Shown: positions 1-64,000 of the stretch, one piece after another
Layout of the letters: each line of letters begins with the position of its first letter
Numbering within the stretch: position 1 is the first letter of the stretch
From: Watersipora subatra
Taxonomy: Eukaryota; Bryozoa; Gymnolaemata; Cheilostomatida; Watersiporidae
Length of the DNA: 64,000 bases
Direction of reading: 5' to 3'
Assembly: GCF_963576615.1 (NCBI RefSeq)
Contig: NC_088715.1
Span: forward strand, 62,569,481 to 62,633,480
Notes under the pieces: model-generated
Told to the model about the DNA's origin: nothing
Database searches by the model: none
Seen by the model: the letters and a program-made list of their open reading frames with translations, nothing else
Made by a program: the position numbers and the translations under genes

Positions 1-485
1 CACTGCTCCACTGTCTACCAACCGCTAACCCTGCTTTTGTTAGTTTTAGTAAAATATTTAACACTTTTTTAAACATTCAAAACTAGTAGTTGCTCACCCT
101 TTATATTTTCGAATGTTGTTTTTAACGAAGTCAAGCAGAAAAAGCAACTCGGGCAAAACTCTGATCAAGTGGATTCAATATAAACTGACTGTATACTCAT
201 TATTTTTAAATCAAAAAATGAGTTCGGCTGTTTTAAATTAAAAAAATCGATAAATTTTGAAAATAAATTTATTACATCAGTTTTCCATATATAAACTTGT
301 TGATGAACTACTTGAAAGTTTCAGTACTTTTTGTAAACTTTTAGTTTTAATTGCAATCAAATAAGATTACACTTTTTCGTTCGATGAGAACTTATCGATT
401 TATAGTTAAACAAGGGTGATCTTGTAACAATTCTTTATAAGTTTAAGGTTAAATTCAAACAAGTAATACAGAGTTTTTAGCATCC

Positions 486-558
486 GGCCTTGTGGCCCAA
501 TGGATAAGGCGTCTGACTACGAATCAGAAGATTGTGGGTTAGAGTCCCATCAAGGTCA
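486..558 (+). tRNA. tRNA-Arg(ACG), T-loop variant
   Basis: ACG-type cloverleaf with all stems intact. The T loop reads TTAGAGT, so C56 is A. This breaks the G19-C56 contact and the most conserved part of box B, so transcription is doubtful. The subtype recurs at 8611, 11308, 19433, 22130 and 31595. Confidence 0.8.
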
Positions 559-568
559 ATATGTCATG

Positions 569-572
569 TTTT
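569..572 (+). terminator. Pol III T-run terminator, ACG type
   Basis: TTTT lies 10 nt after the discriminator of the gene at 486, in the conserved 3' flank ATGTCATGTTTTGTG. Copies with anticodon ATG at 5922, 16744, 27570, 28910 and 37679 lack a few bases of this flank but keep the T4 run. Confidence 0.7.
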
Positions 573-1150
573 GTGTTGATAAAAGAATAATTAGTACTTA
601 CAATAATGATATCGATGCATGGATTTTTGAGATTTAACAGCTCAAATTGTAAAACTTAAACTCTTTAAATTAAAAGGAATAGAATAAATTATTGAAATGT
701 ATGGTTTTAACAGCTGTCGAAACAATTACATTCAGTATCATATTATTTAACTGAGTATGATAGATAAAGGTAAGCTTGTAGATGCAAATTATTTTAAGAA
801 CATGTCAGAACCAAAACCAAACAGTTTTGAAAATTTATGTAATCCAGTTATGTTTTGAATAGAAAAAAGTTATAATTCCTGCATAACTTTGGAGGTCCTA
901 CAATTAGTATTTCTGGCTCTGAATAAACAAAAAATTATCCATGCCAAAATATAGTTTACCTAATTGGTGTGTTTTCAAAATCAGCGTGACATAGTTTTAA
1001 TATTGCTATTTCTGAAGTTATAAAGCATTTCAAGTCTTCGAAAATAAATGAATGGTGAATTTACAAAAAAGTATTTTCCTTTGCGTGTTTTAGCTTACTA
1101 ACTAATGATGTTGTGTTGATTGTTTTCAAATTTTTTTTTAGGACCGAGAT

Positions 1151-1158
1151 TATAAAAG
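1151..1158 (+). promoter_or_regulatory. Upstream TATA element of UCG-type tRNA genes
   Basis: TATAAAAG lies at -29 to -22 from the mature 5' end of the gene at 1180. The same octamer sits at the same offset before most UCG-type and 5'-UCG chimeric loci (for example 2499 for 2528). It is TACAAAAG before 33633. The position suits TBP/TFIIIB contact for Pol III; that role is inferred. The ACG-type genes lack it. Confidence 0.6.
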
Positions 1159-1179
1159 CTCATGATGTTATGTGTATCC

Positions 1180-1252
1180 GGCTCTGTGGCCTAATGGATA
1201 AGGCGTCTGACTTCGAATCAGAAGATTGTGGGTTCGAGTCCCATCAGAGTCA
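1180..1252 (+). tRNA. tRNA-Arg(UCG), canonical
   Basis: All four stems pair (only the G2-T71 wobble), anticodon loop CTTCGAA, and intact box A (TGGCCTAATGG) and box B (GGTTCGAGTCC). Would read CGA and, by wobble, CGG codons. One of seven identical canonical UCG genes (also 6608, 12002, 17430, 28256, 32289, 33633). Confidence 0.96.
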
Positions 1253-1260
1253 ACAGATCA

Positions 1261-1264
1261 TTTT
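1261..1264 (+). terminator. Pol III T-run terminator, UCG type
   Basis: TTTT begins 8 nt after the discriminator base of the gene at 1180, with further T4 runs at 1272 and 1281. The same spacing follows the UCG-type copies generally. Confidence 0.75.
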
Positions 1265-1833
1265 AACAACCTTTTCTATCATTTTATAAAATTGATCGAA
1301 AGTTTGAGTAGGTATATCTTCACTGTTGCTCAACATGTCTGGAAAAATCACTGCTCCACTGTCTACCAACCAATAACCCTGCTTTTGTTAGTTTTAGTAA
1401 AATATTTAACACTTTTTTAAACATTCAAAACTAGTAGTTGCTCACCCTTTATATTTTCGAATGTTGTTTTTAACGAAGTCAAGCAGAAAAAGCAACTCGG
1501 GCAAAACTCTGATTAGGTGGATTCAATATAAACTGACTGTATACTCATAATTTTTAAATCAAAAAATTAGTTTGGCTGTTTTACATTCGAGAAATCGATA
1601 AAGTAAAAAAAACAAGTTATTACATTACTTTTCCATATATATACTTGTTAATGAACTACTTGAAAGTTTCAGTACTTTTTGTAAACTTTTAGTTTTAATT
1701 GCAATCAAATAAGACTACACTTTCTGGTTCGATGAGAATTTATCGCTTTATAGTTAAACCACAGTGATCTTGTAACAAAACTTCATAAGTTTAAGGTTAA
1801 ATTCAAACCAATAATACAATATTTTCAGCATCT

Positions 1834-1906
1834 GGCCTTGTGACCCAATGGAAAAGGCATTTGACTACGAATCAGAAATTTGTGGTCTCGAGCCCCATCA
1901 AGGTCA
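1834..1906 (+). tRNA. tRNA-Arg(ACG)-like, weak D arm and T arm
   Basis: D arm reads GACCCAATGGAAAAGGC, so G10 is A and two D-stem pairs are lost. T53 and C54 weaken the T arm and box B (GTCTCGAG). Anticodon ACG retained. Member of an amplified, probably poorly functional ACG subfamily. Confidence 0.7.
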
Positions 1907-2527
1907 ATATGTCATGTTTTGTGTCGATAAAAGAGTAATTAGTACTTACAATAATGATATCGTCACATGAATTTTTGAGATTTAACAGCTCAAATTGTAA
2001 AACTTAAACTCTTTAAATTAAAAGAAATAGAATAATTTACTGAAATGGATGGTTTTAACAACTGTCGAAACAATTACAACCAGTGTTATATTATTTAACC
2101 GAATATAATAGATAAATGTAAGCTTCTAGATGCAAAATATCTTAAGAACGTGTCAGAACAAAAACAAAAACGTTTTGAAAAAAGTGTGTAATCCAGTTAT
2201 GTATTGAAGAGAAAAAGTAATAATTCCTACAAAACTTTGGATGTCTTAGATTTAGTATTTCTAGCTCTGAATAAACAAAAAGTTATCCATGTCAAAATAT
2301 AGTTTACCTAATTGGTGTGTTTTCAAAATCAGCGTCACATAGTTTTAATATTGCTATTTCTGAAGTTATGAAGCATTTCAAGTCTTCGAAAATAAATGAA
2401 TGGTGAATTTACAAAAAAGTATTTTACTTTGCGTGTTTTAGCTTACTAACTAATGATGTTGTGCTGATTGTTTTCAAGTTTTTTTTTAGGACCGACATTA
2501 TAAAAGCTCATGATTGTATGTGTATCC

Positions 2528-2600
2528 GGTTCTGTGGCCTAATGGATAAGGCGTCTGACTTCGAATCAGAAGATTGTGGGTTCGAGTCCCATCAAGGTCA
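2528..2600 (+). tRNA. Chimeric tRNA-Arg(UCG): UCG-type 5', ACG-type 3'
   Basis: 5' part and upstream flank (with TATAAAAG) are UCG type; the CAAGGTC 3' acceptor strand and downstream flank are ACG type. Acceptor GGTTCTG/CAAGGTC has a C5-A68 mismatch plus wobble pairs. The about 650-bp spacer normally between the two genes is missing, as expected for a crossover inside the gene. Confidence 0.9.
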
Positions 2601-3222
2601 ATATGTCATGTTTTGTGTTGATAAAAGAGTACTTAGTACTTACAATAATGATATCGACGCATAGATTTTTTAGATTTAACAGCTCAAATTGTAAAACTTA
2701 AAAATTTCAAATTAAAAGAAATAGAATAATTTACTGAAACGTATGGTTTTAACAACTGTCGAAACAATTACGACCAGTGTTATATTATTTAACCGAATAT
2801 AATAGATAAATGTAAGCTTCTAGATGCAAATTATTTTAAGAACGTGTCAGAACAAAAACAAAAATGTTTTGGAAAAAGTGTGTAACCCAGTGATGTATTG
2901 AAGAGAAAAAGTTATGATTCCTACAAAACTTTGGATGTCTCAGATTTAGTATTTCTAGCTCTGATTAAACAAAAAGTTATCTATGTCAAAATACAGTTTA
3001 CCTATTTGGTGTGTTTTCAAAATCAGCGTGACATAGTTTTAATATTGCTATTTCTGAAGTTATAAAGCATTTCAAGTCTTCGAAAATAAATGAATGGTGA
3101 ATTTACAAAGAAGTATTTTACTTTGCGTGTTTTAGCTTACTAGCTAATGATGTTGTGTTGATTGTTTTCAAGTTTTTTCTTTAGGACCGACATTATAAAA
3201 GCTCATGATTTTATGTGTATCC

Positions 3223-3295
3223 GGTTCTGTCGCTTAATGGATAAGGCGTCTGACTTCGAATCAGAAAATTGTGGGTTCGAGTCCCATCAAGGTCA
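3223..3295 (+). tRNA. Second chimeric tRNA-Arg(UCG)
   Basis: Same junction type as 2528 but with D arm GCTTAATGGATAAGGC and variable region AAATT. Acceptor GGTTCTG/CAAGGTC has one mismatch. It follows 2528 directly, making two single-gene units of about 695 bp. Confidence 0.9.
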
Positions 3296-3916
3296 ATACG
3301 TCATGTTTTGTGTTGATAAAAGAGTAGTTAGTACTTACAATAATGATATCGACGCATGGTTTTTTGAGATTTAACAGCTCAAATTGTAAAACTTAAACTC
3401 TTTAAATTAAAAGAAATAGAATAAATTATTGAAATGGATGGTTTTAACAGCTGTCCAAACAATTACATTCAGTATCATATTATTTAACCGAGTATGATAG
3501 ATAAATGTAAGCTTGTAGGTGCAAATTATTTTAAGAACATGTCAGAACCATAACCAAACAGTTTTGAAAATGTATGTAATCCAGTTATGTTTTGAATAGA
3601 AAAAAGTTATAACTCCTACATAACTTTGGAGGTCTTACAACTAGTTTTTCTAGCTCTGAATAAACAAAAAGTTATCTATGTCAAAATATAGTTTACCTAT
3701 TTGGTGTGTTTTCAAAATCAGTGTGACATAGTTTTAATACTGCTATTTCTGAAGTTATAAAGCATTTCAAATTTTCGAAAATAAATGAATGGTGAATCTA
3801 CAAAAAAGTATTTTACTTTGCGTGTTTTAGCTTACTAGCTAATGATGTTCTGTTGATTGTTTTCAAATTTTTTTTTAGGACCAAGATTATAAAAGCTCAT
3901 GATGTTATGTGTATCC

Positions 3917-3989
3917 GGCTCTGTCGCTTAATGGATAAGGCGTCTGACTTCGAATCAGAAAATTGTGGGTTCGAGTCCCATCAGAATCA
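3917..3989 (+). tRNA. tRNA-Arg(UCG), acceptor variant
   Basis: UCG type with 3' strand CAGAATC, giving a C3-A70 mismatch, and D stem GCTT/AGGC using a T-G pair. Anticodon loop and box B are intact. Same subtype at 14739, 25565 and 35676. Confidence 0.85.
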
Positions 3990-4570
3990 ACACATCATTT
4001 TAACAACCTTTTCAATCATTTTAAAAAACTAATCGAAAGGTTGAGCAGGTATATCGTTATTGTTGCCCAACGTGCCTGGAAAAACCACCGCTCCACTGTC
4101 TACCAACCAATAACCCTGCTTTTGTTAGTTTTAGTAAAATTTTTAACACGTTTTTAAACATTCAAAACTAGTAGTTGCTCACCCTTTATATTTTCGAATG
4201 TTGTTTTTAACGAAGTCAAGCAGAAAAAGCAACTCGGGCAAAACTCTGACTAGGTGTATTCAATATAAGCTGATTGTATACTCATAATCTTTGAATAAAG
4301 AAATGAGTTCGACTGTTTTAAATTAAAAAAATCGATAAATTTAAAAAATAAATTTATTACATCGGTTTTCCATATATAAACTTGTTAATGAACTATTTGA
4401 AAGATTCAGTACTTTTTGTAAACTTTTAGTTTTAATTGCAATCAAATAAGATTACACTTTTTGGTTCGATGAGAACTTATCGATTTATAGTTAAACCACA
4501 GTGATCTTGTAACAAAACTTCATAAGTTTAAGGTTAAATTCAAACCAATAATACAATATTTTCAGCATCT

Positions 4571-4643
4571 GGCCTTGTGACCCAATGGAAAAGGCATTTG
4601 ACTACGAATCAGAAGTTTGTGGTTTCGAGCCCCATCAAGGTCA
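4571..4643 (+). tRNA. tRNA-Arg(ACG)-like, weak D arm
   Basis: Same A10/GGAAAAGG D-arm subfamily as 1834; T stem GTGGT/CCCAT lacks the 53-61 pair. T loop TTCGAGC. Confidence 0.7.
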
Positions 4644-5267
4644 ATATGTCATGTTTTGTGTCGATAAAAGAGTAATTAGTACTTACAATATTGATATCGT
4701 CACATGGATTTTTGAGATTTAACAGCTCAAATTGTAAAACTTAAACTCTTTAAATTAAAAGGACTAGAATAAAGTATTGAAATGGATGGTTTTAACAGCT
4801 GTCGAAACAATTAAATTCAGTATCATATTATTTAACTGAGTATGATAGTTAAATGTAAGCTTGTAGATGCAAATTATTTTAAGAACATGTCAGAACAAAA
4901 ACCAAAAAGTTTTGAAAAAGTATGTAATCCAGTTATGTATTGAATAGAAAAAAGTTATAATTTCTACATAACTTTGGAGGTCTTACAATTAGTATTTCTA
5001 GCTCTGAATAAACAAAAAGTTATTCTTGTCAAATTATTGTTGTACATGTTTGGTGTGTTTTCAAGGTCAGCGTGACAAAGTTTTAATAATGCTATTTCTG
5101 AAGTTATAAAGCATTTCAAGTCTTTGAAAATAAATGAATGGTGAATTTACAAAAAAAGTAGTTTACTTTGCGTGTTTTAGCTTACTAACTAATGAGGTTG
5201 TGCTGATTGTTTTCAAGTTTTTTCTTTAGGACCGAGATTATAAAAGCTCATAATGTTATGTGTATCC

Positions 5268-5340
5268 GGCTCTGTGGCCTAATGGATAAGGCGTCTGACT
5301 TCGAATCAGAAGATTGTGGGCTCGAGTCCCATCAGAGTCA
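5268..5340 (+). tRNA. tRNA-Arg(UCG), T54C
   Basis: Stems intact; T loop CTCGAGT, so box B is GGCTCGAGTCC. T54 normally forms the reverse-Hoogsteen pair with A58, so the T loop may be weakened. Recurs at 16090 and 26916. Confidence 0.85.
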
Positions 5341-5921
5341 ACAGATGATTTTAACAACCTTTTCAATCATTTTATAAAATTGATCGAAAGTTTGAGTAGG
5401 TGTATCTTTACTGTTGCTCAACTTGTCTGGAAAAACCACTGCTCCACTGTCTACCAACCGCTAATTCTGCTTTTGTTAGTTTTAGTAAAATATTTAACAC
5501 TTTTTTAAACATTCAAAACTAGTAGTTGCTCACCCTTTATATTTTCGAATGTTGTTTTTAACAAAGTCAAGCAGAAAAAGCAACTCGAAGAAAACTCTGA
5601 TTAGGTGGATTCAATATAAACTGACTGTATACTCATAACTTTTAAATCAGAAAATGAGTTCGGCTGTTTTACATTCAAGAAATCGATAAATTAAAAAAAA
5701 CAAAATATTTCATTACTTTTCCATATAGAAACTTGTTAATGAACTACTTGAAAGTTTCAGTACTTTTTGTAAACTTTTAGTTTTAATTGCAATCAAATAA
5801 GATTACACTTTCTGGTTCGATGAGAACTTATCGATTTATAGTTAAACAACGGTGATCTTGTAACAATTCTTCATAAGTTTAAGGTTAAATTCAAACAAGT
5901 AATACAGAGTTTTTAGCATCC

Positions 5922-5994
5922 GGCCTTGTGGCCCAATGGATAAGGCGTCTGATTATGAATCAGAAGATTGTGGTTTCAAGTCCCATCAAGGTCA
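5922..5994 (+). tRNA. ACG-type tRNA body with ATG (His-codon) anticodon
   Basis: Anticodon loop TTATGAA instead of CTACGAA (C32T and C35T). T arm also altered (G53T; T loop TTCAAGT, G57A). Loss of C35 removes the main arginyl-tRNA synthetase identity element. Probably a defective copy, but amplified (16744, 27570, 28910, 37679). Confidence 0.75.
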
Positions 5995-6607
5995 TGTTTT
6001 GTGTTGATAAAAGAGTAGTTAGTACTTACAATAATGATATCGACGCATGGATTTTTGAGATTTAACAGCTCAAATTGTAAAACTTAAACTCTTTAAATTA
6101 AAAGGAATAGAATAATTTATTGAAATGTATGGTTTTAACAGCTGTCGAAACAACCACACTGAGTGTTATATTATTTAACTTAATATAATAGATAAATGTT
6201 AGCTTCTAGATGCAAAATATCTTAAGAACGTGTCAGAACAAAAACAAAAATGTTTTGAAAAAAGTGTGTAATCCAGTTATGTATTGAAGAGAAAAAGTAA
6301 TAATTCTTACAAAACTTTGGATGTCTTAGATTTAGTATTTCTAGCTCTGAATAAACAAAAAGTTATCCATGTCAAAATATAGTTTACCTAATTGGTGTGT
6401 TTTCAAAATCAGCGTGACATAGTTTTAATATTGCTATTTCTGAAGTTATAAAGCATTTCAAGTCTTCAAAAATAAATGAATGGTGAATTTACAAAAAAGT
6501 ATTTTACTTTGCGTGTTTTAGCTTACTAGCTAATGATGTTCTGTTGATTGTTTTCAAATTTTTTTTTAGGACCAAGATTATAAAAGCTCATGATGTTATG
6601 TGTATCC

Positions 6608-6680
6608 GGCTCTGTGGCCTAATGGATAAGGCGTCTGACTTCGAATCAGAAGATTGTGGGTTCGAGTCCCATCAGAGTCA
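6608..6680 (+). tRNA. tRNA-Arg(UCG), canonical
   Basis: Identical to 1180: all stems pair and both promoter boxes are consensus. Confidence 0.96.
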
Positions 6681-7261
6681 ACAGATCATTTTAACAACCT
6701 TTTCAATCATTTTATAAAATTGATCGAAAGTTTGAGTAGGTGTATCTTTACTGTTGCTCAACATGTCTGGAAAAACCACTGCTCCACTGTCTACCAACCA
6801 ATAACCCTGCTTTTGTTAGTTTTAGTAAAATATTTAACACTTTTTTAAACATTCAAAACTAGTAGTTGCTCACCCTTTATATTTTCGAATGTTGTTTTTA
6901 ACGAAGTCAAGCAGAAAATGCAACTCGGGCAAAACTCTGACTTGGTGTATTCAATATAAACTGATTGTATACTCATAATCTTTAAATAAAGAAATGAGTT
7001 CGACTGTTTTAAATTAAAAAAATCGATAAATTTAAAAAATAAATTTATTACATCAGTTTTCCATATATAAACTTGTTAATGAACTTCTTGAAAGTTTCAG
7101 TACTTTTTGTAAACTTTAAGTTTTAATTGCAATCAAATAAGATTACACTTTTTGGTTCGATGAGAACTTATCGATTTATAGTTAAACCACAGTGATCTTG
7201 TAACAAAACTTCATAAGTTTAAGGTTAAATTCAAACCAATAATACAATATTTTCAGCATCT

Positions 7262-7334
7262 GGCCTTGTGACCCAATGGAAAAGGCATTTGACTACGAAT
7301 CAGAAATTTGTGGGTTCGAGCCCCATCAAGGTCA
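7262..7334 (+). tRNA. tRNA-Arg(ACG)-like, weak D arm, good T arm
   Basis: A10 D-arm subfamily, but the T stem GTGGG/CCCAT pairs and box B is GGTTCGAGCCC. The least damaged version of this subfamily (also 9959, 18084, 20781, 23478). Confidence 0.75.
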
Positions 7335-7956
7335 ATATGTCATGTTTTGTGTCGATAAAAGAGTAATTAGTACTTACAATATTGATATCGTCACATGGAT
7401 TTTTGAGATTTAACAGCTCAAATTGTAAAACTTAAACTCTTTAAATTAAAAGGAATAGAATAATTTATTGAAATGGATGGTTTTAACAGCCGTCGAAACA
7501 ATTACATTCAGTATCATATTATTTAACTGAATATTATAGATAAATGTAAGCTTGTAGATCCAAATTATGTTAAGAACATGTCAGAACAAAAACCAAAAAG
7601 TTTTGAAAAAGTATGTAATCCAGTTATGTATTGAATAGAAAAAAGTTATAATTCCTACATAACTTTGGAGGTCCTACAGTTAGTATTTCTAGCTCTGAAT
7701 AAACAAAAAGTTATTCTTGTCAAATTATTGTTGTACATATTTGGTGTGTTTTTCAGGTCAGCGAGACAAAGTTTTAATAATGCTATTTCTGAAGTTATAA
7801 AGCATTTCAAGTCTTTGAAAATAAATGAATGGTGAATTTACAAAAAAGTATTTTACTTTGCGTGTTTTAGCTTACTAACTAATGATGTTGTGCTGATTGT
7901 TTTCAAGTTTTTTTTTAGGACTGAGATTATAAAAGCTCTTGATGTTATGTGTATCC

Positions 7957-8029
7957 GGCTCTGTAGCCTAATGGATAAGGCGTTTGACTTTGAATCAGAA
8001 GATTGTGGGTTCGAGTCCCATCAGAGTCA
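7957..8029 (+). tRNA. UCG-type tRNA body with TTG (Gln-codon) anticodon
   Basis: Anticodon loop CTTTGAA (C35T) reads CAA. Also C28T and G9A. Acceptor, D and T stems intact, and box B consensus. The body is Arg-like, so charging is uncertain once C35 is lost. Recurs at 18779. Confidence 0.8.
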
Positions 8030-8610
8030 ACAAATGATTTTAACAACCTTTTCAATCATTTTATAAAATTGATCGAAAGTTTGAGTAGGTGTATCTTTAC
8101 TGTTGCTCAACATGTCTGGAAAAACCACTGCTCCACTGTCTACCAACCAATAACCCTGCTTTTGTTAGTTTTAGTAAAATATTTAACACTTTTATAAACA
8201 TTCAAAACTAGTAGTTGCTCACCCTTTATATTTTCGAATGTTGTTTTTAACGAAGTCAAGCAGAAAAAGCAACTCGGGCAAAACTCTGATCAAGTGGATT
8301 CAATATAAACTGACTGTATACTCATTATTTTTAAATCAAAAAATGAGTTCGGCTGTTTTAAATTAAAAAAATCGATAAATTTTGAAAATAAATTTATTAC
8401 ATCAGTTTTCCATATATAAACTTGTTGATGAACTACTTGAAAGTTTCAGTACTTTTTGTAAACTTTTAGTTTTAATTGCAATCAAATAAGATTACACTTT
8501 TTCGTTCGATGAGAACTTATCGATTTATAGTTAAACAAGGGTGATCTTGTAACAATTCTTTATAAGTTTAAGGTTAAATTCAAACAAGTAATACAGAGTT
8601 TTTAGCATCC

Positions 8611-8683
8611 GGCCTTGTGGCCCAATGGATAAGGCGTCTGACTATGAATCGGAAGATTGTGGGTTAGAGTCCCATCAAGGTCA
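8611..8683 (+). tRNA. ACG-type tRNA body with ATG anticodon, T-loop variant
   Basis: Loop CTATGAA; 3' anticodon strand TCGGA gives a T-G pair; T loop TTAGAGT. Its copy-B partner at 19433 keeps ACG and TCAGA, so these two changes arose after the 10.8-kb duplication. Confidence 0.75.
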
Positions 8684-9304
8684 ATATGTCATGTTTTGTG
8701 TTGATAAAAGAATAATTAGTACTTACAATAATGATATCGACGCATGGATTTTTGAGATTTAACAGCTCAAATTGTAAAACTTAAACTCTTTAAATTAAAA
8801 GGAATAGAATAAATTATTGAAATGTATGGTTTTAACAGCTGTCGAAACAATTACATTCAGTATCATATTATTTAACTGAGTATGATAGATAAAGGTAAGC
8901 TTGTAGATGCAAATTATTTTAAGAACATGTCAGAACCAAAACCAAACAGTTTTGAAAATTTATGTAATCCAGTTATGTTTTGAATAGAAAAAAGTTATAA
9001 TTCCTACATAACTTTGGAGGTCCTACAATTAGTATTTCTGGCTCTGAATAAACAAAAAATTATCCATGCCAAAATATAGTTTACCTAATTGGTGTGTTTT
9101 CAAAATCAGCGTGACATAGTTTTAATATTGCTATTTCTGAAGTTATAAAGCATTTCAAGTCTTCGAAAATAAATGAATGGTGAATTTACAAAAAAGTATT
9201 TTCCTTTGCGTGTTTTAGCTTACTAACTAATGATGTTGTGTTGATTGTTTTCAAATTTTTTTTTAGGACCGAGATTATAAAAGCTCATGATGTTATGTGT
9301 ATCC

Positions 9305-9377
9305 GGCTCTGTGGCCTAATGGATAATTCGTCTGACTTTGAATCAGAAGATTGTGGGTTCGAGTCACATCAGAGTCA
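9305..9377 (+). pseudogene. tRNA pseudogene, TTG anticodon, broken D and T arms
   Basis: 3' D strand ATTC instead of AGGC breaks two D-stem pairs. T stem GTGGG/CACAT has one mismatch, and box B loses a C. Anticodon loop CTTTGAA. Same at 20127. Confidence 0.8.
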
Positions 9378-9958
9378 ACAGATCATTTTAACAACCTTTT
9401 CTATCATTTTATAAAATTGATCGAAAGTTTGAGTAGGTATATCTTCACTGTTGCTCAACATGTCTGGAAAAATCACTGCTCCACTGTCTACCAACCAATA
9501 ACCCTGCTTTTGTTAGTTTTAGTAAAATATTTAACACTTTTTTAAACATTCAAAACTAGTAGTTGCTCACCCTTTATATTTTCGAATGTTGTTTTTAACG
9601 AAATCAAGCAGAAAATGCAACTCGGGCAAAACTCTGACTTGGTGTATTCAATATAAACTGATTGTATACTCATAATCTTTAAATAAAGAAATGAGTTCGA
9701 CTGTTTTAAATTAAAAAAATCGATAAATTTAAAAAATAAATTTATTACATCAGTTTTCCATATATAAACTTGTTAATGAACTTCTTGAAAGTTTCAGTAC
9801 TTTTTGTAAACTTTTAGTTTTAATTGCAATCAAATAAGATTACACTTTTTGGTTCGATGAGAACTTATCGATTTATAGTTAAACCACAGTGATCTTGTAA
9901 CAAAACTTCATACGTTTAAGGTTAAATTCAAACCAATAATACAATATTTTCAGCATCT

Positions 9959-10031
9959 GGCCTTGTGACCCAATGGAAAAGGCATTTGACTACGAATCAG
10001 AAATTTGTGGGTTCGAGCCCCATCAAGGTCA
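9959..10031 (+). tRNA. tRNA-Arg(ACG)-like, weak D arm
   Basis: Matches 7262 in D-arm defect and intact T arm. Confidence 0.75.
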
Positions 10032-10653
10032 ATATGTCATGTTTTGTGTCGATAAAAGAGTAATTAGTACTTACAATATTGATATCGTCACATGGAGTTT
10101 TGAGATTTAACAGCTCAAATTGTAAAACTTAAACTCTTTAAATTAAAAGGAATAGAATAATTTATTGAAATGGATGGTTTTAACAGCCGTCGAAACAATT
10201 ACATTCAGTATCATATTATTTAACTGAATATTATAGATAAATGTAAGCTTGTAGATCCAAATTATGTTAAGAACATGTCAGAACAAAAACCAAAAAGTTT
10301 TGAAAAAGTATGTAATCCAGTTATGTATTGAATAGAAAAAAGTTATAATTCCTACATAACTTTGGAGGTCCTACAGTTAGTATTTCTAGCTCTGAATAAA
10401 CAAAAAGTTATTCTTGTCAAATTATTGTTGTACATATTTGGTGTGTTTTTCAGGTCAGCGAGACAAAGTTTTAATAATGCTATTTCTGAAGTTATAAAGC
10501 ATTTCAAGTCTTTGAAAATAAATGAATGGTGAATTTACAAAAAAGTATTTTACTTTGCGTGTTTTAGCTTACTAACTAATGATGTTGTGCTGATTGTTTT
10601 CAAGTTTTTTTTTAGGACTGAGATTATAAAAGCTCTTGATGTTATGTGTATCC

Positions 10654-10726
10654 GGCTCTGTGGCCTAATGGATAAGGCGTTTGACTTTGAATCAGAAGAT
10701 TGTGGGTTCGAGTCCCATCAGAGTCA
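10654..10726 (+). tRNA. UCG-type tRNA body with TTG anticodon
   Basis: Like 7957 but with G9 restored: all stems pair, with a T28-G42 wobble in the anticodon stem, and both promoter boxes are consensus. Structurally the best TTG copies are this one and 21476, 30941 and 37025. Confidence 0.82.
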
Positions 10727-11307
10727 ACAAATGATTTTAACAACCTTTTCAATCATTTTATAAAATTGATCGAAAGTTTGAGTAGGTGTATCTTTACTGT
10801 TGCTCAACATGTCTGGAAAAACCACTGCTCCACTGTCTACCAACCGCTAACCCTGCTTTTGTTAGTTTTAGTAAAATATTTAACACTTTTTTAAACATTC
10901 AAAACTAGTAGTTGCTCACCCTTTATATTTTCGAATGTTGTTTTTAACGAAGTCAAGCAGAAAAAGCAACTCGGGCAAAACTCTGATCAAGTGGATTCAA
11001 TATAAACTGACTGTATACTCATTATTTTTAAATCAAAAAATGAGTTCGGCTGTTTTAAATTAAAAAAATCGATAAATTTTGAAAATAAATTTATTACATC
11101 AGTTTTCCATATATAAACTTGTTGATGAACTACTTGAAAGTTTCAGTACTTTTTGTAAACTTTTAGTTTTAATTGCAATCAAATAAGATTACACTTTTTC
11201 GTTCGATGAGAACTTATCGATTTATAGTTAAACAAGGGTGATCTTGTAACAATTCTTTATAAGTTTAAGGTTAAATTCAAACAAGTAATACAGAGTTTTT
11301 AGCATCC

Positions 11308-11380
11308 GGCCTTGTGGCCCAATGGATAAGGCGTCTGACTACGAATCAGAAGATTGTGGGTTAGAGTCCCATCAAGGTCA
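11308..11380 (+). tRNA. tRNA-Arg(ACG), T-loop variant
   Basis: Same as 486 (T loop TTAGAGT) at +10,822 bp. Confidence 0.8.
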
Positions 11381-12001
11381 ATATGTCATGTTTTGTGTTG
11401 ATAAAAGAATAATTAGTACTTACAATAATGATATCGACGCATGGATTTTTGAGATTTAACAGCTCAAATTGTAAAACTTAAACTCTTTAAATTAAAAGGA
11501 ATAGAATAAATTATTGAAATGTATGGTTTTAACAGCTGTCGAAACAATTACATTCAGTATCATATTATTTAACTGAGTATGATAGATAAAGGTAAGCTTG
11601 TAGATGCAAATTATTTTAAGAACATGTCAGAACCAAAACCAAACAGTTTTGAAAATTTATGTAATCCAGTTATGTTTTGAATAGAAAAAAGTTATAATTC
11701 CTGCATAACTTTGGAGGTCCTACAATTAGTATTTCTGGCTCTGAATAAACAAAAAATTATCCATGCCAAAATATAGTTTACCTAATTGGTGTGTTTTCAA
11801 AATCAGCGTGACATAGTTTTAATATTGCTATTTCTGAAGTTATAAAGCATTTCAAGTCTTCGAAAATAAATGAATGGTGAATTTACAAAAAAGTATTTTC
11901 CTTTGCGTGTTTTAGCTTACTAACTAATGATGTTGTGTTGATTGTTTTCAAATTTTTTTTTAGGACCGAGATTATAAAAGCTCATGATGTTATGTGTATC
12001 C

Positions 12002-12074
12002 GGCTCTGTGGCCTAATGGATAAGGCGTCTGACTTCGAATCAGAAGATTGTGGGTTCGAGTCCCATCAGAGTCA
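12002..12074 (+). tRNA. tRNA-Arg(UCG), canonical
   Basis: Copy B partner of 1180; consensus throughout. Confidence 0.96.
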
Positions 12075-12655
12075 ACAGATCATTTTAACAACCTTTTCTA
12101 TCATTTTATAAAATTGATCGAAAGTTTGAGTAGGTATATCTTCACTGTTGCTCAACATGTCTGGAAAAATCACTGCTCCACTGTCTACCAACCAATAACC
12201 CTGCTTTTGTTAGTTTTAGTAAAATATTTAACACTTTTTTAAACATTCAAAACTAGTAGTTGCTCACCCTTTATATTTTCGAATGTTGTTTTTAACGAAG
12301 TCAAGCAGAAAAAGCAACTCGGGCAAAACTCTGATTAGGTGGATTCAATATAAACTGACTGTATACTCATAATTTTTAAATCAAAAAATTAGTTTGGCTG
12401 TTTTACATTCGAGAAATCGATAAAGTAAAAAAAACAAGTTATTACATTACTTTTCCATATATATACTTGTTAATGAACTACTTGAAAGTTTCAGTACTTT
12501 TTGTAAACTTTTAGTTTTAATTGCAATCAAATAAGACTACACTTTCTGGTTCGATGAGAATTTATCGCTTTATAGTTAAACCACAGTGATCTTGTAACAA
12601 AACTTCATAAGTTTAAGGTTAAATTCAAACCAATAATACAATATTTTCAGCATCT

Positions 12656-12728
12656 GGCCTTGTGACCCAATGGAAAAGGCATTTGACTACGAATCAGAAA
12701 TTTGTGGTCTCGAGCCCCATCAAGGTCA
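12656..12728 (+). tRNA. tRNA-Arg(ACG)-like, weak D and T arms
   Basis: Copy B partner of 1834, with the same A10, T53 and C54 changes. Confidence 0.7.
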
Positions 12729-13349
12729 ATATGTCATGTTTTGTGTCGATAAAAGAGTAATTAGTACTTACAATAATGATATCGTCACATGAATTTTTGA
12801 GATTTAACAGCTCAAATTGTAAAACTTAAACTCTTTAAATTAAAAGAAATAGAATAATTTACTGAAATGGATGGTTTTAACAACTGTCGAAACAATTACA
12901 ACCAGTGTTATATTATTTAACCGAATATAATAGATAAATGTAAGCTTCTAGATGCAAAATATCTTAAGAACGTGTCAGAACAAAAACAAAAACGTTTTGA
13001 AAAAAGTGTGTAATCCAGTTATGTATTGAAGAGAAAAAGTAATAATTCCTACAAAACTTTGGATGTCTTAGATTTAGTATTTCTAGCTCTGAATAAACAA
13101 AAAGTTATCCATGTCAAAATATAGTTTACCTAATTGGTGTGTTTTCAAAATCAGCGTCACATAGTTTTAATATTGCTATTTCTGAAGTTATGAAGCATTT
13201 CAAGTCTTCGAAAATAAATGAATGGTGAATTTACAAAAAAGTATTTTACTTTGCGTGTTTTAGCTTACTAACTAATGATGTTGTGCTGATTGTTTTCAAG
13301 TTTTTTTTTAGGACCGACATTATAAAAGCTCATGATTGTATGTGTATCC

Positions 13350-13422
13350 GGTTCTGTGGCCTAATGGATAAGGCGTCTGACTTCGAATCAGAAGATTGTG
13401 GGTTCGAGTCCCATCAAGGTCA
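13350..13422 (+). tRNA. Chimeric tRNA-Arg(UCG)
   Basis: Copy B partner of 2528: UCG-type 5' side, ACG-type 3' acceptor strand and flank. Confidence 0.9.
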
Positions 13423-14044
13423 ATATGTCATGTTTTGTGTTGATAAAAGAGTACTTAGTACTTACAATAATGATATCGACGCATAGATTTTTTAGATTTA
13501 ACAGCTCAAATTGTAAAACTTAAAAATTTCAAATTAAAAGAAATAGAATAATTTACTGAAACGTATGGTTTTAACAACTGTCGAAACAATTACGACCAGT
13601 GTTATATTATTTAACCGAATATAATAGATAAATGTAAGCTTCTAGATGCAAATTATTTTAAGAACGTGTCAGAACAAAAACAAAAATGTTTTGGAAAAAG
13701 TGTGTAACCCAGTGATGTATTGAAGAGAAAAAGTTATGATTCCTACAAAACTTTGGATGTCTCAGATTTAGTATTTCTAGCTCTGATTAAACAAAAAGTT
13801 ATCTATGTCAAAATACAGTTTACCTATTTGGTGTGTTTTCAAAATCAGCGTGACATAGTTTTAATATTGCTATTTCTGAAGTTATAAAGCATTTCAAGTC
13901 TTCGAAAATAAATGAATGGTGAATTTACAAAGAAGTATTTTACTTTGCGTGTTTTAGCTTACTAGCTAATGATGTTGTGTTGATTGTTTTCAAGTTTTTT
14001 CTTTAGGACCGACATTATAAAAGCTCATGATTTTATGTGTATCC

Positions 14045-14117
14045 GGTTCTGTCGCTTAATGGATAAGGCGTCTGACTTCGAATCAGAAAATTGTGGGTTC
14101 GAGTCCCATCAAGGTCA
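14045..14117 (+). tRNA. Chimeric tRNA-Arg(UCG)
   Basis: Copy B partner of 3223, same GCTT D strand. Confidence 0.9.
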
Positions 14118-14738
14118 ATACGTCATGTTTTGTGTTGATAAAAGAGTAGTTAGTACTTACAATAATGATATCGACGCATGGTTTTTTGAGATTTAACAGC
14201 TCAAATTGTAAAACTTAAACTCTTTAAATTAAAAGAAATAGAATAAATTATTGAAATGGATGGTTTTAACAGCTGTCCAAACAATTACATTCAGTATCAT
14301 ATTATTTAACCGAGTATGATAGATAAATGTAAGCTTGTAGGTGCAAATTATTTTAAGAACATGTCAGAACCATAACCAAACAGTTTTGAAAATGTATGTA
14401 ATCCAGTTATGTTTTGAATAGAAAAAAGTTATAACTCCTACATAACTTTGGAGGTCTTACAACTAGTTTTTCTAGCTCTGAATAAACAAAAAGTTATCTA
14501 TGTCAAAATATAGTTTACCTATTTGGTGTGTTTTCAAAATCAGTGTGACATAGTTTTAATACTGCTATTTCTGAAGTTATAAAGCATTTCAAATTTTCGA
14601 AAATAAATGAATGGTGAATCTACAAAAAAGTATTTTACTTTGCGTGTTTTAGCTTACTAGCTAATGATGTTCTGTTGATTGTTTTCAAATTTTTTTTTAG
14701 GACCAAGATTATAAAAGCTCATGATGTTATGTGTATCC

Positions 14739-14811
14739 GGCTCTGTCGCTTAATGGATAAGGCGTCTGACTTCGAATCAGAAAATTGTGGGTTCGAGTCC
14801 CATCAGAATCA
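14739..14811 (+). tRNA. tRNA-Arg(UCG), acceptor variant
   Basis: Copy B partner of 3917 (CAGAATC 3' strand). Confidence 0.85.
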
Positions 14812-15392
14812 ACACATCATTTTAACAACCTTTTCAATCATTTTAAAAAACTAATCGAAAGGTTGAGCAGGTATATCGTTATTGTTGCCCAACGTGCCTG
14901 GAAAAACCACCGCTCCACTGTCTACCAACCAATAACCCTGCTTTTGTTAGTTTTAGTAAAATTTTTAACACGTTTTTAAACATTCAAAACTAGTAGTTGC
15001 TCACCCTTTATATTTTCGAATGTTGTTTTTAACGAAGTCAAGCAGAAAAAGCAACTCGGGCAAAACTCTGACTAGGTGTATTCAATATAAGCTGATTGTA
15101 TACTCATAATCTTTGAATAAAGAAATGAGTTCGACTGTTTTAAATTAAAAAAATCGATAAATTTAAAAAATAAATTTATTACATCGGTTTTCCATATATA
15201 AACTTGTTAATGAACTATTTGAAAGATTCAGTACTTTTTGTAAACTTTTAGTTTTAATTGCAATCAAATAAGATTACACTTTTTGGTTCGATGAGAACTT
15301 ATCGATTTATAGTTAAACCACAGTGATCTTGTAACAAAACTTCATAAGTTTAAGGTTAAATTCAAACCAATAATACAATATTTTCAGCATCT

Positions 15393-15465
15393 GGCCTTGT
15401 GACCCAATGGAAAAGGCATTTGACTACGAATCAGAAGTTTGTGGTTTCGAGCCCCATCAAGGTCA
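15393..15465 (+). tRNA. tRNA-Arg(ACG)-like, weak D arm
   Basis: Copy B partner of 4571. Confidence 0.7.
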
Positions 15466-16089
15466 ATATGTCATGTTTTGTGTCGATAAAAGAGTAATTA
15501 GTACTTACAATATTGATATCGTCACATGGATTTTTGAGATTTAACAGCTCAAATTGTAAAACTTAAACTCTTTAAATTAAAAGGACTAGAATAAAGTATT
15601 GAAATGGATGGTTTTAACAGCTGTCGAAACAATTAAATTCAGTATCATATTATTTAACTGAGTATGATAGTTAAATGTAAGCTTGTAGATGCAAATTATT
15701 TTAAGAACATGTCAGAACAAAAACCAAAAAGTTTTGAAAAAGTATGTAATCCAGTTATGTATTGAATAGAAAAAAGTTATAATTTCTACATAACTTTGGA
15801 GGTCTTACAATTAGTATTTCTAGCTCTGAATAAACAAAAAGTTATTCTTGTCAAATTATTGTTGTACATGTTTGGTGTGTTTTCAAGGTCAGCGTGACAA
15901 AGTTTTAATAATGCTATTTCTGAAGTTATAAAGCATTTCAAGTCTTTGAAAATAAATGAATGGTGAATTTACAAAAAAAGTAGTTTACTTTGCGTGTTTT
16001 AGCTTACTAACTAATGAGGTTGTGCTGATTGTTTTCAAGTTTTTTCTTTAGGACCGAGATTATAAAAGCTCATAATGTTATGTGTATCC

Positions 16090-16162
16090 GGCTCTGTGGC
16101 CTAATGGATAAGGCGTCTGACTTCGAATCAGAAGATTGTGGGCTCGAGTCCCATCAGAGTCA
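16090..16162 (+). tRNA. tRNA-Arg(UCG), T54C
   Basis: Copy B partner of 5268. Confidence 0.85.
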
Positions 16163-16743
16163 ACAGATGATTTTAACAACCTTTTCAATCATTTTATAAA
16201 ATTGATCGAAAGTTTGAGTAGGTGTATCTTTACTGTTGCTCAACTTGTCTGGAAAAACCACTGCTCCACTGTCTACCAACCGCTAATTCTGCTTTTGTTA
16301 GTTTTAGTAAAATATTTAACACTTTTTTAAACATTCAAAACTAGTAGTTGCTCACCCTTTATATTTTCGAATGTTGTTTTTAACAAAGTCAAGCAGAAAA
16401 AGCAACTCGAAGAAAACTCTGATTAGGTGGATTCAATATAAACTGACTGTATACTCATAACTTTTAAATCAGAAAATGAGTTCGGCTGTTTTACATTCAA
16501 GAAATCGATAAATTAAAAAAAACAAAATATTTCATTACTTTTCCATATAGAAACTTGTTAATGAACTACTTGAAAGTTTCAGTACTTTTTGTAAACTTTT
16601 AGTTTTAATTGCAATCAAATAAGATTACACTTTCTGGTTCGATGAGAACTTATCGATTTATAGTTAAACAACGGTGATCTTGTAACAATTCTTCATAAGT
16701 TTAAGGTTAAATTCAAACAAGTAATACAGAGTTTTTAGCATCC

Positions 16744-16816
16744 GGCCTTGTGGCCCAATGGATAAGGCGTCTGATTATGAATCAGAAGATTGTGGTTTCA
16801 AGTCCCATCAAGGTCA
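16744..16816 (+). tRNA. ACG-type tRNA body with ATG anticodon
   Basis: Copy B partner of 5922 (TTATGAA loop, altered T arm). Confidence 0.75.
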
Positions 16817-17429
16817 TGTTTTGTGTTGATAAAAGAGTAGTTAGTACTTACAATAATGATATCGACGCATGGATTTTTGAGATTTAACAGCTCAAATTGT
16901 AAAACTTAAACTCTTTAAATTAAAAGGAATAGAATAATTTATTGAAATGTATGGTTTTAACAGCTGTCGAAACAACCACACTGAGTGTTATATTATTTAA
17001 CTTAATATAATAGATAAATGTTAGCTTCTAGATGCAAAATATCTTAAGAACGTGTCAGAACAAAAACAAAAATGTTTTGAAAAAAGTGTGTAATCCAGTT
17101 ATGTATTGAAGAGAAAAAGTAATAATTCTTACAAAACTTTGGATGTCTTAGATTTAGTATTTCTAGCTCTGAATAAACAAAAAGTTATCCATGTCAAAAT
17201 ATAGTTTACCTAATTGGTGTGTTTTCAAAATCAGCGTGACATAGTTTTAATATTGCTATTTCTGAAGTTATAAAGCATTTCAAGTCTTCAAAAATAAATG
17301 AATGGTGAATTTACAAAAAAGTATTTTACTTTGCGTGTTTTAGCTTACTAGCTAATGATGTTCTGTTGATTGTTTTCAAATTTTTTTTTAGGACCAAGAT
17401 TATAAAAGCTCATGATGTTATGTGTATCC

Positions 17430-17502
17430 GGCTCTGTGGCCTAATGGATAAGGCGTCTGACTTCGAATCAGAAGATTGTGGGTTCGAGTCCCATCAGAGT
17501 CA
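17430..17502 (+). tRNA. tRNA-Arg(UCG), canonical
   Basis: Copy B partner of 6608. Confidence 0.96.
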
Positions 17503-18083
17503 ACAGATCATTTTAACAACCTTTTCAATCATTTTATAAAATTGATCGAAAGTTTGAGTAGGTGTATCTTTACTGTTGCTCAACATGTCTGGAAAAACCA
17601 CTGCTCCACTGTCTACCAACCAATAACCCTGCTTTTGTTAGTTTTAGTAAAATATTTAACACTTTTTTAAACATTCAAAACTAGTAGTTGCTCACCCTTT
17701 ATATTTTCGAATGTTGTTTTTAACGAAGTCAAGCAGAAAATGCAACTCGGGCAAAACTCTGACTTGGTGTATTCAATATAAACTGATTGTATACTCATAA
17801 TCTTTAAATAAAGAAATGAGTTCGACTGTTTTAAATTAAAAAAATCGATAAATTTAAAAAATAAATTTATTACATCAGTTTTCCATATATAAACTTGTTA
17901 ATGAACTTCTTGAAAGTTTCAGTACTTTTTGTAAACTTTAAGTTTTAATTGCAATCAAATAAGATTACACTTTTTGGTTCGATGAGAACTTATCGATTTA
18001 TAGTTAAACCACAGTGATCTTGTAACAAAACTTCATAAGTTTAAGGTTAAATTCAAACCAATAATACAATATTTTCAGCATCT

Positions 18084-18156
18084 GGCCTTGTGACCCAATG
18101 GAAAAGGCATTTGACTACGAATCAGAAATTTGTGGGTTCGAGCCCCATCAAGGTCA
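18084..18156 (+). tRNA. tRNA-Arg(ACG)-like, weak D arm
   Basis: Copy B partner of 7262. Confidence 0.75.
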
Positions 18157-18778
18157 ATATGTCATGTTTTGTGTCGATAAAAGAGTAATTAGTACTTACA
18201 ATATTGATATCGTCACATGGATTTTTGAGATTTAACAGCTCAAATTGTAAAACTTAAACTCTTTAAATTAAAAGGAATAGAATAATTTATTGAAATGGAT
18301 GGTTTTAACAGCCGTCGAAACAATTACATTCAGTATCATATTATTTAACTGAATATTATAGATAAATGTAAGCTTGTAGATCCAAATTATGTTAAGAACA
18401 TGTCAGAACAAAAACCAAAAAGTTTTGAAAAAGTATGTAATCCAGTTATGTATTGAATAGAAAAAAGTTATAATTCCTACATAACTTTGGAGGTCCTACA
18501 GTTAGTATTTCTAGCTCTGAATAAACAAAAAGTTATTCTTGTCAAATTATTGTTGTACATATTTGGTGTGTTTTTCAGGTCAGCGAGACAAAGTTTTAAT
18601 AATGCTATTTCTGAAGTTATAAAGCATTTCAAGTCTTTGAAAATAAATGAATGGTGAATTTACAAAAAAGTATTTTACTTTGCGTGTTTTAGCTTACTAA
18701 CTAATGATGTTGTGCTGATTGTTTTCAAGTTTTTTTTTAGGACTGAGATTATAAAAGCTCTTGATGTTATGTGTATCC

Positions 18779-18851
18779 GGCTCTGTAGCCTAATGGATAA
18801 GGCGTTTGACTTTGAATCAGAAGATTGTGGGTTCGAGTCCCATCAGAGTCA
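18779..18851 (+). tRNA. UCG-type tRNA body with TTG anticodon
   Basis: Copy B partner of 7957, including G9A. Confidence 0.8.
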
Positions 18852-19432
18852 ACAAATGATTTTAACAACCTTTTCAATCATTTTATAAAATTGATCGAAA
18901 GTTTGAGTAGGTGTATCTTTACTGTTGCTCAACATGTCTGGAAAAACCACTGCTCCACTGTCTACCAACCAATAACCCTGCTTTTGTTAGTTTTAGTAAA
19001 ATATTTAACACTTTTATAAACATTCAAAACTAGTAGTTGCTCACCCTTTATATTTTCGAATGTTGTTTTTAACGAAGTCAAGCAGAAAAAGCAACTCGGG
19101 CAAAACTCTGATCAAGTGGATTCAATATAAACTGACTGTATACTCATTATTTTTAAATCAAAAAATGAGTTCGGCTGTTTTAAATTAAAAAAATCGATAA
19201 ATTTTGAAAATAAATTTATTACATCAGTTTTCCATATATAAACTTGTTGATGAACTACTTGAAAGTTTCAGTACTTTTTGTAAACTTTTAGTTTTAATTG
19301 CAATCAAATAAGATTACACTTTTTCGTTCGATGAGAACTTATCGATTTATAGTTAAACAAGGGTGATCTTGTAACAATTCTTTATAAGTTTAAGGTTAAA
19401 TTCAAACAAGTAATACAGAGTTTTTAGCATCC

Positions 19433-19505
19433 GGCCTTGTGGCCCAATGGATAAGGCGTCTGACTACGAATCAGAAGATTGTGGGTTAGAGTCCCATCAA
19501 GGTCA
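19433..19505 (+). tRNA. tRNA-Arg(ACG), T-loop variant
   Basis: Copy B partner of 8611, but with the ACG anticodon and an unmutated anticodon stem; T loop TTAGAGT. Confidence 0.8.
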
Positions 19506-20126
19506 ATATGTCATGTTTTGTGTTGATAAAAGAATAATTAGTACTTACAATAATGATATCGACGCATGGATTTTTGAGATTTAACAGCTCAAATTGTAAA
19601 ACTTAAACTCTTTAAATTAAAAGGAATAGAATAAATTATTGAAATGTATGGTTTTAACAGCTGTCGAAACAATTACATTCAGTATCATATTATTTAACTG
19701 AGTATGATAGATAAAGGTAAGCTTGTAGATGCAAATTATTTTAAGAACATGTCAGAACCAAAACCAAACAGTTTTGAAAATTTATGTAATCCAGTTATGT
19801 TTTGAATAGAAAAAAGTTATAATTCCTACATAACTTTGGAGGTCCTACAATTAGTATTTCTGGCTCTGAATAAACAAAAAATTATCCATGCCAAAATATA
19901 GTTTACCTAATTGGTGTGTTTTCAAAATCAGCGTGACATAGTTTTAATATTGCTATTTCTGAAGTTATAAAGCATTTCAAGTCTTCGAAAATAAATGAAT
20001 GGTGAATTTACAAAAAAGTATTTTCCTTTGCGTGTTTTAGCTTACTAACTAATGATGTTGTGTTGATTGTTTTCAAATTTTTTTTTAGGACCGAGATTAT
20101 AAAAGCTCATGATGTTATGTGTATCC

Positions 20127-20199
20127 GGCTCTGTGGCCTAATGGATAATTCGTCTGACTTTGAATCAGAAGATTGTGGGTTCGAGTCACATCAGAGTCA
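20127..20199 (+). pseudogene. tRNA pseudogene, TTG anticodon
   Basis: Copy B partner of 9305: ATTC D strand and CACAT T strand. Confidence 0.8.
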
Positions 20200-20780
20200 A
20201 CAGATCATTTTAACAACCTTTTCTATCATTTTATAAAATTGATCGAAAGTTTGAGTAGGTATATCTTCACTGTTGCTCAACATGTCTGGAAAAATCACTG
20301 CTCCACTGTCTACCAACCAATAACCCTGCTTTTGTTAGTTTTAGTAAAATATTTAACACTTTTTTAAACATTCAAAACTAGTAGTTGCTCACCCTTTATA
20401 TTTTCGAATGTTGTTTTTAACGAAATCAAGCAGAAAATGCAACTCGGGCAAAACTCTGACTTGGTGTATTCAATATAAACTGATTGTATACTCATAATCT
20501 TTAAATAAAGAAATGAGTTCGACTGTTTTAAATTAAAAAAATCGATAAATTTAAAAAATAAATTTATTACATCAGTTTTCCATATATAAACTTGTTAATG
20601 AACTTCTTGAAAGTTTCAGTACTTTTTGTAAACTTTTAGTTTTAATTGCAATCAAATAAGATTACACTTTTTGGTTCGATGAGAACTTATCGATTTATAG
20701 TTAAACCACAGTGATCTTGTAACAAAACTTCATACGTTTAAGGTTAAATTCAAACCAATAATACAATATTTTCAGCATCT

Positions 20781-20853
20781 GGCCTTGTGACCCAATGGAA
20801 AAGGCATTTGACTACGAATCAGAAATTTGTGGGTTCGAGCCCCATCAAGGTCA
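20781..20853 (+). tRNA. tRNA-Arg(ACG)-like, weak D arm
   Basis: Copy B partner of 9959. Confidence 0.75.
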
Positions 20854-21475
20854 ATATGTCATGTTTTGTGTCGATAAAAGAGTAATTAGTACTTACAATA
20901 TTGATATCGTCACATGGAGTTTTGAGATTTAACAGCTCAAATTGTAAAACTTAAACTCTTTAAATTAAAAGGAATAGAATAATTTATTGAAATGGATGGT
21001 TTTAACAGCCGTCGAAACAATTACATTCAGTATCATATTATTTAACTGAATATTATAGATAAATGTAAGCTTGTAGATCCAAATTATGTTAAGAACATGT
21101 CAGAACAAAAACCAAAAAGTTTTGAAAAAGTATGTAATCCAGTTATGTATTGAATAGAAAAAAGTTATAATTCCTACATAACTTTGGAGGTCCTACAGTT
21201 AGTATTTCTAGCTCTGAATAAACAAAAAGTTATTCTTGTCAAATTATTGTTGTACATATTTGGTGTGTTTTTCAGGTCAGCGAGACAAAGTTTTAATAAT
21301 GCTATTTCTGAAGTTATAAAGCATTTCAAGTCTTTGAAAATAAATGAATGGTGAATTTACAAAAAAGTATTTTACTTTGCGTGTTTTAGCTTACTAACTA
21401 ATGATGTTGTGCTGATTGTTTTCAAGTTTTTTTTTAGGACTGAGATTATAAAAGCTCTTGATGTTATGTGTATCC

Positions 21476-21548
21476 GGCTCTGTGGCCTAATGGATAAGGC
21501 GTTTGACTTTGAATCAGAAGATTGTGGGTTCGAGTCCCATCAGAGTCA
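21476..21548 (+). tRNA. UCG-type tRNA body with TTG anticodon
   Basis: Copy B partner of 10654; structure intact apart from the anticodon change. Confidence 0.82.
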
Positions 21549-22129
21549 ACAAATGATTTTAACAACCTTTTCAATCATTTTATAAAATTGATCGAAAGTT
21601 TGAGTAGGTGTATCTTTACTGTTGCTCAACATGTCTGGAAAAACCACTGCTCCACTGTCTACCAACCGCTAACCCTGCTTTTGTTAGTTTTAGTAAAATA
21701 TTTAACACTTTTTTAAACATTCAAAACTAGTAGTTGCTCACCCTTTATATTTTCGAATGTTGTTTTTAACGAAGTCAAGCAGAAAAAGCAACTCGGGCAA
21801 AACTCTGATCAAGTGGATTCAATATAAACTGACTGTATACTCATTATTTTTAAATCAAAAAATGAGTTCGGCTGTTTTAAATTAAAAAAATCGATAAATT
21901 TTGAAAATAAATTTATTACATCAGTTTTCCATATATAAACTTGTTGATGAACTACTTGAAAGTTTCAGTACTTTTTGTAAACTTTTAGTTTTAATTGCAA
22001 TCAAATAAGATTACACTTTTTCGTTCGATGAGAACTTATCGATTTATAGTTAAACAAGGGTGATCTTGTAACAATTCTTTATAAGTTTAAGGTTAAATTC
22101 AAACAAGTAATACAGAGTTTTTAGCATCC

Positions 22130-22202
22130 GGCCTTGTGGCCCAATGGATAAGGCGTCTGACTACGAATCAGAAGATTGTGGGTTAGAGTCCCATCAAGGT
22201 CA
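22130..22202 (+). tRNA. tRNA-Arg(ACG), T-loop variant
   Basis: Third occurrence of the 486/11308 locus (+10,822); TTAGAGT loop. Confidence 0.8.
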
Positions 22203-22823
22203 ATATGTCATGTTTTGTGTTGATAAAAGAATAATTAGTACTTACAATAATGATATCGACGCATGGATTTTTGAGATTTAACAGCTCAAATTGTAAAACT
22301 TAAACTCTTTAAATTAAAAGGAATAGAATAAATTATTGAAATGTATGGTTTTAACAGCTGTCGAAACAATTACATTCAGTATCATATTATTTAACTGAGT
22401 ATGATAGATAAAGGTAAGCTTGTAGATGCAAATTATTTTAAGAACATGTCAGAACCAAAACCAAACAGTTTTGAAAATTTATGTAATCCAGTTATGTTTT
22501 GAATAGAAAAAAGTTATAATTCCTGCATAACTTTGGAGGTCCTACAATTAGTATTTCTGGCTCTGAATAAACAAAAAATTATCCATGCCAAAATATAGTT
22601 TACCTAATTGGTGTGTTTTCAAAATCAGCGTGACATAGTTTTAATATTGCTATTTCTGAAGTTATAAAGCATTTCAAGTCTTCGAAAATAAATGAATGGT
22701 GAATTTACAAAAAAGTATTTTCCTTTGCGTGTTTTAGCTTACTAACTAATGATGTTGTGTTGATTGTTTTCAAATTTTTTTTTAGGACCGAGATTATAAA
22801 AGCTCATGATGTTATGTGTATCC

Positions 22824-22896
22824 GGCTCTGTGGCCTAATGGATAATTCGTCTGACTTCGAATCAGAAGATTGTGGGTTCGAGTCACATCAGAGTCA
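22824..22896 (+). pseudogene. tRNA-Arg(UCG) pseudogene, broken D and T arms
   Basis: At the position of canonical 1180/12002 but carrying the ATTC D strand and CACAT T strand of the 9305 type, with anticodon TCG. This marks a switch of unit type in copy C and combines features of two subtypes. Confidence 0.8.
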
Positions 22897-23477
22897 ACAG
22901 ATCATTTTAACAACCTTTTCTATCATTTTATAAAATTGATCGAAAGTTTGAGTAGGTATATTTTCACTGTTGCTCAACATGTCTGGAAAAATCACTGCTC
23001 CACTGTCTACCAACCAATAACCCTGCTTTTGTTAGTTTTAGTAAAATATTTAACACTTTTTTAAACATTCAAAACTAGTAGTTGCTCACCCTTTATATTT
23101 TCGAATGTTGTTTTTAACGAAGTCAAGCAGAAAATGCAACTCGGGCAAAACTCTGACTTGGTGTATTCAATATAAACTGATTGTATACTCATAATCTTTA
23201 AATAAAGAAATGAGTTCGACTGTTTTAAATTAAAAAAATCGATAAATTTAAAAAATAAATTTATTACATCAGTTTTCTATATATAAACTTGTTAATGAAC
23301 TTCTTGAAAGTTTCAGTACATTTTGTAAACTTTTAGTTTTAATTGCAATCAAATAAGATTACACTTTTTGGTTCGATGAGAACTTATCGATTTATAGTTA
23401 AACCACAGTGATCTTGTAACAAAACTTCATACGTTTAAGGTTAAATTCAAACCAATAATACAATATTTTCAGCATCT

Positions 23478-23550
23478 GGCCTTGTGACCCAATGGAAAAG
23501 GCATTTGACTACGAATCAGAAATTTGTGGGTTCGAGCCCCATCAAGGTCA
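23478..23550 (+). tRNA. tRNA-Arg(ACG)-like, weak D arm
   Basis: A10 D-arm subfamily with intact T stem; 9959-like rather than 1834-like. Confidence 0.75.
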
Positions 23551-24173
23551 ATATGTCATGTTTTGTGTCGATAAAAGAGTAATTAGTACTTACAATATTG
23601 ATATCGTCACATGGATTTTTGAGATTTAACAGCTCAAATTGTAAAACTTAAACTCTTTAAATTAAAAGGAATAGAATAATTTATTGAAATGGATGGTTTT
23701 AACAGCCGTCGAAACAATTACATTCAGTATCATATTATTTAACTGAATATTATAGATAAATGTAAGCTTGTAGATCCAAACTATGTTAAGAACATGTCAG
23801 AACAAAAACCAAAAAGTTTTGAAAAAGTATCTAATCCAGTTATGTATTGAATAGAAAAAAGTTATAATTCCTACATTACTTTGGAGGTCTTACAATTAGT
23901 ATTTCTAGCTCTGAATAAACAAAAAGTTATTCTTGTCAAATTATTGTTGTACATATTTGGTGTGTTTTCAAGGTCAGCGTAAAGAAGTTTTAATAATGCT
24001 ATTTCTGAAGTTATAAAGCATTTCAAGTCTTTGAAAATAAATGAATGGTGAATTTACAAAAAAGTATTTTACTTTGCGTGTTTTAGCTTACTAGCTAATG
24101 ATGTTGTGTTGATTGTTTTCAAATTTTTTCTTTAGGACCGACATTATAAAAGCTCATGATGTTATGTGTATCC

Positions 24174-24246
24174 GGCTCTGTGGCCTAATGGATAAGGCGT
24201 CTGACTTTGAATCAGAAGATTGTGGGTTCGAGTCCCTTTAAGGTCA
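24174..24246 (+). pseudogene. Chimeric tRNA, TTG anticodon, damaged T stem
   Basis: UCG-type 5' side (GGCTCTG) and ACG-type 3' flank. The 3' end reads CCCTTTAAGGTC, which breaks the outer T stem and part of the acceptor stem. Anticodon loop CTTTGAA. Confidence 0.8.
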
Positions 24247-24868
24247 ATATGTCATGTTTTGTGTTGATAAAAGAGTACTTAGTACTTACAATAATGATAT
24301 CGACGCATGGTTTTTTGAGATTTAACAGCTCAAATTGTAAAACTTAAAATTTTCAAATTAAAAGAAATAGAATAATTTACTGAAACGTATGGTTTTAACA
24401 ACTGTCGAAACAATTACGGCCAGTGTTATATTATTTAACCGAATATAATAGATAAATGTAAGCTTCTAGATGCAAATTATTTTAAGAACGTGTCAGAACA
24501 AAAACAAAAATGTTTTGGAAAAAGTGTGTAACCCAGTGATGTATTGAAGAGAAAAAGTTATGATTCCTACAAAACTTTGGATGTCTCAGATTTAGTATTT
24601 CTAGCTCTGATTAAACAAAAAGTTATCTATGTCAAAATATAGTTTACCTATTTGGTGTGTTTTCAAAATCAGCGTGACATAGTTTTAATATTGCTATTTC
24701 TGAAGTTATAAAGCATTTCAAGTCTTCGAAAATAAATGAATGGTGAATTTACAAAGAAGTATTTTACTTTGCGTGTTTTAGCTTACTAGCTAATGATGTT
24801 GTGTTGATTGTTTTCAAGTTTTTTCTTTAGGACCGACATTATAAAAGCTCATGATTTTATGTGTATCC

Positions 24869-24941
24869 GGTTCTGTGGCTTAATGGATAAGGCGTCTGAC
24901 TTCGAATCAGAAGATTGTGGGTTCGAGTCCCATCAAGGTCA
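24869..24941 (+). tRNA. Chimeric tRNA-Arg(UCG)
   Basis: Copy C counterpart of 3223/14045 with GGCTTAATGG D arm; 3' acceptor strand and flank of the ACG type. Confidence 0.88.
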
Positions 24942-25564
24942 ATACGTCATGTTTTGTGTTGATAAAAGAGTAGTTAGTACTTACAATAATGATATCGACG
25001 CATGGTTTTTTGAGATTTAACAGCTCAAATTGTAAAACTTAAACTCTTTAAATTAAAAGAAATAGAATAAATTATTGAAATGGATGGTTTTAACAGCTCT
25101 CCAAACAATTACATTCAGTATCATATTATTTAACGGAGTATGATAGTTAAATGTAAGCTTGTAGATGCAAATTATTTTAAGAACATGTCAGAACAAAAAC
25201 CAAAAAGTTTTGAAAAAGTATGTAATCCAGTTATGTATTGAATAGAAAAAAGTTATAATTTCTACATAACTTTGGAGGTCTTACAATTAGTATTTCTAGC
25301 TCTGAATAAACAAAAAGTTATTCTTGTCAAATTATTGTTGTACATGCTTGGTGTGTTTTCAAGGTCAGCGTGACAAAGTTTTAATAATGCTATTTCTGAA
25401 GTTATAAAGCATTTCAAGTCTTTGAAAATAAATGAATGGTGAATTTACAAAAAAAGTAGTTTACTTTGCGTGTTTTAGCTTACTAACTAATGATGTTGTG
25501 CTGATTGTTTTCAAGTTTTTTTTTAGGACCGACATTATCAATGCACATGATGTTATGTGTATCC

Positions 25565-25637
25565 GGCTCTGTCGCTTAATGGATAAGGCGTCTGACTTCG
25601 AATCAGAAAATTGTGGGTTCGAGTCCCATCAGAATCA
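25565..25637 (+). tRNA. tRNA-Arg(UCG), acceptor variant
   Basis: CAGAATC subtype (C3-A70 mismatch), counterpart of 3917. Confidence 0.85.
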
Positions 25638-26218
25638 ACACATCATTTTATCAACCTTTTCAATCATTTTAAAAAACTAATCCAAAGGTTGAGCAGGTAT
25701 ATCGTTATTGTTGCCCAACGTGCCTGGAAAAACCACCGCTCCACTGTCTACCAACCAATAACCCTGCTTTTGTTAGTTTTAGTAAAATTTTTAACACGTT
25801 TTTAAACATTCAAAACTAGTAGTTGCTCACCCTTTATATTTTCGAATGTTGTTTTTAACGAAGTCAAGCAGAAAAAGCAACTCGGGCAAAACTCTGACTA
25901 GGTGTATTCAATATAAGCTGATTGTATACTCATAATCTTTGAATAAAGAAATGAGTTCGACTGTTTTAAATTAAAAAAATCGATAAATTTAAAAAATAAA
26001 TTTATTACATCGGTTTTCCATATATAAACTTGTTAATGAACTATTTGAAAGATTCAGTACTTTTTGTAAACTTTTAGTTTTAATTGCAATCAAATAAGAT
26101 TACACTTTTTGGTTCGATGAGAACTTATCGATTTATAGTTAAACCACAGTGATCTTGTAACAAAACTTCATAAGTTTAAGGTTAAATTCAAACCAATAAT
26201 ACAATATTTTCAGCATCT

Positions 26219-26291
26219 GGCCTTGTGACCCAATGGAAAAGGCATTTGACTACGAATCAGAAGTTTGTGGTTTCGAGCCCCATCAAGGTCA
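26219..26291 (+). tRNA. tRNA-Arg(ACG)-like, weak D arm
   Basis: Counterpart of 4571: A10 D arm and T53. Confidence 0.7.
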
Positions 26292-26915
26292 ATATGTCAT
26301 GTTTTGTGTCGATAAAAGAGTAATTAGTACTTACAATATTGATATCGTCACATGGATTTTTGAGATTTAACAGCTCAAATTGTAAAACTTAAACTCTTTA
26401 AATTAAAAGGACTAGAATAAAGTATTGAAATAGATGGTTTTAACAGCTGTCGAAACAATTAAATTCAGTATCATATTATTTAACTGAGTATGATAGTTAA
26501 ATGTAAGCTTGTAGATGCAAATTATTTTAAGAACATGTCAGAACAAAAACCAAAAAGTTTTGAAAAAGTATGTAATCCAGTTATGTATTGAATAGAAAAA
26601 AGTTATAATTTCTACATAACTTTGGAGGTCTTACAATTAGTATTTCTAGCTCTGAATAAACAAAAAGTTATTCTTGTCAAATTATTGTTGTACATGTTTG
26701 GTGTGTTTTCAAGGTCAGCGTGACAAAGTTTTAATAATGCTATTTCTGAAGTTATAAAGCATTTCAAGTCTTTGAAAATAAATGAATGGTGAATTTACAA
26801 AAAAAGTAGTTTACTTTGCGTGTTTTAGCTTACTAACTAATGAGGTTGTGCTGATTGTTTTCAAGTTTTTTCTTTAGGACCGAGATTATAAAAGCTCATA
26901 ATGTTATGTGTATCC

Positions 26916-26988
26916 GGCTCTGTGGCCTAATGGATAAGGCGTCTGACTTCGAATCAGAAGATTGTGGGCTCGAGTCCCATCAGAGTCA
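26916..26988 (+). tRNA. tRNA-Arg(UCG), T54C
   Basis: Counterpart of 5268. The downstream spacer has switched to the 37025-type sequence, a conversion-like patch. Confidence 0.85.
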
Positions 26989-27569
26989 ACAAATGATTTT
27001 AACAACCTTTTCAATCATTTTAAAAAACTGATCGAAAGGTTGAGTAGGTATATCTTTATTGTTGCCCAACGTGCCTGGAAAAACCACCGCCCCAATGTCT
27101 ACCAACCAATAACCCTGCGTTTATTAATCTTAACAAAACATTTAACACTTTTTTAAACATTCAAAACTAGTAGTTGGTCACCCTTTATATTTTCGAATGT
27201 TGTTTTTAACAAAGTCAAGCAAGAAAAGCAACTCTGGCAAAACTCTGATCAGGTGGATTCAATATAAACTGACTGTATACTCATAACTTTTAAATCAGAA
27301 AATGAGTTCGGCTGTTTTACATTCAAGAAATCCATAAATTAAAAAAAACAAAATATTTCATTACTTTTCCATATAGAAACTTGTTAATGAACTACTTGAA
27401 AGTTTCAGTACTTTTTGTAAACTTTTAGTTTTAATTGCAATCAAATAAGATTACACTTTTTCGTTCGATGAGAACTTATCGATTTATAGTTAAACAACGG
27501 TGATCTTGTAACAATTCTTCATAAGTTTAAGGCTAAATTCAAACAAGTAATACAGAGTTTTTAGCATCC

Positions 27570-27642
27570 GGCCTTGTGGCCCAATGGATAAGGCGTCTGA
27601 TTATGAATCAGAAGATTGTGGTTTCAAGTCCCATCAAGGTCA
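27570..27642 (+). tRNA. ACG-type tRNA body with ATG anticodon
   Basis: Counterpart of 5922: TTATGAA loop, TTCAAGT T loop. Confidence 0.75.
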
Positions 27643-28255
27643 TGTTTTGTGTTGATAAAAGAGTAGTTAGTACTTACAATAATGATATCGACGCATGGAT
27701 TTTTGAGATTTAACAGCTCAAATTGTAAAACTTAAACTCTTTAAATTAAAAGGAATAGAATAATTTATTGAAATGGATGCTTTTAACAGCTGTCGAAACA
27801 ACCACACTGAGTGTTATATTATTTAACTTAATATAATAGATAAATGTTAGCTTCTAGATGCAAAATATCTTAAGAACGTGTCAGAACAAAAACAAAAATG
27901 TTTTGAAAAAAGTGTGTAATCCAGTTATGTATTGAAGAGAAAAAGTAATAATTCTTACAAAACTTTGGATGTCTTAGATTTAGTATTTCTAGCTCTGAGT
28001 AAACAAAAAGTTATCCATGTCAAAATATAGTTTACCTAATTGGTGTGTTTTCAAAATCAGCGTGACATAGTTTTAATATTGCTATTTCTGAAGTTATAAA
28101 GCATTTCAAGTCTTCAAAAATAAATGAATGGTGAATTTACAAAAAAGTATTTTACTTTGCGTGTTTTAGCTTACTAGCTAATGATGTTCTGTTGATTGTT
28201 TTCAAATTTTTTTTTAGGACCGAGATTATAAAAGCTCATGATGTTATGTGTATCC

Positions 28256-28328
28256 GGCTCTGTGGCCTAATGGATAAGGCGTCTGACTTCGAATCAGAAG
28301 ATTGTGGGTTCGAGTCCCATCAGAGTCA
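28256..28328 (+). tRNA. tRNA-Arg(UCG), canonical
   Basis: Consensus structure and promoter boxes; counterpart of 6608. Confidence 0.96.
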
Positions 28329-28909
28329 ACAGATCATTTTAACAACCTTTTCAATCATTTTATAAAATTGATCGAAAGTTTGAGTAGGTGTATCTTTACT
28401 GTTGCTCAACATGTCTGGAAAAACCACTGCTCCACTGTCTACCAACCAATAACCCTGCTTTTGTTAGTTTTAGTAAAATATTTAAGACTTTTTTAAACAT
28501 TCAAAACTAGTAGTTGCTCACCCTTTATATTTTCGAATGTTGTTTTTAACGAAGTCAAGCAGAAAAAGCAACTCGGGCAAAACTCTGATTAGGTGGATTC
28601 ATTATAAACTGACTGTATACTCATAATTTTTAAATCAAAAAATTAGTTTGGCTGTTTTACATTCGAGAAATCGATAAAGTAAAAAAAACAAGTTATTACA
28701 TTACTTTTCCATATATATACTTGTTAATGAACTACTTGAAAGTTTCAGTACTTTTTGTAAACTTTTAGTTTTAATTGCAATCAAATAAGATTACACTTTC
28801 TGGTTCGATGAGAACTTATCGATTTATAGTTAAACAACGGTGATCTTGTAACAATTCTTCATAAGTTTAAGGTTAAATTCAAACAAGTAATACAGAGTTT
28901 TTAGCATCC

Positions 28910-28982
28910 GGCCTTGTGGCCCAATGGATAAGGCGTCTGATTATGAATCAGAAGATTGTGGTTTCAAGTCCCATCAAGGTCA
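28910..28982 (+). tRNA. ACG-type tRNA body with ATG anticodon
   Basis: Same TTATGAA/TTCAAGT subtype as 27570, where the higher-order order predicts a weak-D-arm ACG copy. The higher-order phase ends here. Confidence 0.75.
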
Positions 28983-29595
28983 TGTTTTGTGTTGATAAAA
29001 GAGTAGTTAGTACTTACAATAATGATATCGACGCATGGATTTTTGAGATTTAACAGCTCAAATTGTAAAACTTAAACTCTTTAAATTAAAAGGAATAGAA
29101 TAATTTATTGAAATGTATGGTTTTAACAGCTGTCGAAACAACCACACTGAGTGTTATATTATTTAACTTAATATAATAGATAAATGTTAGCTTCTAGATG
29201 CAAAATATCTTAAGAACGTGTCAGAACAAAAACAAAAATGTTTTGAAAAAAGTGTGTAATCCAGTTATGTATTGAAGAGAAAAAGTAATAATTCTTACAA
29301 AACTTTGGATGTCTTAGATTTAGTATTTCTAGCTCTGAATAAACAAAAAGTTATCCATGTCAAAATATAGTTTACCTAATTGGTGTGTTTTCAAAATCAG
29401 CGTGACATAGTTTTAATATTGCTATTTCTGAAGTTATAAAGCATTTCAAGTCTTCAAAAATAAATGAATGGTGAATTTACAAAAAAGTATTTTACTTTGC
29501 GTGTTTTAGCTTACTAACTAATGATGTTGTGCTGATTGTTTTCAAGTTTTTTTTTAGGACCGACATTATCAATGCACATGATGTTATGTGTATCC

Positions 29596-29668
29596 GGTTC
29601 TGTGGCCTAATGGATAATTCGTCTGACTTTGAATCAGAAGATTGTGGGTTCGAGTCCCATCAGAGTCA
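29596..29668 (+). pseudogene. tRNA pseudogene, TTG anticodon, broken D arm
   Basis: GGTTCTG 5' strand, ATTC D strand, CTTTGAA anticodon loop; T arm intact. Confidence 0.78.
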
Positions 29669-30245
29669 ACAGATCATTTTAACTATCTTTTCAATCATTT
29701 TATAAAATTGATCGAAAGTTTGAGTAGGTATATCTTTACTGTTGCTCAACATGTCTGGAAAAACCACTGCTCCACTGTCTACCAACCAATAACCCTGCTT
29801 TTGTTAGTTTTAGTAAAATATTTAACACTTTTTTAAACATTCAAAACTAGTAGTTGCTCACCCTTTATATTTTCGAAGTTGTTTTTAACGAAGTCAAGCA
29901 GAAAAAGCAACTCGGGCAAAACTCTGATTAGGTGGATTCAATATAAACTGACTGTATACTCATGAATTCTAAATCAAAAAATGAGTTCGGCTGTGGTAAA
30001 TTTAAGAAATCGATAAATTAAAATACAACTTATTACATTACTTTTCCATATATAAACTTTTAATGAACTACTTGAAAGTTTCAGTACTTTTTGTAAACTT
30101 TTAGTTTTAATTGCAATCAAATAAGATTACACTTTTTGGTTCGATGAGAACTTATCGATTTATAGTTAAACAACGGTGATCTTGTAACAAATCTTCATAT
30201 GTTTAAGGTTAAATTCAAACAAGTAATACAGAGTTTTTAGCATCC

Positions 30246-30318
30246 GGCCTTGTGGCCCAATGGATAAGGCATCTGACTACGAATCAGAAGATTGTGGGTT
30301 CGAGTCCTATCAAGGTCA
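30246..30318 (+). tRNA. tRNA-Arg(ACG), near canonical
   Basis: G26A, and T stem GTGGG/CCTAT with a G-T pair; otherwise consensus ACG type with intact T loop TTCGAGT. Confidence 0.9.
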
Positions 30319-30940
30319 ATATGTCATGTTTTGTGTTGATAAAAGAGTAGTTAGTACTTACAATTATGATATCGACGCATGGATTTTTGAGATTTAACAG
30401 CTCAAACTGTAAAACTTAAACTCTTTAAATTAAAAGGAATAGAATAATTTATTGAAATGGATGGTTTTAACAGCCGTCGAAACAATTACATTCAGTATCA
30501 TATTATTTAACTGAATATTATAGATAAATGTAAGCTTGTAGATCCAAACTATGTTAAGAACATGTCAGAACAAAAACCAAAAAGTTTTGAAAAAGTATGT
30601 ATTCCAGTTATGTATTGAATAGAAAAAAGTTATAATTCCTACATAACTTTGGAGGTCCTACAGTTAGTATTTCTAGCTCTGAATAAACAAAAAGTTATTC
30701 TTGTCAAATTATTGTTGTACATATTTGGTGTGTTTTTCAGGTCAGCGAGACAAAGTTTTAATAATGCTATTTCTGAAGTTATAAAGCATTTCAAGTCTTT
30801 GAAAATAAATGAATGGTGAATTTACAAAAAAGTATTTTACTTTGCGTGTTTTAGCTTACTAACTAATGATGTTGTGCTGATTGTTTTCAAGTTTTTTTTT
30901 AGGACTGAGATTATAAAAGCTCTTGATGTTATGTGTATCC

Positions 30941-31013
30941 GGCTCTGTGGCCTAATGGATAAGGCGTTTGACTTTGAATCAGAAGATTGTGGGTTCGAGT
31001 CCCATCAGAGTCA
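30941..31013 (+). tRNA. UCG-type tRNA body with TTG anticodon
   Basis: Same as 10654. The run 30941, 31595, 32289 repeats the order of 10654, 11308, 12002. Confidence 0.82.
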
Positions 31014-31594
31014 ACAAATGATTTTAACAACCTTTTCAATCATTTTAAAAAACTGATCGAAAGGTTGAGTAGGTATATCTTTATTGTTGCGCAACATGTC
31101 TGGAAAAACCACTGCTCCACTGTCTACCAACCGCTAACCCTGCTTTTGTTAGTTTTAGTATAATATTTAACACTTTTTTAAACATTCAAAACTAGTAGTT
31201 GCTCACCCTTTATATTTTCGAATGTTGTTTTTAACGAAGTCAAGCAGAAAAAGCAACTCGGGCAAAACTCTGATCAAGTGGATTCAATATAAACTGACTG
31301 TATACTCATTATTTTTAAATCAAAAAATGAGTTCGGCTGTTTTAAATTAAAAAAATCGATAAATTTTGAAAATAAATTTATTACATCAGTTTTCCATATA
31401 TAAACTTGTTGATGAACTACTTGAAAGTTTCAGTACTTTTTGTAAACTTTTAGTTTTAATTGCAATCAAATAAGATTACACTTTTTCGTTCGATGAGAAC
31501 TTATCGATTTATAGTTAAACAAGGGTGATCTTGTAACAATTCTTTATAAGTTTAAGGTTAAATTCAAACAAGTAATACAGAGTTTTTAGCATCC

Positions 31595-31667
31595 GGCCTT
31601 GTGGCCCAATGGATAAGGCGTCTGACTACGAATCAGAAGATTGTGGGTTAGAGTCCCATCAAGGTCA
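31595..31667 (+). tRNA. tRNA-Arg(ACG), T-loop variant
   Basis: TTAGAGT T-loop subtype. Confidence 0.8.
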
Positions 31668-32288
31668 ATATGTCATGTTTTGTGTTGATAAAAGAATAAT
31701 TAGTACTTACAATAATGATATCGATGCATGGATTTTTGAGATTTAACAGCTCAAATTGTAAAACTTAAACTCTTTAAATTAAAAGGAATAGAATAAATTA
31801 TTGAAATGTATGGTTTTAACAGCTGTCGAAACAATTACATTCAGTATCATATTATTTAACTGAGTATGATAGATAAAGGTAAGCTTGTAGATGCAAATTA
31901 TTTTAAGAACATGTCAGAACCAAAACCAAACAGTTTTGAAAATTTATGTAATCCAGTTATGTTTTGAATAGAAAAAAGTTATAATTCCTGCATAACTTTG
32001 GAGGTCCTACAATTAGTATTTCTGGCTCTGAATAAACAAAAAATTATCCATGCCAAAATATAGTTTACCTAATTGGTGTGTCTTCAAAATCAGCGTGACA
32101 TAGTTTTAATATTGCTATTTCTGAAGTTATAAAGCATTTCAAGTCTTCGAAAATAAATGAATGGTGAATTTACAAAAAAGTATTTTCCTTTGCGTGTTTT
32201 AGCTTACTAACTAATGATGTTGTGTTGATTGTTTTCAAATTTTTTTTTAGGACCGAGATTATAAAAGCTCATGATGTTATGTGTATCC

Positions 32289-32361
32289 GGCTCTGTGGCC
32301 TAATGGATAAGGCGTCTGACTTCGAATCAGAAGATTGTGGGTTCGAGTCCCATCAGAGTCA
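32289..32361 (+). tRNA. tRNA-Arg(UCG), canonical
   Basis: Consensus throughout. Confidence 0.96.
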
Positions 32362-32942
32362 ACAGATCATTTTAACAACCTTTTCTATCATTTTATAAAA
32401 TTGATCGAAAGTTTGAGTAGGTATATCTTCACTGTTGCTCAACATGTCTGGAAAAATCACTGCTCCACTGTCTACCAACCAATAACCCTGCTTTTGTTAG
32501 TTTTAGTAAAATATTTAACACTTTTTTAAACATTCAAAACTAGTAGTTGCTCACCCTTTATATTTTCGAATGTTGTTTTTAACGAAGTCAAGCAGAAAAA
32601 GCAACTCGGGCAAAACTCTGATTAGGTGGATTCAATATAAACTGACTGTATACTCATAAATTTTAAATCATAAAATGAGTTCGGCTGTGTTACATTCAAG
32701 AAATCGATAAATTAAAAAAAACAAGTTATTACATTACTTTTCCATATATAAACTTGTTAATGAACTACTTGAAAGTTTCAGTACTTTTTGTAAACTTTTA
32801 GTTTTAATTGCAATCAAATAAGATTACACTTTTTCGTTCGATGAGAACTTATCCATTTATAGTTAAACAACGGTGATCTTGTAACAATTCTTTATAAGTT
32901 TAAGGTTAAATTCAAACAAGTAATAGAGAGTTTTTAGCATCC

Positions 32943-33015
32943 GGCCTTGTGGCCCAATGGATAAGGCGTCTGACTATGAATCAGAAGATTGTGGGTTCGA
33001 GTCCCATCAAGGTCA
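32943..33015 (+). tRNA. ACG-type tRNA body with ATG anticodon, otherwise canonical
   Basis: Only C35T separates it from the canonical ACG gene (loop CTATGAA); T loop TTCGAGT and box B are intact. The best-preserved ATG copy. Confidence 0.85.
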
Positions 33016-33632
33016 ATATGTCATGTTTTGTGTTGATAAAAGAGTAGTTAGTACTTACAATAATCATATCGACGCATGGATTTTTGAGATTTAACAGCTC
33101 AAATTGTAAAACTTAAACTCTTTAAATTAAAAGAAATAGAATAAATTATTGAAATGGATGGTTTTAACAGCTGTCGAAACAATTACACTCAGTATCATAT
33201 TATTTAACTGAATATTATAGATAAATGTAAGCTTGTAGATGCAAATTATTTTAAGAACATGTCAGAACAACAACCAAAAAGTTTTGAAAATTTATGTAAT
33301 CCAGTTATGTTTTGAATAGAAAAAAGTTATAATTCCTACATAACTTTGGAGGTCTTACAATTAGTATTTCTAGCTCTGAATAAACAAAAAGTTATTCTTG
33401 TCAAATTATTGTTGTACATATTTGGTGTGTTTTCAAAGTCAGCGTGACGAAATTTTATTAATGCTATTTCTGAAGTTATTAAGCATTTCAAATCTTTGAA
33501 AATAAATGAATGGTGAATTTACAAAAAAGTATTTTACTTTGCGTGTTTTAGCTTACTAATGATGTTGTGCTGATTGTTTTCAAGTTTTTTTTAGGACCGA
33601 GATTACAAAAGCTCTTGATGTTATGTGTATCT

Positions 33633-33705
33633 GGCTCTGTGGCCTAATGGATAAGGCGTCTGACTTCGAATCAGAAGATTGTGGGTTCGAGTCCCATCAG
33701 AGTCA
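33633..33705 (+). tRNA. tRNA-Arg(UCG), canonical
   Basis: Gene body consensus. Its upstream element is TACAAAAG and the base before position 1 is T, unlike most copies. Confidence 0.95.
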
Positions 33706-34286
33706 ACAGATAATTTTAACAATCTTTTCAATCATTTTATAAAATTGATCGAAAGTTTGAGTAGGTATATCTTTACTGTTGCTCAACATGTCTGGAAAAA
33801 CCACTGCTCCACTGTCTACCAACCAATAACCCAGCTTTTGTTAGTTTGAGTAAAATATTTAACACTTTGTTAAAAATTCAAAACTAGTAGTTGCTCACCC
33901 TTTATCTTTTCGAATGTTGTTGTTAACGAAGTCAAGCAGAAAAAGCAACTCGAAGAAAACTCTGATTAGGTGGATTCAATATAAACTGATTGTATACTCA
34001 TAATTTTTAAATCAAAAAATGAGTTTGGCTGTTTTACATTCAAGAAATCGACAAAGTAAAAAAAACAAGTTATTACATTACTTTTCCATATATAAACTTG
34101 TTAATGAACTACTTGAAAGTTTCAGTACTTTTTGTAAACTTTTAGTTTTAATTGCAATCAAATAAGATTACACTTTTTGGTTCGATGAGAACTTATCGAT
34201 TTATAGTTAAACAACGGTGATCTTGTAACAATTCTTTATAAGTTTAAGGTTAAATTCAAACAAGTAATAGAGAGTTTTTAGCATCC

Positions 34287-34359
34287 GGCCTTGTGGCCCA
34301 ATGGATAAGGCGTCTGACTACGAATCAGAAGATTGTGGGTTCGAGTCCTATCAAGGTCA
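34287..34359 (+). tRNA. tRNA-Arg(ACG), near canonical
   Basis: Consensus except for a T-stem G-T pair (CCTAT). Confidence 0.92.
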
Positions 34360-34981
34360 ATATGTCATGTTTTGTGTTGATAAAAGAGTAGTTAGTACTT
34401 ACAATAATGATATCGACGCATGGATTTTTGAGATTTAACAGCTCAAATTGTAAAACTTAAACTCTTTAAACTAAAAGGAATAGAATAAATTATTGAAATG
34501 GATGGTTTTAACAGTTTTCGAAACAATTACATTCAGTATCATATTATTTAACTGAGTATGATAGATAAATGTAAGCTTGTAGATCCAAATTACTTTAAGA
34601 ACATGTCAGAACAAAAAACCAAAAAGTTTTGAAAAAGTATCTAATCCAGTTATGTATTGAATAGAAAAAAGTTATAATTCCTACATTACTTTGGAGGTCT
34701 TACAATTAGTATTTCTAGCTCTGAATAAACAAAAAGTTATTCTTGTCAAATTATTGTTGTACATATTTGGTGTGTTTTCAAGGTCAGCGTAAAGAAGTTT
34801 TAATAATGCTATTTCTGAAGTTATAAAGCATTTCAAGTCTTTGAAAATAAATGAATGGTGAATTTACAAAAAAGTATTTTACTTTGCGTGTTTTAGCTTA
34901 CTAGCTAATGATGTTGTGTTGATCGTTTTCAAATTTTTTTAAGGACCGAGATTATAAAAGCTCATGATGTTATGTGTATCC

Positions 34982-35054
34982 GGCTCTGTGGCCTAATGGA
35001 TAAGGCGTCTGACTTTGAATCAGAAGATTGTGGGTTCGAGTCCCATCAAGGTCA
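34982..35054 (+). tRNA. Chimeric tRNA, TTG anticodon
   Basis: UCG-type 5' side with TTG anticodon, ACG-type 3' strand and flank. Acceptor GGCTCTG/CAAGGTC has a C5-A68 mismatch. Next locus 694 bp away, so one spacer is deleted. Confidence 0.85.
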
Positions 35055-35675
35055 ATATGTCATGTTTTGTGTTGATAAAAGAGTACTTAGTACTTACAAT
35101 AATGATATCGACGCATAGATTTTTTGAGATTTAACAGCTCAAATTGTAAAACTTAAACTCTTTAAATTAAAAGAAATAGAATAAATTATTGAAATGGATG
35201 GTTTTAACAGCTCTCCAAACAATTACATTCAGTATCATATTATTTAACCGAGTATGATAGATAAATGTAAGCTTGTAGGTGCAAATTATTTTAAGAACAT
35301 GTCAGAACCATAACCAAACAGTTTTGAAAATGTATGTAATCCAGTTATGTTTTGAATAGAAAAAAGTTATAACTCCTACATAACTTTGGAGGTCTTACAA
35401 CTAGTTTTTCTAGCTCTGAATAAACAAAAAGTTATCTATGTCAAAATACAGTTTACCTATTTGGTGTGTTTTCAAAATCAGTGTGACATAGTTTTAATAC
35501 TGCTATTTCTGAAGTTATAAAGCATTTCAAATTTTCGAAAATAAATGAATGGTGAATTTACAAAAAAGTATTTTACTTTGCGTGTTTTAGCTTACTAGCT
35601 AATGATGTTCTGTTGATTGTTTTCAAATTTTTTTTAGGACCAAGATTATAAAAGCTCATGATGTTATGTGTATCC

Positions 35676-35748
35676 GGCTCTGTCGCTTAATGGATAAGGC
35701 GTCTGACTTCGAATCAGAAAATTGTGGGTTCGAGTCCCATCAGAATCA
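35676..35748 (+). tRNA. tRNA-Arg(UCG), acceptor variant
   Basis: CAGAATC subtype as at 3917. Confidence 0.85.
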
Positions 35749-36329
35749 ACACATCATTTTAACAACCTTTTCAATCATTTTAAAAAACTGATCGAAAGGT
35801 TGAGCAGGTATATCGTTATTGTTGCCCAACGTGCCTGGAAAAACCACCGCTCCACTGTCTACCAACCAATAACCCTGCTTTTGTTAGTTTTAGTAAAATT
35901 TTTAACACGTTTTTAAACATTCAAAACTAGTAGTTGCTCACCCTTTATATTTTCGAATGTTGTTTTTAACGAAGTCAAGCAGAAAAAGCAACTCGGGCAA
36001 AACTCTGACTAGGTGTATTCAATATAAGCTGATTGTATACTCATAATCTTTGAATAAAGAAATGAGTTCGACTGTTTTAAATTAAAAAAATCGATAAATT
36101 TAAAAAATAAATTTATTACATCGGTTTTCCATATATAAACTTGTTAATGAACTATTTGAAAGATTCAGTACTTTTTGTAAACTTTTAGTTTTAACTGCAA
36201 TCAAATAAGATTACACTTTTTGGTTCGATGAGAACTTATCGATTTATAGTTAAACCACAGTGATCTTGTAACAAAACTTCATAAGTTTAAGGTTAAATTC
36301 AAACCAATAATACAATATTTTCAGCATCT

Positions 36330-36402
36330 GGCCTTGTGACCCAATGGAAAAGGCATTTGACTACGAATCAGAAGTTTGTGGTTTCGAGCCCCATCAAGGT
36401 CA
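36330..36402 (+). tRNA. tRNA-Arg(ACG)-like, weak D arm
   Basis: A10 D-arm subfamily with T53, like 4571. Confidence 0.7.
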
Positions 36403-37024
36403 ATATGTCATGTTTTGTGTCGATAAACGAGTAATTAGTACTTACAATATTGATATCGTCACATGGATTTTTGAGATTTAACAGCTCAAATTGTAAAACT
36501 TAAACTCTTTAAATTAAAAGGAATAGAATAATTTATTGAAATGGATGGTTTTAACAGCCGTCGAAACAATTACATTCAGTATCATATTATTTAACTGAAT
36601 ATTATAGATAAATGTAAGCTTGTAGATCCAAATTATTTTAAGAACATGTCAGAACAAAAACCAAAAAGTTTTGAAAAAGTATGTAATCCAGTTATGTATT
36701 GAATAGAAAAAAGTTATAATTCCTACATAACTTTGGAGGTCCTACAGTTAGTATTTCTAGCTCTGAATAAACAAAAAGTTATTCTTGTCAAATTATTGTT
36801 GTACATATTTGGTGTGTTTTTCAGGTCAGCGAGACAAAGTTTTAATAATGCTATTTCTGAAGTTATAAAGCATTTCAAGTCTTTGAAAATAAATGAATGG
36901 TGAATTTACAAAAAAGTATTTTACTTTGCGTGTTTTAGCTTACTAACTAATGATGTTGTGCTGATTGTTTTCAAGTTTTTTTTTAGGACTGAGATTATAA
37001 AAGCTCTTGATGTTATGTGTATCC

Positions 37025-37097
37025 GGCTCTGTGGCCTAATGGATAAGGCGTTTGACTTTGAATCAGAAGATTGTGGGTTCGAGTCCCATCAGAGTCA
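37025..37097 (+). tRNA. UCG-type tRNA body with TTG anticodon
   Basis: Same as 10654; stems and boxes intact. Confidence 0.82.
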
Positions 37098-37678
37098 ACA
37101 AATGATTTTAACAACCTTTTCAATCATTTTAAAAAACTGATCGAAAGGTTGAGTAGGTATATCTTTATTGTTGCCCAACGTGCCTGGAAAAACCACCGCC
37201 CCAATGTCTACCAACCAATAACCCTGCGTTTATTAATCTTAACAAAACATTTAACACTTTTATAAACATTCAAAACTAGTAGTTGGTCACCCTTTATATT
37301 TTCGAATGTTGTTTTTAACGAAGTCAAGCAAGAAAAGCAACTCTGGCAAAACTCTGATCAGGTGGATTCAATATAAACTGACTGTATACTCATAACTTTT
37401 AAATCAGAAAATGAGTTCGGCTGTTTTACATTCAAGAAATCGATAAATTAAAAAAAACAAAATATTTCATTACTTTTCCATATAGAAACTTGTTAATGAA
37501 CTACTTGAAAGTTTCAGTACTTTTTGTAAACTTTTAGTTTTAATTGCAATCAAATAAGATTACACTTTCTGGTTCAATGAGAACTTATCGATTTATAGTT
37601 AAACAACGGTGATCTTGTAACAATTCTTCATAAGTTTAAGGTTAAATTCAAACAAGTAATACAGAGTTTTTAGCATCC

Positions 37679-37751
37679 GGCCTTGTGGCCCAATGGATAA
37701 GGCGTCTGATTATGAATCAGAAGACTGTGGTTTCAAGTCCCATCAAGGTCA
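37679..37751 (+). tRNA. ACG-type tRNA body with ATG anticodon
   Basis: TTATGAA loop and TTCAAGT T loop; variable region AGACT. Confidence 0.75.
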
Positions 37752-38360
37752 TGTTTTGTGTTGATAAAAGAGTAGTTAGTACTTACAATAATGATATCGA
37801 CGCATGGATTTTTAAGATTTAACAGCTCAAATTGTAAAACTTAAACTCTTTAAATTAAAAGAAATAGAATAAATTATTGAAATGGATGGTTTTAACAGCT
37901 GTCGAAACAATTACACTCAGTATCATATTATTTAACTGAATATTATAGATAAATGTAAGCTTGTAGATCCAAATTACTTTAAGAACATGTCAGAACAACA
38001 ACCAAAAAGTTTTGAAAATTTATGTAATCCAGTTATGTTTTGAATAGAAAAAAGTTATAATTCCTACATAACTTTGGAGGTCTTACAATTAGTATTTCTA
38101 GCTCTGAATAAACAAAAAGTTATTCTTGTCAAATTATTGTTGTACATATTTGGTGTGTTTTCAAAGTCAGCATGACGAAATTTTATTAATGCTATTTCTG
38201 AAGTTATTAAGCATTTCAAATCTTTGAAAATAAATGAATGGTGAATTTACAAAAAAGTATTTTACTTTGCGTGTTTTAGCTTACTAATGATGTTGTGCTG
38301 ATTGTTTTCAAGTTTTTTTTAGGACCGAGATTATAAAAGCTCTTGATGTTATGTGTATCT

Positions 38361-38433
38361 GGCTCTGTGGCCTAATGGATAAGGCGTCTGCCTTCGAATC
38401 AGAAGATTGTGGGTTTGAGTCCCATCAGAGTCA
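38361..38433 (+). tRNA. tRNA-Arg(UCG), degenerate
   Basis: A31C breaks the last anticodon-stem pair, and C56T changes the T loop to TTTGAGT, weakening box B. Confidence 0.75.
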
Positions 38434-39014
38434 ACAGATCATTTTAACAACCTTTTCAATCATTTTATAAAATTGATCGAAAGTTTGAGTAGGTATATCT
38501 GTACTGTTGCTCAACATGTCTGGAAAAACCACTGCTCCACTGTCTACCAACCAATAACCCAGCTTTTGTTAGTTTGAGTAAAATATTTAACACTTTGTTA
38601 AACATTCAAAACTAGTAGTTGCTCACCCTTTATCTTTTCGAATGTTGTTGTTAACGAAGTCAAGCAGAAAAAGCAACTCGAAGAAAACTCTGATTAGGTG
38701 GATTCAATATAAACTGATTGTATACTCATAATTTTTAAATCAAAAAATGAGTTTGGCTGTTTTACATTCAAGAAATCGACAAAGTAAAAAAAACAAGTTA
38801 TTACATTACTTTTCCATATATAAACTTGTTAATGAACTACTTGAAAGTTTCAGTACTTTTTGTAAACTTTTAGCTTTAATTGCAATCAAATAAGATTACA
38901 CTTTTTGGTTCGATGAGAACTTATCGATTTATAGTTAAACAACGGTGATCTTGTAACAATTCTTTATAAGTTTAAGGTTAAATTCAAACAAGTAATAGAG
39001 AGTTTTTAGCATCC

Positions 39015-39087
39015 GGCCTTGTGGCCCAATGGATAAGGCGTCTGACTACGAATCAGAAGATTGTGGGTTCGAGTCCCATCAAGGTCA
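39015..39087 (+). tRNA. tRNA-Arg(ACG), canonical
   Basis: Full consensus ACG gene: box A TGGCCCAATGG, box B GGTTCGAGTCC, acceptor GGCCTTG/CAAGGTC. With A34 edited to inosine it would read CGU, CGC and CGA. Identical gene at 45779. Confidence 0.96.
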
Positions 39088-39708
39088 ATATGTCATGTTT
39101 TGTGTTGATAAAAGAGTAGTTAGTACTTACAATAATGATATCGACGCATGGATTTTTGAGATTTAACAGCTCAAATTGTAAAACTTAAACTCTTTAAATT
39201 AAAAGGAATAGAATAATTTATTGAAATGGATGCTTTTAACAGCTGTCGAAACAATTAAATTCAGTATCATATTATTTAACTGAATATTATAGATAAATGT
39301 TAGCTTATAGATGCAAAATATTTTAAGAACGCGTTAGAACAAAAACAAAAAGGTTTTGGAAAAATTGTGTAATCCAGGTATGTATTGAATAGAAAAAGTA
39401 ATAATTCCTACAAAACTTTGGATGTCTTAGATTTAGTATTTCTAGCTCGGAATAAACAAAAAGTTATCCATGTCAAAATATAGTTTACCTAATTGGTGTG
39501 TTTTCAAAATCAGCGTGACATAGTTTTAATAATGCTATTTCTGAAGTTATAAAGCATTTCAAGTCTTTGAAAATAAATGAATGGTGAATTTACAAAAAAG
39601 TATTTTACTTTGCGTGTTTTAGCTTACTACCTAATGATGTTGTGCTGATTTTTTTCAAGTTTTTTTTTAGGACTGACATTATAAAAGCTCTTGATGTTAT
39701 GTGTATCC

Positions 39709-39781
39709 GGCTCTATGGCCTAATGGATAAGGCGTCTGATTTCGAATCAGAAGATTGTGGGTTCGAGTCCCATCAGAGTCA
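39709..39781 (+). tRNA. tRNA-Arg(UCG), G7A and C32T
   Basis: A7-C66 mismatch closes the acceptor stem badly; anticodon loop TTTCGAA; box B consensus. Confidence 0.82.
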
Positions 39782-40172
39782 ACACATCATTCTAACAATC
39801 ATTTTAAAAAACTGATCGAAAGGTTGAGTGTGTATATCTTTATTGTTGCCCAACGTGCCTGGAAAATCCACCGCTCCAATGTCTACCAACCAGTAACCCG
39901 GCGTTTGTTTATCTTAACAAAATATTTAACACTTTTTTAAACATTCAAAACTAGTAGTTGCTCACCCTTTATATTTTCGAATGTTGTTTTTAACGAAGTC
40001 AAGCAGAAAAAGCAACTCAGGCAAAACTCTGATCAGGTGGATTCAATATAAACTGACTGTATACTCATAATTTTTAAATCAAAAAATGTGTTCGGCTGTT
40101 TTAAATTCAAGAAATCGATAAGTTTTAAAAAAACAAATTATTACATTACTTTTCCATATATAAACTTGTTAA

Positions 40173-40302
40173 AGAATAGAGAAAGCATAATATTATTATG
40201 CTTTATTATTCATCTTGAGGTGTTGACTGATGTTCTAAAAAAAGAATCAAGGAGATTGACCGACCAGAAGCTGAGATATAGCCAGCCAAACACAGGTCTA
40301 CC
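40173..40302 (+). repeat. Left terminal inverted repeat of the TTAA element
   Basis: Pairs with 41414-41542. Contains a subterminal hairpin: AAGCATAAT (40183-40191), 3-nt loop, ATTATGCTT (40195-40203), also kept in the right repeat. Confidence 0.9.
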
Positions 40303-41413
40303 AAAAACAAAAGTGTTTTGGTAATCATCAATATATGACGTATGAAATCGACTTGTGTGCCATTGGTCAATTAAGCCAACTAATGCGCTCTCCTATAACA
40401 ATCACGGCGCTTTAATTGGTTTAATCCCTGGAAGTATAGAACAATCAAATTGGGCCTAACAACCATCGTTCCTAGAATTCCGAACCAGTCCCTTTGACGT
40501 GTAGATTAGTTTTAGCATAAAATAATTACACGCATCTATTATTTCGCAACATTTTGCTATCTTGTTAGTTCAGCTCAGTTTTGTTGTTCTCCTATTTAGC
40601 TTCCCTATTCAGACTCATCTTTAGCGTTGTTCAGATTTTTTTAACTATAGCTAATAAATAGAATCAATTAAATCAATCATCAATCTCGGTTATCATTTGG
40701 AATTTTCTACAAATTATATTAGTTACATCATTTATTCTATACGCAGTTATATTATTATTTTGTATAATATACATTATGAATATTATATAAATCATAAAAA
40801 ATAATCATAGATAAGATAATAGATCAATAGAAAAATCAATGCAAAAGTTATCGTTTTCTTTTCTTATAGCAAGAGCAGCACGGTCAAGTTAGTCTTTTTA
40901 AGATTATCGCTGTATGGAACTTCCAGTCTGTTAATAGTGATGATAATCATGAAAATCAACTGAATGCTGCGGTAGATACACAGTAGAAAAATGATGAAGG
41001 AACAAAAAGTCCCATTCCTATTTCTTATTGTAAACAAATTGCAAATCGCGTATATCGCATATAGACTATACACGCGCCGTTCGTTGAACAGATGATCTTC
41101 GGAGCATATCCGTGGAGATCGAGATAAATATTGAAGCACAATAGTCAAAATCTGCTCTTCTGCTTTAAAAAATCATGGCGAGGAGTTGTGGGCAAATGCC
41201 TTTACCACACAATGTTTGGATGGTTTTCCTGAGAAACCAGAGCTAGTATGTAAATTATTTACTATCGCGAGAAGCTTTTCACATCTCGTAGCCAAAACAA
41301 TCATTATACATAACGGCGGTAAGGGTGCGCAATTCCGGCACATGACCATTAAGTCGATTTTATACGTCACAGTTTTCGGGATTTTCGAAGGGTTTTCCTC
41401 TGATTCTTTATTA

Positions 41414-41542
41414 GGTAGACCTATGTTTGGCTGTCTATATCTCAGCTTCTAGTTGTTAATCTCCTTGATTCTTTTTTTAGAACATCAGTCAACACCTCAA
41501 GATAACTAATAAAGCATAATAATATTATGCTTTCTCTATTCT
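41414..41542 (-). repeat. Right terminal inverted repeat of the TTAA element
   Basis: Reverse complement of the left repeat, with about nine substitutions between the two arms. The arm divergence shows the insertion is not very recent. Confidence 0.9.
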
Positions 41543-41729
41543 TTAATGAAATACTTGAAAGTTTCAGTACATTTTGTAAACTTTTAGTTTTAATTTGCAA
41601 TCAAATAAGATTACACTTTTTCGTTCGATGAGAACTTATCAATTTATAGTTAAACAACGGTGATCTTGTAACAAATCTTCATAAGTTTAAGGTTAAATTC
41701 AAACCAATAATACAGAGTTTTTAGCATCT

Positions 41730-41802
41730 GGCCATGTGGCCCAATGGATAAGGCGTCTGACTACGAATCAGAAGATTGTGGGTTCGAGTCCCATCAAGGT
41801 CA
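41730..41802 (+). tRNA. tRNA-Arg(ACG), T5A
   Basis: First locus after the transposon. GGCCATG gives an A5-A68 mismatch; otherwise consensus ACG type. Confidence 0.88.
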
Positions 41803-42424
41803 ATATATAATGTTTTGTGTTGATAAAAGAGTAGTTAGTACTTACAATAATGATATCGACGCATGGATTTTTGAGATTTAACAGCTCAAATTGTAAAACT
41901 TAAATTCTTTAAATTAAAAGGAATAGAATAATTTATTGAAATGGATGATTTTAACAGCTGTCGAAACAATTACATTCAGTATCATATTATTTAACTGAAT
42001 ATTATAGATAAATGTTAGCTTCTAGATGCAAAATATTTTAACAACGTGTTAGAACAAAAACAAAAACGTTTTGGAAAAAGTGTGTAATCCAGTTATGTAT
42101 TGAACAGAAAAATTAATAATTCCTACAAAACTTTGGATGTCTTAGATGTAGTATTTCTAGCTCTGAATAAACAAAAAGTTATCCATGTCAAAATATAGTT
42201 TACCTATTTGGTGTGTTTTCAAAATCAGCGTGACATAGTTTTAATACTGCTATTTCTGAAGTTATAAAACATTTCAAGTCTTCGAAAATAAATGAATGGT
42301 GAATTTACAAAAAAGTATTTTACTTTGCGTGTTTTAGCTTACTAGCTAATGATGTTGTGTCGATTGTTTTCAAGTTTTTTCTTTAGGACCGAGATTATAA
42401 AAGCTCATGATGTTATGTGTATCC

Positions 42425-42497
42425 AGCTCTTTCGCCTAATGGATAAGGCGTCTGACTTCGAATCAGAAGATTGTGGGTTCGAGTCCCATCAGAGTCA
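42425..42497 (+). tRNA. tRNA-Arg(UCG), acceptor damaged at both ends
   Basis: Starts AGCTCTT: G1A and G7T leave only five acceptor pairs. Anticodon and T arms are consensus. Confidence 0.78.
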
Positions 42498-43078
42498 ACA
42501 GATCATTTTAACAACCTTTTCAATCATTTTATAAAATTGATCGAAAGGTTGAGTAGGTATATCTTTACTGTTGCTCAACGTGCCTGGAAAAAACACCGCT
42601 CTACTGTCTACCAACCGATTAACCAGCGTTTATTAATCTTAACAAAATATTTAACACTTTTTTTAACATTCAGAAATAATAGTTGCTCACCCTTTATATT
42701 TTCGAATGTTGTTTTTAACGAAGTCAAGCAGAAAAAGCAACTCGAAGAAAACTCTGATTAGGTGGATTCAATATAAACTGACTGTAAACTAATAATTTTT
42801 AAATCAGAAAATGAGTTCGTCTGTTTTACATTCAAGAAATCGATAAATTAAAAAAAACAAATTACTACATTACTTTTCCATATATAAACTTGTTAATGAA
42901 CTACTTGAAAGTTTCAGTACTTTTTGTAAACTTTTAGTTTTAATTGCAATCAAATAAGATTACACTTTTTGGTTCGATGAGAACTTATCGATTTATAGTT
43001 AAACAACGGTGATCTTGTAACAATTCTTCATAAGTTTAAGGTTAAATTCAAACAAGTAATACAGAGTTTTTAACATCC

Positions 43079-43151
43079 GGTCTTGTGGCCCAATGGATAA
43101 GGCATCTGACTACGAATCAGAAGATTGTGGTTTCGAGTCCCATCAAGATCA
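43079..43151 (+). tRNA. tRNA-Arg(ACG), compensatory acceptor change
   Basis: GGTCTTG/CAAGATC: C3T and G70A together replace a C-G pair with T-A, so the acceptor stem stays fully paired. Box B is GTTTCGAGTCC (G53T). Confidence 0.85.
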
Positions 43152-43772
43152 ATATGTCATGTTTTGTGTTTATAAAAGAATAATTAGTACTTACAACAAT
43201 GATATCGACGCATGGATTTTTGAGATTTAACAGCTCAAATTGTTCTACTTAAAATCTTCAAATTAAAAGAAATAGAATAATTTACTGAAACGTATGGTTT
43301 TAACAACTGTCGAAACAATTACAACCAGTGTTATATTATTTAACTGAATATAATAGATAAATGTAAGCTTCTAGACGCAAATTATTTTAAGAACATGTCA
43401 GAACAAAAACAAAAACGTTTTGGAAAAAGTGTGTAACCCAGTTATGTATTGAAGAGAAAAAGTTACGATTCCTACAAAACTTTGGATATCTCAGATTTAG
43501 TATTTCTAGCTCTGAATAAACAAAAAGTTATCCATGTCAAAATAAAGTTTACGTATTTGGTGTGTTTTTAAAATCAGCGTGACATAGTTTTAATATTGCT
43601 ATTTCTGAAGTTATAAAGCATTTCAAGTCTTCGAAAATAAATGAATGGTGAATTTACAAAAAAGTATTTTACTTTGCGTGTTTTAGCTTACTAACTAATG
43701 ATGTTATGCTGATTGTTTTCAAGTTTTTTTTTAGGACCGAGATTATAAAAGCTCTTGATGTTATGTGTATCC

Positions 43773-43845
43773 GGCTCAGTGGCCTAATGGATAAGGCGTC
43801 TGACTTCGAATCAGAAGATTGTGGGTTCGAGTCCCATCAGAGTCA
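43773..43845 (+). tRNA. tRNA-Arg(UCG), T6A
   Basis: GGCTCAG gives an A6-A67 mismatch; rest consensus. Confidence 0.85.
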
Positions 43846-44426
43846 ACAGATGATTTTAACAACCTTTTTAATCATTTTATAAAATTGATCGAAAGTTTGA
43901 GTAGGTAGATCTTTATTGTTGCTCAAGGTGTCTGGAAAAACCACTGCTCCACTGTCTACCAACCAATAACCCTGCTTTTGTTAGTTTTAGTAAAATATTT
44001 AACACTTTTTTAAACATTCAAAACTAGTAGTTGCTCACCCTTTATATTTTCGATTGTTGTTTTTAACGAAGTCAAGCAGAAAAAGCAACTCGGGCAAAAC
44101 TCTGATCAGGTGGATTCAATATAAACTGACTGTATACTCATAATTTTTAAATCAAAAAATGAGTTCGGCTGTTTTAAATTCAAGAAATCGATAAATTAAA
44201 AAAAACAAATTATTACATTACTTTTCCAAATATAAACTTGTTAATGAACTACTTGAAAGTTTCAGTACTTTTCGTAAACTTTTAGTTTTAATTGCAATCA
44301 AATAAGATTACACTTTTTGGTTCGATGAGAACTTATCGATTTATAGTTAAACAACGGTGATCTTGTAACAAATCTTCATAAGTTTAAGGTTAAATTCAAA
44401 CAAGTAATGCAGAGTTTTTAGCATCC

Positions 44427-44499
44427 GGCCTTGTGGCCCAATGGATAAGGCGTCTGACTACGTATCAGAAGATTGTGGGTTCGAGTCCCATCAAGGTCA
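44427..44499 (+). tRNA. tRNA-Arg(ACG), A38T
   Basis: Anticodon loop CTACGTA; all stems and boxes intact. Confidence 0.88.
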
Positions 44500-45124
44500 A
44501 TATGTCATGTTTTGTTTTGATAAAAGAGTAGTTAGTACTTACAATAATGATATTGACGCATGGATTTTTGAGATTTAACAGCTCAAATTGTAAAACTTAA
44601 ACTCTTTAAATTAAAAGGAATAGAATAATTTATTGAAATGGATGGTTTTAACAGCTGTCGAAACAATTACATTCAGTATCATATTATTTAACTGAATATT
44701 ATAGATAAATGTTAGCTTCTAGATGCAAAATATTTTAAGAACGCGTTAGAACAAAAACAAAAACGTTTTGGAAAAAGTGTGTAATCCAGTTATGTATTGA
44801 ACAGAAAAAATAATAATTCCTACAAAACTTTGGATATCTCAGATTTAGTATTTCTAGCTCTGAATAAACAAAAAGTTATCCATGTCAAAATATAGTTTAC
44901 CTATTTGGTGTGTTTTCAAAATCACCGTGACATAGTTTTAATACTGCTATTTCTGAAGTTATAAAGCATTTCTTCAAGTCTTCGAAAATAAATGAATGGT
45001 GAATTTACAAAAAAGTATTTTACTTTGCGTGTTTTAGCTTACTAGCTAATGATGTTGTGCTGATTGTTTTCAAGTTTTTTCTTTAGGACCGAGATTATAA
45101 AAGCTCATGATGTTATGTGTATCA

Positions 45125-45197
45125 GGCTCTGTCGCCTAATGGATAAGGCGTCTGACTTCGAATCAGAAGATTGTGGGTTTGAGTCCCATCAGAGTCA
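45125..45197 (+). tRNA. tRNA-Arg(UCG), C56T
   Basis: T loop TTTGAGT weakens box B; other arms intact. Confidence 0.82.
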
Positions 45198-45778
45198 ACA
45201 GATAGTTTTAACAACCTTTTCAATCATTTTATAAAATTGATCGAAAGTTTGAGTAGGTATATCTTTACTGTTGCTCAATGTGCCTGGAAAAACCACCGCT
45301 CCACTGTCTACCAACCGATTACCTAGCGTTTATTAATCTTAACAAAATATTTAACCCTTTTTTTAACATTCAAAACTAATAGTTGCTCACCCTTTATATT
45401 TTCGAATGTTGTTTTTAACGAAGTCAAGCAGAAAAAGCAACTCGGGCAAAACTCTGATTAGGTGGATTCAATATAAACTGACTGTAAACTCATTATTTTT
45501 AAATCAGAAAATGAGTTCGGCTGTTTTACATTCAAGAAATCGATAAATTAAAAAAAACAAATTACTACATTACTTTTCCATATATAAACTTGTTAATGAA
45601 CTACTTGAAAGTTTCAGTACTTTTTGTAAACTTTTAGTTTTAATTGCAATCAAATAAGATTACACTTTTTGGTTCGATGAGAACTTATCAATTTATAGTT
45701 AAACAACGGTGATCTTGTAACAAATCTTCATAAGTTTAACGTTAAATTCAAACAAGTAATACAGAGTTTTTAGCATCC

Positions 45779-45851
45779 GGCCTTGTGGCCCAATGGATAA
45801 GGCGTCTGACTACGAATCAGAAGATTGTGGGTTCGAGTCCCATCAAGGTCA
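45779..45851 (+). tRNA. tRNA-Arg(ACG), canonical
   Basis: Consensus ACG gene identical to 39015. Confidence 0.96.
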
Positions 45852-46474
45852 ATATGTCATGTTTTGTGTTGATAAAAGAATAATTAGTACTTACAATAAT
45901 GATATCGACGCATGGATTTTTGAGATTTAACAGCTCAAATTGTAAAACTTAAACTCTTTAAATTAAAAGGAATAGAATAAATTATTGAAATGGATGCTTT
46001 TAACAGCTTTCGAAACAATTACATTCAGTATCATATTATTTAACTGAATATAATAGATAAATGTAAGCTTGTAGATCCAAATTATTTTAAGAACATGTCA
46101 GAACAAAAACCAAAAAGTTTTGAAAAAGTATGTAATCCAGTTATGTTTTGAATAGAAAAAAGTTATAATTCCTACATAACTTAGGAGGTCCTACAATTAG
46201 TATTTCTAGCTCTGAATAAACAAAAAGTTATTCTTGTCAAATTATTGTTGTACATATTTGGTGTGTTTTCAAGGTCAGCGTGACGAAGTTTTAATAATGC
46301 TATTTCTGAAGTTATAAAGCATTTCAAGTCTTCGAAAATAAATGAATGGTGAATTTACAAAAAAGTATTTTACTTTGCGTGTTTTAGCTTACTAGCTAAT
46401 GATGTTGTGTTGATTGTTTTCAAGTTTTTTCTTTAGGACCGAAACTATAAAAGCTCCTGATGATATGTGTATCC

Positions 46475-46547
46475 GGCTCTGTGGCCTAATGGACAAGGCG
46501 CCTGACTTCGAATCAGAAGATTGTTGGTTCAAGTCCCATCAGAGGCA
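46475..46547 (+). pseudogene. tRNA-Arg(UCG) pseudogene
   Basis: CAGAGGC creates a G2-G71 mismatch, T27C breaks the first anticodon-stem pair, and the T arm reads TTGGTTCAAG (G51T, G57A). First of the strongly decayed right-edge copies. Confidence 0.78.
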
Positions 46548-47129
46548 ACACATCATTTTAACAACCTTTTCAATCATTTTAAAAAATTGATCGCAAGGTT
46601 GAGTAGGTATATCTTTACTGTTGCTCAACGTGTTTGGAAAAACCACCGCTCTACTGTCTACCAACCAATAACCCTGCTTTTGTTAGTTTTAGTAAAAAAA
46701 TTAACACTTTTTTAAACATTCAAAACTAATAGTTGCTCACTTTTTATATTTTTGAATGTTGTTTTTAATGAAGTCAAGCAGCAAATTCAACTCGGGCAAA
46801 ACTCTGATTAGGTGGATTCAATATAAACTGATTGTATACTCATAATTTATAAATCAAAAAATGAGTTCGGCTGTATTAAATTCAAGGATTCAATAAATAA
46901 AATAAATAAAATTTAATACATCAGTTTTCCATATATAAACTTGTTGATGAACTACTTGAAAGTTTCAGTACATTTTGTAAACTTTTAGTTTTAATTGCAA
47001 TCAAATAAGATTACACATTTTGGTTCTACGAGAACTTATCAATTTATAGTTAAACAACGGTGATCTTGTAACAAAACTTCATAAGTTTAAGGTTAAAGTC
47101 AAACAAGTAATACAGAGATTTTAGCATCC

Positions 47130-47202
47130 GGCCTTGTGGTCCAATAGATAAGGTGTCTGACTGCGAATCAGAAGAATGTGGGTTCGAGTCTAATCAGAGT
47201 CA
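47130..47202 (+). pseudogene. Chimeric tRNA pseudogene, GCG anticodon
   Basis: ACG-type 5' side and upstream flank joined to UCG-type CAGAGTC and downstream flank, the reverse of the 2528 chimera. A34G gives a GCG anticodon, G19 of the D loop is lost (AATAGATA), and T stem strand CTAAT is mispaired. Confidence 0.8.
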
Positions 47203-47728
47203 ACTCATCATTTTAAAAGGTTGAAGAGGTAAAACTTTAGTGTATTAGAAAAAACTATCGCTTCACAGTCTACCTACCAATAACTCAGCATATATATATA
47301 AAAAAATTACCCTTTGCTGAACATTCAAGATTGATATTTGCTTATCCCCTACAATTTCGAATGTTGTTTTTAACGAAGTCAAGCAGAAAAAGCAACTCGG
47401 GCAAAATTCTGTCTAAGTGGATTTGAACTGAACTGATTGCATACTTATAATCTCTAACTCAAAAATTGAGTTTAACTGTTTTAAATTCAAGAAATCGATA
47501 AATTTAAAAGTTTATTACATTAATTTTCCATATAAAAACTTGTTAATGAACTACTTGAAAGTTTCAGTACCTTTTGTAAACTTTTAGTTTTAATTGTAAT
47601 CAAATAAGATTACACTTTTTGGTTCTAGAAGAACTTATCGATTTATAGTTAAACCGCGGTGATCTTGTAACAAAACTTCCTAAGTTTAAAGTTAAATTCA
47701 AACAATTATTACAGCATTTTTAGCATCT

Positions 47729-47801
47729 CGCCTTGTGGCCCAATGGATAAGGCATCTGACTACGAATCAGAAGAATGTGGCTTCGAGTCCCATCAAGGTC
47801 A
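47729..47801 (+). pseudogene. tRNA-Arg(ACG) pseudogene
   Basis: G1C breaks the first acceptor pair, and G53C removes the T-stem closing pair and damages box B. Confidence 0.78.
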
Positions 47802-48425
47802 ATATGTCATGTTTTGTGTTGATAAAAGAGTAATTAATACTTACAATAATGATATCGACGCATAGATTTTTGAGATTTAACAGCTCAAATTGTAAAACTT
47901 AAACTCTTTAAGTTAAAAGGAATAGAATAATTTATTGAAATGGATGGTTTTAACAGCTATCGAAACAATTACACTCAGTATCATATTATTTAACTGAATA
48001 TTATAGATAAATGTTAGCTTCTAGATGCAAATTATTTTAAGAACATGTCAGAACAAAAACCAAAAAGTTTTGGAAAAAGTGTATAATCTAGTTATGTAAT
48101 GAATAGAAAAAAGTTATAATTCCTACATAACTTTGGATGTCTTACAATTAGTATTTCTAGCTCTGAATAAACAAAAAGTTAGTCTTGTCAAATTTTTGTT
48201 GTACATATTTAGTGTGTTTTCAAGGTCAGCATAACATAGTTTGAGTATAGCTATTTCTGATGTTATAAAGCATTTCAAGTCTTCGAAAATAAATGAATGG
48301 TGAATTCACCAAAAAAGTATTTTACTTTGCGTGTGTTAGCTTACTAACTAATGATGTTGTGTTGATTGTTTTCAAGTTTTTCTTTAGGACCGAGATTATA
48401 AAAGCTCATGATGTAATGTGTATCC

Positions 48426-48498
48426 GGCTCTGTCGCCTAATGGGTAAGGTGTCTGACTTCGAATCAGAAGATTGTTGGATCGAGTCCCATCAGAGTCA
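48426..48498 (+). pseudogene. tRNA-Arg(UCG) pseudogene
   Basis: D loop GGATA is GGGTA, D-stem closing G26 region altered (AAGGTG), T stem GTTGG mismatched with CCCAT, T54A. Confidence 0.75.
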
Positions 48499-49076
48499 AC
48501 AGATCATTTTAACAACCTTTTCAATCATTTTAAAAAATTGATCGAAAGTTTGAGTAGGTATATCTTCACTGTTGCTCAACGTGCCTGGAAAAACCACTGC
48601 TCCACTGTCTACCAACCAATAACCTTGCTTTTGTTAGTTTTAGTAAAATATTTAACACTTTGTTAAACATTCAAAACTAGTAGTTGGTCACCCTTTATAT
48701 TTTCGAATAGTGTTTTTAACGAAGTCAAGCAGAAAAAGCAACTCGGGGAAAACTCTGATTAGGTGGATTCAATATAAACTGATTGTATACTCATAATTTT
48801 TAAATCAAAAAATGAGTTCGGCTGTTTTAAATTCAAGAAACCGATAAATTAAAAAAAAATTATCAGATTACTTTTTCATATAGAAACTTGTTCATGAAAT
48901 ACGTGAAAGTTTCAGTACATTTTGTAAACTTTTAGTTTTAATTGTAATCAAATAAGATTACAATTTTTGGTTCGATGAGAACTTATCAATTTATAGTTAA
49001 ACCACAGTGATCTTGTAACAAAATTTCATAAGTTTAAAGTTAAATTCAAACCAATAATACAGAGTTTTTAGCATCC

Positions 49077-49149
49077 GGCCTTGTGGCCCAATGGATAAGG
49101 TGTCTGACTTCGAATCAGAAGATTGTTGGTTCGAGTCCCATCAGAGTCA
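49077..49149 (+). tRNA. Chimeric tRNA-Arg(UCG): ACG-type 5', UCG-type 3'
   Basis: Upstream flank and GGCCTTGTGGCCC are ACG type; anticodon TCG, CAGAGTC and downstream flank are UCG type. Acceptor has a C4-A69 mismatch and G51T weakens the T stem. Distance from 48426 is 651 bp and to 49730 653 bp, so the longer spacer is missing. Confidence 0.85.
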
Positions 49150-49729
49150 ACAGATCATTTTAACAACCTTTTCAATCATTTTAAAAAACTGATCGAAAGT
49201 TTGAGTAGGTATATCTTTATTGTCGCTCAAAGTGCCTGGAAAAACCACCGCTCCACTGTCTACCAACCAATTATCCTGCGTTTATTAATCTTAACAAAAT
49301 ATTTAACACTTTTTTAAACATTCAAAACTAATAATTGGTCACCCTTTATATTTTCGAATGTTGTTTTTAACGAAGTCAAGCAGAAAAAGAAACTTGGGCA
49401 AAACTCTGACTAGGTGGATTCAATATAAACTGATTTTATACTCATAATCTTTAAATCAAAAAATGAAATCGGCCTTTCTAAATTCAAAAATTCGATAAGT
49501 TGAAAACAAAATGTATTACATTAGTTTTCCATATAGAAACTTGTTAATGAACTACGTGAAAGTTTCTGTACATTTTGTAAACCTTTAGTTTTAATTGTAA
49601 TCAAATAAGATTACAATTTTTGGTTCGATGAGAACTTATCGATTTATAGTTAAACCATAGTGATCTTGTAACAAAATTTCATAAGTTTAAAGTTAAATTC
49701 AAACCAATAATACAGAGTTTTTAGCATCC

Positions 49730-49802
49730 GGCCTTGTGGCCCAATGGATAAGGCGTCTGACTACGAATCAGAAGATTGTGGGTTCGAGTCCCATCAGTGT
49801 CG
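49730..49802 (+). tRNA. Chimeric tRNA-Arg(ACG): ACG-type 5', UCG-type 3' flank
   Basis: ACG anticodon and consensus D, anticodon and T arms, but 3' strand CAGTGTC with discriminator G and a UCG-type downstream flank. C4-T69 mismatch. Confidence 0.82.
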
Positions 49803-50381
49803 ACACATCATTTTAACAACATTTTCAATATTTTAAAAAAATTGATCGAAAGGTTGACTTGGTAAAGCTTTACTTTTGCTCAATGTGTCTAGAAAAGCCA
49901 CCACTCCACTGTCTACCAATCGATTACCCTGCGTTTATTAATTTCAACAAAATATTTAACACTTTTTTAAACATTCAAAACTAATAGTTGCTCAACCTTT
50001 ATATTTTCGAATGTTGTTTTTAGCGAAGTCAAGCAGAAAAAGCAACTCGGGCAAAATTCTGATTAGGTGGATTCAATATAAACTGATTGTATACTCATAA
50101 TCTTTAAATCAAAAAATAAGTTCGGCTGTTTTAAATTCAAGAAATCGATAAATTAAAAAAAAATTTATTACATTAATTTTCTATATATAAACTTGTTAAT
50201 GAACTACTTGACAGTTTCAGTACTTTTTGTGAACTTTTAGTTTTAATTGTAATCAAATAATATTGCACTTTTTGGTTCGATGAGAACTTTTCGATTTATA
50301 GTTAAACCACAGTGATCTTGTAACAAAACTTCATAAGTTTAAGGTTAAATTCAAACCATCAATACAGTATTTTCAGCATCG

Positions 50382-50451
50382 GGCCTTGTGACCCAATAGA
50401 AAAGGCGTCTGACTACGAATCAGAAGAAGGGTTCGGGTCCAATCAAGGTCA
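50382..50451 (+). pseudogene. tRNA-Arg(ACG) pseudogene, truncated variable/T region
   Basis: Only 70 nt. Bases of the variable region and 5' T strand are missing (AGAAGAAGGGTTCGGGTCC), the D loop GG is lost and the T loop mutated. Confidence 0.8.
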
Positions 50452-50663
50452 ATGTGTCATGTTTTGTGTTGATAAAAGAGTAATTATTACTGACATTAAC
50501 AATAATGGCACTTGGATTTTTGAGATTTATCCGTTCAATTTCTAAATCTTAAAATATTTACTTTAAACTAACTGGAATAATTTACTGAAAGGTATGTTTT
50601 TAACAACTGTCGAAACAATTACATTCAGTGTCATATCTTTAAATCGATGACAACTGATCCATT

Positions 50664-50736
50664 GGCCCTTTGGCCCAATGAATAAGGTGTCTGCCTGTGA
50701 ATCAGAAGCTTGTGGGTTTGAGTCCCATCAAGTTCA
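50664..50736 (+). pseudogene. Terminal tRNA pseudogene, GTG anticodon
   Basis: Last tRNA-like copy. GGCCCTT/CAAGTTC has three acceptor mismatches, anticodon loop CTGTGAA, A31C mispair, T loop TTTGAGT. It follows the previous copy after only 212 bp, so an internal deletion removed most of a unit. ACG-type flank is recognisable to about 50,940. Confidence 0.8.
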
Positions 50737-50940
50737 ATATGTCATGTTTTGTGTTGATAAAAGAGTAATGAGTACTTATGATAATGATATCAACGCATGG
50801 AATTTCGAGATTTAGCAGCTCAAATTCTAAAACATAAAATCTTCACTTCAAGTGAAATAATGTAAAATCATTTATTTAATTGTTTGTTATTAAGAATAGT
50901 CGAAACCATTCCATTCAGTGTCATATCTTCAAACTTGATT

Positions 50941-52690
50941 GTAGTACATAAAATCAAGCTTTTTGAAATGTTTTGATGGAAACTATTAATTTTATTTTTT
51001 GCATAGGATTATGAGTGTGGTGATTTCATTGGTTATTACGCGGGGTACAAACTTTATTGAGTACCGTGAAACCTGAAAAACATTCCAGTACTATTTTTAT
51101 ACCAACTCGTTAAGGCCATGGTTTATGAATGCATAACATATGAAAAATCACAGTACAATATAAAAGCATGTAAAAGTACTGAACATAACTGAATTGTCAC
51201 AAGAAACAATATACCATGGTATAATAAAATAAAACAGCATATGCAACTAACATGTAGTCTCTAGTACATAATCCCATGGAAATTAACAGCTTAAATATTA
51301 AGAATAGTCATTCAGATCTGGCTGCCTTCCATAGAAGCCAAAGACACGTTACGCTATGAGTTAAACACAACCTTAGCTCATGACTCAAAGTTGGCTACTA
51401 TCATTGGTCAGCACGGATTAGGCTAATTTGACTCTGCATGAACTCCAAGAATGCTAAGCTAATAAAATTTTCTTACATGCCTATCAAAATTTTTTAATTT
51501 TTTTGTAATACTTTTTTTGTAATACATGTTGTTGTTTGTTTTTTGGTTTGTTAATTGCTGAATAATTCAACTAAATTATTAATAATGAACCATCCTACAT
51601 GATTTACCAAAGATTCCCTCAGCTTTTGGTGACAACAGAGCTGTCTGAAAACTTTTATCTGGCTTTGCCATTGGTAAGAATCTATATTTTTTATAAGACC
51701 CATGCTAACAATTTATGGACTAACGAAGTTACGCAATACATTCTAGCACTTCAACTTTGACCTTTTTTATTTTAATCTCATGATTATGATTGTCTGAACA
51801 AATTTATAGTTCAAATATATTCACCATATAGCCTTAAGCCTTAGCCTAGCCTAAGCCATAGCCTTAGGCCTACTTATTTTAAAATTTTTATATTGCACAT
51901 TGTTTTCATAACTAGAATTTTGTTGTCATAGATAGCCTATGCATAACTATTTTCATAGAGCTTTTATTTGTCCCCTTTTGTTTAAACAGTACTCATATCA
52001 ATCCTCAAGCTTGCTTTTTACATATTGTATGCATTCAGTTCCAACATCATTATATTAGTCAGACTATTCACTAGCTTTTTACTTAGACTATAGTTTTTTT
52101 GTGTTTCTCTTTTTCATGTTGCTGTTGTACACTGCTTTTTAGTTAGTTTACTCACTGCGGTACCTTGTCAAAAACATTGTAAAATATGACTATTGATTAC
52201 CACAATAAAGATTGCTCATATATATATATATAGTTATCAGACAGCTTTTCGAAACAAAAAATACCTAGCTGATAATAACAAAATTGACCAATCCAATGCA
52301 AGCATTGCTAATGTGGTTCTGACAAACACTAGCACACTGTTTTAGCTTCATCAAAGTCCTGAACATACTAGGGTCTGTTTAGGCTTCAAACATTGTTTTG
52401 TTTGCAACCACATTTTTAACATGAGATAATCACACAGCTCTGGAATGTAGACCAAGACCCCAACCTCTCAACCCACCTATCTCTAAATCATATAGTTTCT
52501 GAGCACTCTGTAGTTTTGAGCTATTTATCAATGTTGTTTGTTGAATTACAAGCATTTATCAAGTTTCCAAAGTTAAAAATACTCAACTAATATCAAAAGG
52601 TCAAAAGGTCAGCTCAGTTTCTATAATCAGTATAGACTGTGAGATGGCTGTTTAGAACAATTATGAAGCCAACTCCCATTCTTTACTATC
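50941..52690. other. Single-copy AT-rich sequence
   Basis: No gene recognised. Contains a short imperfect GCCTTAAGCC/CCTAAGCC repeat (about 51,829-51,872), T-rich stretches near 51,490 and an (AT)n run at 52,218-52,232. No open frame of note on either strand. Confidence 0.6.
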
Positions 52691-53575
52691 GTTAGGTAGT
52701 GGTACAGGTACTAGGTATAACTAGGTAATGGTACAGGTACTAGGTATCACTAAGTACTGATACGGGTATTAGGTATCACTTAGTACTGATACAGGGATTA
52801 AGTGACACTAGGTAGTGGTACAGGTACTAGGTATCACTAGGTTGTGGTACAGTTACTAGGTATCACTAGGTACTGATACAGGTACTAGGTATCACTAGGT
52901 ACTGAAAAATGTACTAGGTATCACTAGGTACTGGTACAGGTACTAGGTATCACTAAGTAGTGGTACAGGTACTAGGTATCACTAGGTACTGATACAGGTA
53001 CTAGGTATCACTTGGTACTGATACAGGTAATATGTATCACTTGGTACTGATACAGGTATTAGATGATGCTAGGCAGTGGTACAGGTACTAGGAATCATTA
53101 GGTAGTGGTACAGGTACTAGGTATCACTAGGTAGTTTTACGGGTACTAGATATCGCTAGGTACTGATACAGGTACTAGGTATCACTTGGTACTGATACAG
53201 GTACTAGGTGACACTAGGTAGTGGTACAGGTACTAGGTATTACTAGGTAGTGGTACAGGTACTAGGTATCACTAAGTACTGATACAGGTACTAGGTATCA
53301 CTAAGTAGTGGTACAGGTACTAGGTATCACTAAGTAGTGGTACAGGTACTATGTATCACTAGGTACTGATACAGGTACTAGGTATCACTTGGTACTGATA
53401 CAGGTAATAGGTATCACTTGGTACTGATACAGGTATTAGATGATGCTAGGCAGTGGTACAGGTACTAGGAATCATTAGGTAGTGGTACAGGTACTAGGTA
53501 TCACTAGGTATTGGTACAGGTACTAGGTGACACTAGGTATTTTATAGGTACGACTCTAGGTATCACCTAGAGTAG
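52691..53575. repeat. 29-bp minisatellite (GGTAC/TAGGTATCAC type)
   Basis: About 29 tandem copies of a 29-bp unit, represented by CACTAGGTACTGATACAGGT plus ACTAGGTAT. Variants alternate TAGTGG and TACTGA at one site and CACT/CACTT at another. A second, shorter block of the same family lies at 58,180-58,277 and resumes at 58,938. Confidence 0.92.
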
Positions 53576-55070
53576 TACATATACATACCTGGAACATAAA
53601 AGAGTTTAGACAATTGTTTAGGCATTGTTTTATATAAAGCCTCACTTCCGGTGATGGCATTCGTTCAGAAAATTTACATACACTTGCATTGCTGAATTTA
53701 CTTTTACACTTTCTGAAGCTTAGAACTAGGGCTAAACATATTGACTAAAGGACTTTTATACCAGTCTAAACTAGCAAATATAGGTTAGACTAGAAAATAG
53801 ATTAACTTGTATTGTTTAAGTGTACGGCCTGCCTGCAGGCACTGGAGCTTCACATCATGGAACAAAGTTGATGAGAATTAATGTTGGTCCTGATTGAAAA
53901 AAGTAGGTTTGGAGCCTCAACATAAACAATACCGTTGTATGATACCTCACTACTTTGTCCTTTTCAACTTTCACTTATTTATAGATTAATTACCAAGATT
54001 TACAGCGTATTGATTTTGAGCTGGACATATATGATTATTCATTGTTGTACAAAATTTTACAGTAGTAGTAACCTTGGAAATCACTTCAATCATGAGCTTT
54101 ATAATACTACTGTTGCAATGATTCAGATGGAGGCCCAGGCTTGGTTATGAATCTGAGTATGCTGCTAATATGGATGATCACACATTCCTTTTCAAAATTC
54201 AATTTTCATGGGCAGGGAACAAGGAATGGAATTTTAATAATACAGTATGCATGCACTACTAACCAAAAGACTTTCCTTCCAAAGTCTGGTTGTGCATCAG
54301 CGAGTTTCTAAATATTATTAATTTTAGCATAGACGTGCTTAAAATGTTGTTTTAGTTTTTTTAAGTCGTGAAATGCTGCTCTCCTCGCATTCAATTCCAC
54401 CAAGCAAACAACAATCAACTACGGGTCTGCAAAGGTTTACTTCAATGTACCCTTAAAGGTTCTATACTTAATTTACATCACACTGACCTCTTAAATTAGT
54501 TTTAGTGCCAAGCAGTTGTGCAGCACCTCATTGTGGTAATCAAGTCTGAGGGTTTACTTTTCATCGGTTTTCAAAGACTGACTTACTGCGGAACCAACGG
54601 CTGGTGAATATGAAATGTCTCTCCTCTTTCAACTCTGGTAAAGTTGACAAACTGTGGCAGCCCACCAGCTCATCACATTTTTGCTAAGTATTTTATAACA
54701 TTTTATAAAGAGATTAAGTTTAGTACTAAGTACTAGGTACAAAAGACCACCTATTTAATGTCTTAACAATAATGATGCTAGTAAAAGTAGAAGCTGATAC
54801 TTAGTGTAAAGGAATCTTCTACAGGACTAAAAATTCATAACTTTGAAAGAAGTCTTAGTCTTTGTAGGCAACTCATGTCATCACCCATTGTGGCACTTCA
54901 GCTGGTTTGTTTTCTTGAGGGTTGGTTAGGTTTATTATTCTTATGTAGTGCTATATTTTTAGCCCATTATGGAAAATTTTCTAGGTAGATCGATTGTTAT
55001 GAAAAAATGTAAGCATTACTTCTGTTAATGTTACTTAAAATATATATCGCTGATTTGATTTTTATTTCAG
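53576..55070. other. Intergenic or intronic sequence without recognised gene
   Basis: Single-copy sequence ending in a good 3' splice acceptor (TTTATTTCAG at 55061-55070). I searched for the N-terminal C2 half of the THAP domain that should precede the exon at 55071 and did not see it here. Confidence 0.5.
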
Positions 55071-56165
55071 GCGCGCTTTACAGACAACTGCTATTCACAA
55101 GTGAGAGGCGTAAAATTTTTGAAGAAAGATGCAGTTCTTATGGTGTTTTATTTTGCACCTGCAAAATCACAGCCAAAGAGAAGAGCACACTTTCGTTTAG
55201 CAAACTCCTCTGGTAACTATAATAATATTGTTTTACTTAGTTTAATTTGCTGTAACATGATGAAGCTGTTGAATGACAAGGCGAAAAAGTGTTTAGCCCT
55301 ATTGGAATATTGAAATATCCGAGTGGCAATTTCACCCATTTTATTAATTGATTTTATAGGTATAAGTTTAAAGTGACCTTATTTTATGCAGTCATTATAG
55401 AACAAGTGCCTGTAGATGGCGATGTGAGGGGAATACATCTCAGTAGCCCAGCATATTGACCATAGTTGCATATCTATGAGTAAGCATTTTCTAGTAGTTT
55501 ATTATATATTATATTCACTAAATATTGATGGCATTGTATAGCCTATGTGCATAGTGCAGGACTAACATGTTGTAGCCTAATGTTATTCTCTGAAGTGCTG
55601 TAACATCAATAAAATATTTGTTGACTATGTTATAAGTTGCTTTGCAGATGTCTCCTCCAGTATTAACAGTGACAGCCACCTACAAGAGACTATTCCTAAC
55701 GATGAACATCCTGACGAGTCTGAGTGTACTGAAGTGGTTACATGTAAGTGGTGAGTCAATGAGGTCACCATGGTCGAGAAATCTTTTCTTTACTATCTTT
55801 CTAGCTGGGTGTTGAAGGTAATTGAATCGTGTACAGATTGTTGCATGATCACGACACTGAAGGAACCCGTTGCAGCTCTTAGAGAGGTGGCCTTACACAT
55901 CGTTAGAAAAGAGTATTACGAATGAGCACAAAAGCACCTAACACGACAAGTATTCACGAAGTTAGAGTTTGCAGAGAACGTTTTTAGACAGTGGGCTCCA
56001 GCACTAGATGATACCCAGAATTCACTGATTGACCTTTTGTGGAACAAGTTGACACACGCAAGCTTTAAAACAGAAACAGCCTGTAAGCATAACACGCTAG
56101 AACTTATCATTAAGAAATTCCTACTTTCTAGGATTCACTTTTATTGTAAAAAAATACCAAGCTAG
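55071..56165 (+). pseudogene. THAP/P-element-type transposase remnant
   Basis: Exon-like 55071-55212 follows TTTATTTCAG and ends TCTG/GTAAC. It reads ARFTDNCY then GVKFLKKDAV then MVF, matching the C-terminal end of a THAP zinc finger (HF-T-DC, then LK-AVPTIF). The zinc-binding His is Arg and the invariant AVP proline is Leu. It joins in phase to 55648 (after TTTGCAG), an acidic Ser-rich linker. The same frame continues past TGA (55752-55754) and TGA (55923-55925) to TAG (56163-56165). This part has an SSWVLKVIESC...C motif and a basic-aromatic tail (KKFLLSRIHFYCKK), as in C-terminal regions of P-like transposases. No catalytic core lies between linker and tail, so it looks internally deleted. 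Family assignment rests on motif recognition only. Confidence 0.6.
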
Positions 56166-58164
56166 CTGAGGTAAACTCTTTCACACATAGATTCCAAATC
56201 CATGGCTGATCTGGTGAAGAGCTTTACTATTTTGCCATTTCAGTATTGTCCATTGGCTTTGTTTTTGCTTATATTTAAATATTGTAGGTTCGCTATATTT
56301 GTCTTAGTAATTAGAATGTGACATTATTTGTGTATTGTAACTTTATGCATATTGTGTTTGTATTTTTAGATGTGTGTCTGTCTATATCTGAAAACTGAAT
56401 TTTTGGTTTTGCCACTAAATATGCAAAATATTTGTAAATTATACATTGTCCATTGCATATTTTTGTAACATATAGTAAGTGTATACTGTATCATAAATTT
56501 GTTAGATGTACCACCGGCGCTAAAAATCCGGTTTTTTATATCATACTGTTAAAGTTGTGAAATTAACATTTTAATTTATCGATTATTAAAGTAATGTTTT
56601 GGTTGCTATTTTTGTTTCAGATGTCAGTGTAGCCAAATCAAGAAGCTGAAAACATCTATATGTATAACTTGTACGGTCAAAGTAATTCTCAGAATTTTTG
56701 CCATTTACTCAATCAAAAGTGGAGTTTACCAATTATTTTATATATTTTATCTCACAAACAAACTCGAGCAGAGTGAATGTTTGAGAGTTTTATGATAAAT
56801 GCATGTGCACACAACTCACGAAAATTATTCATCAACAACGTCGCAAACCCTTGTACCAAAATCTCATCAACAAATTTAATCATTTTTCAGTGGAGTCGTT
56901 TAAGTATAATAACGATACAAAACACAAAAAAACCTATTTAATTATGTTACCATATCTTTGTAAATTGTCAACACTATCTTAAAACTTACCCATCTAATAG
57001 GATTATACACAAATAGACAGATTAATTTGGCCGAAAATCGTTATTAAAACTTGCCAGGCCTTACTTTCATCAACATTAAGGCCGGCAAACGAAACGCCGA
57101 GCGACAGAGAATAGAACCATTAAGTCGTGCGCATTTTACGAAAAAATAACGTACACATTTCACCAGTTTATAGCATTGGCAAATTACCAAAGATTTTTGT
57201 AATTAACGTAGACGTACTAAAATATAATCGTTTCTTTTTTGCCGATTTCAAAGTAGCTGACATTTTTGACACTTTTGAGTACTTTGGTATTTTAACTGAT
57301 GTCCAAAACAGTGAAAGTAAAGGAAATGACGATGATATTTTTTTCTAACGATTCTTATGAGATTATTACAATATTTAGTTATAAGTTTGGATGACTATTG
57401 AAGTTTTATAGTCACACTAACAACATCGATGATGGGCAACATGTTACTGTTATTATTTTTTCTAAATAGTTTTGTTGAATAGATTTTCTAAAAATCTGTA
57501 TAAATATCACAACTTTTTGATATCTTGATATTGTTAGCTATGACGTTTTGAAATGTAAACGAAATTGTGCAATGGTTTTCTATTCTTACTGTATTACTAT
57601 ATTAATAACATTGGTTATTCTAATAATATCAGTGCATTTTACTTCTAATATTGCATTTCTCCTATTGCGGGGGGAGAGATATAAGCATATAATCTTTTCC
57701 TTTCATTATTGCTGTTTTTTGTATATAATAACACCTACATCCAGTACAATACAGCTACCATTGCAGTGATCCTATTGCACTGCAGTGCCATTTGACTGCT
57801 AATGTTGCATTTCTCAACCATCAGTATACCCTTTCGTTTTTCCAATATCACTTTGGTCGTGGGCTGTATGACAGGGTAATTTCTAGTATAATTATATACT
57901 GTATATTATATGATATACAATTTTGGGGTTATCTTATCTTTTTTAAAATCTAGGAAAAGAAATCTTCCAATATATGGGAGTTACCAACAAAATAAAAAAT
58001 GGAGAAGTGGAATTGTTGTAGTTAATTAACCCTAACTACTTTTTCAAGTGGTTTTTGGAGGGTGAAAGTTAGTGTCTCAGTAATATGCTATTAACTAGAG
58101 GTGTGGCGTTTCTGCCGCCACGGCTAACTAACTATGACTTCATTGTCTAAACTCTCATAATCGT
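56166..58164. other. Non-coding sequence without recognised gene
   Basis: AT-rich. A 73-codon frame at 57127-57348 opens with GTG and has Asp/Ser-rich C-terminal residues; I do not recognise it and see no splice or promoter context. A plausible acceptor TTTTTGTTTCAG precedes 56621, where only nine codons follow before a stop. Confidence 0.5.
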
Positions 58165-58179
58165 AATGTTATCCTAATC

Positions 58180-58277
58180 ACTAGGTACTTTTACAGGTAC
58201 TACATGTAGGTATCACTATGTGCCCGTACCGGTACTAGGTGCCACTAGGTGCCAGTACAAGTACTAGGTATCACTTA
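58180..58277. repeat. Short block of the 29-bp minisatellite family
   Basis: Contains CACTAGGTACTTTTACAGGT and GGTACTAGGTGCCACTAGGT, diverged copies of the unit at 52,691. It is interrupted by the inverted-repeat element and continues for about 22 bp after 58,938. Confidence 0.85.
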
Positions 58278-58937
58278 GCCTGTCTCGACAAGCTGTTGTT
58301 TTTGCGTAGTTGCTCCCCCGTCGAGCGGCGAGCAACAACAGCTTGTCACAAGACGTACTGCACCTGATGCATCAGCTGCATATATAATGAGTTGTTCTCT
58401 TCCGTCTACGTGGCTTGGCTGCGATGTTATTCTGGTTGCTCCATTGGTAATCATAACGGATTTCACGCAAAAATTTATGTAGAAAAATTAAGATAAGAAT
58501 GTTTAACTGGCGAACCCTCTCTGCAGTAAACTTTATTAGAATTTGAGAACTTAGGCAACAACAGCGACTAAACATGTCGTTATTGTGCGCTCAGTCAGTT
58601 TTATTTCTATTTTTGTATCAGTCAGTTTTATTTGTCCTTATGGATTTTATTTTGAGTTAATTTTATTCTTAAGTTCTACTAAAGTTTATCACAGAAACTC
58701 GTTTTTGGTTAAACGTTGTAATCTTGTTTTTTTCTACATAAATTTTTGCGTGAAATCCGTTATGATTACCAATGGAGCGACCAACATAACATCGCGGCCA
58801 AGCCGCGTAGACGAAAGAGAACAACTCCATATAAGTGCAGCTGATGCACCAGGTGCCGTACGTCTTGTGACAAGCTGTTGTTGCTCGCCGCTCGACGGGG
58901 GGACAACTACGCAAAACAACAGCTTGTCAAGACAGGC
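58278..58937. mobile_element. 660-bp inverted-repeat (MITE/foldback-like) element with TA flanks
   Basis: Bounded by TA on both sides (58276-58277, 58938-58939), within minisatellite DNA that continues across the insertion. Terminal inverted repeats of about 210 bp (58278-58487 and 58729-58937), starting GCCTGTCT, cover nearly two thirds of the element. The central about 240 bp has no coding capacity of note. Open frames of 61-121 aa here are translations of the inverted repeat. TA duplication fits Tc1/mariner-type mobilisation; this is inferred. Confidence 0.85.
58287..58347. repeat. Hairpin nested in the left inverted repeat
   Basis: GACAAGCTGTTGTT (58287-58300) pairs with AACAACAGCTTGTC (58334-58347), a perfect 14-bp stem, with an inner GTTGCTC/GAGCAAC pairing. 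The mirror copy is 58869-58882 with 58915-58928. Confidence 0.9.
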
Positions 58938-58959
58938 TAGGTATCACTAGGTAACTTTA

Positions 58960-59421
58960 GAATAAGTTATAATGTTTTTGGCAAACCTTTGGTTGCTATT
59001 ATGTTTGTTTTAATATTTTAGTAAATTTATCATATTGATTAACAATACAAACTGCTACTTGGTAAGGCCAGGGAGAGTAATGATATGTTTACTGCTTGTA
59101 TCAAACTTGGCTTGTATCAAAGTTCAACCACAAAGGCTAGTCAGTCACAGCTATGCACGTTTATCATCAAATTTTATTGAGTCTATTGACAAGAACCAGT
59201 AGTCACAGTTTCACATGGTATAACTATCACTCACTTTTAAACATAGTAAAAAGTTCAATCACATAAAATATTTTTGTAAAACTAAATAATATTTTGTAAT
59301 TTTATTTTTTTAAATAGCTGAGAAAGCTGCATAATATTGTAGACTTCCAAATGCTTTGATTAAAATCAGTGTTATAAATTTTTAATTAGTACTGTTATGC
59401 TGGCATATTCAAATGGTCAAC
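58960..59421. other. AT-rich sequence, nothing recognised
   Basis: No gene, RNA or repeat seen on either strand. Confidence 0.5.
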
Positions 59422-59692
59422 GTCTGTCTCTGTCTCTCTCTTCCTTCTCTCTCTTGCTATTTCTTGCTATGTCTTGCTGTCCGTCGCTGTCTCTTGCTTC
59501 TCTCGCTGTACCTCACTCGATCTCACGATATCTCTCACTCTTTTGCTCTCTCCTTCTTTCACTATCCTACTCGTTTTTTCGCTCTTTTAGTCTCTTGCTC
59601 TTTCGCTCTCTTGCTCTTTCATTCTCTCCCTCTTTCATTCTCTCCCTCTTTTGCTCTTTCCCTCTTTCGCAGTTTCTCATTCTCTCTCTATT
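59422..59692. repeat. CT-rich low-complexity tract
   Basis: Degenerate pyrimidine tract built from CTCTCTTGCT, CTCTTTCATT and similar words. The 99- and 131-codon Leu/Ser-rich frames over it are compositional. Confidence 0.9.
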
Positions 59693-61616
59693 TTGATAAT
59701 AAATGTTTATGGTTTACGCTTCATCTCTGGCTTGTAAAAAAATATGTTTTTTGCTTTTTCTTGTTTTTATTTTTGTGTCTAGTTTCTTCAACTATGTGTT
59801 ACAATTAGCTACATATTTTTTATCTAAGTTTGGGTCCACTCATTACTGCTTATTTTGTTGAGCTTTGGATACAATAGTTGTCTTGGTAAATCGCTCATCA
59901 CCTATCTTGCTAATGATGTAAAGTTGTTGTAAAGTATAATTTATACCAAGTTAATGTGTCACACATTAATTTGGTAAATTGAACTTTACAACAATAATCA
60001 CCAGACTTTTCTATAAAGTTTGTTCCATAATTTAAATTACATGAAACTTCTTAAACATTCCAAAAATGCTGATTTGTATTCTACCATCTAATATAATGCT
60101 GGCCTAATAAACAAATTAAGCAATGAAAAAAATTACAAGTAATAAATTCAAAGAAAAAATGAAATAAAATAATGAGCAAAAATGAAGAAAACGGAAAGCT
60201 AAAAATAAATTGTTGAACAATTCAAGTGAATTAAAAAACTGAGTTACTTTTAAAATGTTTTATTGAATATTAATGATGCTATATTACGAAGAGTTTGAAA
60301 ATTTTTGAAATATTCAACATAATAGATGAACTTACAGAAAAACCTGGTCAAAAACTGGCCATTCAGCTCTTCAATAAGTCTATCAAAAAGATAAAATAAT
60401 GACCTCAGAAGAGCTTACATCTACTCAGGTGGTTATGAGCATTGCTACTAAAAGGTTTGCAGCTGTTAAATTGTTAAAGATTGCGGTGCTTCTTGATGTT
60501 GCTGAAAAGATTTTTTGTGTTAGTGAACAATTATTTGAGATGTACTAGCAAGTAAACACGGCGTCACAAGGTTTCGTCTTTTTTTATTTACTACTCGAAG
60601 TGAGCCAGTTTTCATTTCAATCGAATATTTGTTTCAAACTCCGAATACAAGTCATAAGTTTTATAGTCATTTCTTGCTAGTACCAATCTCCTCTGATTGC
60701 AACAATCAACTTGCTTGCTTTCAAGTGAACCTTTCGGAGATGTAATTACAGAAGGTATTCAGAGCTTGTCGTGGACACATTATTTTTTCCTATTGACAGT
60801 GGTGACACTAAGTTTATCTTGTTCATTGACTATTTAATAACTCTAAAAGCGGCCACAATAGGAATGTGTCATCTCATTTACCCACTAGTCTAGACTACTG
60901 ATCGGGCGATGAGCTCTCATGATTGATTGCATTTGTAAATTGTTGTGGATTTCTTCATATCAATTTGGATGACCTTTTGTTAAGCCTTATTGTGTCACTT
61001 GACTACAAGTATGAGTAACAGGTACTTTGGGGTTTTTTTTGTAACAGACGTAAATTATCATTGATGTTGATTCCTGTAGTTTGAAGAAAGGTAAGTAGTA
61101 GCAAGGTGACATCATATTTTCATGCATGAGGATCAGCCTTGCAATCATCTATCTTAACTATTTGGGCACACTTTCTGCAGTTTGTCAATGTTGATGTGTT
61201 TTTCTTTTGCTGACTATGGTATCAAAGCAATTGGGTGATAGGAGCTGCAACCAATGTGCCAACTGTCCTTCTGGATGAGCCCTCTAGATTAACCTAGTCA
61301 GAATGATGTGGTAACCTTTAGTTTATATGCCATTTGCAAAATAAGTGTGCTATAAAGTCTTTTTACATTCCTATTTTTGTTACGTTGTTCATTAGATGCG
61401 ATTTTTGCACTTTTTAAGTATAGTAATATTTTACCCTTTTTGTCTATCGAGTACTTGATAAGTCTGCTACCAGATTATGTGACATTAGTTTGTCTGCCCA
61501 GTAGAAAGGTTTGAAAAGTCAAAATGAAATCTATCTCTCATCCCCTAGTATCTTAAATGCTTTTTGTTAGTGTTCATCCCAGTCAACAATGCTAGCATCC
61601 CTGACTTTGTTTTAAC
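59693..61616. other. Single-copy sequence; one small unassigned open frame
   Basis: Mostly AT-rich with no recognised gene. A 49-codon ATG frame at 60399-60548 (begins MTSEELTSTQ, ends EQLFEMY, TAG) has more balanced residue use than its surroundings. I see no homologue or splice context and give it low weight. Confidence 0.4.
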
Positions 61617-61665
61617 CATGTGACATGTGGCATGTGACATGTGACATATGACATGTGACATGTGA
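61617..61665. repeat. 7-bp tandem repeat CATGTGA, seven copies
   Basis: Seven units with two single-base variants (CATGTGG, CATATGA). Nearly palindromic CACATG/CATGTG steps. Confidence 0.92.
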
Positions 61666-63269
61666 CAGGTGTTTAAAACAAAGGCTGCTGTTAAGCCTGA
61701 ATATCTCAGAGTAATCCTAGTCTGAACTTTTGGTGCATCCACACATGTTGAAGGAGACTCATAAATCAACTTAGAGGAAAGAACTAGAAATGGATGGCTT
61801 ATCCTTTAGTTTGATCTCATATCTTACACCAATCACAGCATGTTTGAAATAAAAAATTGATGCAAAAAACAGCATTTCTGCTCAAGTTTAAGATTCGCCT
61901 GTTTCAATTAGTTTAAGACCTGCACCAGACACATTAGGGAGGTATTAAAATTGAGTGCAGAAACTATAAAGTCTTCATAATGTGAGGGGAAAAAAAGGTT
62001 TTTTAGTGACACTTTTGTAGGGTCATATTCATTAGCCTCTTTTAAATAGAAGGTAGTAAAAATTAGCTAACCAATGTGAGCTTCTCATTATTATATTTGC
62101 TTTTATTTTGTTAGTAAGATTCACCTTGATAGACCAGGCTATACTCTGCATAATGATATACATTTCTACAAGTTACTGTGGGTGGTAGATAGTTGAAACA
62201 GAAGCGTCAGTTTTTATCCTTCCGCTATGCTAGCAGTATGGAAAACTTTAGGTCTACTTTCACCCTCATATGAAGCGGTGTGACTTGAGGTATTGTACTT
62301 GTTCTACCACAATACACTCTCCTACAATATAAATAATTCAGGTCAAGAACATTTACCCTATAGAGATTTTACGTTATTCAAACCATAAATAAATCATAAA
62401 TTAGACTATCTTCTTTTGTCCAAAGTCAGGATTACAGATTAGGATAAAAGGCTGCTTTCAAAAAAACTTTGAATTCTATTCTTCTTGGTAAGCTACACTC
62501 TAAAACATGCACCAATTGACCACTCTTAGGTATTAAAGTGCATCCTCAAAATCCAATTTTAATCTGTTCCAGGGTTGACAACGTATGGTGATAAAACCGT
62601 ATTGAGAAGTAAAATAACCATAGCAATTATATAATGCAAACAACCCTTGGTAAAAATCATCAAAATTTGTACAAGTACTGTACATTAACAATTAGTAACA
62701 AAATAGTATGTTAACCTTAGAAACTATAGTTACCTACAGTAACTTTATTATATTAGTGTATTTATTGGTTATGCTCTGCATTAAAATGTAACGCTGCATT
62801 GAGCAGTATAGGTACCATTGAGAGTTCTTATCTTCAAGACAGAGGTACGCATAACATAAACTTTGAATATACTTTAAATAAGTTCAGCTTACTAAAGACA
62901 CACCTGAAGCTAAGTTTTACTATTTATTTTTATCTATTTTGTTGAATTTCATTTTCATCATTAAATTTTTATCCCCTATTAATTTGTTTTAATATAATTT
63001 CAGCCAATCTCATTAAAACCTTTTTCAACCTAACGTGGCAAGAAAGCCTAAAAATTGCTGTTTTCGTAATGAGGTGGATTTTTGTTTGCAAGTCAAGGGA
63101 AGTTGTCTGACGACTGATCTTCTGTTTGAAGGGAGCACAACTTCAAATTTGAAAGTAGTTTTGAAAGAAAAATATCCCGGTTTTATCGGTCATTGTGTCT
63201 TTTCAGGCATTGCAAAAGTGTTTTCGGCGAAAAGCATAGCAACGTCTTTTTTATTTTGGCGCACGTAAC
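61666..63269. other. Single-copy sequence; possible exon-like open frame near the end
   Basis: No recognised gene. A 77-codon frame at 63035-63268 begins with GTG and lies 32 nt after an acceptor-like AATATAATTTCAG (63003). It contains Cys and Lys but no motif I know. It could be an exon or chance. Confidence 0.35.
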
Positions 63270-63730
63270 ATTACTGAATTATTGTGCACTATTACTGAAC
63301 AATTGTTCACTATTACTGAATAATTGTGCACTATTACTGAATAACTGTGCACTATTACTGAATAATTGTTAACTATTACTGAATAATTGTACACTATTAC
63401 TGAATAATTTTGCACTATTACTGAATAATTTTGCACTATTACTGAATAACTGTGCACTATTACTGAATAATTGTACACTATTACTGAATAACTGTGCACT
63501 ATTACTGAATAATAGTGCACTATTACTGAATAATAGTGCACTATTACTGAATAATTGTGCACTATTACTGAATAATTTTGCACTATTACTGAATAATTGT
63601 TCACTATTACTGAATAATTGTGCACTATTACTGAATAATTTTGCACTATTACTGAATAATTTTGCACTATTACTGAATAATTGTACACTATTACTGAATA
63701 ATTGTGCACTATTACTGAATAATTTTGCAC
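63270..63730. repeat. 21-bp minisatellite, about 22 copies
   Basis: Unit ATTACTGAATAATTGTGCAC plus T, with variation concentrated in the trinucleotide before CACT (GTG, TTG, GTT, GTA, AGTG). Because 21 is a multiple of three, two minus-strand frames stay open, giving heptad peptides NYSVIVH and LFSNSAQ; the third contains TAA. Confidence 0.95.
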
Positions 63731-63778
63731 ATGCTTCTTCTCTGTGCTCTGTTGGCACACTTGACAATCTTTTGTGGT

Positions 63779-63914
63779 ACATACTAATATATACCATTAT
63801 ATACCTATATACTAATATATACCATTATATACCTATATACTAATATATACCACTATATACCTATATACTAATACATGTATATACCTATATACTAATATAT
63901 ACTAATATATACCA
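63779..63914. repeat. AT-rich 28-bp tandem repeat
   Basis: Unit ATACTAATATATACCATTAT plus ATACCTAT, about five copies, the later ones shortened or mutated (one carries ACATGTATATACC). Confidence 0.88.
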
Positions 63915-64000
63915 TTTCTCTCCAAAAAGGAGTATAAAAAAACTTTAAAGCTAAATATGAGACTCTCATTATTTAGGGCAAATTTGAAAACCCAAATCAA

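Follow-up and report, generated by a model that had tools for sequence, protein, structure and literature searches.

Structure of the tRNA-Arg array

The window analysed here, a 64,000-nucleotide stretch of the Watersipora subatra genome, covers at 1..50961 the rightmost 51 kb of a 129-kb array of tandem units derived from tRNA-Arg genes, with 74 of the array's 177 tRNA-like copies. Coordinates given below are window positions on the forward strand unless stated otherwise. Within the window, 74 tRNA matches that reach or exceed the Rfam gathering score lie between 486 and 50736, every one on the forward strand, with E-values from 7.2e-14 to 0.035; ARAGORN called 66 tRNA genes. These matches bear out a preliminary description of the locus, which had proposed 74 copies on one strand over some 50 kb. 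Its extent of "at least 50 kb" also holds, as the window edge merely cuts the left side of the array. By tRNA matches the whole array spans C8:62490973-62620216, about 129 kb with 177 copies, all forward, so that its left limit near C8:62490973 is 78.5 kb left of the window edge. On the right, the last tRNA match ends at 50736 and unit homology reaches about 50961. The 177 copies comprise 78 distinct tRNA sequences. TRF called no tandem repeat in the window before position 51,498, and hence none in the window's part of the array. Two gene types kept in register over 129 kb mean that a chance origin of the pattern is not an issue.

The repeating unit is AT-rich, 1.35 kb long and carries two Arg-type genes, ACG-type and TCG-type in alternation, spaced about 694 and 654 bp apart. 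Sequence and step lengths are well illustrated by the 1,348-bp dimer at 486..1833, an ACG-type half of 694 bp followed by a TCG-type half of 654 bp. When the 177 copies were classed by their flanks, 76 were purely ACG-type, 76 purely TCG-type, 12 and 6 mixed, and 7 incompletely classed. Thus the 1.35-kb head-to-tail unit, its order and mostly regular steps stand as first described, but mixed flanks in 18/177 copies make the alternation imperfect. None of these 18 hybrids has all stems paired. Two successive examples at 2528..3295, with incompletely paired stems, are TCG-type on the 5' side and ACG-type on the 3' side and in the downstream spacer, and the local unit there is a monomer of 694-695 bp. 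A tRNA-derived SINE was considered and ruled out: the units are head-to-tail with long common spacers, not dispersed by retroposition.

A further level of order is seen at 317..22766, where a block of 16 half-units recurs 10,822 bp further along. Lag comparison of about 317-11944 with 11139-22766 gave 3 mismatches in 11,628 positions (99.97% identity), and the string of half-unit clusters BRSFIEGLCHADBKAD appears twice consecutively in the window. The mean difference between units is 6.4%. Against a core copy, the tRNA of 14 edge copies averages 0.90 identity and their flanks 0.86/0.84; in 134 core copies the tRNA reaches 0.94 (ACG) and 0.97 (TCG), the flanks 0.95-0.96. Among the oldest edge copies the flanks have diverged more than the tRNA between them. 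The right edge is degenerate: the final two tRNA-like copies (50382..50736) score 29.8 and 31.1 bits; one lacks an internal segment, the other has the anticodon GTG. Near-identical blocks of divergent monomers, diverged edges and a more homogeneous core are features of a higher-order-repeat satellite, and these are present here. Arrays of the alpha-satellite type are built in the same manner, divergent monomers being multiplied as near-identical multi-monomer blocks with a homogeneous core and decayed edges. The likeness lies in the multi-monomer blocks and in a core more homogeneous than the edges; the difference is that the monomers here bear Pol III genes and the array measures 129 kb.

Two insertions interrupt the array. 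One spacer is split by a 1.37-kb insert (40173..41546, no strand assigned) that is flanked by TTAA on both sides and ends in long inverted repeats; it may be a non-autonomous piggyBac-type element, which it resembles. Left of the window lies a 9.5-kb LTR element.

Anticodon shifts

Window anticodons (n = 74) are TCG 28, ACG 26, TTG 11, ATG 7, GCG 1 and GTG 1, so a Gln- or His-reading anticodon sits on an Arg-type body in 19/74 copies (18/74 counting TTG and ATG alone). Over the whole array (n = 177) there are 57 TCG, 59 ACG, 32 TTG (Gln) and 21 ATG (His) copies. The locus had been described as containing only arginine genes of two isoacceptors; at the anticodon this fails, as 53/177 copies, about one third, read TTG or ATG. 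These 53 are Arg bodies in which C35 has become T inside the anticodon CpG. Their upstream flanks are TCG-type for 31/32 TTG copies (one unclassed) and ACG-type for 21/21 ATG copies; with the anticodon changed and body and flanks kept, they are alloacceptor anticodon shifts. Examples include an ATG copy on an ACG-type body (5922..5994), present as 10 identical copies in the array, a TTG copy on a TCG-type body with intact stems, B-box and T4 (7957..8029; Rfam 70.9 bits), and an otherwise intact TTG copy (10654..10726) with a sequence common to 8/177 copies.

We considered whether the anticodon is hypermutable. A tree from all spacers puts 13 steps at position 35 of the TCG gene, a joint maximum over all sites, but a tree from the gene's own flanks gives 10, exceeded at 17/57 common-variant sites, and the idea was rejected. 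We put the steps at this position down to CpG mutation and exchange, not selection.

Intactness and constraint

A copy was taken as intact when it combined a TCG or ACG anticodon with paired stems, an exact B-box and a T4 terminator. By all four measures 32/177 copies are intact (12/74 in the window) and the other 145 fail. All 20 checked stem pairs are paired in 75/177 copies, and a T4 run lies downstream of 176/177, the T4 region of the ACG type being nearly invariant. The exact B-box, kept in 92/177 copies, is found in 70/89 TCG-flank copies versus 22/84 ACG-flank copies. Shifted copies were intact in their other features about as often as unshifted ones (TTG 16/32 vs TCG 22/57, Fisher p 0.37; ATG 4/21 vs ACG 10/59, p 1.0), the p values serving only as a guide as the copies are related.

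A canonical TCG-type copy at 1180..1252 has a tRNA-Arg body, paired stems, an exact B-box, T4 within 40 nt and a TATA-like word, TATAAAAG, about 30 bp upstream; its sequence is identical in 14/177 copies. The canonical intact ACG-type copy (39015..39087) occurs 5 times among the 177. More frequent, with the same sequence in 11/177, is an ACG-type copy (486..558) in which the T-loop/B-box has A in place of C56. The strongly decayed ACG-type copy at 1834..1906 (Rfam 37.6 bits) comes from a decayed lineage that has been amplified throughout the array, where individual decayed ACG-type sequences are found 11 and 9 times.

Diversity in 63 regular dimers was 0.081 for the ACG-type tRNA and 0.042 for the TCG type, against a spacer-window mean of 0.065 (range 0.025-0.135); of 99 spacer windows, 73 were less diverse than the ACG-type tRNA and 19 less than the TCG-type. 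Parsimony steps per site were 1.07 (ACG-type), 0.95 (spacer) and 0.93 (TCG-type), with overlapping intervals over all sites. By both measures the average rate of change in the tRNA parts is not below that in the spacers. For non-CpG steps the values were 0.67 per site in the TCG type versus 0.92 in spacer. With lower diversity, kept B-boxes and fewer non-CpG steps, selection on the TCG-type copies is possible. Freedom of single monomers from constraint, a further mark of higher-order-repeat satellites, would fit the average but perhaps not the TCG type. CpG observed/expected is 0.78 in the array versus 0.47-0.53 in its flanks, which could reflect low methylation and activity, or simply youth.

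Diversity falls below that of the tRNA genes in certain spacer blocks, at about +510 to +580, +910 to +950 and +1150 to +1170 counted from the start of the ACG gene. Compared with old edge units, some of them show identities of 0.87-0.93, with no clear excess over the rest (0.73-0.94).

Other tRNA genes in the genome

At least 8 intact-looking TCG/ACG genes lie outside the array. Sequences of dispersed genes are marked by the acceptor starts GGCCTAG and GGCCTCG. Of 81,024 first-look candidates in a genome-wide RF00005 profile search, 63 were scored. When the canonical TCG copy served as query, 40 of 274 candidates were scored and all fell within the array; a body-pattern search allowing up to 2 mismatches found 152 places (146 forward, 6 reverse) and, among the places listed, most were in the array. 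The genome also has dispersed tRNA genes and several other tandem tRNA arrays (Lys-TTT, Arg-CCT and an intron-bearing one, probably Arg-TCT). In the Lys-TTT array, with 40 distinct units, the tRNA is slower than the spacer (0.137 vs 0.208); the tRNA-Lys-TTT is of animal type. Family searches with PF00379, PF14830 and PF16915 gave no match in this genome, nor in any control genome, and so say little about its affinity. C35-to-T forms occur outside the Arg array in the C9 family and at C8:62372876, C8:62935735 and C4:38287947.

Single ACG genes on C7 and C3 have a tRNA identical to that at 39015..39087, and match the array only from ~9 bp upstream to ~16-22 bp downstream of it. This extent is like that of a Pol III transcript, but longer flanks are common to both genes and the C9 family, and retroposition was rejected. 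We take these genes to be probable members of an old lineage instead of offshoots of the array.

Origin of the array

We think it probable, from sequence anatomy, that a tRNA-Arg gene pair has become a satellite, propagated by unequal exchange and by conversion and retaining a minority of possibly working genes. The founder would have been a pair of ordinary adjoining tRNA-Arg genes, ACG then TCG, with starts 694 bp apart, duplicated as a 1,348-bp dimer. Dimers would have multiplied first and multi-dimer blocks next, so that near-identical copies fill the core and the older, diverged ones lie at the edges. This multiplication is visible in the anatomy; unequal exchange and gene conversion are its probable agents. 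Hybrids with incompletely paired stems are observed, and may arise because exchange between halves falls inside gene bodies, the stretch common to both half-units. Most copies would not be individually held to tRNA function: on average, changes gather in them as in spacer, and altered or shifted versions appear to have been re-amplified. Mutation of the CpG in an NCG anticodon would turn an Arg gene into a Gln-reading (TTG) or His-reading (ATG) one. A minority, mostly TCG-type, still have the elements required of a Pol III tRNA-Arg gene and may contribute to the Arg tRNA supply. A satellite carrying Pol III genes, one of two options offered in the preliminary description, fits better than the other in view of the higher-order repeats, diverged edges, tRNA parts no slower than spacer, re-amplified decayed and shifted copies, and hybrids. 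Against it speak the better-kept TCG-type genes, the tRNA that outlasts its flanks in the oldest edge copies, the T4 runs kept almost throughout and, if it reflects activity, the raised CpG ratio of the array.

That other option, dosage, holds that many Arg TCG/ACG genes are needed and that altered copies are tolerated by-products. The 32/177 intact copies (12/74 in the window) outnumber the intact-looking TCG/ACG genes found elsewhere (at least 8), TCG-type copies keep their B-boxes and have diversity below the spacer mean, and the Lys-TTT array demonstrates that tRNA arrays in this genome can be constrained. However, the tRNA parts of the Arg array show no overall slowing, 53/177 copies are TTG or ATG, and single decayed ACG-type sequences are repeated 11 and 9 times. 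Dosage also leaves the alteration of most copies unexplained. Dosage is weakly supported, and we consider it unlikely.

The array might instead be a source of chimeric tRNAs, its TTG/ATG copies being transcribed, Arg-bodied and reading Gln/His codons, either Arg-charged or remoulded to Gln/His. Stems, B-box and T4 are kept in 20/53 of these copies, A20 in 53/53, and C35-to-T forms are found outside the array as well. The available text of PMC9976931 names A20 and C35 as the chief Arg determinants of plants, mammals and E. coli. Against this reading, loss of C35 would probably impair charging by ArgRS; G-1 is listed there for eukaryotic His identity; and CpG mutation alone accounts for the anticodon change. 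We find this reading very improbable. Transcription of the shifted tRNAs in quantity, making the array a standing, amplified source of chimeric tRNAs with CpG mutation as its engine, is only marginally easier to credit. If it were true, some CAA or CAY codons would receive Arg, or remoulding of identity from Arg to Gln/His would be in progress.

There is a similarly slim chance, argued by analogy, that the array is a chromatin or boundary element in which repeated tRNA promoters act as TFIIIC-bound barriers; the accessible part of PMC4041453 suggests a precedent in the human 1q23.3 tRNA repeat, and an exact B-box is retained in 92/177 copies, but it is missing from 62/84 ACG-flank copies. Falsely duplicated repeats in the assembly are the least credible explanation, one block pair being 99.97% identical across 11.6 kb but units differing by 6.4% on average, with unique insertions and graded edges.

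Significance and comparison with known systems

The locus suggests how a pair of housekeeping tRNA genes could turn into a satellite with higher-order repeats, and a single assembled locus keeps many stages of the process: copies resembling the founder, lineages in decay, hybrids and mutants that have been amplified again. Because NCG anticodons contain CpG, tandem Arg tRNA arrays would be prone to become Gln- or His-reading. Whether shifted copies are silenced or their mistranslation tolerated is directly testable, as most variants are distinguishable by sequence; the canonical ACG copy, with the same tRNA as the single genes on C7 and C3, is an exception.

Tandem tRNA arrays are already known; what is new is the scale, the higher-order structure and the massed anticodon shifts. 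As far as the available text of PMC2652664 goes, tRNA-bearing units in Entamoeba form long head-to-tail arrays, among them a single-gene one for Arg-TCT, and short tandem repeats separate the arrayed genes in E. histolytica and E. dispar; nearly every tRNA gene is arrayed, most copies are uniform within an isolate without clear pseudogenes, and spread of variants by conversion, possibly also unequal exchange, is proposed. The head-to-tail, single-strand layout is shared with our 177 copies. In contrast, most copies here are altered (78 distinct sequences; all 20 stem pairs intact in 75/177), TRF calls no tandem repeat in the window's array part, and several dispersed tRNA genes, Arg ones included, occur beside several arrays.

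The human 1q23.3 variable-number repeat, as outlined in the part of PMC4041453 at hand, is likewise a large tandem repeat in an animal with tRNA genes in its units. Its unit is 7.3 kb, GC-rich and bears five tRNA genes for four amino acids, whereas ours is 1.35 kb, AT-rich, bears two Arg-type genes and forms higher-order blocks. Plant tandem clusters, such as Arabidopsis Pro x27 and Tyr-Tyr-Ser x27, range from 2 to 110 genes, a count that takes in non-identical pairs (PMC12652284). They share tandem duplication of a single family or in fixed order, but the available text of that report mentions neither higher-order blocks nor massed anticodon shifts. Alloacceptor shifts by anticodon substitution with the body kept are described for eukaryotic tRNAs and Drosophila clusters in the accessible portions of PMC3923123 and PMC7919458; those are single shifted genes, whereas here 53 copies of two types stand in one array.

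Extent and unit of the array

Within the window, 74 tRNA matches that reach the Rfam gathering score run from 486 to 50736, scoring from 72.3 down to 29.8 bits and lying on the plus strand in every case, which bears out the preliminary description of 74 copies on a single strand; ARAGORN made 66 tRNA calls. The array reaches well beyond the left edge of the window. We fetched 180 kb to the left of the window and searched with a profile built from array copies, obtaining 182 matches. Of these, 177 form one array of ~129 kb, from C8:62490973 to window position 50736, with a single 10-kb break; the other five, scattered further left, were dropped. The window thus covers only the right-hand two fifths. 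The genome comprises 783.7 Mb in 239 contigs (C1 to C11 below are contigs of this assembly), and the locus lies ~3 Mb from the end of the 65.55-Mb contig C8, of which the window spans C8:62569481-62633480.

Each unit consists of an ACG-type gene, a ~620 bp spacer, a TCG-type gene and a different spacer of ~580 bp, so that the two halves alternate. Acceptor positions 4:69 and 5:68 distinguish the two genes and are paired in each, as would be expected of two once-functional genes; inspection by eye revealed no other clear likeness between the halves. At the array edges (14 copies) identity is 0.90 in the tRNA against 0.86 and 0.84 in the flanks, a pattern that fits once-functional founders.

By flanking sequence, 76 copies are purely ACG-type and 76 purely TCG-type, while 12 are TCG-type upstream and ACG-type downstream, six are the opposite way round and seven could be classed only incompletely. 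In all 18 hybrids some stem pairing is lost. Hybrids of the same kind occur in runs (2528 and 3223; three consecutive near -67 to -65.7 kb), where the dimer gives way to a monomer of ~695 or ~660 bp. Such hybrids and monomer runs are the expected product of exchange between the gene bodies of the two halves.

Decay and anticodon shifts

All 20 stem pairs checked are paired in 75 of the 177 copies, the B-box (internal promoter motif) is exact in 92, and 176 have a four-T run no more than 40 nt downstream. Together with a TCG or ACG anticodon these features are found in 32 copies (12/74 in the window); the criterion is strict, and copies with a single mismatch might still function. C56 is retained in 152 copies and A20 in 175. 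The exact B-box is present in 70/89 TCG-flank copies versus 22/84 ACG-flank copies.

The claim that the array is made only of arginine tRNA genes is contradicted at the anticodon level, since the 74 window copies include 11 TTG and 7 ATG beside 28 TCG, 26 ACG, one GCG and one GTG. The full array holds 59 ACG, 57 TCG, 32 TTG, 21 ATG and 3 GCG, with CCG, TAG, ACA, CTG and GTG once each. TTG is TCG with C35 changed to T, ATG is ACG with the same change, and the site is a CpG. We aligned every complete, regular dimer (63 dimers with 126 of the 177 copies, the others being left out). The mean decayed fraction is 0.24 for the six CpGs of the two genes versus 0.15 for 18 spacer CpGs, and the anticodon CpG therefore lacks protection; the TCG gene has a fraction of 0.43 at this site, the ACG gene one of 0.22. 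CpG mutation may well have caused the shifts. Twenty of the 53 TTG and ATG copies are otherwise intact, and shifted copies show no more damage than unshifted ones of the same type (TCG 22/57 versus TTG 16/32, p 0.37; ACG 10/59 versus ATG 4/21, p 1.0; the copies are related, making p a guide only).

Similar shifts occur outside the array. C4:38287947 and C8:62935735 both carry ATG copies. At C8:62372876 lies a TTG copy that is 97.6% alike over 452 bp to a TCG-reading relative at C8:62470105. A dispersed family at C9:37827900-38194900 (fetched stretches L006, L007 and L066-L068) has five duplicated Arg-bodied ATG copies with flanks in common, L006 and L007 being 95.7% alike over a 3-kb stretch; the single genes related to them on C7 and C3 have ACG anticodons.

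Selection, growth and interpretation

Across the 63 dimers, the ACG gene has a diversity of 0.081 and the TCG gene one of 0.042, against a mean of 0.065 (range 0.025-0.135) for 99 overlapping spacer windows of tRNA length; 73 of these windows are less diverse than the ACG gene and 19 than the TCG gene. With near-duplicates removed (34 dimers) the values are 0.079, 0.042 and 0.069, with 58/99 and 14/99 windows less diverse. Steps per site on a spacer tree are 0.95 for spacer, 1.07 for the ACG gene and 0.93 for the TCG gene, with overlapping intervals, and 0.92, 0.96 and 0.67 without CpG sites; this test leans against finding constraint, because the spacers built the tree and so lower their own count. 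On these figures the ACG genes give no sign of constraint, the TCG genes possibly a slight one. For comparison, six 3-kb stretches of a Lys-TTT array on C3 yielded 40 distinct units in which tRNA diversity is 0.137 versus 0.208 in spacer and below 12/12 spacer windows, figures that may flatter the tRNA because the stretches were picked by high tRNA scores.

Clustering 170 half-units (one gene plus spacer) at 98.5% identity gave 81 clusters, and the cluster string BRSFIEGLCHADBKAD occurs twice in succession in the window. Shifted by 10,822 bp, this block matches its second occurrence at all but 3 of 11,628 positions, 8,028 bp of them in one unbroken identical run; it is a higher-order repeat. 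Decayed ACG-type lineages were co-amplified: two individual sequences, each altered at several places in stems and B-box, are present 11 and 9 times.

The array is thus a multiplied dimer with higher-order expansion, hybrid and decayed copies, shifted anticodons and re-amplified decayed forms, and we consider it probable that it is a satellite. Unequal exchange and conversion would be the agents of its growth, and a minority of genes, mainly TCG, may still be live. That the array serves tRNA-Arg dosage is unlikely, with 32 copies intact and at most slight constraint on the TCG genes, and that it supplies chimeric tRNAs that work is very improbable. The three readings are mutually compatible, and our likelihoods are not exclusive.

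Other genes and known systems

Outside the array we count, as a lower bound, three TCG genes (one on C10, two on C8) and three identical ACG genes (C3, C5, C1), all with their own acceptor stems, and two further ACG genes (C7, C3) whose tRNA is identical to the array's canonical ACG copy; all eight were judged intact by eye from ARAGORN sequences. The TCG-reading gene mentioned above (C8:62470105, 99 kb to the left of the window) closely resembles the array type and has wobble pairs.

Several other arrays of single Pol III gene families occur, which makes such tandem arrangement look habitual in this genome. Lys-TTT matches extend over ~120 kb (C3:53717358-53840584; L029-L033, L036) in units of ~260 bp, with TTT in 48/50 ARAGORN calls from the six stretches. 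This array too seems to have higher-order repeats, since its three top matches are spaced 11,290 bp apart with a layout the same throughout in two and partly in the third. Arg-CCT arrays of ~142-bp units lie at three places on C2:64312600-64675900 (L052, L054, L055) and include one Thr-CGT and one Arg-CCG reading. An intron-bearing array of ~215-bp units (C2:58558200-58560200, L053, and neighbours) we read as putative Arg-TCT, ARAGORN leaving 6/7 unnamed. Arrays of 5S rRNA genes (C11:11950493-13037206; 47 scored of 13,017 candidates) lie partly on both strands in ~2.5-kb steps.

Entamoeba arrays are likewise built head to tail, one of them from a single Arg-TCT gene, but are reported as mostly uniform and without clear pseudogenes, and some species have short tandem repeats separating the genes (PMC2652664). 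Published accounts record tandem tRNA repeats in multicellular organisms, at human 1q23.3 (PMC4041453) and in plant clusters (PMC12652284), many separate origins of large tRNA clusters in eukaryotes (survey PMC2888827), and anticodon shifts as single events (PMC3923123, PMC7919458). Tandem tRNA repeats and single shifts are thus already known; among the titles and abstract openings listed from the open-licence literature, none concerned an array of Arg genes alone that has higher-order structure or shifts in mass. We therefore regard this array as a new form within a known class.

Insertions and local repeats

Left of the window the array holds an LTR element (C8:62506286-62515792) with 733-bp repeats 97.4% alike and retroelement-like frames on the minus strand, putatively gypsy-like from those frames rather than from a family search. 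A 1.37-kb insert in an array spacer (40173-41546) has long inverted terminal repeats and TTAA on either side. Core-unit spacers contain blocks less diverse than the tRNA genes, at about +510 to +580, +910 to +950 and +1150 to +1170 from the ACG gene start (for example 996-1066, 1396-1436 and 1636-1656 in the window). Beyond the array, a minisatellite of ~29 copies of a 29-bp unit occupies 52693-53539, and a short stretch at 58207-58275 resembles it. A 21-bp tandem repeat of 22 copies (63270-63730) has several open frames and is probably a minisatellite rather than a gene.
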